From positions 1-64,000 of the forward strand of contig MU616654.1 of NCBI GenBank assembly GCA_025201705.1: a stretch of DNA of 64,000 nt. Reading direction: 5' to 3'. Positions within the stretch are counted from its first letter, which is position 1, and each line of letters opens with the position of its first letter. A model generated the notes under the pieces. It was not told the DNA's origin, searched no databases, and saw nothing but the letters and a program-made list of their open reading frames with translations. A program made the position numbers and the translations under genes. Positions 1-64,000 of the stretch are shown here, piece by piece. Source of the stretch: Dissophora ornata. Taxonomy: Eukaryota > Mortierellomycota > Mortierellomycetes > Mortierellales > Mortierellaceae.

Positions 1-1638
1 TTTGTTTTTTTTACCCGGTATAATCCGTTCTACGGCCCCATGCTTCATGTCTTGACTGTGCCACCGAGATATTTCGGATTTCGGAATCATAATGAAATCG
101 AATCCCAAAAGTCAAGATCCATCCATTGATGGCTGCATAAATGATTTGGCCCAGTACAGGTATTACATTGATCGGCAGTGTAAGAATCAACACTACAATC
201 TAATTAAAAAAAAAGTAGAGATGTGGATTTGTAAGAGAGATGCGAGAGATGCATTGAGTGGATCACGAGAACAAAGCAAAATGGATGGGGGACCCAAAAA
301 GAAGTCCATGAGATGGAAACAGGTCGATAATTTGCATGTTTCTCTTTTTCCCAAGAGAGCGATCCATTGGGATTAGCACTACAAGGCGTTTATGCTATGA
401 TAGTTCGATGCAGGTATGCTGCAGCGCTGCAAGTGTCCCGAACTGATTAATTCATATTAATAAAAAAGAGCAAAAAACAGCATATATTCTTGGCAGTCAT
501 GGAGTGCAGCCCTATTGGAAGGAAGTACATTCTTCTTTTTTTTTTTTTTCAAGGGCGCCTTGGTCTCGGGAAACACGAAAATGGACATTGGCGAACCATT
601 CCTCCTCCCCCCAGCCCCCCCATTTGTCACGCTTTTACCCCGTTTGCGCTACTTGCACATGGGTGTGTAATCTGAGTAGTAATCTGAGTAGTAATAAAAA
701 ATAACGCGACTGCAGGGAAAACACCTTGAAAGTAATTGTAATTGTCTCAATGATGGAAAAAAAGACGAGGAAGAAGAAGGAGAAGAAGCAATGATTATTT
801 TTATGACTTGCCTGACAAAAGGCGATGAAGAGTCCACCATTCACACCTCGCATACATTTGACCACATCATTGCCACGGTTCCTGTCCAGGACATATCTCA
901 ATCCTCGAAGTTTAAGCACGCGGTCAAAGAGACCATCTTGATAGATGGGAAGGATGATCAGGTAAAAGAGGACAATCATCACTGCTATCTCTAGTAGCAC
1001 GAATATCACAGAGACAAACCTATGCATAAAAGGAAAAAGAGCAAACGTTTCAGTTCACGAGCATTGGGTTTTCTTTGGTCCAACAGTACTGGGGACATGC
1101 ATGTAAATGTGAGCGACTATTTTTGCCCCTCCCCTCGTTTGCAAATATAAAAACAACAACACACAAAACACATGTGTTGTAGAGCAAACGAGACCAACGA
1201 TGTTTGTGAACGTCCGAAATGCGCACAGACTATTCCGGGGAGGGACAAGATGGATAACGGATTGTGGTCCTTTTCAAGTGTTTTTCGTTCTTTGTTGAGG
1301 AGAGGCATGTTTTTTTCTTTACCATGCTACTCCTGCTGGACAATTGGCTTTAATGAGAGCATGGGCCTGAAGCTGCAAGAGGTAGGCAAACCCAAAGATG
1401 ACTACGCCCATGGCCCATATCATGGTGATGAAGATGGGACATATTAGGTTGGTAATCAGTTGTGGATGGCCCAGGAAGTAGACGACACCTTGGACTGTTC
1501 GGAGAAAGGGTGAAGGAAGGTAGGTAGTGCGTTTGAGTTAGAAAAGTGGTGGTTTTGCGTATACGTTGTTGGAGGTACACAACATCCGTGCAGTTCTGGG
1601 TGTGGTGTGCTACCAGGATAGCTCGAGGCAATAATCAT
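1..1638 (-). CDS. EI24/RRT8-type multi-pass membrane protein, 3' part missing
   Basis: I read this as the 5' part of a membrane-protein gene on the minus strand that continues past the window edge. Supported exons are 1494-1323 (starting QGVVYFLGHPQLI, then a hydrophobic span ending CPAGVAW), 1019-847 (FVSVIFVLLE, then LFDRVLKLRG) and 199-15 (LPINVIPVLG, then YAAINGW). The 1323 donor (phase 2) matches the 1019 acceptor, giving an unbroken W-F-V-S join. The pattern GVVYFLxHP, a GPxAW-like turn, LFDxVLxxRG and LPxNxIPVxG resembles the EI24-domain family of fungal RRT8/LDS outer-spore-wall or lipid-droplet proteins. The proposed ATG at 1636-1638 needs a donor near 1613 and is tentative. The 847 donor (phase 1) and the 199 acceptor (phase 0) do not match, so at least one exon between 200 and 846 is unassigned. 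Family recalled by pattern only; function unproven. Confidence 0.5.
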
Positions 1639-2034
1639 GGTTGTGGTGTGGTTGCTCAGGGCTGGGCTGGGTGTGTTGTGGATGAGAAGGTGATGCGGTG
1701 AGTGGTGGGTGATGCGGCGAGTTCAATGGAGATGGGGATGGAGAGAGAGAGAGGGTTGCGAATGGGTGGATGGGAGGGAGGGAGGGAGGGGAGAACCTTC
1801 ACACCTTCACACCATCATAGAGCAGAGCGAGCCGTGGTAGTACGCGGTGTTGTGTGGTCACTATGATGTGTCCGTGGAGACACCCTCTTCCCGTATCACG
1901 TGCCATAACTGGTTCTCACACTGCCCTCTTTTTTAACTCTTCTCTTCCCCGCATTGCTCCATCAATCAGATCAACTCCTCTTCCATCACTCTCTCCTCTC
2001 CTCTCTTTCATCACACGCAGCTACACCTTCAACA
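1639..2034. promoter_or_regulatory. Divergent intergenic promoter region
   Basis: This gap separates the start of the membrane-protein gene (-) from the ETF alpha gene (+), so it should hold both promoters. It has a GA-rich run around 1739-1790 with repeated GGGA units, a short CTTCACAC direct repeat near 1796-1812, and a C/T-rich leader from about 1925 to 2034 just before the ETF alpha ATG. No clear TATA box is seen. Confidence 0.4.
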
Positions 2035-2251
2035 ATGTTTGCTCTCCGTCGCACTGCCATCCCTGCCTTGTCCTTGGTAATGCACCCATACCCTCACTCA
2101 CACACACACACACCACCCCGATCAGCGCTGTGCCTGAATCATATAACACCCCTGGCTCACCACCAGTGCGATAATCGCACGGAACCCTAATCAGCCAGAT
2201 CAGCTAGGATGCAAATCGAACAACCACACCTACCTCTGTTTCCTGACAATA

Positions 2252-2286
<35 letters not shown>

Positions 2287-3749
2287 CTCTACCTTCTTCT
2301 CCTCTTCTATTTTATCACAACTAATCAGGCCCGCGGTTACGCCTCCGCCGGAAACGTCTCGACCCTGTTGTTCGTCGAGCACAAGGACAACAAGATTGCT
2401 CCCTCCACCCTCAACGCCCTCACCGCTGCCTCCAAGCTCGGTGGTTCCGTCACAGCTCTTGTGGCCGGTAACGCCCCCGATGCTGTTGTCGGTGCTGCCG
2501 CAAAGCTCTCGGGTGTGTCCAAGGTCTTGGTCGCCAAGGACGCTGCCTATGAGCACGCCCTGCCAGAGACTCAGGCCTCGTTGTTGGTTGAGGCACAGAA
2601 GAAGCATGGATTCACTCACTTGATCGCAGCACACTCTGCCTTTGGAAAGAATGTTATGCCCCGCGCTGCTGCCATCTTGGATGTGGCCCAGGTTTCGGAT
2701 ATTACGGGCATTGAGAGTGCCGATACCTTTGTTCGTCCCATCTACGCTGGTAAAAAATTGGGCCGCTAAAATCTTATCATCGTCGTTCGTTGTCGTCGTC
2801 ACCATCATCATCATCATCATCATCATCATGGGCAGGAAAAAGGGATAACGGAAGGAGGAGATATTGTTTTTGTTGACAGAAACGACGGTATTTTTTTTTT
2901 CTTCTATGGAATTTATGATAGGTAACGCCATCGCCACTGTCAAGTCAAACGATAGCATCAAGGTGATCACTGTCCGTGGAACTGCCTTCCCTGCAGCCGG
3001 TCACCAGGACGCTGCTGCCCCCAGCGAGGATGCCCCCGCTGTTTCGGGAGACAAGGTTCAGAGCGAGTTTGTTAGCGAGCACATGCAAAAGTCTGACCGC
3101 CCCGAGCTCGATAGCGCCACCCGTGTCATTGCTGGAGGCCGTGGTATGAAGAATGGCGAGAACTTTGGACTGCTTTACGATATGGCTGACAAGATTGGCG
3201 CTGCTGGTAAGAAAAAAAAGAAAATCTGCGAAAAGAATGGGGATGGGATGGAGGAATGATCGATATTGACAAAATGTGATATCCTCTTTTTTTTTGCTAT
3301 GCATTGTTCGTAAATAGTCGGTGCTTCCCGTGCTGCCGTCGATGCTGGATACGTTGACAACTCGCTCCAGATCGGTCAGACCGGAAAGATCGTCGCCCCT
3401 GAGCTGTAAGTGCAAAGAAGAAAAAAAAAAAAATTTAACGCCACTTGAAATCTACCGACCAACCAATTGCTTTTCTGAGCGACAGAGAGAAATCTCCATG
3501 TGCCTGCGAACTATATTACTCACACATTTTCTTTTCTTTCTTCTTTTACCAACCCTGCTTTTGTTCAAAAATATCAGCTACGTTGCTGTCGGTATCTCGG
3601 GTGCGATCCAGCATTTGGCCGGTATGAAGGACTCAAAGACCATTGTTGCTATCAACAAGGATCCCGAGGCTCCCATTTTCCAGGTTGCTGATTATGGTCT
3701 CGTCGCTGATCTCTTCACCGCCGTCCCCGAGTTGACCAAGAAGCTGTAA
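2035..3749 (+). CDS. ETFA: Electron transfer flavoprotein subunit alpha, mitochondrial
   Basis: Five exons, 2035-2076, 2329-2749, 2922-3206, 3318-3405 and 3578-3749, all with GT-AG borders and compatible phases, give 335 residues, close to the 333 of human ETFA. The protein takes electrons from acyl-CoA and other matrix dehydrogenases through FAD and passes them to ETF-ubiquinone oxidoreductase, as a heterodimer with the beta subunit. The N-terminus [12 protein letters not shown] is a basic amphipathic presequence, and the mature protein begins near [15 protein letters not shown]. The N-terminal ETF fold ([12 protein letters not shown]) is followed by the FAD-binding C-terminal domain with [49 protein letters not shown] and [10 protein letters not shown], all in family order. 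Start chosen as the ATG that opens the targeting sequence after a C/T-rich leader. Converges on VPS25. Confidence 0.97.
2256..2283. repeat. (CT)n microsatellite in ETFA intron 1
   Basis: An almost pure CT dinucleotide run lies in the first ETFA intron (2077-2328), upstream of its pyrimidine tract and acceptor at 2328. It may act as an extended polypyrimidine tract, but it is not coding. Confidence 0.85.
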
Positions 3750-4078
3750 ATATAGGAAAAAAAAAATAATGGGGGGGGGGGAAAAAAAGAACGAAGGATA
3801 CTTCATCTAGATGAGAGAAAAGAATCAATTTTTGCAGACGAAAGAAAAAAATAAATAAATCTGAACGAGCTTTTATTGCAAAAAAAGGAAGGGTGCGAAA
3901 AGAAAAGGAGAAAAGGGGGTGTCCAAGAGACAATAATGGACTCTGGAATGTAGGAATGTCAAAAAAGCTCTATGTCATTTTTTGTTCTTTATTTTATTAT
4001 TACTTTTTTGAAGTTTTTTCTGTCGACCTTTTTTTATGTAGACTCTCGATATCATTTTTGGAAGGTGGGTGTTGATTT
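3750..4078. terminator. Convergent 3' region of ETFA and VPS25
   Basis: This A/T-rich gap holds the 3' untranslated ends of two converging genes. Overlapping AATAAA hexamers at 3850-3855 and 3854-3859 are good polyadenylation signals for ETFA. Long A and T runs and a G run at about 3771-3780 are present. No open frame of interest is seen. Confidence 0.6.
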
Positions 4079-5421
4079 TTAGGCCCCGGCATTGAAGAAT
4101 TTAACACCCATTTCTTCAAAAGTAGCACCTTGGAACGTTGCAGCAGTCCCCCGTTTCACCAACACCTCCATTGCCTTTTGAAGAACTGTTGGATGGATAT
4201 TGTGGAACTCTTGATCTTCTGAATCGTCACCGTGTGCAATCTCGTAAAATGTCAAGATGGAGTTGTTCAATCCTGTCTCAAAGACCTGTTTTGAAGAAAA
4301 AAAAGAAGAGCGCAAGCATCGTACGTTACTGGTGAGTAAAATGGTACAAAAAGTTTCGAATAGCTTGAACGAAAAACGATTGAAAGGAGGAAGGGGACAA
4401 AGGTGTGTTCGATTTCTTTTTTTTTTTTTTTTACCCATGCAGAGATCATGGCAGCCCAGTCTTCTGGTTTCCGCCAATAGATAATCGCTCTCCTCTTTTT
4501 GGATGTTGCATCCCACTCGGCATCTCCTATTCATTGGAACCCGTGGAACCAAAAGAAGAAGAAGAAGAAGAAATAGAAGGGGGCGGTTAGTCTCTTGGGC
4601 TTTTGCTTTTCCAAGTGTTTTGCGGAAAAACTGCCGCAAGTTTTATTTAAATAACCATCGCGCTTACCCTTTTTCACCATCTCATCCACGATTGCCTGGA
4701 TCGTCTCTGACTTCAGGTTCCCTAGAGTATTCCATAGTTTTTTTTTGGAGGATTTTAGGTATTGGTGTCGTCCAATTGCTCGTCGTAATGGATTTCCTTT
4801 CAACGAGTAAAATCATATCCAGTCTCTTTTTTTTTTTTTTTTTGGTGTCCCTTTGGCGGTGTTGAGCTTACGATTTATCCTCTGGTTATTAAACAATTGC
4901 TCGTTCGTACTAGTATCATCCAGGTCCAGTTGATACAATCGATGATACTTGTAATACCCCATAATAATCGTACCCCATAATTCTGCCTGGTTCTTCCACG
5001 TCGACGCCGTAGGTTGTAATCTAAATAAAATATGTGTTATAAATGTGGGGGACAGAAAAATTATGCAAAGTAGAAGTGTGGCATTGTCAGTTTTTTTTCC
5101 TTATTAACTGAGGGGGAAAAGACTGAGAAAATAAAACTGCAGGGCAACAAAATCCCAGAGAGGATCACAGCGTTTCGACAACGTTTTTGGAGCAAGAGAG
5201 AGCGAGAGAGAGAGAGAGAGAGAGCGCGCGAGAGACAGTGTGTGTGTGTGTGTGCGTGTGTGTGTGCGTGCATGTGTGTGTGTGCGTGTTCAGGGTCTGT
5301 TTTCGTGAAAGCGTTACGTGTAAAAGGGCGGAAAGTTATGGATGGACGGGAACTGGAATTCAGACGCGAGCGCTGGCGACTGACTCAGGCCGAGCGCGGC
5401 ATTCGAGGCGGGTTGTGACAT
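4079..5421 (-). CDS. VPS25: ESCRT-II complex subunit VPS25
   Basis: Five exons on the minus strand (5421-5318, 5020-4872, 4721-4668, 4526-4435, 4285-4079) join in frame to 201 residues; human VPS25 has 176 and yeast 202. VPS25 is the two-copy arm of the Y-shaped ESCRT-II complex on endosomes. Its N-terminal proline motifs bind VPS22 and VPS36, and its second winged helix recruits VPS20 of ESCRT-III. Visible hallmarks are NFPPFYT at residues 29-35, the WKNQAELWG block, LFNNQRI, VDEMVKKG, YWRKPEDWAAMI and the C-terminal ILTFYEIAHGDDSEDQEFH followed by the final MGVKFF. The start is the ATG at 5419-5421, with the first exon ending at a GTAACG donor. The stop of the next gene upstream on the strand lies only 170 bases from this start. 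Confidence 0.93.
5185..5300. repeat. (GA)n and (GT)n microsatellites in VPS25 intron 1
   Basis: A GA run (about 5196-5236) is followed by a GT run (about 5238-5290) with scattered C interruptions. Both sit in the first intron of VPS25 (5021-5317). Simple-sequence DNA; the translations through it are not genes. Confidence 0.85.
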
Positions 5422-5591
5422 TTGCAGGTGAATGAGAATTGTAATGTGGAGATGTGTGTGTGATTGAATGTGTGTGTGTGTGTGAGTGAGTGAGTGAGCG
5501 CATGCGTTGCGTATCAATTTTCAGTGCATTGTCGCCCGCGGTGACTGTTCTGCGCTAATATTCTTTCTCTTTTTATTGAGCTGGAACAGAC

Positions 5592-7214
5592 TTATTTTTT
5601 CTCGACCAGATCAATTACTTGGATCCCAGACCGCCCACACTCTGTCAACAGGGTCTTGCTCTTGCCAATAATGATACCCACATCCGCCTCAACTGTGTGT
5701 TCATAAGAGATTAAAGGGGGGGCACGTTAGTGATTTTTTTTTTTGCAAAAAGGCGGATGGCACGCCGTTCTAAAATCGGCTAAAATACACACAGGTGGGT
5801 TATGCTGCCTGTCCTTACCTAGACAGCCAAGGTCAGTCGACGAATCACCCAAATACGCCCATTTTGTATCTGTAAGTGCAAGATCATGTTTGGATGCATA
5901 ATCCTTTTGCAATTTCCGGAACGCATGCATCTTGTCCGTTCCGGTCAAGCATTGAACCCTCACCTGCCCATTCGACAGATGCTCCTTATCGTTCTCCGTT
6001 TTCAAACCGTCATTGCCATTAGTATTATGACTATCTTTATCTTCAACGCCACAAGCGCCATCTCGGATAGATTTCCTCCGCCTTGTCAATTGTTCATGAT
6101 CCTCGTCCAGGAACTGCAAGTTGGACGAAATCAAATTCGAGTCTGGCAAATATCGACTGGTAGCTTCCTCACTTCCAAAGACCTGATCCATCGCACCTCG
6201 AATCAAATCTTGACTCCAATTCACAGATAAGATCCATAGTTCTCCCTTTCTCCTTGATTGCCCACCATCATAGGCACTCTGTTCTTCCCCTCCATTTTGG
6301 TCATCACTCTTCTGCTTGCTCTGCTCTTGCTCCAACTCTTCCTGCTTCTTGACAAACGCCTTCAGAAACTCGACCATGCCAGGTCGTAGTCGAATATGCT
6401 GTCGACCATATTCCCGGATCTGCGATTTCGTCAATCCAACTAGATTGCCACTTTCGTAGACTCGGTCTAATGAAACCTTTTCCACAGCACGCTTGCGGAC
6501 TTGGGAATGGATCCAGGGTTGAAGGGATGGGATCTTGGGGACGGGAAGTTCGGGTTCTGGTGTAAATGTGCGGCCGTCTATATGACATTTGAGCTCGCGG
6601 ACTTTTGGGTCGAGGAGATGATGATTTTTCTTGTCGTGGTGGTGGTATGGGTGCTGGTTGGATGTCGTCATTGGGCCTGTGCTCTTGCTGGTTGTGGCTG
6701 TAGCTGTGGCTGTGGTTGGTTGTGGGTGATGAAGATCGCACCCATGCTCCGTTTTCAGTTCTTGTTGTTGTTGTTGTGGATGATTACCATTCGCAATGTT
6801 AAGGTGACACAAGTCGACAACATCGACTTTCTCTAGGTCATCTAGATAGGCTTGAAGGATCTCTGACCAGGTCATCTGTGGCTCTTCAAAGTCCTCAGAA
6901 CGGATTTGACTCGCGAGAGTATCAAAGGACGAAGTCGTATCATGGTCTGTAATGGTCTCGTCAAAGTCACAGACAAGGTGGTCAAAGTCGAGAAGACCCT
7001 TCGTGGGAAAATCAGGCAGAGTTGCTCCAGTGACGGATGGAGTGTTATCGCCGTGGACCGAGTCGACCTCGAGGTTCGGTGGTGTTGATGCTCCTGTTGT
7101 TGTTGTTGTCGAGCTGCTGCTGTTGTTGTTGTTATGCACCAGGCTGTTGTTCCTGGAGCAGAGGAGGTGCACGAGTCCCTCTGCGGCGGTGAATCTGTAG
7201 AGTGTTGGGGTCAT
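5592..7214 (-). CDS. HAD-superfamily phosphatase-like protein
   Basis: Two exons, 7214-5819 and 5692-5592, join in frame (CL then VEADVGIIIG) to 498 residues. All four haloacid-dehalogenase motifs are visible: motif I CDFDETIT at residues 82-89 (nucleophile Asp), motif II around ILSVNWSQ, the motif III lysine in GTDKMHAF, and motif IV YLGDSSTDLGCL, completed across the intron. This is the phosphoserine-phosphatase-like branch of HAD hydrolases, and length and motifs resemble fungal proteins related to yeast CTO1, though I cannot prove orthology. The substrate is unknown. Between motif I and the cap region are low-complexity Asn, Thr, Gln and His runs, probably disordered. No targeting signal or membrane segment is seen, so it is likely cytosolic. 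The start is the first ATG of the long open exon. Confidence 0.85.
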
Positions 7215-7873
7215 TGTGAATGGAAATGAGGGATTGCAAGAAGCCCTTTTTTTTTGCCATGAGGTAGTGTGTGTGTAGCCCGTTTGCTGATCCTTTTTGC
7301 GTCATTGCGTAGCTGAGGGGGGGCAGCAGGTGACTGTTTTAGCTTCCTCCTGGGCACCGGAGCTTTTCTGTGCTCGCCCCTCGTTGGTCGCGTCTCCTGC
7401 AGCCAATTAAATTGCAAGGTTATATTGTATTGTGCTTGTGCATACTTAGACGTGTCCATGGCAACACCGTGGGTTGTGTTTTTTTTAATCCGTCATTTCA
7501 GTATTATGCATGTGGGCGTGAATACTTCTTGTCAGTCTTGCAACGCCTGTCGCGTGTATTTCATAGTTGAGCAGTGTTTTCAACCGTGTCGTTGGAGTTA
7601 CTGTTGACACCCAATTCGTCTGATCGCAGATTGGTGGATTGAAGCCCGAGAATTTGTCGACTAATAGCCGCCTTCGCCCAATGCCTCTTTTTTGAGACCA
7701 AAGTCTAGGAAGACCAGTATATTGCTCCCCTTTGCCATCTACCGCCACACTTGGAAATTCTCTGACTGGGGATGGTATTGCCCCCACCCAGGAAAAGATT
7801 TTGTGGCGAAAAACGAACTTTTTTAGATTGGCACCAATAAGACGCGTGTATTTCTCGTGTTCGGTTGGTTCTC
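7215..7873. other. Intergenic, no gene recognised
   Basis: The 5' flank of the HAD gene. It has a short A/T-rich tract and a G run near 7317-7324. The short open frames here lack codon structure or similarity to anything I recognise. Confidence 0.4.
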
Positions 7874-8160
7874 GCCGTGCAATGGATGATCTTCCGAGTG
7901 GTTTGGCCCCCTGGCTGGTGGCTCGACGCAAATGGACGGTTTGACCTTGAAGGGCAAGGTGGCAGATCGGTGTTTGTCGAGCTCAGAGCTGACCCCCCCG
8001 CTCCAACTTCCTTGAAGTCCCCCCTCTTAATCAAGTGGACATTGATTCTTGTGTAGATCCTCCGCCCTAATCAAGTTACACGGCTTCTTTGATTGTGTTG
8101 CTATCTCATTAAACGCTACTTGTGCAGCACGCCAGAACTTGATGCCGCAAAATATATTAC
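7874..8160 (+). repeat. Spacer repeat R, copy 0 (upstream of channel copy A)
   Basis: About 290 bases match, with scattered differences, the segments at 16195-16500, 28069-28345 and 53268-53580 that lie just downstream of channel copies A, B and E. Landmarks in order are a CGACGCAAATGGACGG-like block, GACCTTGAAGG, AACTTCCTTGAAG, ATCAAGTT and ending AACTTGATGCCGCAAAAT. Elsewhere this repeat is followed by a DDE transposase remnant, but here it is not; the sequence diverges after about 8160. It is probably the 5' part of the same degenerate transposable element. Short open frames exist on both strands and I cannot tell which, if either, was coding. Confidence 0.6.
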
Positions 8161-8479
8161 CAATAGACTTCGCTTCTGATGGTTCTTGTTGTGCGCAGTT
8201 GTGGTTGATGTATAATAGCTGGAGCTGGGCGCCAACAAGATCAAATGAGTCTTCACTGTCGATTGACTTTCCATTTATGGGTTGGTGGCGTTCGGTGAGA
8301 GCTTCTTTTCTCCTGCGAGCCGCACTTTGTGACAGCCCCAGAACTTTCTGAAGTCTGGACCGTTGTGTTTTTGTGGCAATCAATAATGCACGGAAATTAA
8401 AGATGGAGAGCATGGGCCCTTGTTTTGAGCTATTGATGGGCTCTGGTGGTCAAAATTAGAGTTTTTGGTCCATATTATT

Positions 8480-8617
8480 GATCTCGCATCCCCTTTGGAT
8501 CCACCCAGGCACACACACACATTATTCTCTCTTGTTCTTTCTCTCTCTCTTTCACTCACTCCCTCACTCTCACTCTCTCTCTCTCTCTCTCTCTCAGCAT
8601 CCAACACCAAGAAAAAA
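8480..8617 (+). promoter_or_regulatory. Pyrimidine-rich leader of channel copy A
   Basis: A long C/T run with CT repeats (8534-8595) lies directly before the ATG at 8618, with an AAGAAAAAA stretch just ahead of it. The same style of leader precedes copies B, C, D and E, suggesting a shared kind of core promoter or 5' untranslated region. Confidence 0.45.
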
Positions 8618-11600
8618 ATGGCTGAGAACTCCGAGGACAATGGGCTTCTCTCAGACAATAGCCATCCCGGGATGGCAATGGCTGCGCCTGATCCCCTCAG
8701 ATCACTCGAATCCAGCACAACACCCCCGCCGCCACCCCCGCCGCCACCACAGCCGATGCCACAATTGCAACCGCCGCCCCAGTCGGCGATGGCTCTTCCG
8801 AGTCCGTACAAGCCCTTTGAGCTCATGCAACCTTTTCCACAGCAACGTCGCTCAAAAATGGCACCAACAAATCCATACAGGCCATTAGAGCAGGTACAAC
8901 ATCCGCCAGCGCAGTGTTACGCAGCCAAGGCTCATCCGAGTCCGTACAGGCCTCTAGAGCCGGCGCAACATCTAGTCAATCCGCGTCCGTACAAACCTTT
9001 AGAGTCGGTGCAACCCCTACCAGAGCAGGAATACTCAAAGATGGCTCCTCCGAATCCGCACAGGCCTTTAGATTACAGTACGGGAATGAGCATTCCAAAT
9101 CCCGACCTTCATATGGAACCTATAGTACTGGAGCAACCTCAACCGTCCGAATTCGCCTTCACACCGTATCCTCAAATTTGTCAACCCGCCCCGGCAAGTC
9201 ACTTACGGCCATTAGATTCGACCTATCCGCCGCTAGAGTCAACTTATTCGCCTTTGGACTCGTATCCGAATGACACCGGATATAGATCAAATGACAAGGG
9301 CAATGTCAAGGATTGGAATAAGGATGCTGGTAGTGATGAGTACGGAGATGAGGATGTGGATGCCAGCAGGGGTAATATCGTAGATCGGTATACGGACAAA
9401 CTCTGCTCGGCGATGTCCGGATCCTCTCCAACCCCTGGAGTCAACATTCATTGTCATTGGGCCCAACATCAATGGCGAGGACATGGATGACAATGTCGAC
9501 AGCAGCAACACACTGGGAATGTTGCAGTCTCAAACGGATGAAGTGGAAAAGGCGGCTAGAATGAACTGGCTTCCACCGTACCAACAACCTCAGCATGCGT
9601 ACGCAAATTATGACCGACTCCTGGAGACAAGTGTACCTCCTTTTGAGCTAAATTACACCCGACCGTTCATTTCAAAGGTCAGTACGACAGGTGGTTCGGT
9701 TGATCTCCTCGATCTTATTAAGTGATGCGCAACCTCCACAACATCAAATACAAGGAGAAGGATCTACGGACCTTGCAAAGACTATTCAGAAAGGAGAGAG
9801 AGAGTCGAGAAATATGAGCGCTTCTAAATCGCTGGTAGAGAAGAAAGACGAGCAGCCTCCTAGACCTGCTCTTACTTCTACAACAAAGACCACAAATATG
9901 GACACGGTTGTGGTGAGAATGGCGGTTTGATTACTGGCCGATGAGACGTCATAGTCGTCAACGACAAGCGCTCAAGAGCAAGACAAGAGCAAGAGCTGAG
10001 ATAGATAACTACACACACCGATATCCAGCCTTACACAATATTATACTGAACGCTTGGCAAATTATTAATAGCCACTAGAGTATGAGAATCCCACTGGGGA
10101 CTCAAATGCGAACGCGAACACGGACTCGAGACCACCTAGTACAGTGAATAGTACCGGTGCCACTGATCCTTCGAAGCTGTTCCTTGCTAATTTTATCGCG
10201 ATGGATCATAGTCGAGAACCGGGTGTACGGGACGAGGAAGGTACAGACACACAGCTTGTGCGCACAAGAAGATAGTGCAGCATGAAATCTGGTGCTAATC
10301 GGTCATATCGTGTAAACCTGTAGATGATGACACCAAGCGCCTATGGTACCTGTGGGAGATAGGCGATAGCGTTATCGGTGAGCTCCAAAGTCAGAGTAAA
10401 CAACCCGTGGCCGTGCCACAAGATGAAGACTGGAAGGTATGTACCAGTATCCTTTTTCATGTTTTCTCTCCACCTTTTTTTAAACCCATTAGACGTGGAG
10501 AGCGACGAATGAAAAAATAAAAAAAAATAAAAAAAAATAAAAAAAATAAAAAATAAAGGCACCCGCTAACGCACAATCATCTCCACAAAACAGTGCCAGT
10601 TGAAGATTTCAAAATCCCTTCGAGGCTGGTACTCGATCATATTTTGCATATCGTACGAAAGCTGGGACGAAAGTGAAGTCTCCTTAAACTCCTTAACTGT
10701 CGACGCGAAGCCGTTCGACTCCTTTAAACATGCTGTCTACATGGTAACGTGTATATCTGTTCACACACACGTATAGACTGTGTGTAAAGCTATCTGTTAT
10801 CGTTGATTGCATGGGTCAAAATCGACAGTCGGGGCTAGATGAATTTTCATTGACGTCCGTGTCGGATTACTTGCTTTTTTTTCACGCGCGCGTCTTTTAT
10901 TTTAGGACAAGACTTGCGAAACCTTCGCCGAAAACAAGGAACTAAGTCAAATCAGTATGTTTCTCATTCTTGATGAAACTGTTAATCGATGGCGAATTGA
11001 TACTGATTTTTGTTATCATTTATTTTTCCCATCTAGAACCGGGAGTGCAGACTCGGGTCAGACTACATCGTCAGATTGAGCTATCCAAGGATGGCTACGT
11101 TGAATTCTCAATCAAGGCTGAGGCCACTGGTCCAATGAAACTCAAAATGCACTATATTGCGCTCGAGCGTTGCGATAGTAACGATCTAGAAGGTAACATG
11201 GATAGACCTGATGAACAAATTGACAGCGAGATACCGGATCATAAAAATACGACCGAGTCAATATTCATCTTGGCGACGGATTTTGACATTCAAGATTTCG
11301 TTTATTTTTTCATCTCATTTTAGACTTGGTGCTGTATGGAGAAGGGAAACCCCAAGAGTTCATAAACATCAGACATAATTATGGAAACGACGGTAGCAAT
11401 AATACCGAAGCCAACTACAGGGGCAAGGAGATCGAAAAGTCATCTCTTAAGAGACCAGTCCTCGGTGTCCACTCATATGACATCTCCTCCTCTGGCTCGC
11501 ATGCCACGACCCTATGCTTCCACGAAGATAACCACGCCATCATTGAAGTGTGGTCTCTTAGCGATCTCGATAACACTGACGATATCAAAAACGGCAGCGA

Positions 11601-14600
11601 GGAAACTCCCCGTCGCCACACCTTACCTTTAGCCCGAGGTCGCATCGAAGCTTCTGCTGCCAATCACCCAGATCTAATGGATATCTGTTTCAGTATCTCC
11701 GACGATGGCAACTACGTGGCTATCCATTCCAATGATTCTTCGATCAAAGGAATCCCTTGCCATATCTTCTCACATGGCCCCAAAGCCCCCGCATACGAGA
11801 ATATCTCTAGGCCGCGGCAATTGTCACAAATCACACTACCAACCGGTCTTGAAAATTACTATGGCCATGGCACGTTTCAATTCATTCCCGCGGATAACGC
11901 AAGTGATGGAACAAGTGACCTTGAGTACTACATCACTTGTGACGGGAAAGCGTTATCGATCTACAAGACGACTGGCAATTGGGAACGAATCCGAATGATC
12001 GTTCTTAGCTTTGAGCCAAGACTGGATGCGGCATTGGATGCGTTCCTTGGTATGCGTGGACGCTACTTCGCATGGACAGGAGACTTGGGCGTAGTGTCTA
12101 TCTGGGATCTGGAGACGTGTAAGCAAATCTCGCACTTCCAGGTCGAAGACGGCGATGCGGGCACACATGCATGTCTCTCAAGAGATGGAAGCCTGGTGGC
12201 GGTATCAGTCAAAGGCGCCATCACAATCCATGAGACGTTGTCAGGGATCAAAGTCGCCGAATATGGACATGGATTAGGTGATAATAATTACTTCGAGATC
12301 ATATTAGAGAATGAATTTGCAATTGTGCTGGATCAGCTGGAGGGGAAGGAGTCAGAGGTGAAGATGGTGAAGAGGAAAGTAGTACGGCTTGGGGACATGA
12401 GCGTCGTGAGGGAGCATAGTATTCACCGAGATTATGGTTTGCGGTATCCAGCACCGATGGATGGCCAGTTGCTCTCGTACTCTCAGGTGAGTTGCGAAAG
12501 CGAGTGTCGCTGTTACGCTTTTCGTCCATATTCATTGCTACATTGAATTACGCTCTCAAACAACGCCTCTCTCTTGTGCCTTTACTACACAACATAGGGG
12601 TCAGTGGTGAATATCATACGGATGGATAGCAAGATGATTGGCGCACCAGAGCCGCGGAGATTCAAAGACAGCCTTTTGACCCGTGCTTCAGTTGATCAGA
12701 TCGCTCAGTGGGCCAATCACACATACACATCCAGTTCAGGCGACACCTTCAACCTTTCCGCCACAACCTCAGTCATTCGAGGCAGATGGATGACTGTCTT
12801 GACAATGAAATTCACAAACCCCCAATATGACTCGGGCTCACTCAGTCGCTTGACTATACCTCTGGGTACCTCACACATAACCTACCCGACCCTGTTCCTC
12901 GGCGCTTCTTCACGGCTTGCTATCGTCACCGGCCGCTACCTTCAAGTTTGGAAGCTTTCAAGCGCAACGGCCTCCGACAATAACATCGCCGAGCTGGAAC
13001 TCGTGTGGGCTCTTCAAGAAGAGGACGAAAAAAAGCACAAACTGTCTGATATTTGCCAGCGTTTAGTACAGTGCGCTTATATGGATCATGAGAGCGGGGC
13101 CCAGTTTTTGATAGAACTTCAACCAGCAAGGTGGTGGCGACGACTCAAACAGATGCCTATTGAACCTGCGCGAGAGCATATCGAAGTCGTCACAGTTCCA
13201 TGCTCAGCGAATGATACGCTGTCAGTCTCACTCGAATACCGTGTACGGCAGGGGATCCGTGGTGCAGTCGATATGTATATCAGTGGGGCTCCAGCTTGTC
13301 AGAAAGCGGTAGCCCGATACTTGCGGTCACTGATCCGACCATCAGATGAGAACCCCGTTTCGAGCATTGTGACATTGTGCAAGTTTTGGAAGCACCAACA
13401 AAAGTCATATTTCGAAAAGATCATGGCGGACTTATTGCCAAAGACCGAGATTACATGGATACCCGAGACCAATGCAGGAAAGAGGGATAAGGAACAAGAT
13501 CCATTGGCAATACTCATGAAGATAGCGGAGACTCAACCGGCAGCGATTGGAGTCGCCAAGGTGATCATGCACTACTGTGTCAGCCATGCGAATAGCTCCA
13601 GGAACTTGTCATTCTTGGCCCCTATCTTTGGATCAATGCACGATGTGATGAACATGTTCCCAGAAGAAGCACTGGAATGTCTGAGCAGGATGGCGTTCAT
13701 TCCCGCGAAGGACCGGTCGTACATAATTGATAACCATGTCATTGTACCTCCACCGACGCTAAGGCTGCAGTTCTGGAGGCCCGCTCAGAAGTTGTCAGAG
13801 ACGCGAGAGCCGATCATGCAGCTGTGTGTAAGTCCGACAAGACCGGACCCGTCGAATGACAAGTTCACATTACCAGTGTTCATGGCGTCGTTCGATGCTA
13901 TTTGGTTCTATAATAACGATGGCGATTCCGACAGCGATGGTGATGGCGAAAGCGATGGCGAAAGCGATGGCGATGGGTATCGGGATGGTAGGACTCTGAG
14001 TAGAGCTCTTGCAACGACGACAAAGACGACTGACGGAGAGGCGATCGTCGGGAAGTCAGAGATGTCGCGGTGGAAGATTTTGTTTCATATGATCAGACTC
14101 AAATCAACATTGCAGAGCAAGATGTTTGTTGAGTGCTATGATTTCAATTTGGAATTCTTCGAAAACCCGGCCATCGCTGCTCTGGTCGCATACAAGTGGT
14201 GAGCAAAGAACTCTTGAATCTCACTTCGCGTGCGTGTAAATTAGTCTGTGCTGCAGCTCACTGGATTAATCTTTGTTTGATTTGTGCGACTACAGGAACA
14301 CGATCGGTTTCTCATACTGGCTGGCCCGGTTTACATTCCAATGCTGCTACTACCTCCTGGTCGTCATCGCTGCAAATCCTGCAAGTATATCTGGCAGATC
14401 GCACGGCCCTGTTCGGTGTCTTTATCGCCATCATTGCCATGGCTGCCGTCTTTGTATGGCTTGAGATCCTGCAGGCCGTTCAAGGATGGGCCAGATATAA
14501 AAAGTAATTAAGCGAAGAACAGGAAACTATCTATCTATGCAGTAGAGCAAGATCATGGTCCCGACAAATCATATTCACCTCCGAGATGCCTTCTTTTCTT

Positions 14601-16059
14601 TACAAAAAATTACTCTTTAGATCAACTTATAATTTTCTGGATTTACTGGCATTCTTGATTCCAATGGCGGCGAGTATCGACCAGTTGATAGTATTGGTGA
14701 ATAATAACTCTCAAGGGAACACGCGAATCCTTAGCTTCTCGGTTCTCATTATATTCCTACACATGGTAAGTATCGCGTTCCTCGCACTTGTGCGAGCTGA
14801 TAACGCCCCGGTAAAATATGCAGAAGACAACATTAGTCCAAGTCTCACATCTTCTATCACGTTCTGGAATAGCTCTTCGAGTTGCGGATCAATAAGAGTG
14901 TGTGCAAGTATGTGTCGATTATCCAGCAGGCCGTCGTCGAGATCCGGGTATTCTTCGTGATCTTTGCAGCTGGGATCTTAGCCTTCACGATCGGGATGCT
15001 TCATTTGCTACATGCGTGTCCTCTTGGAGGGTGCGATGACACGGGAGATAGTACGACAGGATCTGCATTCCCAATGCACTTCTTCGGCGCACTTTCGGCT
15101 ACATATTTCTTCATGGTAAGGATCGGCGATTATTGTTACTAAAGGGAACCTTCATTACACAAGAAAGGACTAAACGCGTGGCATTTCTTCGTGGTCTGTA
15201 CTTAGGGTGGTATATATGACCCCGTCAGCGACAAATTTGACGGCGATGACTGGGCCTTCCATATCATGATGGCTGTCTTTTTCTTCTTCACAGTCATCCT
15301 CATGCTCAATGTGCTGATCGGTAAGACAAATCATACGTTCATTATTGAACTGTGCCAATGCGTTGCATAATGCTACCCATAATGGCTAATCATGCCTCCC
15401 CTCCCATTTTTTGTACAACCGCTATTGCTGAAATGCTTCCTGCACATGTAGCTCTGATCAACGTGGCATTCAGCAAGGGTGATGACGGCTGGCGCCTTGC
15501 ATGGATTGAATCGCGACTGCGTTACATTGAATCCGCTGAGAATATGTCGTACCATATTCCAGGATACCGTGAGAGCCATTCCTTCTTCCCGAAGGAGATC
15601 TATTTCAGTGCAACGACACAACAAGTGAATGAATATCAGGAGAAATATGGAGGGAAGTATGGAATAAGGGCAGAGGAAGTAAAGGCAGCAGCCGCGGAGG
15701 TGAGAGATGGAGCCGATAGATCGGTTTATGAGAAGGAGTATGGTGTCGCAGGACGAGGACAGGAGAGCATTGATAAGAATGACAACCGCAGCATCAGTAG
15801 CGATCACATCGGCAACAACAGCAAGAATAACAACAATGACAGCAATGACAGTGATGATGTGCTTAAAGAGCTGATGGAGGAAATGAGACTGATGAAGAAA
15901 CACGGCGATATTCAATTGAAGGAGATGAGTGAGAATACAAGGCTTATGAAGAAGCAGAGTGATGCTCAGTCCAAGGAAATGAAGGAGATGAGATTGATGA
16001 AAGAGCAATTCCAGGAACTTATCAGCCACTTATCTCTTTCAAAAGGTGGGAGCCAGTAA
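8618..16059 (+). CDS. WD40 + TRP-like ion channel, copy A (diverged, probably frameshifted)
   Basis: The first and most diverged + strand copy. Well-supported exons are 10072-10240, 10324-10436, 10594-10743, 10906-10954, 11037-11192, 11324-12486 (WD40-like, with VVSIWDLETCKQISHF), 12598-14198 (helical linker), 14296-14503 (S1-S2), 14621-14765 (S3-S4), 14873-15115 (S4-S5, S5, pore helix), 15206-15320 (pore and S6) and 15452-16059 (post-S6 and coiled coil). The 5' part, 8618-9912, is proline-rich with recurring P(Y/H)(K/R)PLE units and runs in three successive frames; the last piece joins 10072 across a consensus intron (9913-10071). The S1-S2 exon is 208 bases where all paralogues have 207: an extra A at about 14372-14375 shifts the frame before S2. 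The gene is therefore probably a recent pseudogene, or carries an assembly error. Predicted role: non-selective or calcium-permeable cation channel. Confidence 0.7.
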
Positions 16060-16093
16060 TGATATCTCTGAGGTGGAGGTCACTCCGTTCATT

Positions 16094-16099
16094 AATAAA
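16094..16099 (+). terminator. Polyadenylation signal AATAAA, copy A
   Basis: The hexamer sits 35 bases after the copy A stop within the block CATTAATAAAGTTT. The same block follows the stop codons of copies B, C, D and E, so it is a conserved 3' end signal. Confidence 0.7.
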
Positions 16100-16194
16100 G
16101 TTTCTTAAGATATTCTGAGGTCCTTCATCAACAAGCCTAAGACATTTAGCCACTGTACTGAGGGAAGGTCTGACAATACTCTACATCTGCCTCC

Positions 16195-16500
16195 ATGCGC
16201 CCTGCGATTGATGATCTTTTGGCTGGTTTGGTCCCGGCTGATAGCTTGGCGCAAATCGACGGTTTGACCTTGAAAGGCAAGGTGGCAGGTTGGCGTTTGT
16301 CGAGCTCAGATCTGACCTCCCGCTCCAACTTCCTTGAAGCCCCCCTCTTAATCAAGTGGATATTAACTCTGATCTTATTCTTGTGTAAGTCCTCCGCCGT
16401 GATCAAGTTACATGGTTTCTTTGATTGTGTTGCTATCTCATCAAACGCCACTTGTACAGCACGCCGGAACTTGATGCATAACTCGCCGCAAAATATTACC
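16195..16500 (+). repeat. Spacer repeat R, copy 1
   Basis: Paralogous to 7874-8160, 28069-28345 and 53268-53580. It runs directly into the transposase remnant that follows, consistent with both being parts of one degenerate element. Confidence 0.6.
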
Positions 16501-16504
16501 TATA

Positions 16505-17300
16505 GACTTCATCACCTCGAAGGCGGTCGCCTCAAGTTGAGAGTGGATGGATTGGACATGCTTATACGTCCAGAGGCTTTTCTGTATGGGCCGTACTGCC
16601 ACAACGTTTCAGCGGAAAGGAAGGTAAAGATAAAGGGCGGTGTTGTTCACGAGCCGGGCCAAAAGTCATTGGTCATTATCTTTGCAGCATCCATGATTTT
16701 TTAGAGTAAGGAAACGAAGCGATTGGAAGGACGCTTTTTCATGGACACCGTGCATATCTGGTCAGCGCTTTGGAGGACGCATGTTTCCAAAACGACGAAC
16801 GATAATGCAGCACACAATGCAGAACTCCGGAACGACACATGACCAGAGATTCGCGAAACTAATATCATCGCAACCTATGACGATTGCCATGGCAACTCCA
16901 TTGCAACTTTATTCGAAAGCCTCCTCACGCAACTCTGCAGCAATCTAAACGGAATGTGTCTTGGCCCACGCAATATTCATCTGGATGGAGCGTCATACCA
17001 TTCCTGAAAACTCGACGAAAAGCTCACCAGTTACCAGTTCAGCGACTGTACCAGAGCTTCGTCAATGGCTTTTGGACAGGGGGCATGGCCTTCCACCTGC
17101 ATCGAAAGGCGGTAATCCAAGTAAGATAGTGCTTCAGGACTACGTCAAGAGTTGCCCAGATCGGTCAGTAGATGTGATTTGTGATATCACTGAAGCCCAT
17201 GGTGATCATGAAGCATACGAGACTCTGCCTTACCATTTCGAGCTCCCGCCCATTAGGAAGATTAGGATCATCGTCCAGAACGTGGCGGATGCCAACATGA
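16505..17300 (+). pseudogene. Tc1/mariner-IS630-type DDE transposase remnant, copy 1
   Basis: Broken coding sequence, readable only by moving between frames. Blocks seen are RLKLRVDGLDMLIRPEAF, then YCHNVSAERKVKIKGGVV, then a degraded region that elsewhere reads DDDCHGDF, then IHLDGASYH (second catalytic Asp region), ELRQWLLDRGHGLPP, KGGNPSKIVLQDYV and finally YHFELPPI (catalytic Glu region). The order IHLDGAxYHxR, WL-PxxxxK, GH, PYHxELxPI is that of DDE_3-type transposases. Nonsense and frameshift changes show it is inactive. Transposon ends were not found. Confidence 0.65.
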
Positions 17301-18114
17301 CGGGGGACTTGACAGCCTTGAAACTCAGAGCAGTTTTTTTTTTTTTTTTTTGGTGTTGGGTATATCGCCAAGATCTCTCCCCTGTTACCAAGTTCGCTGC
17401 CTAGAATTTGATTTAAATCCTCCTGTAAAATAATATAAGTGGCCTCTCAGTAATCTGAGAATAAAATAATGCAAGTAACCAGTGAACAGATATGAATGTT
17501 ACCTTGGCGACGAGAAGAGTGGGGAGTGTTGCGAGGCGTGAGTGGAGCAACGGTGTTGCCGTTTTCCAAGAACGTCTTCCCAAACACAGATGGAAGAGAT
17601 CCCATTTGTTTTCGAATCGCCGGTCTCTTGTGAAAGGCCGGTTACTTCTCCAAACCGAATTTCTTGATTTTGTATTTTTACGGTTATATCTGGCCGGTCT
17701 AGTTTCAGGCCTTGTTTCTTTTGCAGTTCAGAGGACGTGCTTGGACCATGTATTCAAATGAATTACCAACAAGTGAAGAACCGTTCGATTGTTGATTTTG
17801 AGGGTTCCTTGCAAAGTAGGAGCAACATGGTTAACAACCAAGGTCTCTTCCGAAATCGTCCAATAGGCTACTGCTCTGCAGCAGGATAAGCCGCATGATA
17901 ATACTATAAGAACCGATCTGGCAAGATCAGCTTCTCCACCCGCTCCACTCCGACCCCTGGACCCCTGGACCCCTGAACCCCGATCCTAGAAACTACTCAT
18001 GACTTCTACATGCTTCAAGCTGTGTGAAGAACAATGTTAAAAAAAGAGGACCATCTCTGTAACAAATGTAAAGTGAGTGAATATTCCAGTAGTGATACAA
18101 GACTTACAGATAGT
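17301..18114. other. Intergenic, degraded DNA
   Basis: Starts with a T run (17336-17351). It contains three near-perfect GGACCCCT-type units around 17952-17978. No convincing gene or RNA is seen. Confidence 0.35.
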
Positions 18115-18850
18115 CGAACATGATCCGAGTTTTTCTGTCCAGCGTTTGAAGGGCCTCACATGCTCCATCATGATCGTTATTGATCCGAAGCTAAAGGAAT
18201 GTGAGAAAGGTTAGACCTGGTTCGGTAAATCAGCCTCATTCTATGGCTGTAGAGCAATTCACGTACCCTCACTGCTTTTAACACTGCTGCATCATCAACA
18301 GTCGGCTCGGGGAAGGTCTCTTGCGTGTTCAGTTATCCCAAGGCATGTCCAAAAAACTCGGCCATCCGTGGCGTTGGAACAAATGGAGCAAATACGCTCA
18401 TGATTGCCCTATGTTGGTAGAAGTAAGAAATGTGATGAGCACTAAGGAAGTCAAAAGATCGACAGCAGAGAGCATTGTACCGGAACCTACATCGCGTCTG
18501 CAATATCAGACATAGCGATTTGCTTGTTAATCAGTGCTTTCACGCAAACCCTCTGATATTCTTGAAATTTGCAGGCCACGCAGAGGTCTTCGACCTTTCA
18601 CTATGAACCAATGAATCAAGGCGTTAGGCACCACACGCATCTTCGAGATAGTATTTGTGTAGGGAGATGTATGTACCATGCACACGTCGTGGTGTGAATC
18701 TTCTATAACAGCCAGAAGCTCTGCTTGCTCATCGTCCTTAATGACAATCGAATTGCTCGTTGCTGGTGCCGTTGTTGCTGGACATGTCGCAGACAAGGAC
18801 GACTCCAGTGACGACTCATTTGAAGCCGATGAAGATGCTGGCTACGCTTG
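18115..18850 (-). pseudogene. Possible degenerate multi-exon gene
   Basis: Short coding-like blocks lie in order on the minus strand: an acidic, Ser-rich block ending QAELLAVIEDSHHDVCM with a GTACAT donor (18850-18680), then MRVVPNALIHWFIVK, then MSVFAPFVPTPRMAEFFGHA, QETFPEPTVDDAAVLKAV with a GTACGT donor near 18267, and LRINNDHDGACEALQTLDR to about 18115 with a GTAAGT donor. A TAA stop interrupts the frame between FFGHALG and LNTQETF near 18332. The splice-like borders suggest a real former gene. I recognise no family. Confidence 0.3.
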
Positions 18851-18900
18851 AGGACTTGGGTGTGACAACACTACTGATGACGACGCTGATAAACCCTTGT

Positions 18901-18979
18901 GCTTGAAAGCGCAATTTTTCTTTTTTTTTTGACTAACAAGGACCCCCAGGGTCATGGGAGCTTGAAAGCGCAATTTTTC
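18901..18979 (-). mobile_element. Micro-retroposon with 20-bp target duplication, copy 1
   Basis: A perfect 20-base direct repeat (18901-18920 and 18960-18979) flanks a 39-base insert. On the minus strand the insert reads CATGACCCTGGGGGTCC, then TTGTTAGTC, then a run of ten A. The same body, again followed by poly(A) and again flanked by a direct repeat, occurs at 29296-29350. Target duplication plus poly(A) is the signature of LINE-type reverse transcription. The body is probably the extreme 3' end of a LINE or SINE. Confidence 0.7.
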
Positions 18980-19145
18980 CTCGAGGATGATGAAGATCCC
19001 CCCCCCTGCCAGCAGTATCATGGTGTGAGCAAACAAACAATAAAATGATATCAAAAAGGGTTATTACTCCTTCGATACCAAAGAGACACGCTTTCATGAG
19101 GGCAAGTGCACCGGCTTACATGTGCTCGAAGCGGCAAATGTTGTA

Positions 19146-19336
19146 TACAGTCAACCCCCCCGATATAATGCCACTCGCTGTACTGACATTTTTCATGTAG
19201 TGACATCACTTGAATTTTCATTATATTTTTTTACTATGCATTTCTTCTCGTTGTAACGACATTCCCATACAATCGCCTATAATGACACCTCCAAATCTCT
19301 GTACCAAACATGTCATTATAACGGGGGTTGACTGTA
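19146..19336. mobile_element. TA-flanked inverted-repeat element (pogo/Tc1-type MITE)
   Basis: The 187-base element at 19148-19334 begins CAGTCAACCCCC and ends with the inverted GGGGGTTGACTG. The terminal inverted repeat extends about 24 bases with small gaps (TATAATG on both sides). It is flanked by TA on each side, the target duplication of Tc1/mariner/pogo elements, and CAGT ends are typical of pogo/Tigger-like families. There is no coding capacity, so it is non-autonomous. Confidence 0.75.
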
Positions 19337-20035
19337 TTGTTCTGTGTGCGCGTCGGAGGCGGCTCTCGCTTGTTTTGACACGTCGGGCAATGGCGCTTCT
19401 GTATGTTTATGCTGAGAGGATGGAAATGGTAGAAACGAGTGTGAGGCGTAAGATGGACCAAAAAGGGGCGCAGCAACGAGAAAAGCGTCAGGTGCGAGAC
19501 CTACCAACATGATCACTCTCTCAAATTCTTTCAGCCGCCTCTTCTGAGCAGCTTTCGGAGACGGTTTGCACTGCTGACTTTGTGTGCTTTGAAGGTAGGG
19601 GATCACTATCGATCGCCAAAGCTTGTCAAATTATGATGCCTCAAGGACGACTTCGCTATTCCTCACCAAGCCTGTGATGCTGACGTCCCTTCCTGCGGTC
19701 TGTTCAGGGTGTGCCTGTTGGTCATTGTCGATGTTGTCGGTGGTAGAGGTTGAAGTGATGGAGGGGGGTTTTTTTACGCGTTCTCGTAAAAAATAGAAAA
19801 CAGCTCGAAAGCAGTCACTGAACGTCGCGAGTTCTCGAACGTCGCGTTTTGGCCAGGTGTTTATTCAGGCCGAGGCGTTGAGGTCACGAAATTGATTCCA
19901 TTGCAGTAGCACTCATCTTTGTTCCTCCCCAAGGTAAGATCTGCATTGTTTGTGTAAAATCCCGTGGCGATAGCAGTGAATAAATGAGCCTTGAACGCTT
20001 CTGGTCAATTCGTTGAGGGCTCTGAGAAAGATTAG

Positions 20036-20400
20036 CACACCCATGTGTTGCGCAGCCGTCCCACGCTTCAATGGGGTTCCCCCATAGCCGTCTTATTCTT
20101 GCCCTTTGACAAGGCAGAATGGCGGGTGTTTCGTGGTCTCCGATAGTGTTGCTTTCGGTTTAATTCGTCGTGCCTTTCTCCTTCGTCACCGCATTTCATA
20201 ATTTGATTCGACGGGGTCCCCATTGCTTTTGGTCATTTCAATGGGAAAAACTCTGAGGAGGCTACAACACCCATGCGTTGCGCAGCCGTCCCACGCTTGC
20301 TGGGACTCCCCCATGGCTGTCTTGTTCTTGACCTCTGACAAGGCAGAATGGCGGGTGTTTCGTGGTGTCCGATGGCGTTGCTTTCGGTTTAATTCGTCGC
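20036..20400. repeat. Tandem duplication inside the A-B spacer
   Basis: Two copies of about 140 bases (20036-20172 and 20262-20400) share CCCATG(T/C)GTTGCGCAGCC, GACAAGGCAGAATGGCG and GGTTTAATTCGTCG. The other spacers (about 29370, 37735, 45670, 54495) have a single copy, so this duplication is specific to this spacer. Confidence 0.65.
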
Positions 20401-20959
20401 GCTTCCTCTGGGTCGATTATCACCAGCTCTTTGATGTCATTTTTCTGCATTTATTTGAACGTCGCTAATAATTCACAACTTCTTCCTGAGATGACCACAC
20501 AAGCTCGAAAAATGGACATTGGTATCAATTAGGTGAAATAAATCAAGAATCAGGGAGACCAGTTCTGACATTGAGTTAGTATTGCAGAAAGTCTCTCGAT
20601 AGCTCATTGCATCATTGTTTGGTGAAGAAATGATAGGCACATAACACCTGCACCCGCTTTTCACCGGGCATTCGCTTGTATTTTCGCCAAATACTGACCT
20701 GCATCAGCCTCGTCACCTCACCCGCCTACTTTCTCCGACAGTCTCATCCAACAAATCATGGAGCGAAGGACAATGGAGCCACGAAACGCTTTGCACGGGA
20801 TCGCACTAAACGCTTTGACAGATCCGTTGCTGTGGGAAGTGGGAGAAGAGGCAGCGTCACCTTGCAGGGAATAAAAGGTCCTGTATGCAAGATGACAAAG
20901 ATCAAAGCATAGAGTAGGTAGGCGGAAAATAAATCAATTCAGTCCAAAAAATATACTTT

Positions 20960-21480
20960 TTGACAAGATTCTGTCAACTGATCCAAGGGGCGACGCGCCT
21001 TGTCTTTCCGCTTTTTGGTCGCGTCCATTACATAAGGGCCTTTACTAGTCGCCCTCTCTACTCTGCAGCAAATTGATGGATAAGCGGTCTCTCTTTAAAA
21101 TTGGGTTACTAAATGTGCCACAGAACGTACTCTTTCACATCGGGTTGGTTTTACAGATACGCCTCGATGGTATGCCTGTCCATTCGCAATGAAAACGTTC
21201 CTTCCGCTAACGTAAACAGCTTGTTTGCTGTTCTGCAATGCACGTCGCATGATTGAGATGGACGAGCCATCGCGGGACACGAAAATGCCATGTTGCACAA
21301 AAACAAATCCTTTTTGTTTACTCACATCTCGATCCTCAATCGCAAGCTTACTCCCTCGCATGAAGAGGCCTTCTAAGGCACAAGCTGTCTTTCACTCCCT
21401 GCCTCTCTTTCTCTCTCTCTTTCTTTTTGAAAACCGTCTCCAGATCATTTCTTACCTCCTACGCCATAAGCAATAAAATA
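20960..21480 (+). promoter_or_regulatory. Upstream region and leader of channel copy B
   Basis: Shared with the upstream regions of C, D and E: a GGGGC(G/A)ACGCGCC block, then TCGCCCTCTCTACTCTGCAGC, an AACGTACTCTTT-like block, TTTACTCACATCTCGATCC, a CT-rich run, and TACGCCATAAGCAATAAAA immediately before the ATG. Conservation across four paralogous spacers marks it as the probable promoter and 5' untranslated region. Confidence 0.5.
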
Positions 21481-24400
21481 ATGTATGGGAACTCACCGAG
21501 CAGCGGGCACCCCAATGATCGCCTCTCATATGATGATCATCCTGAGATTGTTGTGGTTGGACCTAACACCCCTGAGTCCGAGGAAACCGCGATTCCGCTG
21601 AGTACGCTCACTCCAGTACCAAGCGTTAGCATCGACATACCATCGGATGATGGCCGCGAACAACAAGGAGATGAGACCAAGATCAACGAGCCTCCGGTTT
21701 CACCATCGCAGGACGAAATTTTGGAAGACGGCAAAGGCGTTTACCATAAAAACAATCGTATAGAGAATCCTGCACCAGCACAAGAATCGGTATGTGAGAC
21801 TACGGCAAAGACTGCAGTTGAGATGAGCACCCAGCGGGCGCCACCGGGCGCTAAGGTTCCGGGTGTCGGGGAGGAAAGGGTCGGATTTCGGGGACGCTTG
21901 AAGAACAAGTTGATGTCTAAGATCGCTAAGCCCCCTGTTGATGACGGAAATGGCGGTGATAACAATACTCGGGGCGAAGAGAATAGGGTTGACGGTGATG
22001 ATGAATATGGCAGCGGGGATGATAGCGAGAGTGAATATGACGATGAAAGCGAAGGCGAGAGTGGTGACTCAAACAGACCAGTCGTAGAGAACAATCCTTC
22101 CTGTGCACCGCACCAGCCTGGCATGGCGCCTAATATTGGCACTGATGAACAGGACAAGGACTTCAGTCAGAAAAACAAACATGACAAGGGCAAGGTCAAA
22201 GGGAAAGGCGAGGACCTGGATCCAGCCCCGGTTGATAAATTTAAGAACGATGTAAAGGCCTCCCCGAAAAGAATAGCAGCTCTGAAAGCAAAGATCAAAT
22301 CTCGATTTCGGCATCGTTCGAATGGTTCAGTAGCAAAGCCCGAGGCAAATCTAGGTACGATTCTGGTGGGAGTGTTACTGTCGCTTCTGCGTTATGAGTC
22401 GTTGCCATTGATTGCTATACTAATCGGTTGTAATATGTAAACGTGTGTGGGTATGTATGAAGTAGGTGACGACACCAAGTGGCTGTGGGACTTGCGGGAG
22501 ACAGTAGGTGGGGATGTACAAAGCGAGCGCAAACTCCCCGTGGTCGTACCTCAAGACAAAGACTGGAAGGTAGACAGCACTATGTTTCCTTTTTTAAAGA
22601 TTGGTGTGCAGTGGCAATGAATGCAGTAACACTTATTATTATTCTCCCCGAAAACAGTGCTCGCTACCGACAGGAGACATCCCAAGTGGATTCTACTCCA
22701 TCGTATTTTGCATGACATTTTCATGCATCGGCGGTGTTAAAGAGCCGTTGGACTCCTTAACTGTTGACGCGAACCAGTTCGGTTCCTCTGAAAATCCCGT
22801 ATACATGGTAAAATTCATGTTTCCATACATGTTCATGTATCTCTTGCGTGTATATTTGTGAATGTGTGCTATCGAATGAAGGTATTCTTCAAAAATGAGT
22901 TTAACGCGCGCCTTTTCGTTAGAATAAGACTTGCAAGACAACTGCCGAGAAAGAGGAACTAAGTCAGATTAGTACGACTATTTGTCCCTGCTGCTATTGC
23001 AAATATGTTGCACAATAGCCCTTGAAATTGACAAACTATGGCGAACTGATGATTTCGCCTCCGATCTGTTTATTTGTTCGTCTGCTGTCTTTATTATAGA
23101 GCTGAGAAAGAAAACTCGGGTCAGATTGCATCGTCAAATTGAGCTGGCCAAGGATGGCCAGTGCCATTATATCGAGTTCTCGATCAATGTTAAGGCTTGT
23201 AATTTATGGAAATTCAAGCTACATTATGTTGAACTCCAAAGTTGCAATATCACAAATTCCAAAGGTAAAGATCAGAGGAATAAGGACGAAGGTGAAGATG
23301 AAAGAAATGGATTTTTAAATACATCTCACTCCATTTAGATATCGTTCTTTTTGGACAAGGAAAGCCCCAGGAGTACATCAACGTGGGGCGTCATCACGTA
23401 AATGGCGACGGCGATGAGAATTACGCTAGGGGACCAGTCGTCGACGTTCACTCCTACAATATCTCCTCTTCTGGCACATACGCCACCACCCTGTGCTTTC
23501 ACAAAGATAACAGTGCCGTCATCGAGATCTGGTCTCTCAAGAACGACAACAATGTCCACCATCACACCACACCCGAAGCTCGAGGATACATCAAAACTGC
23601 TGGGAATCGCCCAGATCGAGCGGATATCTGTCTGAATGTCTCTAGCCATGGAGATTACGTGGCTCTACATTCTAACAAACTATTGGAAGAAGGAATCGAC
23701 TGCCTAGTCTTGCGTAGCACCAAAGGTGCCGCAGATGGTAGCGACTCTGAACTGAGGAGCTTGTCTGAGATCTCGCTACCGCTGGGTCTTCAGGAATTCT
23801 ATGGATATGGCACATTTCATTTCCTTTCCACAGATAACGAAAATGAGAAAGAGAGAGAGTCGGAGCGCTACATCACTTGCGATGGGAAATCGCTATCGAT
23901 TTACGAAACGATTGAAGATTGGGTGAGAATCCAGACGATCAAGCTTAGCAATGAGCAAAGACTTGATTCCGCGCTGAATGCGATCCTCAGTATGCGTGGA
24001 CGGTGTTTTGCATGGACAGGAAACAAGAACAATGTTTTAATCATGCATGTGGACAAGGAAAAGAAAATCAACTTGGCAATAGATGGCGTAAATGCAGAAA
24101 CACGTACATGCCTGTCGAGAGATGGAAGTCAAGTGGCGGTGTTGGTGAGAGGAACGATCTCAATCTATGAAACGTCATCAGGAAAGCGCGTCGCGGAGTT
24201 TGGAGATGGAAAGTACAACGATAGTCACTTTGAGGTGGTGTTGAAGAACGGATTGGTGATGATACCAGAAATGGGAGAAATGAAGGGGAAGAGGAAAGTC
24301 ATGCGGATTGAGAATAAGGTTTCCGACAGTGAGGTTTGCAACGACATTCATCCAGACTACGAGTTGAGGTATCCTGCACCGCTGGGTCAACAGTTGTTCA

Positions 24401-27400
24401 CGTATTCTCAAGTGAGTGGCTGAAATCATTTCCCTGATTCACCGACGCGTTGAAGTGCATGTCTTTTTAAAGTTTTAACCGCGCAATTCACCCTGTGGTT
24501 TCCTCTCGTAGGGCACTGTTGTGAACATCACAAGGATGGATATGGATAGCAAGATGAGACTTGAGTCAGGCTCCGGGAGATTCAAAGAAAATATGTCCAC
24601 CATGAGGAGCACTGATATCACGGAACAGTCACCTAATTTCACCAGCCTAGCCCGCGACACCTTCCGCCTCTCCACTACGAACCCAGTTATCCACGGCAAA
24701 CCAACAACTATTTTGACCATCGAATTTTGTCATCCAGAACCACACACCTCGGCCGCACCTGCAAATGCTGCGTCTGCAACATCAGAATCACCCATCTGTT
24801 TAACTATACCTCTGGGTACCTCACACATAGCCTATCCGAGCCTCCTCCTCGAAGCTTCTTCGCGGCTCGCCATCATCACTGGTCGCTACCTTCAAGTTTG
24901 GAAGCTCACAAGCCCAACGACTTGCGACGACAACATCGCAGAACTGGAGCTCGTGTGGGCTCTTCAAAAGGAAGAAGAGGAAAAATACAAATTATCCGAC
25001 ATCTGCCACAGGCAAGTCAAAGATGCCCAAGTGGATCTCACGAATGGGGCCCAGTTCATGATGACACTCAAACCAGCCAAGTGGCGGAGGGGGCCCTATG
25101 GACCGCAGATTTACAAGGAACCGGATGGTGATAGGGTTGTCACTTTCCCATTCTCAAACAACGACAACATGTTAGTCTCGCTCGAGGGCCGCGTGCAACA
25201 GGGGATCCGTGGTGTGGTTGATATGTACATCAATGGAGATCCGAAATGCCAGAAAGCGGTGATCCGATACTTGGAGTCACTAGTCCGACCGTCAGACGAG
25301 AATCCTGTTTCGTGTATTGTGGTACTGTGCAACATTTGGAGGCTCGATGAAAAGGAATCCTTCGTGAAGATAATGACGGAATTATTGCCGAAGACCCGTT
25401 CCACCTGGGTCCCGGAGATTAATGCAAAAAATAATAACAAGGTGCAAGACCCATTGGCTATTCTCTTGATGAAGGCCGAGACTCAACCGTCAATTATCGG
25501 AGTCGCCAAGGTGATCATGGACTACTGTGTCAGTCACGCCAACAGTTCCATGAGCTTGAAGTTCTTAGCACCGGTCTTTATATCAATGAACCGCCTGAGG
25601 GAGATGTTCCCAGATGAAGCTCAAGGATGCCTGAACAGGATGGCGTTCATTCACGCAATATCGAGGCGGCACATTATCGACAACCATATCATTGTGCATT
25701 CACCGAGTCAGAAACGTCGCTTCTGGAGGCCGGCTCAGAAGTTATGGGAAACGAAGAACCCCATCATGCAGCTGTGTGTGAACCCGTCTAAACCAGATCA
25801 GAGGAACGAAAAATTCACCTTGCCAGTGTTCGTGGCGTCGTTTGACGCTCTTTGGTCCTACAACCTCGATGACGATCGCTGCGAGAATAATGAAATGCCG
25901 CTCAGATCCCGAACAATGATGAGAACGACGACTATTGGAGCATCGATGGCAAAGATGTCGCGATGGAGGGTTCTACTCTATATGATCGGACACAAATTGC
26001 AGCTGAAGAGCAAGATGTACGTTAAATGTCACGATTTCAACTTGAAGATTTTTGACAACCCGGCGATCGCAGCCTTGGTCTTGCACAAGTGGTAAGTTAT
26101 CAGTGCATAAGTTGAACGTTTTGTTAAACCATGGTACACTTGATGAGTAGCTCACCTAACTGATCTTTATTTGCCTTTAGGAACACGATTGGATTCCGGT
26201 ACTGGTTGTTCCGATTCGTATTTCAATGTTGCTACTATACCATGATCGTTCTCGCTGCTATCTTGCAAGTGTATTTCCCATATCGCCATCTCTTGATCGG
26301 TATCTTTATCGTCATCATTGTCATGGCTGCCGTCTTTTTGTGGCTCGAACTCCTGCAGGCCAGATCGGGACTGAAAAGATACTGGAAGTAAGAAGGCATA
26401 GAATATGATATCGGGTATAGATGTGAGCAAACGCGGAGAATGGCAGTGTGCCGTACTCACCTTCCATATGCATTCACTTCCAATGCACACACTTTTAATG
26501 TTTAGATCGTCTTATAATCTTCTGGACTTGGTGGCGTACTTGACTCCGATGGCGGCAGCTATCGATCAATTGGTGGTTATAAAGAGCAATAATCCTCAAG
26601 GGAATACACGCCTTCTCAGTTTCTCTGTCCTCATTGCCTTCCTTCACGGAGTAGGTGCCATGACCAGCATAACAATATTACGATGTGACATATGCTAAAG
26701 ATCATCGATCTAATCATTCATTATACATTTCATTCGAGATAGCTTTTCGAGATGCGGATCGATGGGAGTGTATGCAAGTTTGTGACGATCATCCAGCAAG
26801 CTATCTTCGAAATCAAAGTGTTCTTCTTCATCTTTGGAGCCGGAATCGTAGCCTTCACGATCGCGATGCTCCATCTACTGCATGCTTGTCCTCTTGGAGG
26901 ATGCGATAGCACCAACAGTGGCACGTCGGGATCTACGTTCCCAACGCATGTCCTCGGTGCACTTTCGGCAACTTATTTCTTCATGGTAAGGATTTAATGG
27001 CGATTGTTGGATACAGCAAGAACAGAGAAATTCGTATGCGCAATAGAGACTAAACGGACGCTTTTTATTTGTGATATTTGCACAGGGAGGGCGATATGAC
27101 CCGGTCAGCGACAATTTCAACAGCCAAGACTGGGCTTTCCACATCATGATGGTCATCTTTTTCTTCTTCACCGTCATTCTCATGCTCAACGTGCTAATCG
27201 GTAAGACATGTCAGGCATGCTCAATCTTAGTTCCGCCGACGCACTGCCTTTGCATTTCAGGAGAACTGACAACCCTCAATTCCTGCCATTCTCCTTATTC
27301 GTTTTTCTCATCAACTTTTTTTTTTTTTTTTTTTTAACGTGGCGTTTGGCAAGGGCGGTGATGACTGGCGCCTCGTTTGGGTTGAATCACGGATTCGTTT

Positions 27401-27824
27401 CATCGAAGCGGCCGAGAATATGTCGTACCGTATCCCTAGATATCGCGAGAGTCATTCCTACTTCCCGAATGAGATTTATTTCACCGCGACGGAGAAAGAG
27501 GTGAAAGAGTTCAAAGAGAAGCATGAGGTTTGTGAACGGGAGCCAAAGGCGGTGGCGACTAAGTGCAATGGCAACGGTAGCGACCAGAATGCAAACAATG
27601 GCAATATTAATAGCGACAAGAATGCGAGCAATGGTAATGGTAGTAGCGATAAGAATGCGAGCGATGGCAATATCAGCAGCGACAAGATTGCGAGCAATGG
27701 CAATGGTAGCAGCGACAAGGATAGTATTATAAATGGACTGAGGGCCATGAAGGAACAGAGTGATGCACAGTCCAAACAGTTCCAAGAACTTATCGACCGC
27801 TTATCAAAAGGCGGGAGCCAGTAG
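21481..27824 (+). CDS. WD40 + TRP-like ion channel, copy B (last splice acceptor lost)
   Basis: Exons 21481-22354, 22466-22569, 22658-22807, 22923-22971, 23100-23264, 23339-24411, 24512-26091, 26181-26387, 26506-26650, 26743-26985 and 27086-27200 are open, with GT-AG borders and intron phases 1,0,0,1,1,0,2,2,0,0,1. The last exon is open from about 27336 to the TAG at 27822-27824. Its acceptor and first eight bases, present in A, C and E as CTAG then CTCTGATT, are replaced by a 20-base T run, so it has no visible splice site. If complete it would have about 1,733 residues. Exon 1 encodes an acidic, disordered N-terminus ending in a Lys-rich patch; exon 6 the WD40-like propeller; exons 8-11 S1 to S6 with pore GGRYDPVSD. 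The tail carries a minisatellite of Asn/Gly/Ser/Asp/Lys units. Either a pseudogene or a mis-assembled homopolymer. Confidence 0.78.
27316..27335. repeat. T20 tract replacing the last acceptor of copy B
   Basis: The T run abuts coding sequence (AACGTGGCGTTTGGC). In copies C and E a shorter T run is followed by about 27 bases containing the acceptor, which are absent here. Confidence 0.75.
27580..27730 (+). repeat. Coding minisatellite in the copy B tail
   Basis: About five imperfect 30-33 base units encode (S)SDK(N/I)AS(N/D)GN(G/I). Copy E has one or two related units (KNASNSDDSSDK), and C and D essentially one (DKD). Unit number varies without breaking the frame, so this cytoplasmic linker tolerates length change. 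Confidence 0.75.
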
Positions 27825-27858
27825 TGATATCTCTGAGGTGGAGGTCACTCAGTTCATT

Positions 27859-27864
27859 AATAAA
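27859..27864 (+). terminator. Polyadenylation signal AATAAA, copy B
   Basis: Lies 35 bases after the stop, within the conserved CATTAATAAAGTTT block shared by all array copies. Confidence 0.7.
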
Positions 27865-28068
27865 GTTTTTTTGCAAGATATTCAGAGTGCACAAAACGCG
27901 TCCTTGTCTGCACACATTTGTAATCAAGGCGCTTTGTTTATAGGAGGAGAGGTCCTTCATCAACAAGCCGAAGACATTTAATATGACAAGCTCACCACAA
28001 CTATTTACTCACTATTGCACTAAGGGAAAATCTGGCATTATTCTTTTCTGCCTTTATACCTTAATACG

Positions 28069-28345
28069 CCCTGCATTGTATGATGTTTTGAGTGGCTTAG
28101 TCCCACCTGATGTCTCGGCTCAAATCGACGGTTTGACCTTGAAAGGCAAGGTGACAGGTCGGCATTTGTCGAGTTCAGAGCTGACCTTCCGCTCTAACTT
28201 CCTTGAAGTCCCTCTCATGATCAAGTGGATATTGATTATGATCTTATCCTTGCATAGATCCTCCGCCTTGATCAAGCTACACGGTTTCTTTAATGTGTTG
28301 CTATTTCATCAAATGCCACTTGTGCAGTATGCCAGAACTTGATGC
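28069..28345 (+). repeat. Spacer repeat R, copy 2
   Basis: Paralogous to the segments at 7874, 16195 and 53268, in the same orientation and at the same distance downstream of the channel stop. Runs directly into the transposase remnant. Confidence 0.6.
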
Positions 28346-28349
28346 ATAA

Positions 28350-29060
28350 CTCGCCGCAAAATATTAACTATAGACTTCATTGCATCAAGCGCCGTCTCTT
28401 CAACTTTACGGTGGATGAATTGGACATGTCTATACGTCCCGAGTCGTTTCTGTATGAGTCGCACTGCCACAAAGTTTCAACGAAATGGAAGGGAAAGATA
28501 AAGGGCGGTGTTGTTCGCGAGCTGGGCCAAAAGCCATTGGTCATTGTCTTGGCAGCATCCATGATATTTACTACAAGAAAATGAAGCAATTGGTAGTACA
28601 CTTTTTTTCGGACAGCGTGCATATCTGGCCAGCGCTTCGGAAGACGCACGTTTTAAAAATGATGAATGATAATGCAGCACACAACACAGAACTCTGGAAC
28701 GAAAAATGGCCAGAGATCAGCGAAGCTGGGATCATCGCATTCGATGATGATTGCCATGGTGACTTCACCGTGCCGTTATTAGAAAGCCTCTTCACGACTC
28801 TGTAACGATGTAAGCTAAGTGGGTCTTGGTCCATGTAATATTCATTTGGATGGAGCGTCATACCATTCCCGAAAACTCGACAAAAATCTAACTAGTTACC
28901 AGTTCAACGACTGTGGCAGAACTTCGCCAATGGCTTCTGGACACAGATCATGACCTTCCACTTTCATCGAAAGGCGGTAATCCAAGCAAGGCGGAGCGCT
29001 AAGACTACGTCAAGAATTGCCCAGGTCGGTCAGTGGATGTGATTTGTGGCATCACTGAAG
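28350..29060 (+). pseudogene. DDE transposase remnant, copy 2
   Basis: Blocks in order: RLFNFTVDELDMSIRPESF, SHCHKVSTKWKGKIKGGVV, VHIWPALRKTHVLKMMNDN (28615-28680), GIIAFDDDCHGDFTVPLLE (28728-28790), then degraded DGASYHSRKL, ELRQWLLDTDHDLP and GGNPSKAER. This copy keeps the longest intact frame of the middle part (28485-28805). It is truncated before the catalytic Glu block, where a different sequence with TTTGTCGTTGGACAACTTCC begins. Confidence 0.65.
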
Positions 29061-29277
29061 CGTATGGTGATCACGAAAAATTTGTCGTTGGACAACTTCC
29101 CTCGAGAAGGTGTGCCTGGAGATAAACTTTTTTTTTGAGGAAAGATCTGTGAATGAATGAGCTTTGAACGCTTCTGGTCATTTTCAATTCGTAGCGTCTT
29201 TCTCCACTCCTTCATCGCCGCATTTCATGATTTGATTCGACGGGGTGCCCATTGCTTTTGGTCATTACAATAAGAAA

Positions 29278-29368
29278 CCTCCGAGGAGGCTAGCATAATA
29301 AATCTCATGACCCTGGGGGTCCTTGTTAGTCAAAAAAAAAAAAAAACCCCCCTCCGAGGAGGCTAGCA
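29278..29368 (+). mobile_element. Micro-retroposon with 18-bp target duplication, copy 2
   Basis: Direct repeats CCTCCGAGGAGGCTAGCA at 29278-29295 and 29351-29368 flank a 55-base insert. The insert holds CATGACCCTGGGGGTCC, then TTGTTAGTC, 15 A and four C. The paralogous spacers at about 20252, 37722, 45660 and 54482 carry a single copy of the target (for example CTCTGAGGAGGCTAGCAC), so they are empty sites showing the insertion is recent and specific to this spacer. Confidence 0.75.
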
Positions 29369-29449
29369 CACCAATCTGTTGCGTTGCCCGTCCCACGCTT
29401 CTTGGGGCTCCCCCACAGCCGTCTTGTTTTTGCCCTCGGACCAGGCATC

Positions 29450-30247
29450 CACTTTTAATTTCGCCCAAATACTGACCTGCATCGATATCCTGTCACCTCA
29501 CCCGCCTAACTTCTTCCAACAGTCTCATCCAATTAAGCCTTTCCAAGTAATGGAGCGAAGGACAATGGGGCCACGAAACGCTTTTCATGGGATCTTCCCA
29601 AACCGCTTTGACAAGTTCGTTGCTGTGAGAAGTGGCAGCAGGGGGCAAAACATCACCTTGCAGGGAATAAAAATAAATAGAAAAATCATGGTCCGGCATG
29701 CAAGATGAGAAAGAGCAAAAAACATGGAGTAGGAAGGTGAGCCCGAAATAAATCAATTCAGCCCTTATTCAAGGCAGAGCAATATATTACTGGAGCGAGA
29801 CTTTTTTTGACACCAGAATCCAAGGGGCAACGCGCCCTGGCTCTCTGCGTCTTGGTCGCGTCGCCCTCTCTACTCTGCAGCAGATTGACGGATAAACGGT
29901 CTGCTTACTACATGTACTCCAGAACGTACATGCACTCTTTTGCATTGGGTTGGTTTTTACAGATGCGCCTCGAGGGTATTTGCAATCAAAAATTCCTTCT
30001 GCTAAACCTAAACAGCTTGTTTGCATCGCGGGACGAAAATACTCTGTTGCAACAAAAGCAAAAAAAAGTCCAGTGGATCCTTGTTGTTTACTCACATCTC
30101 GCTCAATTCGCAAGCTTACTCGCCTGACGAGACCCTATCAGGCACATCCTCCCTCTCCCTCCTTCCGTCTCTCTTTCTCTCTCTCTTTCTTTTTGAAAAC
30201 CACCTCCTAGATCACTTCATACCTCCTACGCCATAAGCAATAAAACA
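29450..30247 (+). promoter_or_regulatory. Upstream region and leader of channel copy C
   Basis: Carries the same ordered blocks as upstream of B: GCCCAAATACTGACCTGCAT, AATGGAGCGAAGGACAATGG, ACCTTGCAGGGAATAAAA, TCGCCCTCTCTACTCTGCAGC, TTTACTCACATCTCGCTC, a CT run and TACGCCATAAGCAATAAAAC before the ATG. A genuine AATAAA-like run at 29666-29675 is probably incidental. Confidence 0.5.
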
Positions 30248-33200
30248 ATGCATCAGAACCCACAGACCCGTGGGCACTCCATGATGGTAGAGGCTGGACC
30301 TAACACCCTTGAGTCCAAGTCAACCGCTCCAGAAGTAAGCATCGACATACCCGACAATGCACGAGAAGATTCCGATGCAGATCCATTGACTGATGGCCGC
30401 GAGCAACAGGAGGATGATACCAAGATCAACGATACGCATTCGACCCAGTCGTGGCCACTTACGCCTCCAGTTTCATTATCGCCACCTACCCCTTTGGTTC
30501 CATCATCGCGAGAATTTTTTTTGGAAGACAACAAAGGCAACGAGAAGAGGAGTGTTAACCATGAAAGCCGCCACATAGAGGATCATACACCACCACAAGA
30601 ATCGGGATATGAGGATACGGTAGATAAGACTTCAGATGAGAGGAGTGCCCAGCAGACATCACCAGGCCCTAAGGTGAAAGATATCACTGAAGAAAAGGTC
30701 GAATTGCAGGGAAGCTGGAAGATGAAGGTGATATCGACAAATGCTAAGCCCACTGTTGATGACAGAAATGGCGGTGACAACAATAATCGGGCCGAAGTGA
30801 GTGAGGTTGGCCGTGAGGATGAAAATGGAAACGGGGATGAAAGTGAGAGTGAATATGATGGAGAAAGCGAGCGCGAGGACGACGACTCAATCAGCGTCCC
30901 CGTAGAGGGTAATTCTCTCCATGCACTGAGCCAGTTGGAAATAGCGTCTAGTATTGCTATTGATGATCACCATAAGGAGAGCAGTCAGAAAAACAAATCT
31001 GGCAAGAGCAAGGGCAAGGGCAAAGGCAAGGACTCGGATCCAGCCCGGGTTGAAAAACCTAAGAACAAGAAAGGTTTTGCGAAGTTAAAATCGCAACTTC
31101 GGCATCGTACAATTGGTTTTGCTGCAAAGCCCGAGGCAAATCCAGGTACGATTCTGGTGGGAGTGTGACTGTCGTCTCTGGCGTTATGAGCCGTTGTCAT
31201 CGATTGTTGTACTTAATCGGTCATAATATGTCAGCTCCTGTGAGTATTTATGAAATAGATGATGTCTCCAAGTGGCGGTGGCACTGGCGAGAGACAGGAG
31301 GAGGTGGAAATCTACAAAGCGAGCACAAACACTCCGTGACCGTACCTCGAGATGAAGACTGGAAGGTAGAGAGCACTACTGTGATTTTTGTTTTTTTTTG
31401 TTTATTTTGGTGTGCCGTAAATATTCAATGTGTGCAGTAACGCTAATTATTATTCTCCTCTAAACAGTGCTCGTTACCGGCAAGAGACATCCCAAGTGGA
31501 TTCTACTCGATCGTATTTTGCGCGACGATTTCATGCAACCGCGATATTAGCGAGCCATTGGATTCCTTAACCGTTGACGCGAACCCGATCGATTCCTCTA
31601 ATAATGTCGTAAACATGGTAAAATTCATATTTCTAAATTTATGCATCTCTTGTGTGTCCATGTGCTGTGTGCTATTGAATAAATGCATTCAAAATGGCAC
31701 GCATATTCGCATTGACATTCTTCAGAGCTGAGATTAACGCGCGCCTTTTACGTTAGAAAAAGACTTGCAAGACAATTGTTGAGAAAGAGGAACTAAATCA
31801 GATCAGTACGACTATTTGTCCCCACTGCTATTGAAAAGGTGTCACGCTATAGTCTGTGAAATTGACAAACTGATGTTTTCGCCTTTGCGGTCTTCATTGT
31901 AGAGCTGAGAAAGAAAACTCGGATCAGATTGCATCGCCAGATTGAGCTAGAGAAGGATGGCAAGCACCAGTATATTGAGCTCTCGATGAAAGTTAAGGCT
32001 TGTGATTCGTTGAAATTCAAGCTATATTATGTTGAACTCCACCGTTGCAACATCACAGATTCCCAAGGTAAAGATCAGAGAAATAGGGACGAAGGTGAAG
32101 ATGATAGAAGATGGATTTTAAAAATATATCTCACTCCATTTAGATATCGTGCTTTTCGGAGAAGGAAAGCCCCAGGAGTACATTACCGTGGGGCGTCATC
32201 TCGTAAATGACGGCGATGAGAACCACGCTAGGGGACCTATCGTCGACGTTCACTCTTACAACGTCTCCTCTTCTGGCACATACGCCACCACCCTGTGCTT
32301 TCACGAAGATAACACTGCCGTCATCGAGATCTGGTCTCTCAAGAACGACAACAATGTAGCCCCCCGCCATCACACCACACCCCTAGCTCGAAGATACATC
32401 GATATTGCTGAGAATCGCCCAGATCGAGCGGATGTCTGTCTGAGCATCTCTAGCAATGGATATTACGTGGCTTTACATTCCAACAAACTATTAGATGATG
32501 GAGTCAACTGCCAAGTCTTGCGTAGAACCAAAGGCGCTGCTAATGGTAACAACTCTGAACTGTGGAACTTGTCTGAAATCTCGCTGCCGCCAGGCCTTCA
32601 GGAATTCTATGGATATGGCACATTTCATTTCCTTTCCACAGAAAACGAAAATGAGCAAGCGCTGGAGTCGGAGCGCTACATCACTTGCGATGGGGAATCG
32701 CTATCGATTTACAAGACGACTGGCGAATGGGTAGGAATCCAGACAATCAAGATTAGCGATGAGCAAAAACCTGCTTCTGCGCCGAATACGATCCTCAGTA
32801 TGCGTGGAAATTGTTTTACATGGACTGGAAAAAAGAACAACGTTTCAATCATTCATGTGGACACTGACAAGAAAATCAACTTGCCAATCGATGGCGCAAA
32901 TACAAAAACACGGACATGCCTGTCGAGAGATGGAAGTCAAGTGGCAGTATTGGCGAAGGGAACGATCTATATCTATGAAACGTCATCAGGAAAATGCGTC
33001 GCAGAGTTTGGAGATGGAAAGTACAAGAATAGTCGCTTTGCTGTAGTATTGGAGAACGGATTCGCGATAGTGATAAACCCACCAGAAAAGGGAGAAACAA
33101 ATGTGGCGAGGAGAGTCGACGGTAAGGTTTGGAAGAGGGAGCATGACATTCACCCAGACTATGGGTTGAGGTACCCTGCGCTGATGGGTCAACAGTTGTT

Positions 33201-36200
33201 CACGTATTCTCAAGTGAGTAGCTGAAATCGTTTCCATGATTCACCGACGCGTTGAAGTGCATGTCTTAACAGCGCAATCCACCCTGTGGGTTTCTCTTGT
33301 AGGGCACTGTTGTGAACATCATAAGGATGGACAGCAAGATGATAGGTGCACCAGAGCCAAGGATATTCAAAGAAGATATCAAAATGGATAAAGTCTCCAT
33401 GTTGAAAATCGCTCAGTCACCCCAACGCACTAGCCTATCCGACTCAAGCAACGCAATCAACCTCTTCACTAAGAACCAAGTCATACATGGCAAATCTACG
33501 ACTATTTTGACCATCGAAGTTTGCCATCCAGATCCACAGGTGTCGACCTCACCCACAGACGGCGCGTCCGCAACATCAAAATCACCCATCTGTTTAAATA
33601 TACCTCTGGGTACCTCCCACACAGCCTATCCGACCTTCTTCCTCGAAGCTTCTTCGCAGCTGATCATCATCGCTGGTCGCTACCTTCAAGTTTGGAAGCT
33701 CACAAGCCCAACTCCACAGATGTCGACCACACCAGCAAACGCCGCGTCCGCAACTTCCGACGACAACATCGCTGAACTAGAGCTCGTGTGGGCTCTTCAA
33801 CAGGAAGACAAAGCGGCGTACAAATTGTCCGACATCTGCCATAGGCAAGTCAAAGATGCCCATGCGGATCTCACGAATGGGACCCAGTTCAAGATGACAT
33901 TCGAACCAGCCGAGTGGCGAAGGGGGCCCAATGGACCGCTGATTTACAAGGAGTCAGGAGGTGACAGGGTTGTCACTTTCCCATATTCGTCGAAGGACGA
34001 GCTGTCACTCTCGCTCGAGGACCACGTGAAGCATGGGATCCGTGGTGTGGTTAATCTGTACATCAATGGAGGTCCGAAATGTCAGAAAGCGGCGATCCGA
34101 TACTTGGAGTCGCTCGTCCAACCGTCGAACGAGAATCCTGATTTGTGTATTGTGGCACTCTGCAACATTTGGAGATTGGATGAAAAGGAATTTTTCGAAA
34201 AGATAATGGCGGAATTGTTGCCGAAGACCCGTTCCACTTGGGTCCCGAAGATGAATGCAAGAAATAAGATCAAGGGGCAGGACCCATTGGCTATTCTCTT
34301 GAAGAGGGCCAAGACTGAACCGTCAGCTATCGGCGTCGCCAAGGTGATCATGGACTACTGTGTCAGTCACGCCAACAGCTCCATGAACTTGAAGTTCTTA
34401 GCACCGGTCTTTATATCAATGAACCGCCTGAGGAAGATGTTTCCAGAGGAAGCACAAGGATGCCTGGACAGGATGGCATTCATCCATGCAATGCAGAGGC
34501 AGCACATTATCCATAACCATATCATTGTGCATTCACCGATTCGGAGACTTCTTCAGCATTGGAAGCCGACAAAGAAGTTATGGGAAACGAAGAAGCCCAT
34601 CATGCAGCTTTGTGAAAACTCTGAACAAGATACGGCAAATGAATTGTTCACATTGCCAGTGTTCGTGGCGTCGTTTGACGCTCTTTGGTTCTACAACTTT
34701 GACGACGATCGCGGTAAGAATAGTAAGATGCCGACCAAAGCCCGAACAATGGCGACAACGACGACAACGACGACTAATGGAGAATCGACGGCAAAGATGT
34801 CGCGATGGTGGATTCTACTCTATATGATCAGAGAGAAATTGAAGCTGAGGAGCAAGATATACGTTGAGTGCTATGATTTCAACTTGGAGATTTTTGACAA
34901 CCCGGCGATCGCTGCCTTGGTCATGTACAAGTGGTAAAGTTATCAGTGCACGAGTTGAACGTTTTGCTGAACCATGGTACAATTGACGAGTAGCTCACCT
35001 AACTGATCTTTATTTGCTTTGTATGCTTTTAGGAACACGATTGGATTCCCGTACTGGTTGTTCCGATTCGTATTTCAATGTTGCTACTATACCATGATCG
35101 TTCTCGCTGCGATCTTGCAAGTGTATTTCCCATATCGCCCAGTCCTGGTCGGTATCTTTATCACCATCATTGTCATGGCTGTCGTCTTTTTGTGGCTCGA
35201 ACTCCTGCAGGCCGTTCCAGGACCGTGGAAATACATGAAGTAAGAAGGCATAGAATATGATATCGGGTATAGATGTGAGCAAACGCAGAGAAAGGCAGTG
35301 TACCGTATTCACCTTCCATATGCTTTCACTTCCAATGCACACACTTTTAATGTTTAGATCGTCTTATAATCTTCTGGACTTGGTGGCGTACTTGACTCCG
35401 ATGGCGGCAGCTATCGATCAATTGGTGGTTATAGCGAACAATAATCCTCAAGGGAATACACGCCTTCTCAGTTTCTCTGTCCTCATTGCCTTCCTTCACG
35501 GAGTAAGTGTCATGACCAGCATAACAATATTACGATGTGACATATGCTAAAGATCATCGATCTAATCATTCATTATACATTTCATTCGAGATAGCTTTTC
35601 GAGATGCGGATCGATGGGAGTGTATGCAAGTTTGTGACGATCATCCAGCAGGCTGTCTTCGAAATCGAAGTGTTTTTCGTGATCTTTGGAGGCGGAATAG
35701 TAGCCTTCACGATCGCGATGCTCCATCTGCTGCATGCTTGTCCTCTTGGAGGATGCAGTGACGCGAACAGTGATGGATCTTCGTTTCCAACACATATCTT
35801 TGGTGCACTTTCGGCAACTTATTTCTTCATGGTAAGGATGTAATGGCGACTGTTGAATACAGCCAGAGCAGAGAAATTCATGTGCGCAAGAGAGACTAAA
35901 CGGACGCTCTTTCTTTGGGATATTTGCACAGGGGGGGCGATATGATCCGGTCAGCGACAACTTCAACAGCGAAGACTGGGCTTTCCACATAATGATGGTC
36001 TTCTTTTTCTTCTTCACCGTCATTCTCATGCTCAACGTACTAATCGGTAAGACATGTCAGGCATGCTCAATCTTAGTTCCGCCGACGCACTGCCTTTGCG
36101 TTTCAGGAGAACTGACAACCTTCTATTACTGCCATTCTCTTTTTTTTTTTTTTGAACGTTGTATTACACCTAGCTCTGATTAACGTGGCGTTTGGCAAGG

Positions 36201-36526
36201 CTGGTGATGACTGGCGCCTCGCTTGGGTCGAATCGCGGCTTAGTTACATCGAAGCGGCTGAGAATATGTCGTACCATGTCCCTGGATATCGCAAGAGTCA
36301 TTCCTACTTCCCGGATGAGATTTATTTCACCGCGACGGAGAAAGAGGTGAAAGAGTTCGAAGAGAAGCATGAGCTTTGTGGTAGTGACAAGGATAGAATG
36401 CTAAAAGAACTGAGGGAGGAGATGAGGAAGGAGATTATGGTGGACATGAAATGGATGAAAGGGCAGTTCCAGGAACTTGTTGACCACACAAAAGGCGGGA
36501 GTGAGAGAGGTCACTCCGCTCATTAA
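30248..36526 (+). CDS. WD40 + TRP-like ion channel, copy C (intact)
   Basis: Twelve exons, 30248-31145, 31259-31365, 31468-31617, 31757-31805, 31903-32067, 32144-33213, 33303-34933, 35033-35239, 35358-35502, 35595-35831, 35932-36046 and 36174-36526, splice without a stop into 1,708 residues. Approximate map: 1-300 acidic disordered region with a Lys/Gly patch, 300-456 conserved N-terminal module (TRIRLHRQIEL), 457-813 WD40-like propeller, 814-1340 helical linker ending FDNPAIAALVMYKW, S1-S2 1360-1415, S3-S4 1427-1475, S5 about 1500-1530, turret CPLGGC, pore GGRYDPVSD, S6 HIMMVFFFFFTVILMLNVLI, then ALINVAFGKAGDDWRLAWVE and a short coiled tail. S6 and the DDWRLAW block resemble TRP channels; S4 has few basic residues, so voltage gating is unlikely. 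The stop TAA overlaps the AATAAA signal. Likely a plasma or organelle membrane cation channel; ligand unknown. Confidence 0.88.
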
Positions 36527-36530
36527 TAAA
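36525..36530 (+). terminator. Polyadenylation signal AATAAA, copy C
   Basis: Overlaps the stop codon by two bases (TAATAAA). In the other copies the signal lies 35-45 bases past the stop, so the copy C reading frame has extended into what was 3' untranslated sequence. Confidence 0.65.
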
Positions 36531-36654
36531 GTTTCGCAACATATTCTGAGGTCCTTCATTCAACAAGCCGTAGACATTTAGTATGGCAGGCCCGCCAGAA
36601 CTATTGTTCTGAGGGAGGTCTGACATTTCTACATTTGGCTCGGCGCAAATGAAC

Positions 36655-37520
36655 GCAAAATATTACCTGTAGACTTCATTTCCTCAAAGACGGTCTCCTC
36701 AACTTGAGGGTGGATGGATTGGACATGATACGTCCTGAGGCGTTTCTGTGTGAGGCGCACTGCCCCAACCTTTCAGCGAAAAGGAATGTGAAGATAAAGG
36801 GTGGTGTTGTTCGAGTGCTGGGCCAAAAGCCCAAAGGTCATTGTCTTTGTCAACATCCATGATTTTTATTACAAGAAAAGGAAGCAATCGGAAGGATGCT
36901 TTTTCATGGATAGCGTGACATATCTGGTCAGCGCTTTGGAAAACGCATGTTTTCAAAATGATGAATGATAATGCAGCACACAACGCACAACTCTGGAAAG
37001 ACAAATGACCAGAGATTAGCGAAGTTGGGATCATCGCAACCAATGATAATTGCCATCGCGACTTCACAGCACCACTATTCAAAAGCTTCTTCACACGACT
37101 CTGCAACGATCTAAACGAAGTGGGTCTTGGTCCATGCAATATTCATCTGGATGGAGCGTCGTACCATTCCCGAAAACTTGACAAAAACCTCACCAGTCGC
37201 CAATTCGTCAGTTCAGCGACTGTGGCTGAATTTCACCAATGACTTCGGGATAGGGATCATGGCCTTCCACCTGCATCAAAAGGCGGTAATCCAAGCAAGG
37301 TAGAGCGTCAAGAGTTACTTAGATCAGTCAATAGATGTGATTTGTGGCATCGCTAAAGCCCATGGTGATCACAAAGTATATAAGACTCCGCTTTGCCATT
37401 TTGAGCTCCAGTCCATCAGGAACATTGGACCGACGTCAAGAACATGATGGATGCCAACACGAAGGGGGACTTTACAGCCTTGCGACTCCAATGCTGCCCT
37501 ATCCTCGCCATCCAGGAACT
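36655..37520 (+). pseudogene. DDE transposase remnant, copy 3
   Basis: Ordered blocks in mixed frames: LLNLRVDGLDM, EAHCPNLSAKRNVKIKGGVV, ALENACFQNDE-type, DNCHRDFTAPLF, GPCNIHLDGASYHSRKLDK (about 37130-37190), degraded WL block, and CHFELQSIRNI (about 37395-37430). The preceding repeat R is mostly deleted here; only a short piece near 36636-36670 remains. Confidence 0.6.
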
Positions 37521-37524
37521 CAAA

Positions 37525-38859
37525 TAAAAATTTGTCGTTGTACACCTTCCCTCGAGCAGGTGCATCTGGAGATAAACTTTGTGAGGTTAAATAAAATGGC
37601 ACAACAGTGACGAAGGAATGGAGAAAAGCGCAACGCGTTTAAAGCTCATTCATCTACAGATCTTACCTTGCATCTTATAAATTGATTCGACATTGCTTTT
37701 AGTCATTTCAATGGGAAAAACTCCGAGTAGGCTAGCACGCCCATGTGTTGTGTTGCTGTCCCACGCTTCTTTGGGTTCCCCCATAGCCGTCTTGTTCTTA
37801 CCCTCTGACAAGACAGAATAGCGGCTGTTTCGTGATAGAGTTAAATAGTCACTCCTACCTCTTGATCGATTATCACCAGCTCTGGTGATGATTTCATTTT
37901 TCTGAATGCCTGGAGAGTCTTATTTGAACGTCGCTGATTCACAGCTTCTTCCTCGGAAATTGGACATTGGTGACATGAATCTGGAATCAGGGAGAACAGT
38001 CTTGGCATTGAGTTAGTATGCAGAAAGTCTCTCGATAGCCACTGCATCATTGTTTGGCAAAGAAATTATAAGCACATACATCTGCACCCGCCCCCTTTAT
38101 ACAGGCATCCACTTTTATTTTCGCCCAAATACTGACCTGCATCATCCTGTCACCTCACCCGCCTAACTTCTTCCAACAATCTCATCCAATTAAGCCTTTC
38201 CAAGTAATGGAGCCAATGACAATGGAGCCACGAAACGCTTTTCACGGGATCGTCCCAAAACCGCTTTGAAAAGTCCATTGCTGTGGGAAGTGGGAGCAGA
38301 GGCAGCGGTAGCTTGCAGGAAATAAAAATAAAAGGGGTCCAGATCGCGAGCCATTACTGTTCGTTCTCGATCCTAAAAAGAATTCAAGGGGCCACGCGTC
38401 TACAACAAAATTCAAGGGGCAACGCGCCCTATTTCTCCGCTTCTTGGTCGCGTCGCCCTCTCTACTCTGCAGCAGATTGACGTGTAAGCGGTCTCTTCCT
38501 AAATCAGCTTACTGCATGTACCACAGAACGTACTCTTTTGCATGGTTTGTAATCGTTCAACTGCTTGTTTGCAGCTCTGCTATGCACGTCGCATGAATAA
38601 GATTGGGACGAAAAAACGGTCTGTTACACAAAAACAAAGAAATAAGCCTGCTTTAGTTGAACCTTTTTGTTTACTCACATCTCGATCCTCAATCGCAAGC
38701 TTACTCCCTTGCCTGACAAGACCCTCTCAGGCACATGCTGCCTTTTGCTCCCTCTCTCTCGTTCTCTCTCTCTCTCTCTTCTATCTCTTCTCTCTCTTTC
38801 TTTCTGAAAAACTACCTCCCAGATCACTTCTTACCTCCTACGCCATAAGCGATAAAATA
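37525..38859 (+). promoter_or_regulatory. Spacer, upstream region and leader of channel copy D
   Basis: The left part matches the generic spacer (CACGCTTC, CCCCCATAGCCGTCTTGTTCT). From about 38100 the upstream blocks shared with B, C and E appear, ending with a CT-rich leader (38750-38800) and TACGCCATAAGCGATAAAAT before the ATG. A short duplication of (A)AAATTCAAGGGG(C)-type sequence occurs near 38380-38420. Confidence 0.45.
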
Positions 38860-41800
38860 ATGAGTCAGAACTCACGGAGCCGCGGGCAATCCAATGCTCA
38901 CCTCTTGGGCGCTAATCTTTCTGAGATTGAGGTGGTTGAACCTAACACCCCCAAGTCCAAAACTGCAGGATCAAGCGTTATCATCCGAATGCCCAATGAT
39001 ACACGAGATACAGATCCATCGAATGGTGGCCGCGAGAAACTGGGTGATGAAACCAAGACCAATGATGTGCGCCGGACCGTGCTGTCGCGACTTTGGCGTC
39101 TGGTTTCTTCATCGCGGCGCAAAATTTTGAAAGACGGCAAGAACAACGAGAAGAACAGCGTCAACCATGAAGACCATCATGGAGAGAATCCCGCGCCACA
39201 ACAAGAATTGGGATGTGAGCCTACGGTAAACAAGACTCCAGCTGAGATGAGTACCCAGCAGACATCACCAGGCGTTAAAGTCAAGGGTGCCGCGGAGGAA
39301 AAGGTCAAATCACGAGGACACTTGAAGATCAAGTCACCGCCAGTCGCTAAGACCGTTGTTGAAGGCGTAAATGGCGGTTATAACGATATTTGGGACGAAC
39401 AGGGTGGGGTTGAATGTGCGGGTGAAAATGGCGGCGGGGATGAGAGCAAGAGTGAATATAACGAAGGAAGCGAGCACGAAATATCGCCTACTATTGTCAT
39501 TGATGAACAAGACAAGGACAGCAGTCAGAAAAACAAAAATGACAAGGGCAAGGACAAGGACAAGGGCAACGTCAAGGACTCGGATCCTGCCCGGGTTGAA
39601 AAACCGAAGAACGATGAAAACAAGTTTAAATTCCGACTTCGGCCCCCTGGGAATAGACCAGTAGCAAAGTCCAAGGCAAATCCAGGTACGATTCTGGTCG
39701 GGAGTGCTACTGTCGCCTTTGCTTTATGAGCCGTCGCCATCGATTCCTCTACTAATTGATAATAACATGTAAACACGTGTGGGCATTTATGAAGTAGGTA
39801 AAGACTTTACGTGCCGATGGCAAATGCGGGAGACAGAAGGTGGAGATTTTCAAAGCGAGAGCAAAAACCCCGTGGACACACCTCCAGACGAAGATTGGAA
39901 GGTAGAGAGCACTACTGTGATCCTGTTTTCTTTCTGTCTTTTTAAACGATTGATGTGCAGTGCCATAATAGAAAATGTGTGCAGTAACGCTTATCATTAT
40001 TCTCCCCGAAAACAGTACTCGCTACCGACAGGAGACATCCGAAGTGGATTCTACTCGATCATATTTTGCGCGACGGTTTTTCCATGCGTCTCCAATCCCA
40101 AAGAGTCGTTGGACTCTTTAACCGTTGACGCGAACCCGTTCGATTCCTCTGACAATCCCTTACGCATGGTAAAATTCATATTTCCGAACGTATTTACACA
40201 TCTCTTGCGTGTATATATGTGTGTGCTGTTGAATGAATGCTTTGAAAATCGCATCCATATTCGCATTCGCATTGGCACTTTTCAGAGCTGAGAATAACAC
40301 GCGCCTTTTACGTTAGAAAAAGACTTGCAAGACAATTGTCGAGAAAAAGGAACTAAATCAGATCAGTACGACTATTTGTCCCTGCTGCTATTGCAAAGAT
40401 GTTACCCGTGAAATCGACAAACTATGGTGAACTGACGTTTTCGTCTTTGGTCTGTTTATTTTTCTTGTCTGTTGTCTTCATTGTAGAACTGGGAGAGGAA
40501 ACTCGGGTCAGATTGCATCGCCAGATTGAGCTACCTAAGGATATCCAGTGCCATTATATCAAGTTCTCGATCAATGTTGAGGCTTGTGATTCGTTGAAAT
40601 TCAAGCTACACTATGTTGAACTCCAACGTTGCAATATCACAGATTCCAAAGGTAAAGATCAGAGAAATAAGGACAAAGGTGAAGATGAAAGAAAATGGAT
40701 TTTAAAAATATATCTCACCCCATTTAGATATCGTGCTGTTTGGAGAAGGAAAGCCCCAGGAGTACATCACCGTAGGGCATTATCACGATGGTGATGAGAA
40801 CCACACTGAGGGACCTGTCGTCGGCGTTCACTCCTGCAACATCTCCTCTTGTGGCACATATGTCACCACCCTGTGCTTTCACGAAGATAACAGCGCCGTC
40901 GTCGAGCTCTGGTCTCTCAAGAACGGCAACGATGTAGCTCCCAGCCATTACACCACACCCCTTGCTCAAAGATACGTCGATATTGCTGGGAATCCTCCAG
41001 ATCGAGCGCATATCTGTCTGAGCGTCTCGAGCAATGGATATTACGTGGCTCTACATTCTAACAAACCATTAGAAAAAAGCATCAACTGCCAAGTCTTGCG
41101 TAGGACCAAAGTCACCACGGATGGTAGCGACTCTGAACTGTGGGGCTTGTCTAAGATCTCGCTGCCGCTGGGCCTTCAGGAATTCTATGGATATGGCGCA
41201 TTTCATTTCCTTTCCACAAAAAACGAAAATGAGCAAGCGAGAGAGTCGGAGCGCTACATCACTTGCGATGGGAAATCGCTATCGATTTACAAGACGACTG
41301 GAAATTGGGCGAGAATCCAGACGATCAAGCTTAACGATAAGCTAGGACTTGATTCCGGGCTGAATGTGATCCTCAGTTTGCGTGGAAAGTATTTTACATG
41401 GACTGGAAAAAAGAACAACGTTTCAGTCATGCATATGGACAAAGGAATGAAAAACCGCCTGAAGATCAATGGCATAAATGCAGAAACACGTACATGCCTC
41501 TCGAGAGATGGATGTCAAGTGGCGATATTGGTGAAAGGATGGATCGATATCTATGAAACGTCATCAGGAAACCGCACCGTGGGGTTTGGAGATGGGAAGT
41601 ACGATAATAGTCGCTTCGAGGTGGTATTGGAGAACGGATTCGTGATGATGTTAGATCCGCCAGGAGAGGGAGGATTGAAGGAAAAGAGGAAAGTCGTGCG
41701 TACGGAGGGTGGGGTTTGGGTGAGGGAGCATGACATTCATCCAGACTATGAGCTGAGGTATCCTGCGCTGATGGGCGAACAGTTGTTCACGTATTCTCAA

Positions 41801-44639
41801 GTAAGTAACTGAAATCATTTCCCTGATTCACGGACGCGTTGAAGTGCATGTCTTAACAGCGCAATTCACCCTGTGGGTTTCTCTTGTAGGGCACTGTTGT
41901 GAACATCACAAGGATGGATAGCAAGATGATAGGTGTCCCAGAGCCAGGGATATTCAAAGATATCCCTATGGATACTGCTACCCTGCTCGAAATCGATCAG
42001 GCTTGCAAACGCACTAAGCGATCCAACACCTACAGCCTCTTCACCGATACCCGACTCATCCATGGCAAACGTACGGCTATTTTGACCGTCGAATTTTGCA
42101 ATCCAGATCCGCGCACATCGGCCAGGCCCGCGAACGCCGCTATACCTCTGGGTACCCCGGACATCACCTACCCGACCTTCTTCCTCAAAGCTTCTTCGCG
42201 GCTCGCCACCATCACTGGTCGCTACCTTCAAGTTTGGAAGCTCTCAAGCCCAACGACTTCCGACGACAGCATCGCCGAACTAGAGCTCGTGTGGGCTCTT
42301 CAACAGGAAGGGGGAGAATGTGAATTGTCCGACATCTGCTATAGGCAAGTCAAAGATGTCCATGCAGATCTCGCGAATGGGGCCCAGTTCATGATAACAT
42401 TCAAACCAGTCCAGCGGCAGAAGGAGCCCAAGGGACCGGAGATTCCCACGAAGCAAGAAAGTGACAAGATTGTCACTTTCCCATTCTCAAACAAGGACAA
42501 CCTGGAGATCTCGCTCGAGGACCGCGTGCAACAGGGGATCCGCGGTGTGGTTGATATGTACATCAATGGGAATACGAAATGTCAGAAAGCGGTGATTCGG
42601 TACTTGGAGTCACTAGTCCAACCGTGGAACGAGAATCCTGTTTTGTGTATTGTGGCACTCTGCAACCTTTGGAGATTCGATGAAAAGGAATGTTTCGAAA
42701 AGATAATGGCGGATTTGTTGCCAAAGACCCGGCGCACCTGGATCCCGGAGATTAATGCAAGAAATAAGAACGCGAGGCAGGGCCCATTGGCTATTCTCCT
42801 GAAGAAGGCCGAGACTGAACCGTCAGCTATCGGAGCCATCAAGGTGATCATGGGCTATTGCATCAGTCACGCCAACAGTTCCAAGGACTTGAAGTTCTTA
42901 GCACCGGTCTTTATATCAATGGGTGACCTGAGGATGATATTCCCAGATGAAGCAGAAGGATTCCTGAACAGGATGGCATTCATCCACACAATACAGAGGC
43001 AGCACATTATTCATAACCATATCCTAGTTCATTCACCAAGTCAGAGACTTCAGTTCTGGAGGCCGGCAAAGAAGTTATGGGAAACGAAGGAGCCCATCAT
43101 GCAGCTGTGTGAAAACTCTGACCCAGATACGGCAAATGAAAAGTTCACACTGCCAGTGTTCGTGGCGTCATTCGACGCTCTTTGGTCCTACGACCTCAAT
43201 GGTGATGGCGGCGAGAATAGTATGATGACTAATGGAACATCGATGGAGACAAAGACAAAGATGTCGCGATGGAGGATTCTGCTCAAAATAATCAGATACA
43301 AATTGAGGCTGCACTGCAAGATGTACGTTACATCCCATGATTTCAACCTGGAGATTTTTGATAACCCGGCGATCGCTGCCTTGGTCGCGTACAAGTGGTA
43401 AAGTTATCAATGCACAAGTTGAACATTTTGCTAAACTATGGTAGACTTGACGATTAGCTCACCTAACTGATCTTTATTTGCTTTGTATGCCTTCAGGAGC
43501 ACAATTGGATTCCCGTACTGGTTGTTCCGATTCGCATTTCAAAGTTGCTACTATACCATGATCGTTCTCGCTGCTATCTTGCAAGTGTATTTCCCATATC
43601 GCCTACTCTTGGTCGGTATTTTTATCGCCATCATTGTCATGGCTGTCGTCTTTTTGTGGCTCGAACTCCTACAGGCCTTTCCGGCACCTAGCAGATACGT
43701 AAAGTAAGAAAGCATAGAATATGATATCGGGTATATATGCGAGCAAACGCAGAGAAAGGCAGTGTACCGTATTCACCTTCCACATGCATTTTCTTCCAAT
43801 GCACGCACTTTTGACGTTTAGATCGACTTATAATTTCTTGGACTTGTTGGTGTTCTTGACCTCGATGGCAGCAGCTATCGATCAATTGGTGGTTATAGCG
43901 AACAATAATCCTCAAGGGAATACACGCCTTCTCAGCTTCTCTGTCCTCCTTGTCTTCATTCACGGAGTAAGTGTCATGACCAGCATGACAATATTACGAT
44001 GCGATATGTGCTAAAGATCATTGATCTAATCGTTGATCTAATAATTCTTTATCCATTTCATTTGCGATAGCTCTTCGAGATGCGGATCCACGGGAGTGTA
44101 TGCAAGTTTGTGACGATCATCCAGCAAGCTATCTTCGAAATCGAAGTGTTCTTCGTGATCTTTGGAGTCGGAATCATAGCCTTCACGATCGCGATGCTCC
44201 ATCTGCTACATGCTTGTCCTCTTGGAGGATGCGACAGCACGAGCAGCGATGGATCTACGTTCCCAACGCATATCTTTGGTGCACTTTCGGCAACTTATTT
44301 CTTCATGGTAAGGATGTAATGGCGATCGTTGAATACAGCAGGAGCAGAGAAATTTATGTGCGCAAGAGAGATTTAACGGACGCCCTTTCTTTGGGATATT
44401 TGCACAGGGTGGGGTATATGACCCGGTCAGCGACAACTTCAACAGCCAAGACTGGGGTTTCCACATCATGATGGCCGTCTTTTTCTTCTTTACCGTCATT
44501 CTTATGCTCAACGTGCTAATCGGTAAGATATGTTAGGCGATGCCAAATCTTAGTTCCACCAGCGCACTGCTTTTGCATTTCAGGAGAACTGACAACCCTC
44601 GATTCATGCCATTCTCCTCATTCGTTGCTCTCATCGACC

Positions 44640-44670
<31 letters not shown>

Positions 44671-44982
44671 GACAAGGGCGGTGATGGCTGGCGCCTCGTT
44701 TGGGTTCAATCACGGCTTCGTTACATCGAAGCTGCCGAGAATATGTCGTACCATATCCCTGGATATCGCGAGGGTCATTCCTACTTCCCGAATGAGATTT
44801 ATTTCGCCGCGACGGAGAAAGAGGTGAAAGAGTTCGGAGAGAAGCATGGGCTTTGTGGTAGGGATGCAAGCGACAAGGATAGTATTCTAAAAGAACTGAG
44901 GGAGATGAAGGAGGAGATGAAATGTATGAAAGGGCAGTTCCAGGTACTAAACGATAACTCAAAAGGCTGGAATAAGAAGTGA
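38860..44982 (+). CDS. WD40 + TRP-like ion channel, copy D (last splice acceptor lost)
   Basis: Exons 38860-39685, 39798-39901, 40016-40168, 40317-40365, 40487-40651, 40728-41800, 41890-43397, 43497-43703, 43822-43966, 44071-44307 and 44408-44522 are open and in phase. Exon 3 is one codon longer than in its siblings and exon 7 is shorter, having lost a Ser/Thr/Ala-rich insert before AIPLGT. The last exon is open from 44671 (DKGGDGWRLVWV) to TGA at 44980-44982, but its acceptor and first 17 or so bases are replaced by a 28-base T run, a bigger loss than in B. The exon 8 splice codon makes W-S-T instead of W-N-T. Pore is GGVYDPVSD. Without an acceptor the channel would lack its post-S6 domain, so this is a pseudogene candidate unless the homopolymer is an assembly artefact. 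Confidence 0.77.
44643..44670. repeat. T28 tract replacing the last acceptor of copy D
   Basis: Follows CCCCC and ends directly at coding GACAAGGGCGGTGATGG. Compared with C and E, the segment holding GAACGTTGTATTACACCTAG and the first codons of the last exon is missing. Confidence 0.75.
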
Positions 44983-45025
44983 GGTGGTCTCCATTTCCTG
45001 AATCGGAGAGGTCACTGCGCTCATT

Positions 45026-45031
45026 AATAAA
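45026..45031 (+). terminator. Polyadenylation signal AATAAA, copy D
   Basis: Within CATTAATAAAGTTTCGCAAG, 44 bases after the stop; conserved with the other copies. Confidence 0.7.
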
Positions 45032-45134
45032 GTTTCGCAAGATATTCTTCTCAACACGGAGGGAAGAAGGTCTGACGTTTCTGCGGCAAATGGACGGTTT
45101 AATTTCTCATTCAAACACGGTTCAGCACGCTAGA

Positions 45135-45450
45135 ACTTGATGTCATTACCTCAAACTCCGTCTCGGATTGGACATGCCTCTATATCCCGAGGTGTTTCTG
45201 TACGAGTCGCACTGCCACAAAGTTTTAGCGAAGAGGAAGGTAAAGATAAAGGGTGGTGTTGTTCGCAAGCCGGGATAAACGCCATTGGTCATTGTCTTTG
45301 CAGCGTCCATGATTTTTTGCATACAAGACTCCTCAATCAGGGAGATCAAACCGACGTCAAGAACATGATGGATGCCAACACCAAGGGGTTGCTTTACAGC
45401 CTTGCAACTCGAACGCTGCCCTATCCTCACCATCCATGATCTCAAATGAA
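45135..45450 (+). pseudogene. DDE transposase remnant, copy 4 (internally deleted)
   Basis: Retains the first block (YESHCHKVLAKRKVKIKGGVV, about 45195-45275) and then jumps to the last part, which corresponds to the region after the catalytic Glu (ATGATGGATGCCAACAC-type sequence). The catalytic middle is deleted. Same position in the spacer as copies 1-3 and 5. Confidence 0.5.
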
Positions 45451-46785
45451 AATTCGTCATTGTTCAGCTTCCCTCGAGCAGGTGAATCTGAGGTTAAATA
45501 AAAAGGCACTATTCCCCACAAGGGAAGATCTGTGAATGAATGAGCCTTGAATGCTTCTGGTCATTTTGAATTCGTTGTGCTTTTCTCCATTCCTTCGTCA
45601 CCGCATTGCATGATTTGATTCGACGAGATCCCCATTGCTTTTGGTCATTTCAATGGGAAAAACTCTGAGGAGGCTAGCACACACATGCGTTGCGTTGCCG
45701 TCCATGGCAGAATACTGACTGTTTCGTGGCGTCTGATAGCATTGCTTTCGGTTTAAATAGTCGCGCCTCCTCTTGACCGATTATCGCTAGCTCATGATTT
45801 CATTTTTCTGCATGCCTGGGGAGTCAAATTTGAACGTCGCTGATTCACAGCTTCTTCCTACACATGCTCGGAGATTGGTATCAATTAGGTGAAATGAATC
45901 TAGAATCAGGGAGACCAGGTCTTACATTGAGTCAGTATGCAGAAAGTCTCTCGACAGCCCACTGCATCCTAGCGGTAAAGAAATGATACGCGCATGAATC
46001 TGCACCCGCTTTGCACCGGCATCCACTCCAAATACTGACCTGCATCATCCTGACATCTCACCAGCCTAACTTCTTCAAACAGTCTCATCCAATAAGCGGA
46101 GACACGAAACACTTTTCACGGGATTGTCCCAAACCACTTTGACAAGTCCATTGTTGTGGGACAACAGAGGCAAAACGTCACCTTGCATGAAATAAAAGGA
46201 GATATCATGGTCCGGTGTCCAAGATGAGAAAGTGCAAGTGCAAAGCATGGAGTAGGTAGGTAAGATCAAAATAGATCAATCCAGTTACTCAAGGCCAAAA
46301 AAATGTATTGGAACAACAAGATTCTACATGCAGATCCAAGAGGCAACGCGCCCTGTCTCTCCGCTTCTTGGCCGCGTCTATTGCAGACAGATTTCCGGTC
46401 AAAGAGGAGTCTCGGTAAAAGGGCCTTTGCTGGTCGCCCTCTCTACTCTGTGGCAGATTGACGGATAAGCGATCTCTTCCTAATATTGTCCTACTCTCGT
46501 ACCACAGAACGTGCTCTTTTACATCGGGTTAGTTTTACAGATGCGCGTCGAGGGTATGCTTAATCTTTCGTAATCGTTAAACAGCTTGTTTGCTGCTCGG
46601 CAATGCACGTCGCATGATTAAGATGGACGACGGAAATGCTCTGTTGCGCAAAAATAATGTTTAGCCTATCCTTTTTGTTTACTCACATCTTGATCCTCAA
46701 TCGCAAGCCTACTCCTCGCCTGACGAGACCCTTTGAGGCACATGCTGCCTTTCGCTCCCTCTCTCTCTATTTCTTTCTCTCTCTC

Positions 46786-46816
<31 letters not shown>

Positions 46817-46870
46817 GGGGGGTTTTTTTTTGGAAAACCACCTCCCAGATCACTTCTTACCTCCCACGCC
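45451..46870 (+). promoter_or_regulatory. Spacer, upstream region and leader of channel copy E
   Basis: Generic spacer to about 46010, then the upstream blocks shared with B-D (AAATACTGACCTGCATCATCC, TCGCCCTCTCTACTCTG, TTTACTCACATCTTGATCC). The CT leader ends in a 21-base T run and a G run (46797-46828), longer than in the sister copies. Confidence 0.45.
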
Positions 46871-49800
46871 ATGAGCAATAAAATGTTGCGTCGGACCTCA
46901 CAGAGCCTCGGGTACTCCAATGGTCGCCGCCCAGACGCTAATCTTCCCAAGATTGAAGAGGTTGGACCTTACACCCCTCAGTCCAAGTCAACCGCGATTC
47001 CGCGGAGTACGCCCACTCTAGAATTCAGCATCGACATGCCCGACGATACAAGAGAAGACTCCGATGCAGGTCCATCGAATGGTGGCCGCGAGCAACAGTG
47101 GGATGCGACCAAGACCAACGATACGCATTGGACCCCGTTGTCGCCTCCGGGTTCATTAACGCAGGAAAATTTTTTTGAAGACGACAAAGGCAACGAGAAG
47201 AGCAGCGTTAATCATAAAAACCGTCATATAATGGATCCTAGACCACCACAAGAATTGGGATATGAGATCACGGTGAATATGACTGCAGATGAGATGAGTA
47301 CCCAGCGGACGTCACCAGGCGTTAAGGCCAAGGCTGTCGCTGGGGAGAACGTCGGATTACAGGCAAGTTGGACGATGAAGATGATACCGACAAACACCAA
47401 GCCCGTTGTTGATAACGAAGAGAGTGGGGTTGACGGTGAGGATGGAAGTGACAACAGGGATGAGAGTGAGACTGAATATGATGGAGAAATCGAGCGCGAG
47501 GACGACAACCCAATCAGCCTCCCCGTAGAGGGTAATTCTCCCCACGTACCGAGTCAGTTGGAAATAGCGTCTAGTATTGATGCTAATGAACATCACGAGG
47601 ACAGCAATCAGCAAAACAAATCTAGCACGGGCAAGAAGGGCAAAGGCAAGGACTCGGAGCCAGCCTGGGTTGGAAAATCTAATAACTATGTAAAAGCCCG
47701 CAGGGCAAGTTTTGCAATGTTTACAACGCCATTTTGGTTTCGTACGAATGGCTCTGCAGCAAAGCCCGAGGCAAATCCAGGTGCGATTCTGGTGGGAGTG
47801 TTACTGTTGCCTCTGCATTATGAGCTGCTGTCATCGCTGTACTAATCGGTCATAATATGTCAGCTCCTGTGGTTACTTATGAAGTAGGTGATGGCTTCAA
47901 GTGGCGGTGGCACTGGCGGGAGACAGGAGGTGGAGATCCACAAAGCGAGCGCAAATACTCCGTGATCGTACCTCGAGACAAAGCCCGGAAGGTAGAGAGC
48001 ACCACTGTGATTCTGTTTTCTTTTGTTTATTTTGGTGTGCGGTACCGTAAATATTCAATGTGTGCAATAACGATAATTATTATTCTCCCCTAAACAGTGC
48101 TCGTTACCAGCAGGAGAAATCCCAAGTGGATTCTACTCGATCGTATTTTGCGCGACGATTTCATGCGTCAGCGATATTGAAGAGTCGCTGGACTCCTTAA
48201 CCGTTGACGCGAACTTGTTCGATTCCTCTGATGAACTCATACCCTTGGTAAAATTCATATTTTCATGCATCTCCTGTGTGTACATATGTGGATGTGTGCT
48301 ATCGAATGAATGCATTGAAAAAGGCACCTATATTCGCATTGGTATTCTTCAGTGCTGAGACTAACGCGTACCTTTACGTTAGAATAAGACTTGCAAGACA
48401 ACTGCCGAGAAAGAGGAACTGAATCAGATCAGTAAGACTGCTGCTATTGCAAGGATGCTACACAATAGCCCGTGAAATTGACAAACTATGGCGAACTGAT
48501 GTTTTCGCCTTTGTTCTGTCTATTTGTAGAGCTGGGAAGGAAAACTCGGGTCCGATTGCATCGCCAAATTGAGCTACCCAAGGATGGCCAGTGCCAGTAT
48601 ATTGAGTTCACGATCAAAGTTAAGGCTTGTGATTCGTTGAAATTCAACCTACTTTATGTTGAACTCCAACGTTGCAATATCACAGATTCCGAAGGTAAAG
48701 ATCAGAGAAGTAAGGACGGAGGTGAAGATGAAAGAAAATACATTTTAAAAGTATATCTCACCCCTTTTAGATATCGTGCTTTTTGGACAAGGAAAGCCCC
48801 AGGAGTACATCAGCGTGGGACATCACACTAAGGGACCCGTCGTCGGCGTTCACTCCTACAATATCTCCTCTTCTGGCACATACGCCACCACCCTGTGCTT
48901 TCCCAAAGATAACAGAGCCGTCATCGAGATCTGGTCTCTCAAACACCGCGATAACAAAGACAATATCAAGGGCGCCAACGATGCAGCTCCCCGTCATCAT
49001 ACCACACCCCTAGCTCGAGGATACATCAAAACTGAGAATCTTCCAAATCGAGCGCATATCTGTCTGAGCGTCTCTAGCCATGGAGATTACGTGGCTCTAC
49101 ATTCTAACACGCCATTAGAAAAAAGAATTGACTGCCAAGTTTTGCGTAACACCAAAGACGCTGCTGATGGTAGCGACTCTGAACTAAGAAAGTTATCTGA
49201 GATCTCGCTACCGCAGGGACTTCAGGAATTCAGTGGATATGGCACATTTCATTTCCTTTCCGAAGAAAACGAAAATAAGCAAGCGAGAGAGTTGGAGCGC
49301 TACATAACTTGCGATGGGAAATCACTATCGATTTACAGCACTACTGGCGATTGGACGAGAATCCAGACGATCGACCTTAGCGATATCGAAAAACCTGCTT
49401 CTGCGCGGAATACGATCCTCAGTATGCGTGGAAAGTATTTTACATGGACTGGAAAAAAGAACCACGTTTCAATCATTCATGTGGACGACGAAAAGAAAAT
49501 CAACTTGAAAATCACTGGCGCAAAGGTAAAGACACGTACATGCCTCTCGAGAGATGGAAGTCAAGTGGCGGTATTAGCGAGAGGATGGATTGATATCTAT
49601 GAAAGTTCATCAGGAAATCGCGTCGCGAGGTTTGGAGATGGGAAGTACGATAATAGTCGCTTTGAGGCGGTATTGGAGAACGGATTCGTGATGATGTTAG
49701 ATCCGCCAGGAGAGAGAGAACCAAAGTCGACGAAGAAAGTCGTGCGGACCGATGGCAAAACTTGGAAGAGGAAGCACAATATTCATCCAGAATATGAGCT

Positions 49801-52800
49801 GAGGTATCCTGCGCTGATGGGCGAACAATTGTTCGCGTATTCTCAAGTGAGTAGCTGAAGTCGTTTCCTTGATTCACCAACGCGTTGAAGTGCATGTCTT
49901 AACAGCGCAATTCACCCTGTGGTTTCCTCTTTTAGGGCACTGTTGTGAATATCACAAGGATGGACAGCAAGATGATAGGTGCACCAGAGCCAAGGATATT
50001 CAAAGAAGATATCAAAATGGATAAAGTCTCCATGTTGAAAATCGCTCAGTCACCCAAACATACCAGCCTATCCAATTCAGGCAACACCTTCAACCTTTTC
50101 ACAAAGAAGTCAGTCATCCACGGCAAATCCACTACTATTTTGACAATTGAATTTTGCCATTCAGATCCACACACATCGGCCACACCCGCAAACGCCGCGT
50201 CTGCAACATCAGAATCACCCATCGGTTTAACTATGCCTCTGGGTACCTCCCACACGGCCTATCCGGCCCTCTTCCTCGAAGGTTCTTCGCGGCTCGTTAT
50301 CATCACTGGTCGCTACCTTCAAGTTTGGAAGCTCTCAAGCCCAACGTCTTCCGACGACAGCATCGCCGAACTAGAGCTCGTATGGGCTCTTCAACAGGAA
50401 GACAAAAAGGCGTACAAATTGTCCGACATCTGCTATAGGCAGGTCAAAGATGCCCATGCGGATCTCGCGAATGGGGCCCAGTTCATGATGACACTCAAAC
50501 CAGCCAAGTGGCGGGAGGGGTCCGATGGACTGCTGAGTTACACGGAGCCGGGAAACGACAAGGTTGTGACTGTCCCATTCTCAAACAAGGACAATATGTT
50601 AGTCTCGCTCGAGGGCCGCGTGCAACAGGGGATCCGTGGTGTGGTTGATATGTACATCAATGGAGATCCGGAATGTCAGAAAGCAGTGATTCGGTACTTG
50701 GAGTCACTAGTCCTACCATCGAAGGAGAATCATGTTTCGTGTATCGCGGCACTCTGCAACCTTTGGAGATTCGACGAAAAGGAATTTTTCGAAAAGATAA
50801 TGGCGGAATTGTTGCCAAAGACTCGAACCACCTGGATCCCGGAGATTAATGCAAGAAATAAGAACGCAGGGCAGGACCCATTGGCTATTCTCTTGAAGAC
50901 CGCCAAGACTGAACCGTCAGCTATCGGCGTCGCCAAGGTGATCATGGACTACTGTGTCAGTCACGCCAATAGTACCAGGAACCTGAAGTTCTTAGCACCG
51001 GTCTTTATATCAATGCGCGAACTGAGAAAGATGTTTCCAGATGAAGCACAAGGATGCCTGAACAGGATGGCGTTCATCCACGCAGTATCAAGGCAGTACA
51101 TTATTCATAACCATATCGTTGTGCATTCACCGATTCAAAAACTTCAGTTTTGGAAGCCGGTTCGGAAGTTATGGGAAACGAAGAATCCTATCATGCAGCT
51201 GTGTGAAACCCGGTCTGACCCAAATCCGGAAAATGAATTGTTCACATTGCCAGTGTTCGTGGCGTCGTTTGACGCCCTTTGGTCCTACAACCTCGATGAT
51301 GACCGCAGCGAGAATAGCGAGGCGTCGACCGAAGCCCGAGAAATGGAGAGAACGACTACTAAGGGAGAATCGATGTTGAACATGTCGCGATGGTGGGAGG
51401 TACTCTACAAGATCAAATTCAAATTGAGGCTGAAGGGCAAGATATACGTTGAGTGCTTTGACTACAACTTGGAGATTTTTGACAACCCGGCGATCGCTGC
51501 CTTGGTCACGTACAAGTGGTAAAGTCATTAGTGCACGAGTTGAACGTTTTGCTAAAACATGGTAGACTTGACAAATAGCTCACCGAACTGATCTTTATTT
51601 GCTTTGTATGCTTTCAGGGACACGATTGGATTCCGGTACTGGTTGTTCCGATTCATATTTCAATGTTGCTACTATGCCATGATCGTTTTCGCTGCTATCT
51701 TGCAAGTGTATTTCCCATATCGCCCAGTCCTGGTCGGTGTCTTTATCGCCATCATTGTCATGGCTGTCGCCTATTTGTGGCTCGAACTCCTGGAGGCCGC
51801 TCAGTCACCGAGCAAATACGTGAAGTAAGAAAGCATAGAATATGATATCGAGTATAGATGTGAGCAAACGCGGAGAATGGCAGTGTGCCGTATTCATCTT
51901 CCATATGCATTTGCCATACACTTTTGATGTTTAGATCGGCTTATAATTTTATGGACTTGATGGCGTTCTTCACTCCGATGGCGGCAGCTGTCGATCAATT
52001 GATGATTATAATGAACAATGATCCTCAAGGGAATACACGCCTTCTCAGTTTCTCTATCCTCATTGTCTTCCTTCACGGAGTAGGTGTCATGGCCAGCATG
52101 ATAATATCACGATGTGATATGTGCTCAAGATCACTAATCAATGATCTAATCATTCATTATACATTTCATTTGCGATAGCTCTTCGAGTTGCGGATCAATG
52201 GGAGTGTATGCAAGTTTGTGACGATCATCCAGCAGGCTATCTTTGAAATCGAAGTGTTCTTCTTGATCTTTGGAGTCGGAATCGTAGCCTTCACGATCGC
52301 GATGCTCCATCTGCTGCATGCTTGTCCTCTCGGAGGATGCGATAGCACGAACAGTGATGCGTCAGGATCTACTTTCCCAACGAATATCTTTGGTGCACTT
52401 TCGGCAACTTATTTCTTCATGGTAAGGACTGTTGAATACAGCCATAGCATAGAAATTCATATGCGCAAGAAACTAAAGGGACGCTCTTTCTTTGGGATAT
52501 TTGCACAGGGGGGGCGATATGATCCGGTCAGCGACAACTTCGACAGCGAAGACTGGGCGTTCCACTTCATGATGGCCGTCTTTTTCTTCTTCACCGTCAT
52601 TCTCATGCTCAACGTGCTAATCGGTAAGATATGTGGTGTTAGGCATGCTCAATCTTAGTTCCGCTTTTGTACTACAGGAGAACTGACAACCCTCAATATC
52701 CTCATTCGCTGATCTCATCCTCCCTCTCCCCCTTTTTTTTGAACGTTGTATTACACCTAGCTCTGATTAACGTCGCATTTAACAAGGGTGGCGATGACTG

Positions 52801-53146
52801 GCGCCTCGCCTGGGTCGAATCGCGGCTTCGTTACATCGAAGCTGCCGAGAATATGTCGTACCATATCCCTAGATATCGCAATAGTCGTCCTTACTTCCCG
52901 GATGAGATTTATTTCACCGCGACGGAGAATGAGGTGAAAGAGTTCGATGAGAAGCATGAGCTTTGTGGTGGGGTGCCAAAGGCGGCGGCGACTAAGAGCA
53001 GTGGTAACGGTAGCGGCAAGAATGCGAGCAATAGCGATGACAGCAGCGACAAGGATTGTATTCTAAAAGAACTGAGGGAACAGTCCAAGGAGATGAAATT
53101 GATGCAACAGCAGCTCCAGGGATTTTTAAAAGGCGAGAGGCAGTAG
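46871..53146 (+). CDS. WD40 + TRP-like ion channel, copy E (intact)
   Basis: Twelve exons, 46871-47780, 47888-47991, 48098-48247, 48383-48431, 48530-48694, 48771-49846, 49936-51518, 51618-51824, 51935-52079, 52179-52421, 52509-52623 and 52761-53146, splice cleanly to 1,710 residues. The ATG used by B, C and D aligns here to TTG; in-frame ATGs at 46871 and 46883 can replace it, and I list the first. Exon 2 has lost the otherwise invariant Trp of its DWK end (RK instead). WD40-like exon 6 carries a small insert (DNKDNIKGAND). The pore is GGRYDPVSDNFDSEDW, the turret CPLGGC, and S6 FMMAVFFFFTVILMLNVLI. The tail has KNASNSDDSSDKD and a short coiled coil. With C it is one of two array copies with no visible defect. 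Confidence 0.88.
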
Positions 53147-53180
53147 TAATGTCTCTGAGGTGGAGGTCACTGCATTCATT

Positions 53181-53186
53181 AATAAA
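53181..53186 (+). terminator. Polyadenylation signal AATAAA, copy E
   Basis: Same CATTAATAAAGTTTCGCAAG block as in D and C, 35 bases past the stop. Confidence 0.7.
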
Positions 53187-53267
53187 GTTTCGCAAGATAT
53201 TCTGAGGTCCTTCATCAATAAGCCTAAGATATTCCAAGTCTGCCATTATTCTACATCTGCCTTTGTA

Positions 53268-53575
53268 CGCTTTGCAATGAATGATTTTCTGAGTGGTTTG
53301 GTCTCCGGCTGATGGCTTGGCGCAAATCGACGGTTTGACCTTGAAAGGAAAGGTGGCAGGTTGTCGTTTCTTGAGCTCAGAACTGACCTTCTGCTCTAAC
53401 TTTCTTGAAGTCCCTCCTTCAACCAAGAGGATATTGGTGTAGATCGTCCGCCCTGATCAAGTTACACGGTTTCTTAGATTGTGTAGCTCTCACCTCAAAT
53501 ACGGCCTTATCTGCTACGCTATCCATTTGTTTTCCTCTTTTGCAACCACTTGTGCAGCACGCCAGAACTTGATGC
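53268..53575 (+). repeat. Spacer repeat R, copy 3
   Basis: Paralogous to 7874-8160, 16195-16500 and 28069-28345, with a small extra segment near 53493-53545. Leads into the transposase remnant. Confidence 0.6.
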
Positions 53576-54235
53576 CGCAAAATATTACATATAGACTTCT
53601 TTACCTCGAAAACGCCATTGGTCATTGTCTTTGCATCATCCATGATTTTTTACTACAAGCATATCTGGCCAGCGCTTCGGAAGACGCATGTTTTCAAAAT
53701 AGCGAAGCACACAACGCAGAAGTCGGGAACGACACATGGCCAGAGATTCGCGAAGCTGGGATTATCGCAACCGACGATGATTGTCATGGTGACTTCACCA
53801 CGCCGTTATTCGAAGTCCTCTCCACGCGACTCTGCAACGATTTAAGTGAAGTGGGTTTTGGTGCATGCAATATTCATCTGGATGAAGCGTCGTACCATTC
53901 CCGAAAACTCGACAAAAAGCTCACTAGTCGCCAGTTCGCCAGTTCAGCTACTGGGGCTGAACCTCGCCAATGACTTCGGGATAGGGATCATGGCCTTCCA
54001 CCTGCATCGAAAGGCGGCAATTGAAACAAGACAGAGTGTCAAGACTACGCCCAGATCGACCAGTAGATGTGATTCATGGCGTCACTAAAGCCCATGGTGA
54101 TCGCGAAGTATAGTACTCAGCTTTGCCATTTCGAGTTCCAGTCCATCAGGGAGATCAGGACCGACGTCAAGAACATGACGGATGCCAACACGCTCACCAT
54201 CCATCCATGATTTAAATAAATATGTGTCTCGTTGT
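53576..54235 (+). pseudogene. DDE transposase remnant, copy 5
   Basis: Has an intact frame through the middle: GIIATDDDCHGDFTTPLFE (about 53755-53815), CNIHLDEASYHSRKLDKK (about 53865-53920) and LTSRQFASSAT. Gly after the catalytic Asp is Glu here. The first block is deleted, and the C-terminal part is frame-broken (ATCGAAAGGCGGCAATTG, then CATTTCGAGTTCCAGTCC). Best copy for reconstructing the family by alignment of the five. Confidence 0.62.
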
Positions 54236-54640
54236 ACACCTTTCCTCGAGCAGGTGTATTTTTTTTTCCAGGTGTTTTTATTCAAACCGAGGCGATGAGG
54301 TGTCTTAATGAACAAACGCGGTTAAATAAAAAGGCACTATTCCCCCCGAGGTAAGATTTGTGAATGAATGAGCTTTGAATGCTTCTGGTCATTTTCAATT
54401 CGTTGCGCTTTTCTCCATTCCTTCGTCACCGCATTTCATAAATTGATTCGACATTGCTTTTGGTCATTTCAATGGGAAAAACTCTGAGGAGACTAGTACA
54501 CCCATGTGTTGCGTTGCTGTCCCACGCTTCTTGGGGCTCCCCGATAGCTGTCTTGTTCTTGCCCTCTGACAAGGCAGAGTGGCGGCTGTTTCGTAGTGTC
54601 CGATAGAGTTTAAATAGTCGAGCCTCCTCTTCGCTGCTCT
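54236..54640. other. Truncated spacer ending at a deletion junction
   Basis: Generic spacer sequence (AGGCAGAGTGGCGGCTGTTT, then GAGTTTAAATAGTCGAGCC) stops at about 54624-54632 and joins sequence that in copy E is the end of the last intron (CTCATCCTCCC). The promoter and first eleven exons of the expected next gene copy are absent. Confidence 0.6.
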
Positions 54641-54693
54641 CATCCTCCCCCCCTCTTTTTTTCTTTTTTTTTTGAACGTTGTATCACACCTAG

Positions 54694-55190
54694 CTTTGAT
54701 TAACGTAGCATTTAACAAGGGCGGTGATGACTGGCGCCTCGCCTGGGTCCAGTCGCGGCTTCGTTACATCGAAGCGGCCGAGAATATGTCGTACCATATC
54801 CCTGGATATCGCGAGAGTCGTTCTTACTTCCCGAATGAGATTTATTTCACCGCGACGGAGAAAGAGGTGAAAGAGTTCAAAGAGAAGCATGGGCTTTTGG
54901 GGGGGGAGTCAAAGGCGGCGGCGATTAGTATGGTAAAAGAACTGCGGGAGGAGATGAGGCAGCTTTCTGGGGAGTCAAATGCGGAGGCGACTAGTATGGT
55001 AAAAGAACTGCGGGAGGAGATGAGGCGGATGAAGGAACAGAGCGATAAACAGTTTATGGAACTCGTAAATCTACTCAATCGCTCGAAGGGCGAAAACAGT
55101 GGCAAGAACCCACAGAAGGAAAGTTTGTTTTTGCCGTTGATAAACCACATATTTTGGATCAGTCTATGGCCCGGGACTAGGCTGAAGTAG
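54694..55190 (+). pseudogene. Orphan last exon of a lost channel copy
   Basis: Preceded by the complete end of the last intron, with acceptor CACACCTAG at 54693, and then by spacer DNA. It encodes LINVAFNKGGDDWRLAWVQ, AAENMSYHIPGY and YFPNEIYFTATEKEV, i.e. the post-S6 domain. An internal duplication of about 63 bases repeats a (S)MVKELREEMR unit. Array similarity ends near 55090; the last 30 or so residues are read from the flank of gene F, and the stop (55188-55190) lies 27 bases inside F's coding sequence. No donor exon exists upstream, so it cannot make a channel. Confidence 0.8.
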
Positions 55191-58100
55191 TGTTTTGAGT
55201 TCCTCAAGCAGCCTCTTTGAGTGCTCCTGCTGCATCTCCAACTGCTGTTGCTGGGATTGCTTTTGCTGTGCTGCAAGTTGTTGCAGGAGCTTTTCCTCCA
55301 ATGTCTTCTGCTGTGTACTCAGCTGCTCAGCAAGAGTCTTTTCAAGCGCCTCAACTTGCGCTTTAAGATCTACAAGTTGTGTCTGCAACTGTACAACGGT
55401 CGACATATCCGTGTCCATTCGCGAAAACGAGTCTGACATCTCGATGTTCCTTTCCGGGTTTGTCGCTGTGACGTCCTTGTCAGCTATTTCCTGTCCGTTA
55501 GCATCTGTGCCCGCTGTTTCCTGCTCATTAACATATGTGTCGGCCGGGCCCAGTTCGGTAACCCGTCCGCCAGATGCCACAGGCTCTATATCATCGGCTT
55601 CAACCTCCTCCAATTCATTGGCCTCTTCGTTATTAAACCGCCATCTTTCAACCTCGTCATCAGAGTCGTCGCTGAACTTCGATTTTCCTTTATCCAGCGT
55701 CTCTCCATCTTCAACTTCATGACTTTCCTCGTGCCTGCTACTCTTTGCTGACTCCTCTATCTCTTCGTCATCATTGTCATCATCCTGCAGATAATCGTCG
55801 TCATTTCTGACTGCACGCATCCATTCCTCCAGAATCACGCTGTCCTGTGTACTCTTGCCATTAGCGGAATACTTTTCTCGGTACTCCCGCACTTGCTTGG
55901 GCGATGCTGCAAAATATATCTCCTTGGGGAACCAGTCGTACGTCTGACGAAATCCGGGGATATGGTAAGACAAATTCTCAGCAGATTCGATGCATCGAAG
56001 ACGGGAGTCAATCCACACGAGACGCCAACTATCATCGCCCTTGATGAAAGCGACGTTGATCAAAGCTATCCAATGCAAGAAGAGAGTGGTGTACCTCGGA
56101 AGGGGCTATTAGCCACTGAGAATAGAGCATACGAGTTGATTAGATATTGATTGATCAAGGGAAATGGACTCTTACCAATCAAGACGTTCAACATGAGGAT
56201 AACTGTGAAGAAAAAAAACATGACCATAGCCAAATGAAACGCCCAGTCGTGGCTATCGAATTCATCGCTCACAGGATCCCAGCGTCCTCCCTAAAGTACA
56301 TTGTTGAGTGTCAGTCAGTGCTGCAACGATGGTGAAAGAATGCATTGTACAATGAAGTCAGGATATCAGGTACCATGAAGAAGTATGTCGCTGACAATGC
56401 ACCAAGGAAGTGACCTGAATAGTTCGTTGTCGGGGCGTCACATCCTTCAAATGGACATGACCGGAGCAGATGCAGGATCGTGATTGTGAAAGCCAAGATC
56501 CCGCCAGCGAAAATGAAGAAGAATACGCGGATCTGAAAGACGGCCTCCTGAATTATGGTAACGTACTTGCATACAGTTTCATTGATGCGCAGCTCGATCA
56601 ACTGCCAGGAAAGAGTGGAAATGTTGCAATTCAGAAAAATTGATACAAAAACACTGCAAGATGAACGCATCTATTGATATTGACAGCATACCAGGTGCAA
56701 AAAGACTGCCAGAACTGAAAAGCTGAGGGCACGATTGTTCCCTTTGGAATCATTTTCAAATATGACAACCAACTGGTCGATACTTGCCGCCATAGGCAAG
56801 ACGAATGTAACTATATCCAAGGCGTTGTATTTCGACCTAACGCGTCAAAGAGAAGTATCGCGATGAGCAATTATATATGTGAGCGCTATTTTACTATTTC
56901 ATTTGTATTTTTTACCTCTCATCCTTACTTTTTGTACTGGATCCAACTGCGGGTGGCCTGCACCAGCTCAAACCAGAGAAAAATGGTCGACATGGCAATG
57001 ATCGCAACGAATACGCCTACCAACTTGCTGGGCTCGGGGTAGTAAACCTGCATGATCGAAGCAATGATCACCAAGGCGTAGAAGCAGCACTGGGAAAAGA
57101 ACCGGACAACCCAGTACCAGAATCCAATCGTGTTCCTTTCAAGTGTAGGTATTGTATATACGAAATATTCAACAACTTAATCCTTCAAGCTAAACCGACA
57201 GAATTCCCGGACAGTAGACGACTTACCATTTGTACGCTACTAGAGCCGCAATGGCGGGATTATCGTAAAACTCGAGGTTGAAGTCGTAACATTCTACGAA
57301 CAAATGCGATTTAGGGCTGGCCTTGAGACGCAGGATATGGTATAAAGTCTTCCACCAGGTGGTCGGTAGTGGCTCTGAAGCCCCAGCTGCTGAGTTGGAA
57401 TTCGTCCCAAGGTACACCTTCCCATCTTTGTAGTGCCACAGCGCGTCAAATGATGCCATGAAGAGAGGCAGTCGGAATCGTTCAATGTGCGGATTTGTTG
57501 TCTTCGAAGGAACTTGAAGCTGAAGGATAGGGTCTGGGAGCTTGTAGAGTGGCTGCGTACTTGGCTTCCAGAACCTTAGTCTGAAGCTCGGAGGATGGAT
57601 AACCCTATGGTTGTCAATGATGTACGAGCGACTCATGACAGGAATGAAGGCGATCTGGTTCAGACGCTCAAAAGCCTCATCAGGAAACAAGTCCATGACC
57701 TCACGCATGGACCTAAAGAATGGAGATAAGAATGACAGGTTGCGAGAGCGAATTGCATGGCTCACACAGTAGTCCATAATATGTTTGGCGGATCTCAATG
57801 CACTCGAATGAACCTTCGCCATCGCTAAAATGAGCGCCAAGGGTTCGGAATCCTTGTCGATATTGGCGTCGGGAATCCAGGTAACTTGATCAAGTGGCAA
57901 GAGCTCGGATATCATCGGGTCGAATATGTGTCTCTCATTGTGTTTCCAACCTCCAGCGAGAACGGCGAGTGATGAGTACGGACTGATGGAGCCGGGGCGG
58001 ACCCACGTCCTGAGGTACCGAATTACAGCCTGCTTACAGTCACCACTTCCATACCCATATATCGTTAGACACAAAGCCAGCCCGTAAGTCACTCGGCATT

Positions 58101-60837
58101 CTACTGTGGCTTTGAGCGTATCCTCCTCAGGGGAGTAGGGAAACGTCAGAGTGTCCTCGTGCTGCTCTCCAGCATGCTCCGTGAGTTCGATCCGGATGCG
58201 GTACCACTTCGCAGGCGACAGTCGGATCTTGATATTATTTCCATGTTGACAAGCCTCGGCAGACAATATCCTCCGTTCGCAGATCCCACCTTGCTGGCCT
58301 AGCTCCTTTGGTTCATTTTGAAACATCAAAACAGTGGAGATCTCACAAACCAGGGGACGCCGCGCAGAGAGTGTCCAGATTTGTAAGTAGATATGAAATC
58401 CTATTCCAAGCTGCGAGGTCGCTGGAATAAAAAACCCAAAGCTGCCGGTAATATTCGCGATTAATGGGATAGACATGCTCTTGACCGAGCTGTTGTCCTT
58501 GCCAACAACGACAACATCAAGAATTTTACAGGGTAATCCGAGATGTTCCACCAGGTTACATATGAGTTTGAATTTGGTTCCATCTTTGGATTGTACTTCC
58601 CGTTCTAGGCCAGCTGAAATGGAGAAGAATTCAACCGACTCCCTGGGGCATGCACCATTTGACCCACATCCAGCATTCGTCTTAGGAGACACGATGAGGC
58701 CTGGTCTTATAATGTTCAGATTCGCGCCCTTGAGAAAATGATATTGGAAGAATCTCAACGGTCATTAGCTAGATATCAACCAAGTACTCTGATCACCTCA
58801 AGAATATAACTCCTTACCCGATTGTGAGCAAATATAGGGTCGCGACGCGTTTGTGGATACTGGAAACTATAGTCCAGATGCATCGTCATGCTCTTGACAA
58901 TGGAAAAATCTTGTACTCGGATGACATTCATCCTCCTCTGCTTTGAGTCATGGAGTGCTTCGGCCGTGCTATTGTCATCCGCTATTAAATAGTCCTGTCC
59001 AAAAACGACTGTGCCAGCGTGTCTCTCAAGACATCTCCTGAAGACGGCCAATTTAATACCTGAAAAGGTGTCCCATATTTCGATTGCACCTTGGACAGGA
59101 AGCGCAAACTTTGAACCATCAGATGAAAGAGTACCCGCAGATGAAATTATACTATGTCCTGTAAAAATGTGCGAGACCACTTTCCCTGTCTCAAAATCCC
59201 AGATCGAAAAAGTTCCGTCGGCGCCAGACAAAGGAAAGTACCGTCGTTGTAAACCGCAGGAAATCCTGATAACATTAGACCAGGAGTATTGTGTTTGAAA
59301 CGAGATTGTATGTAGGCAAGTCCAGTTGCCTTCGGTGCTGTAGATGGTGAAGGAATATAGAGTAGCCGCCCAAAATCTCTCATCATTCCCGTCGTCATCG
59401 TTGAGGTCAATTCTATGATAGCACATTGTGCTGAATTGCTTGCCATCACAGATCGTTGTAGATTCTACAAGTGCCCACGGTTGAGAGGCAGCATTATCAA
59501 TGGGTGCTAAGGCAGCCCATTTGAAGGTGCGGAATGGGATTCCACCATCGGTATCCATGTAAGGAGTGCAGAGGGCGACCTGTGATCCGGCGCCAGAGAT
59601 GCTAATCTCCATGTTGGCAGTCCTCCAAAATGCGGAAGATGTAAGCGCTGTAGATACTTCAAAAACTGCCTGTGCGCTGGCGCGACTCAGGATCTGTGGC
59701 TCTGTCAAAGGTTCTTGTTTGCTCTCAAGCGTCCGTAGATCCCAGACACAGACATGGGCATGGCCGTCTGTGAAGGAAAGAGTGACAGCATGCTCCCCTG
59801 TGTCGGAAAAGTTGTATGCACGGATATCAACAGGGTTCTTCACGGGCTTATCGTCAGCCTGCAGTCTGATAACCAAGTCGGGCCGATATACGCCATAGAC
59901 GATGTGATCTAGAAAATATTGTAGAGGTGTTGGAATAAGCGGCGAATTAAATTCACCAATGATCGACTGGAAGTTGTACGAGCTTTCCTTACCCTTTGTT
60001 TCTGCAGATGACTGGAATCGGTTGGCCTGAATCTCGATGTAATGAACCTCGAACGAAAACGGATGGCATTTTTTTTCTAAATCAAACGATATTGCAAAGA
60101 ACTGGTCCTCTATTGCTGAGCCATGACAAATCGATCGGTGTAGTCTAAGCCGTGCAAAGTCGTCCTTTGCTGAGGGTAACGGGATGGACACATCAAAAGT
60201 GGATAAGTTACGAGACAACCGACCCATTCAAGGCTTTTCCTTCCTGTCGTTTGTCCTTCACTTACGTAACCTGCGGATCTCTTCTGGCTCCACAAATGTT
60301 GTCCCTGGTAAAGTCTACATTTATATGGTTGGATCGGCTGTAAGCGCAGAGTCGGTAATGTCAAGCATTATGCCGCTGAGGAAGCAAGGCAGCCATGCGT
60401 TGTTTTTAAGATTAAAACCGTTTTTCTGATAACTTGCCATTGAAATGGGTTCTTTTTCGTTCTTGTCTCCGGGACAGCCAACAAATATGATATTTTTTAT
60501 GGCCTCTACATTAGTGTCTTTGAGTGACACGCAGACCACAAGCTCGTAGAAACCAATCTCAATGCCATCCATTGGCAACCGGCATGTAAATTGCCTGGCA
60601 TGGTCGTACTCCTGAGGCTCGGATGGTGCTGTTGGTCTAGTACAGCAACGAAGAGTTCTCGTTAGAAAAACAGTGGTCTCTTTGAGCATGTGCGGCAGAT
60701 TGTCCAATATTGAAAGATTCGGCGTACTCCTTTGTACCGATGGGTCCCATTAACCATCTGTCCTTAATGTACCATCGTCGAATAGCTGCTGTAAAATCCA
60801 GAGGAAAGATGTGCTTAGGTACGTTGCAATGAATTGC

Positions 60838-60890
<53 letters not shown>

Positions 60891-61077
60891 CTTTGTCTTG
60901 CTTACTGCTCAGAGACTCTGTCTCTTTCATATTGGTTTTCCAACGTGAGGAGCCCTCTCGATTGCGCCCCATCCATGAGTAACTGAAAGGGTCAGAGGTG
61001 TCTGTATATTCACCCCATGATTCAACACGATTTGGTCTTGACTCTGTCGAGATGTTTGAGTCTTCGGAGTCAGACAT
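55164..61077 (-). CDS. WD40 + TRP-like ion channel, copy F (diverged, inverted)
   Basis: Minus-strand exons, 5' to 3': 61077-60906, 60679-60434, 60304-60266, 60169-59993, 59908-58818, 58728-57227, 57135-56929, 56836-56692, 56601-56374, 56290-56176 and 56065-55164, total 1,607 residues. The first three exons are tentative because borders are weak; from 60169 on, borders and phases equal those of the array copies. Conserved parts are LRLHRSI, a WD40-like propeller (FSIWDFETGKVVSHIF, then AIEIWDTFSGIKLAVF), the linker ending FYDNPAIAALVAYKW, turret CPFEGC, pore GGRWDPVSD, S6 FTVILMLNVLIALINVAF and SWRLVWIDSRLRC. The 301-codon last exon is much longer than in the array and ends in a Gln-rich coiled coil (about 70 residues), which could drive tetramer assembly. 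Head-to-head with G; its 3' end overlaps the orphan exon. Confidence 0.83.
60841..60888. repeat. T48 homopolymer in the first intron of copy F
   Basis: Forty-eight consecutive T on the + strand. If the GTAAGC donor at 60905 is right, the run is intronic (A-rich on the sense strand). Reading through it would give a Lys run, which I consider unlikely. Confidence 0.75.
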
Positions 61078-61262
61078 TGGTTCAGGAGCTGATATACCTG
61101 GGTTTTTATCAGAAGGGGCGGTGTTGTGAGGCGTAAAAAGGACAATTGGGCAGTATTCGGTAAAGAGGAACGAAGGCAGTGCCTCTCCTTTTTATAATGT
61201 CGATGGTCAATCCCGAGAGCCCGCCATATTAATATTGACCGCCCAAGTAGGCCATTCATCCA

Positions 61263-61667
61263 ATGTTGCACAAAATGCAAGCCTCGTGGGTTCTCTTGTT
61301 TTACACCGCCATCGTTTTTACATTCACCATATACACCTTTCTTTCTCTCACAACCCCCCTCATGCCAAGGTCGACGGACACAAGAGACAGCGTATCGTCA
61401 GATTTTTGTGAGAGGCGCATTTTCGAACCAGAAGTGGAGCAAACCCGCAATTCGGGTCAGCATCTTTTCCTCTTCTAGCAGTATCCTGTGGCGAACACCT
61501 TCAACGAATCCGCTGCCCCCGGCTACCACAAGAAACGGAAGTGTATGTTCTTTTCAAAGACCTTTGTTGATGAAGCCCTTCCACAGTGCGACGTTGACCA
61601 ATATAAGGATATAATGATATACTACGAATCACCCAAAAAGCAGGCTCAAATTGGTCGCCTTGATTGA
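61263..61667 (+). CDS. Small hypothetical protein, possible signal anchor
   Basis: An open stretch starts MLHKMQASWVLLFYTAIVF with a hydrophobic N-terminal segment and runs in frame to a TAG at 61476-61478. The same frame reopens at 61482 with YPVANTFNESAAPGYHKK, CMFFSKTFVDEALPQCD and ends QIGRLD at a TGA (61665-61667). The second part looks coding in composition. An intron with acceptor TCTAGCAG at 61481 would remove the stop, but no consensus donor was identified. I recognise no family; two Cys and a hydrophobic start would suit a small secreted or anchored protein. Confidence 0.3.
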
Positions 61668-61786
61668 GGGTAGCAGGCAATTCCAGAGCAAGAATTCAGC
61701 GCTTCCCCATAAACAAGTGGCGAAACAGCTCTAAATCGCTCTATTTCGCTTTGGAACAAAAGGTAAATCGAGCTAGAAGGTGGTGT

Positions 61787-62047
61787 TCATCTTTGGCATA
61801 CGCCAAGGGCCTGTCCAGGCATACACTTGGCGGCGTGTGTATGCGATTGAGCCCAAGTCATTGTTTGGCTCGATGACACACACAAGGCGAAGATAGCTCG
61901 ATGGTTCAAGGTCAACATGGACTTTCCCCCATGCCATTGGAGCAATATATGGTGGTACCATTTCCATTCGAAAATGCCCTGACTTACGATCCTGGGCCCC
62001 TTCGTCAACCATAAATGTGAGCATGCCCTGGGTGCCACTGCCGTTTG
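61787..62047 (-). CDS. Hypothetical exon, unknown family
   Basis: The minus strand is open, with coding-like composition: SLVITNGSGTQGMLTFMVDE, then GHFRMEMVPPYIAPMAWGKV, SSYLRLVCVIEPNNDLGSIA and VYAWTGPW. It begins after a CAG acceptor-like site near 62048 and may end at a GTATGC donor near 61803. No partner exon was found on either side, so it may be a gene fragment. No function can be assigned. Confidence 0.35.
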   Translation of the reverse strand, partial: QTAVAPRACSHLWLTKGPRIVSQGIFEWKWYHHILLQWHGGKSMLTLNHRAIFALCVSSSQTMTWAQSHTHAAKCMPGQALGVCQR

Positions 62048-62059
62048 TGATCACCAAGG

Positions 62060-63062
62060 ACTGTTCACGTTTGTGTCACGACTGGATACGTTGGTTCGAT
62101 CCATGAGGCCCTTGCGTACAAGAGGTCAAACCTGTACACCCACAGGTACCGTTACTTTCGAGGACATTAACTCTTGCTTGGCGATGGTGGGGCCTGGAAC
62201 GCAAAAAGGCATTGGAATTGCAGGCATAGGAATTATATTATTTTACTCTCGGCCCATTCTGAGCGCACAAAAAATACCTTAAACTAGAAAATTCCTCTGG
62301 CATTTTTGCATTTTAGGTTTCAACACGCATCAGAGTCTGCCGCACACACCACATAGTAGTGTTTGGTCGATCAACAATGATTAGTTTACCACTGGTGCTA
62401 CAAGGGCTGGGGTTGTGTCGAGTGCCCTATGACATTATACTGACTCTGCCATCAACTGACTAACTGCGCAGCATTATATTATATATTAATCAACAGCGAC
62501 CTTGAAAGCCTGACGATGAGGATGTAAGAATCTCAGCGTGGACAGTGCATCTCTGAAAGTGCATGCTGGCCTTTGCCCCAGAGTATCTGTTGGTACGTCG
62601 GATACTTTAAGGATGTTAAATTGACAATATGGATTTATCAGTTCATCTTAACAAAGTCGGTTCTCGCATGCCAAAGCGATCTGCAAGTATGTAGCACACA
62701 TCAGGTTTGTCAACAACAACAACCTCTTCCGAGAATTCTGTACTGCCACAAACAATAGGATCTTGGTTGTTTCCTTTTCACTTGCTCCGAGAAAATAAAA
62801 TCACTTTCAGAGCCCCCCCGAGGAAAATAATTTTGGACATGGGTTGGGTGATAAACCCAAGGCTGGCAATTGTCTCTTTTCCTTCTCTTCGTCTCACCCC
62901 TCCTTCCCCAGCCCATCTCGGTTCTAGAAAATACAACTTTGCGCCTAAAATCGACACTGAATACCAAATATCATAAAGAGAGTGGTATCGCCAAAAGAGG
63001 GTGATTGATTCAGTACACCTGCACCTCCCTATCATCGCTTATAATCGACGCAGGAAAAAAAA
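62060..63062. promoter_or_regulatory. Upstream region of channel copy G
   Basis: Gap before the G start. It has C/T-rich sequence at 62877-62922 and an A run immediately before the ATG at 63063. The shared upstream blocks of B-E are not present. No other gene is seen. Confidence 0.35.
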
Positions 63063-64000
63063 ATGCCAGGCACAAAGGAGATCGTTGATGGACAGGACAA
63101 TGGCAGCAACAGCGACAGCAATCCAGGAGGAATCTTTGATCTTACAGAGATAACACCACTCTCCCTTGCAATCGAAAGTTCTGGGGGCCAGAGGGATGCC
63201 GCCGCTGATTCTGAGAAAGTAAATTATGAAAGCGCCGATGGAAAACAGGAAGCGGCTGCGGAAAGCGACAACCATGGGAAAGTGGCGAGTGAAGGCGATA
63301 ACCAAGAGAAAACAGGCGATAGCCAAGAGAAAACAGGCGATAATGAAGAGGAAGAGGAAGAGGAAGGAGAACCAACGGAGGAGACCCTGGCATGGAGGGC
63401 CAAAGTACAAGAGATACAGTCTCCCAATGGTTAGTGTCGGTTTCACTGCACAATGCACACGTTTTGAAAATCAAGCAGCTGCTCACATCTTCAAATGCGC
63501 CACGTGACTTCTTGTTTAGCGATCCGCCGATGGTATCTCCAAAAAATGAAAGGGTGGATAGAAAACCAACGAAGAGGGACACAAAAGTACGTGTGGTTCT
63601 AACCATAGTATCCACTATCCGGTCAATGCGCACAACTGCCGCTTGCAATACCTCTTGCAAGTGTTGGAATGTTCACCGCCTTCTGACAGGATCTTTGCTC
63701 TTTTAATTTTTTTTCACTGTTTTTTCATAGGCTCACTGAACCATGTATACTCGACACCAGCGGGACGATAATCTATCAGCTTCCGATGGACGACATTGAG
63801 ATCGGATTCAACTACGAGCTTGTTATGTGTGCCTCTCTTAAAGGAACAGACATCAAAAACGTAAAAGAGATCAAATTTGACTTGAGGATGGCTGACAAGA
63901 ATTTATCACTAAATGGTGGAGTAAGTTGTTGTTGAAAGAAAATTGAATGCTGATTTTATTCTGAACCATTGCGACACTTCTTCCGCGAAACTAATCACGA
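63063..64000 (+). CDS. WD40 + TRP-like ion channel family, copy G, 5' end only
   Basis: The first open exon (ATG 63063, open to 63431) encodes an acidic, low-complexity N-terminus with Glu runs and a repeated (T)GDSQEK/GDNQEK unit. An exon at 63732-63921 with a TTTTTCATAG acceptor and GTAAGT donor encodes TEPCILDTSG and LPMDDIEIGFNYELVMCASL. This matches copy F's second exon (LPMDGIEIGFYELVVCVSL), which identifies the gene as the family's F-like branch. The two exons do not share phase through the obvious GTTAGT donor at 63430, so a small exon or another donor lies between. The WD40 and channel parts would be beyond the window. Confidence 0.6.

Follow-up and report, generated by a model that had tools for sequence, protein, structure and literature searches.

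A Mortierellaceae family of probable TRP-type channels with a fused WD40 propeller, arrayed in tandem in Dissophora ornata

In this study we analyzed a window of 64,000 nucleotides at the start of contig MU616654.1 of Dissophora ornata and found that its copies A-G, of which A-E arose in tandem, probably represent a subfamily of TRP-type cation channels that extends across the Mortierellaceae and carries a WD40 propeller and a linker. Sequence and predicted models show an architecture of a disordered N-terminus, the propeller, a second beta region, the linker, a channel built of six helices plus a pore helix, a TRP-like helix and a C-terminal helix. In the models this last helix may form a coiled coil.

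The window is filled by homologous multi-exon genes from ~8.6 to 64 kb, in agreement with the original prediction of at least seven family members (A-G) plus an orphan exon over ~55 kb. All gene models were derived by manual and scripted splicing, with no transcripts involved. Copy A (8618..16056, forward strand) has aligned exons at 10305-16056, in which the reading frame is broken by single bases near 10620 and near 14372; its proline-rich N-terminal exon, from the ATG at 8618, is assigned to them by inference. Copy B (21481..27821, forward) shows a T-run beside the missing acceptor and ALI of its S6 exon. Copy C (30248..36526, forward) is open, with 12 exons and 1721 aa. Its exon at 32144..33213 (forward) holds the bulk of the WD40 propeller, as mapped from copy D, the exon at 33303..34933 (forward) the propeller end, the second beta region, the helical linker and the pre-S1 segment, and the exons at 35033..36523 (forward) S1-S6, the pore, the TRP-like helix and the C-terminal tail. 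Copy D (38860..44979, forward) lacks the start of its last exon (LINVAF) next to a T-run, and copy E (46871..53146, forward) reads open for 1723 aa to a stop. Beyond E follow a spacer, the orphan last exon of a further unit (54657..55070, forward; S6 end, TRP-like helix and tail), the inverted and divergent copy F (55167..61077, reverse), with open aligned exons and an uncertain first exon placed by reading only (ATG 61077), and the start of copy G (63063..64000, forward), which runs on to the contig end at 64615. Copy G gave spliced-alignment scores of 199, 206, 73 and 182 with four references, compared with 30-40 for eight shuffles against the first reference only. Four BGZ58-tagged proteins from another D. 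ornata record correspond to array copies: P0001 to B, P0078 to D, P0013 to E and P0127 to F (pieces of at least 40 aa at 93% identity or more). Two open reading frames on the reverse strand lie ahead of the array: one of 524 aa (5727-7301) with a weak HAD hydrolase match under the cut-off (PF12710, E 0.0032), and one of 256 aa (2230-3000) with no Pfam match.

Copies A-E share one direction. From the start of B to that of C it is 8767 bases, from C to D 8612 and from D to E 8011. Compared with exon 6 of copy C, that of A, B, D and E shows 52-73% identity, and 58-76% in a second comparison, more than chance would give. The spacer 3' of copy C (36600..38480, forward) belongs to the duplicated unit, as pieces of it also follow A, B, D and E; outside the window contig it has just three short matches, two on contig C5 and one on C48. 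Taken together, the spacing, the shared spacer, the orphan exon and the inverted copy F form the pattern expected from tandem duplication of a unit of ~8 kb. Between A and B the spacer is interrupted at 17326-20033 by ~2.7 kb without match to the copy C spacer, and open reading frames wholly inside this insert reach only ~104 aa.

The copies differ in their state of preservation. Only C, E and F are open over the aligned range. The S6 motif NVLIALINVAF had been ascribed to every copy, which this assembly does not bear out: in A, C, E and F the intron is flanked by NVLI and LINVAF, copy B keeps NVLI and NVAF without ALI and acceptor, copy D has NVLI without LINVAF, and the orphan exon has LINVAF only. 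The implied intactness of all copies does not hold either, as A is frame-disrupted, B and D have lost the start of the last exon, and the orphan is a single exon. In both B (27188-27350) and D (44510-44680) a long T-run closes the S6 intron, the acceptor and the first part of the exon are absent, and the two losses differ in length. In P0001 the S6 part of copy B is intact, so that a strain difference or an assembly error are both possible causes of the losses. The public model P0121 (EDD21DRAFT_367129), whose linker segment is identical to that of copy E, has 787 aa and no propeller; hence copy numbers and domain lists published for this family are probably wrong.

An ion-transport fold had been proposed as the test of the channel half, and a TRP-type fold was indeed found in the predicted structure. 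Copy C, in a 1704-aa model with one small exon missing, matches Ion_trans with 36.1 bits at a cut-off of 25. In the predicted channel model six helices cross the membrane and S5 and S6 enclose a re-entrant pore; the model matches TRP channels (Foldseek, VIA). Single-sequence matches were weak; in two profile searches against the PDB, TRPM2 and TRPV3 were the only channels within the best 60 of 152 and the best 60 of 140 rows. A helix resembling the TRP helix follows S6 in the model (residues 743-768 of P0029), and its tryptophan W747 is kept in 97% of 133 relatives. Over the same relatives the pore residues Gly697 and Asp700 are conserved to 98% and 86% and S6 N730-L735 to 81-99%. By reading, S4 (helix 605-624 of P0029) is without a row of gating charges and has arginine only at its ends, 605 and 623. 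The helical linker superposes on part of the TRPV ankyrin/linker region. Ankyrin families were matched neither by copy C (E<=1) nor by any of 24 relatives, whose matches at E<=0.1 comprise 24 families. YVC1_C (PF23317) matched neither copy C nor the 24 rescanned relatives, some of which carry it in precomputed annotation. By sequence and by modelled fold, the copies probably belong to the TRP channel superfamily.

For the other half, a beta-propeller had been expected at residues 457-813 of copy C, and the predicted propeller occupies ~460-830 in the numbering of the 1704-aa model. The propeller was folded on the copy D protein P0078, which is without some N-terminal exons of D, and the folding alignments comprised 51 and 56 rows chosen from 99 and 100 relatives, about half of each set. 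About seven blades are predicted, followed by the second beta region, which together with N-terminal strands may form a second propeller. The WD40 sequence family has no match in copy C, and Beta-prop_THOC3 was matched by 11 of 24 relatives (E<=0.1, best 1.2e-6), below its own cut-off where bits are shown. Family profiles match SMU1 and WDR5. Propellers of the Atg18 type bind lipid through an [FL]RRG motif; none of 203 relatives has it, and we set a lipid-binding propeller of this type aside. The fusion of a WD40 propeller to a channel in a fungus was predicted correctly; public annotations show both in one protein, e.g. P0001. Precomputed annotations sometimes pair Ion_trans with a propeller family in one protein, so that the combination is already visible in databases; P0004 and P0030 each hold both matches within one annotated protein. 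Nearly all source names shown for the relatives are hypothetical, unnamed or ion transport domain-containing, and our literature search found no description of a propeller-TRP channel combination.

Three protein searches gave at least 297, 58 and 317 relatives at E<=1e-3, of which 120, all 58 and 120 were listed (7998 candidates were scored in the last). All listed relatives with a species name come from Mortierellaceae genera. In the search with 58 matches these are 52, with six further ones without species, and no match is weaker than 1.3e-42. Absence outside Mortierellaceae holds for the listed matches; unlisted ones could differ, and distant kin would escape a search based on words. None of 64 pattern matches in a scan of prokaryotes was a relative. 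In the D. ornata genome we counted at least 24 linker-exon loci and one fragment (26 rows, two on C713 merged), six of the loci in the window; with P0029 as query further groups of two (C81) and three (C491) were seen, a lower bound with 47 of 119 candidates scored. In one annotated protein, P0006 of Linnemannia exigua (2955 aa), two Ion_trans stretches occur, which reflects either neighbouring copies merged in the gene model or a genuine double channel. A linker tree was built from 85 of 187 usable segments (from 209 sequences), namely the 75 nearest segments together with those of Dissophora and the window. In it A-E and four further D. ornata rows form a clade (100/93), without a firm order among B-E; P0152 draws a long-branch warning. 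Next to this clade stand five D. globulifera rows (100/100), of which three or more share a record set with BGZ98 tags, and the two groups together have a support of 99/92; D. ornata and D. globulifera thus expanded the subfamily separately. Copy F is placed elsewhere in the tree. Hence the tandem expansion claimed originally stands for A-E, but F is not their tandem sister, and expansion is family-wide rather than special to this locus.

The original prediction also saw selection on sensing specificity, which our data do not support. Nei-Gojobori dN/dS was calculated for all six pairings among copies B, C, D and E (A was left out); at the S6 damage the reading of B included a small number of intron codons, and the second and last exons of D were missing. 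The ratio was 0.82-1.16 in the disordered N-terminus, 0.75-1.15 in the N-terminal beta exons, 0.54-0.79 in the propeller, 0.58-1.08 in the second beta region, 0.40-0.54 in the linker, 0.54-1.28 in the pre-S1 segment (39 codons) and 0.35-0.92 in the channel. Values of ~0.8-1.2 are confined to N-terminal parts, where relaxed constraint explains them; regional ratios neither show nor exclude selection on single sites. It might still be that diversifying selection acts on the propeller and that the copies sense different ligands, a reading we consider doubtful. Parallel tandem expansion in two Dissophora species and the variable N-terminus would fit it, and so would the pooled propeller ratios of 0.78 in loops and 0.58 in strands; however, loops evolve faster in any fold as a rule, and no region is clearly above 1, the propeller included.

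We likewise think it unlikely that the array is mostly decaying, with non-functional duplicates and one or few genes still making channel protein. The damage in A, B, D and the orphan points in this direction, as do a ratio near 1 for the N-terminus and channel values reaching 0.92. Yet C, E and F remain open over 1400-1721 aa, the linker is constrained in all six pairs, and some losses are perhaps assembly errors, given the intact S6 of B in the other D. ornata record. That the channel fold no longer conducts, the protein being instead a scaffold that anchors a WD40 platform in the membrane, seems very unlikely to us. In favor of it, the filter stretch FMGGRYD is not known to have an identical counterpart among TRP filters; the conservation of Gly697, Asp700 and N730-L735 argues against a mere scaffold. 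Finally, propeller and channel could be separate adjacent genes merged in our hand-spliced models. This is hardly credible and was set aside, since P0001, P0004 and P0030 hold both halves in single public proteins and the exon 33303-34933 spans propeller end, linker and pre-S1.

For the propeller-fused TRP-type channel that we favor, a mechanism can be proposed. In TRP channels, a linker and the TRP helix couple N-terminal domains to S6, and in many of these channels ankyrin repeats precede the linker. The proteins of the array would form a tetramer passing cations, probably Ca2+, with a cytosolic propeller sitting where TRPV-type channels hold their ankyrin repeats. It might bind a cytosolic protein or lipid and, when bound, act on S6 via the linker and the TRP-like helix. 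Copies A-E probably arose by tandem duplication of the ~8 kb unit once D. ornata and D. globulifera had separated, and birth and death with relaxed constraint at the N-terminus ensued. If true, the TRP sensor module would be swappable, with a WD40 propeller replacing ankyrin repeats in a large fungal subfamily; hundreds of natural variants would form a panel for studying the coupling of a propeller to a TRP gate, and the Mortierellaceae, common soil fungi, would gain a calcium-signalling repertoire for which we found no study. A bolder idea, which we rate as rather improbable, is a fungal repertoire of cytosolic sensor-channels whose propellers read microbial, endobacterial or self/non-self cues and answer directly with a Ca2+ signal, the set being renewed in each species by tandem birth and death, as happens with expanded receptor families of other lineages.

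Among known systems, the fungal vacuolar channel TRPY1/YVC1 differs from the array copies, which have a propeller. YVC1_C marks other loci of this genome, C80:2074-3193 and C123:932-1417 (G000; L036-L038), which score above its cut-off; a TRPY1-type channel thus seems to be retained beside the propeller family. Contig C123 carries a locus of the propeller-channel family too. Growth of TRP-type channels (TRP-CC) in early-diverging fungi is described for Neocallimastigomycota and Glomeromycotina (PMC8778642), lineages other than ours; 'wd40' does not occur in the main text of that paper. With the WD40 propellers of Atg18/Hsv2, Ski8, SCAP, G-beta and SMU1 the array shares the predicted seven-bladed propeller, but here it is fused to a channel. 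With animal TRPV, TRPM and TRPC it shares the six-helix channel, the pore helix, the post-S6 helix and the helical pre-S1 linker, whereas a predicted WD40 propeller stands in place of the ankyrin repeats or the TRPM homology region.
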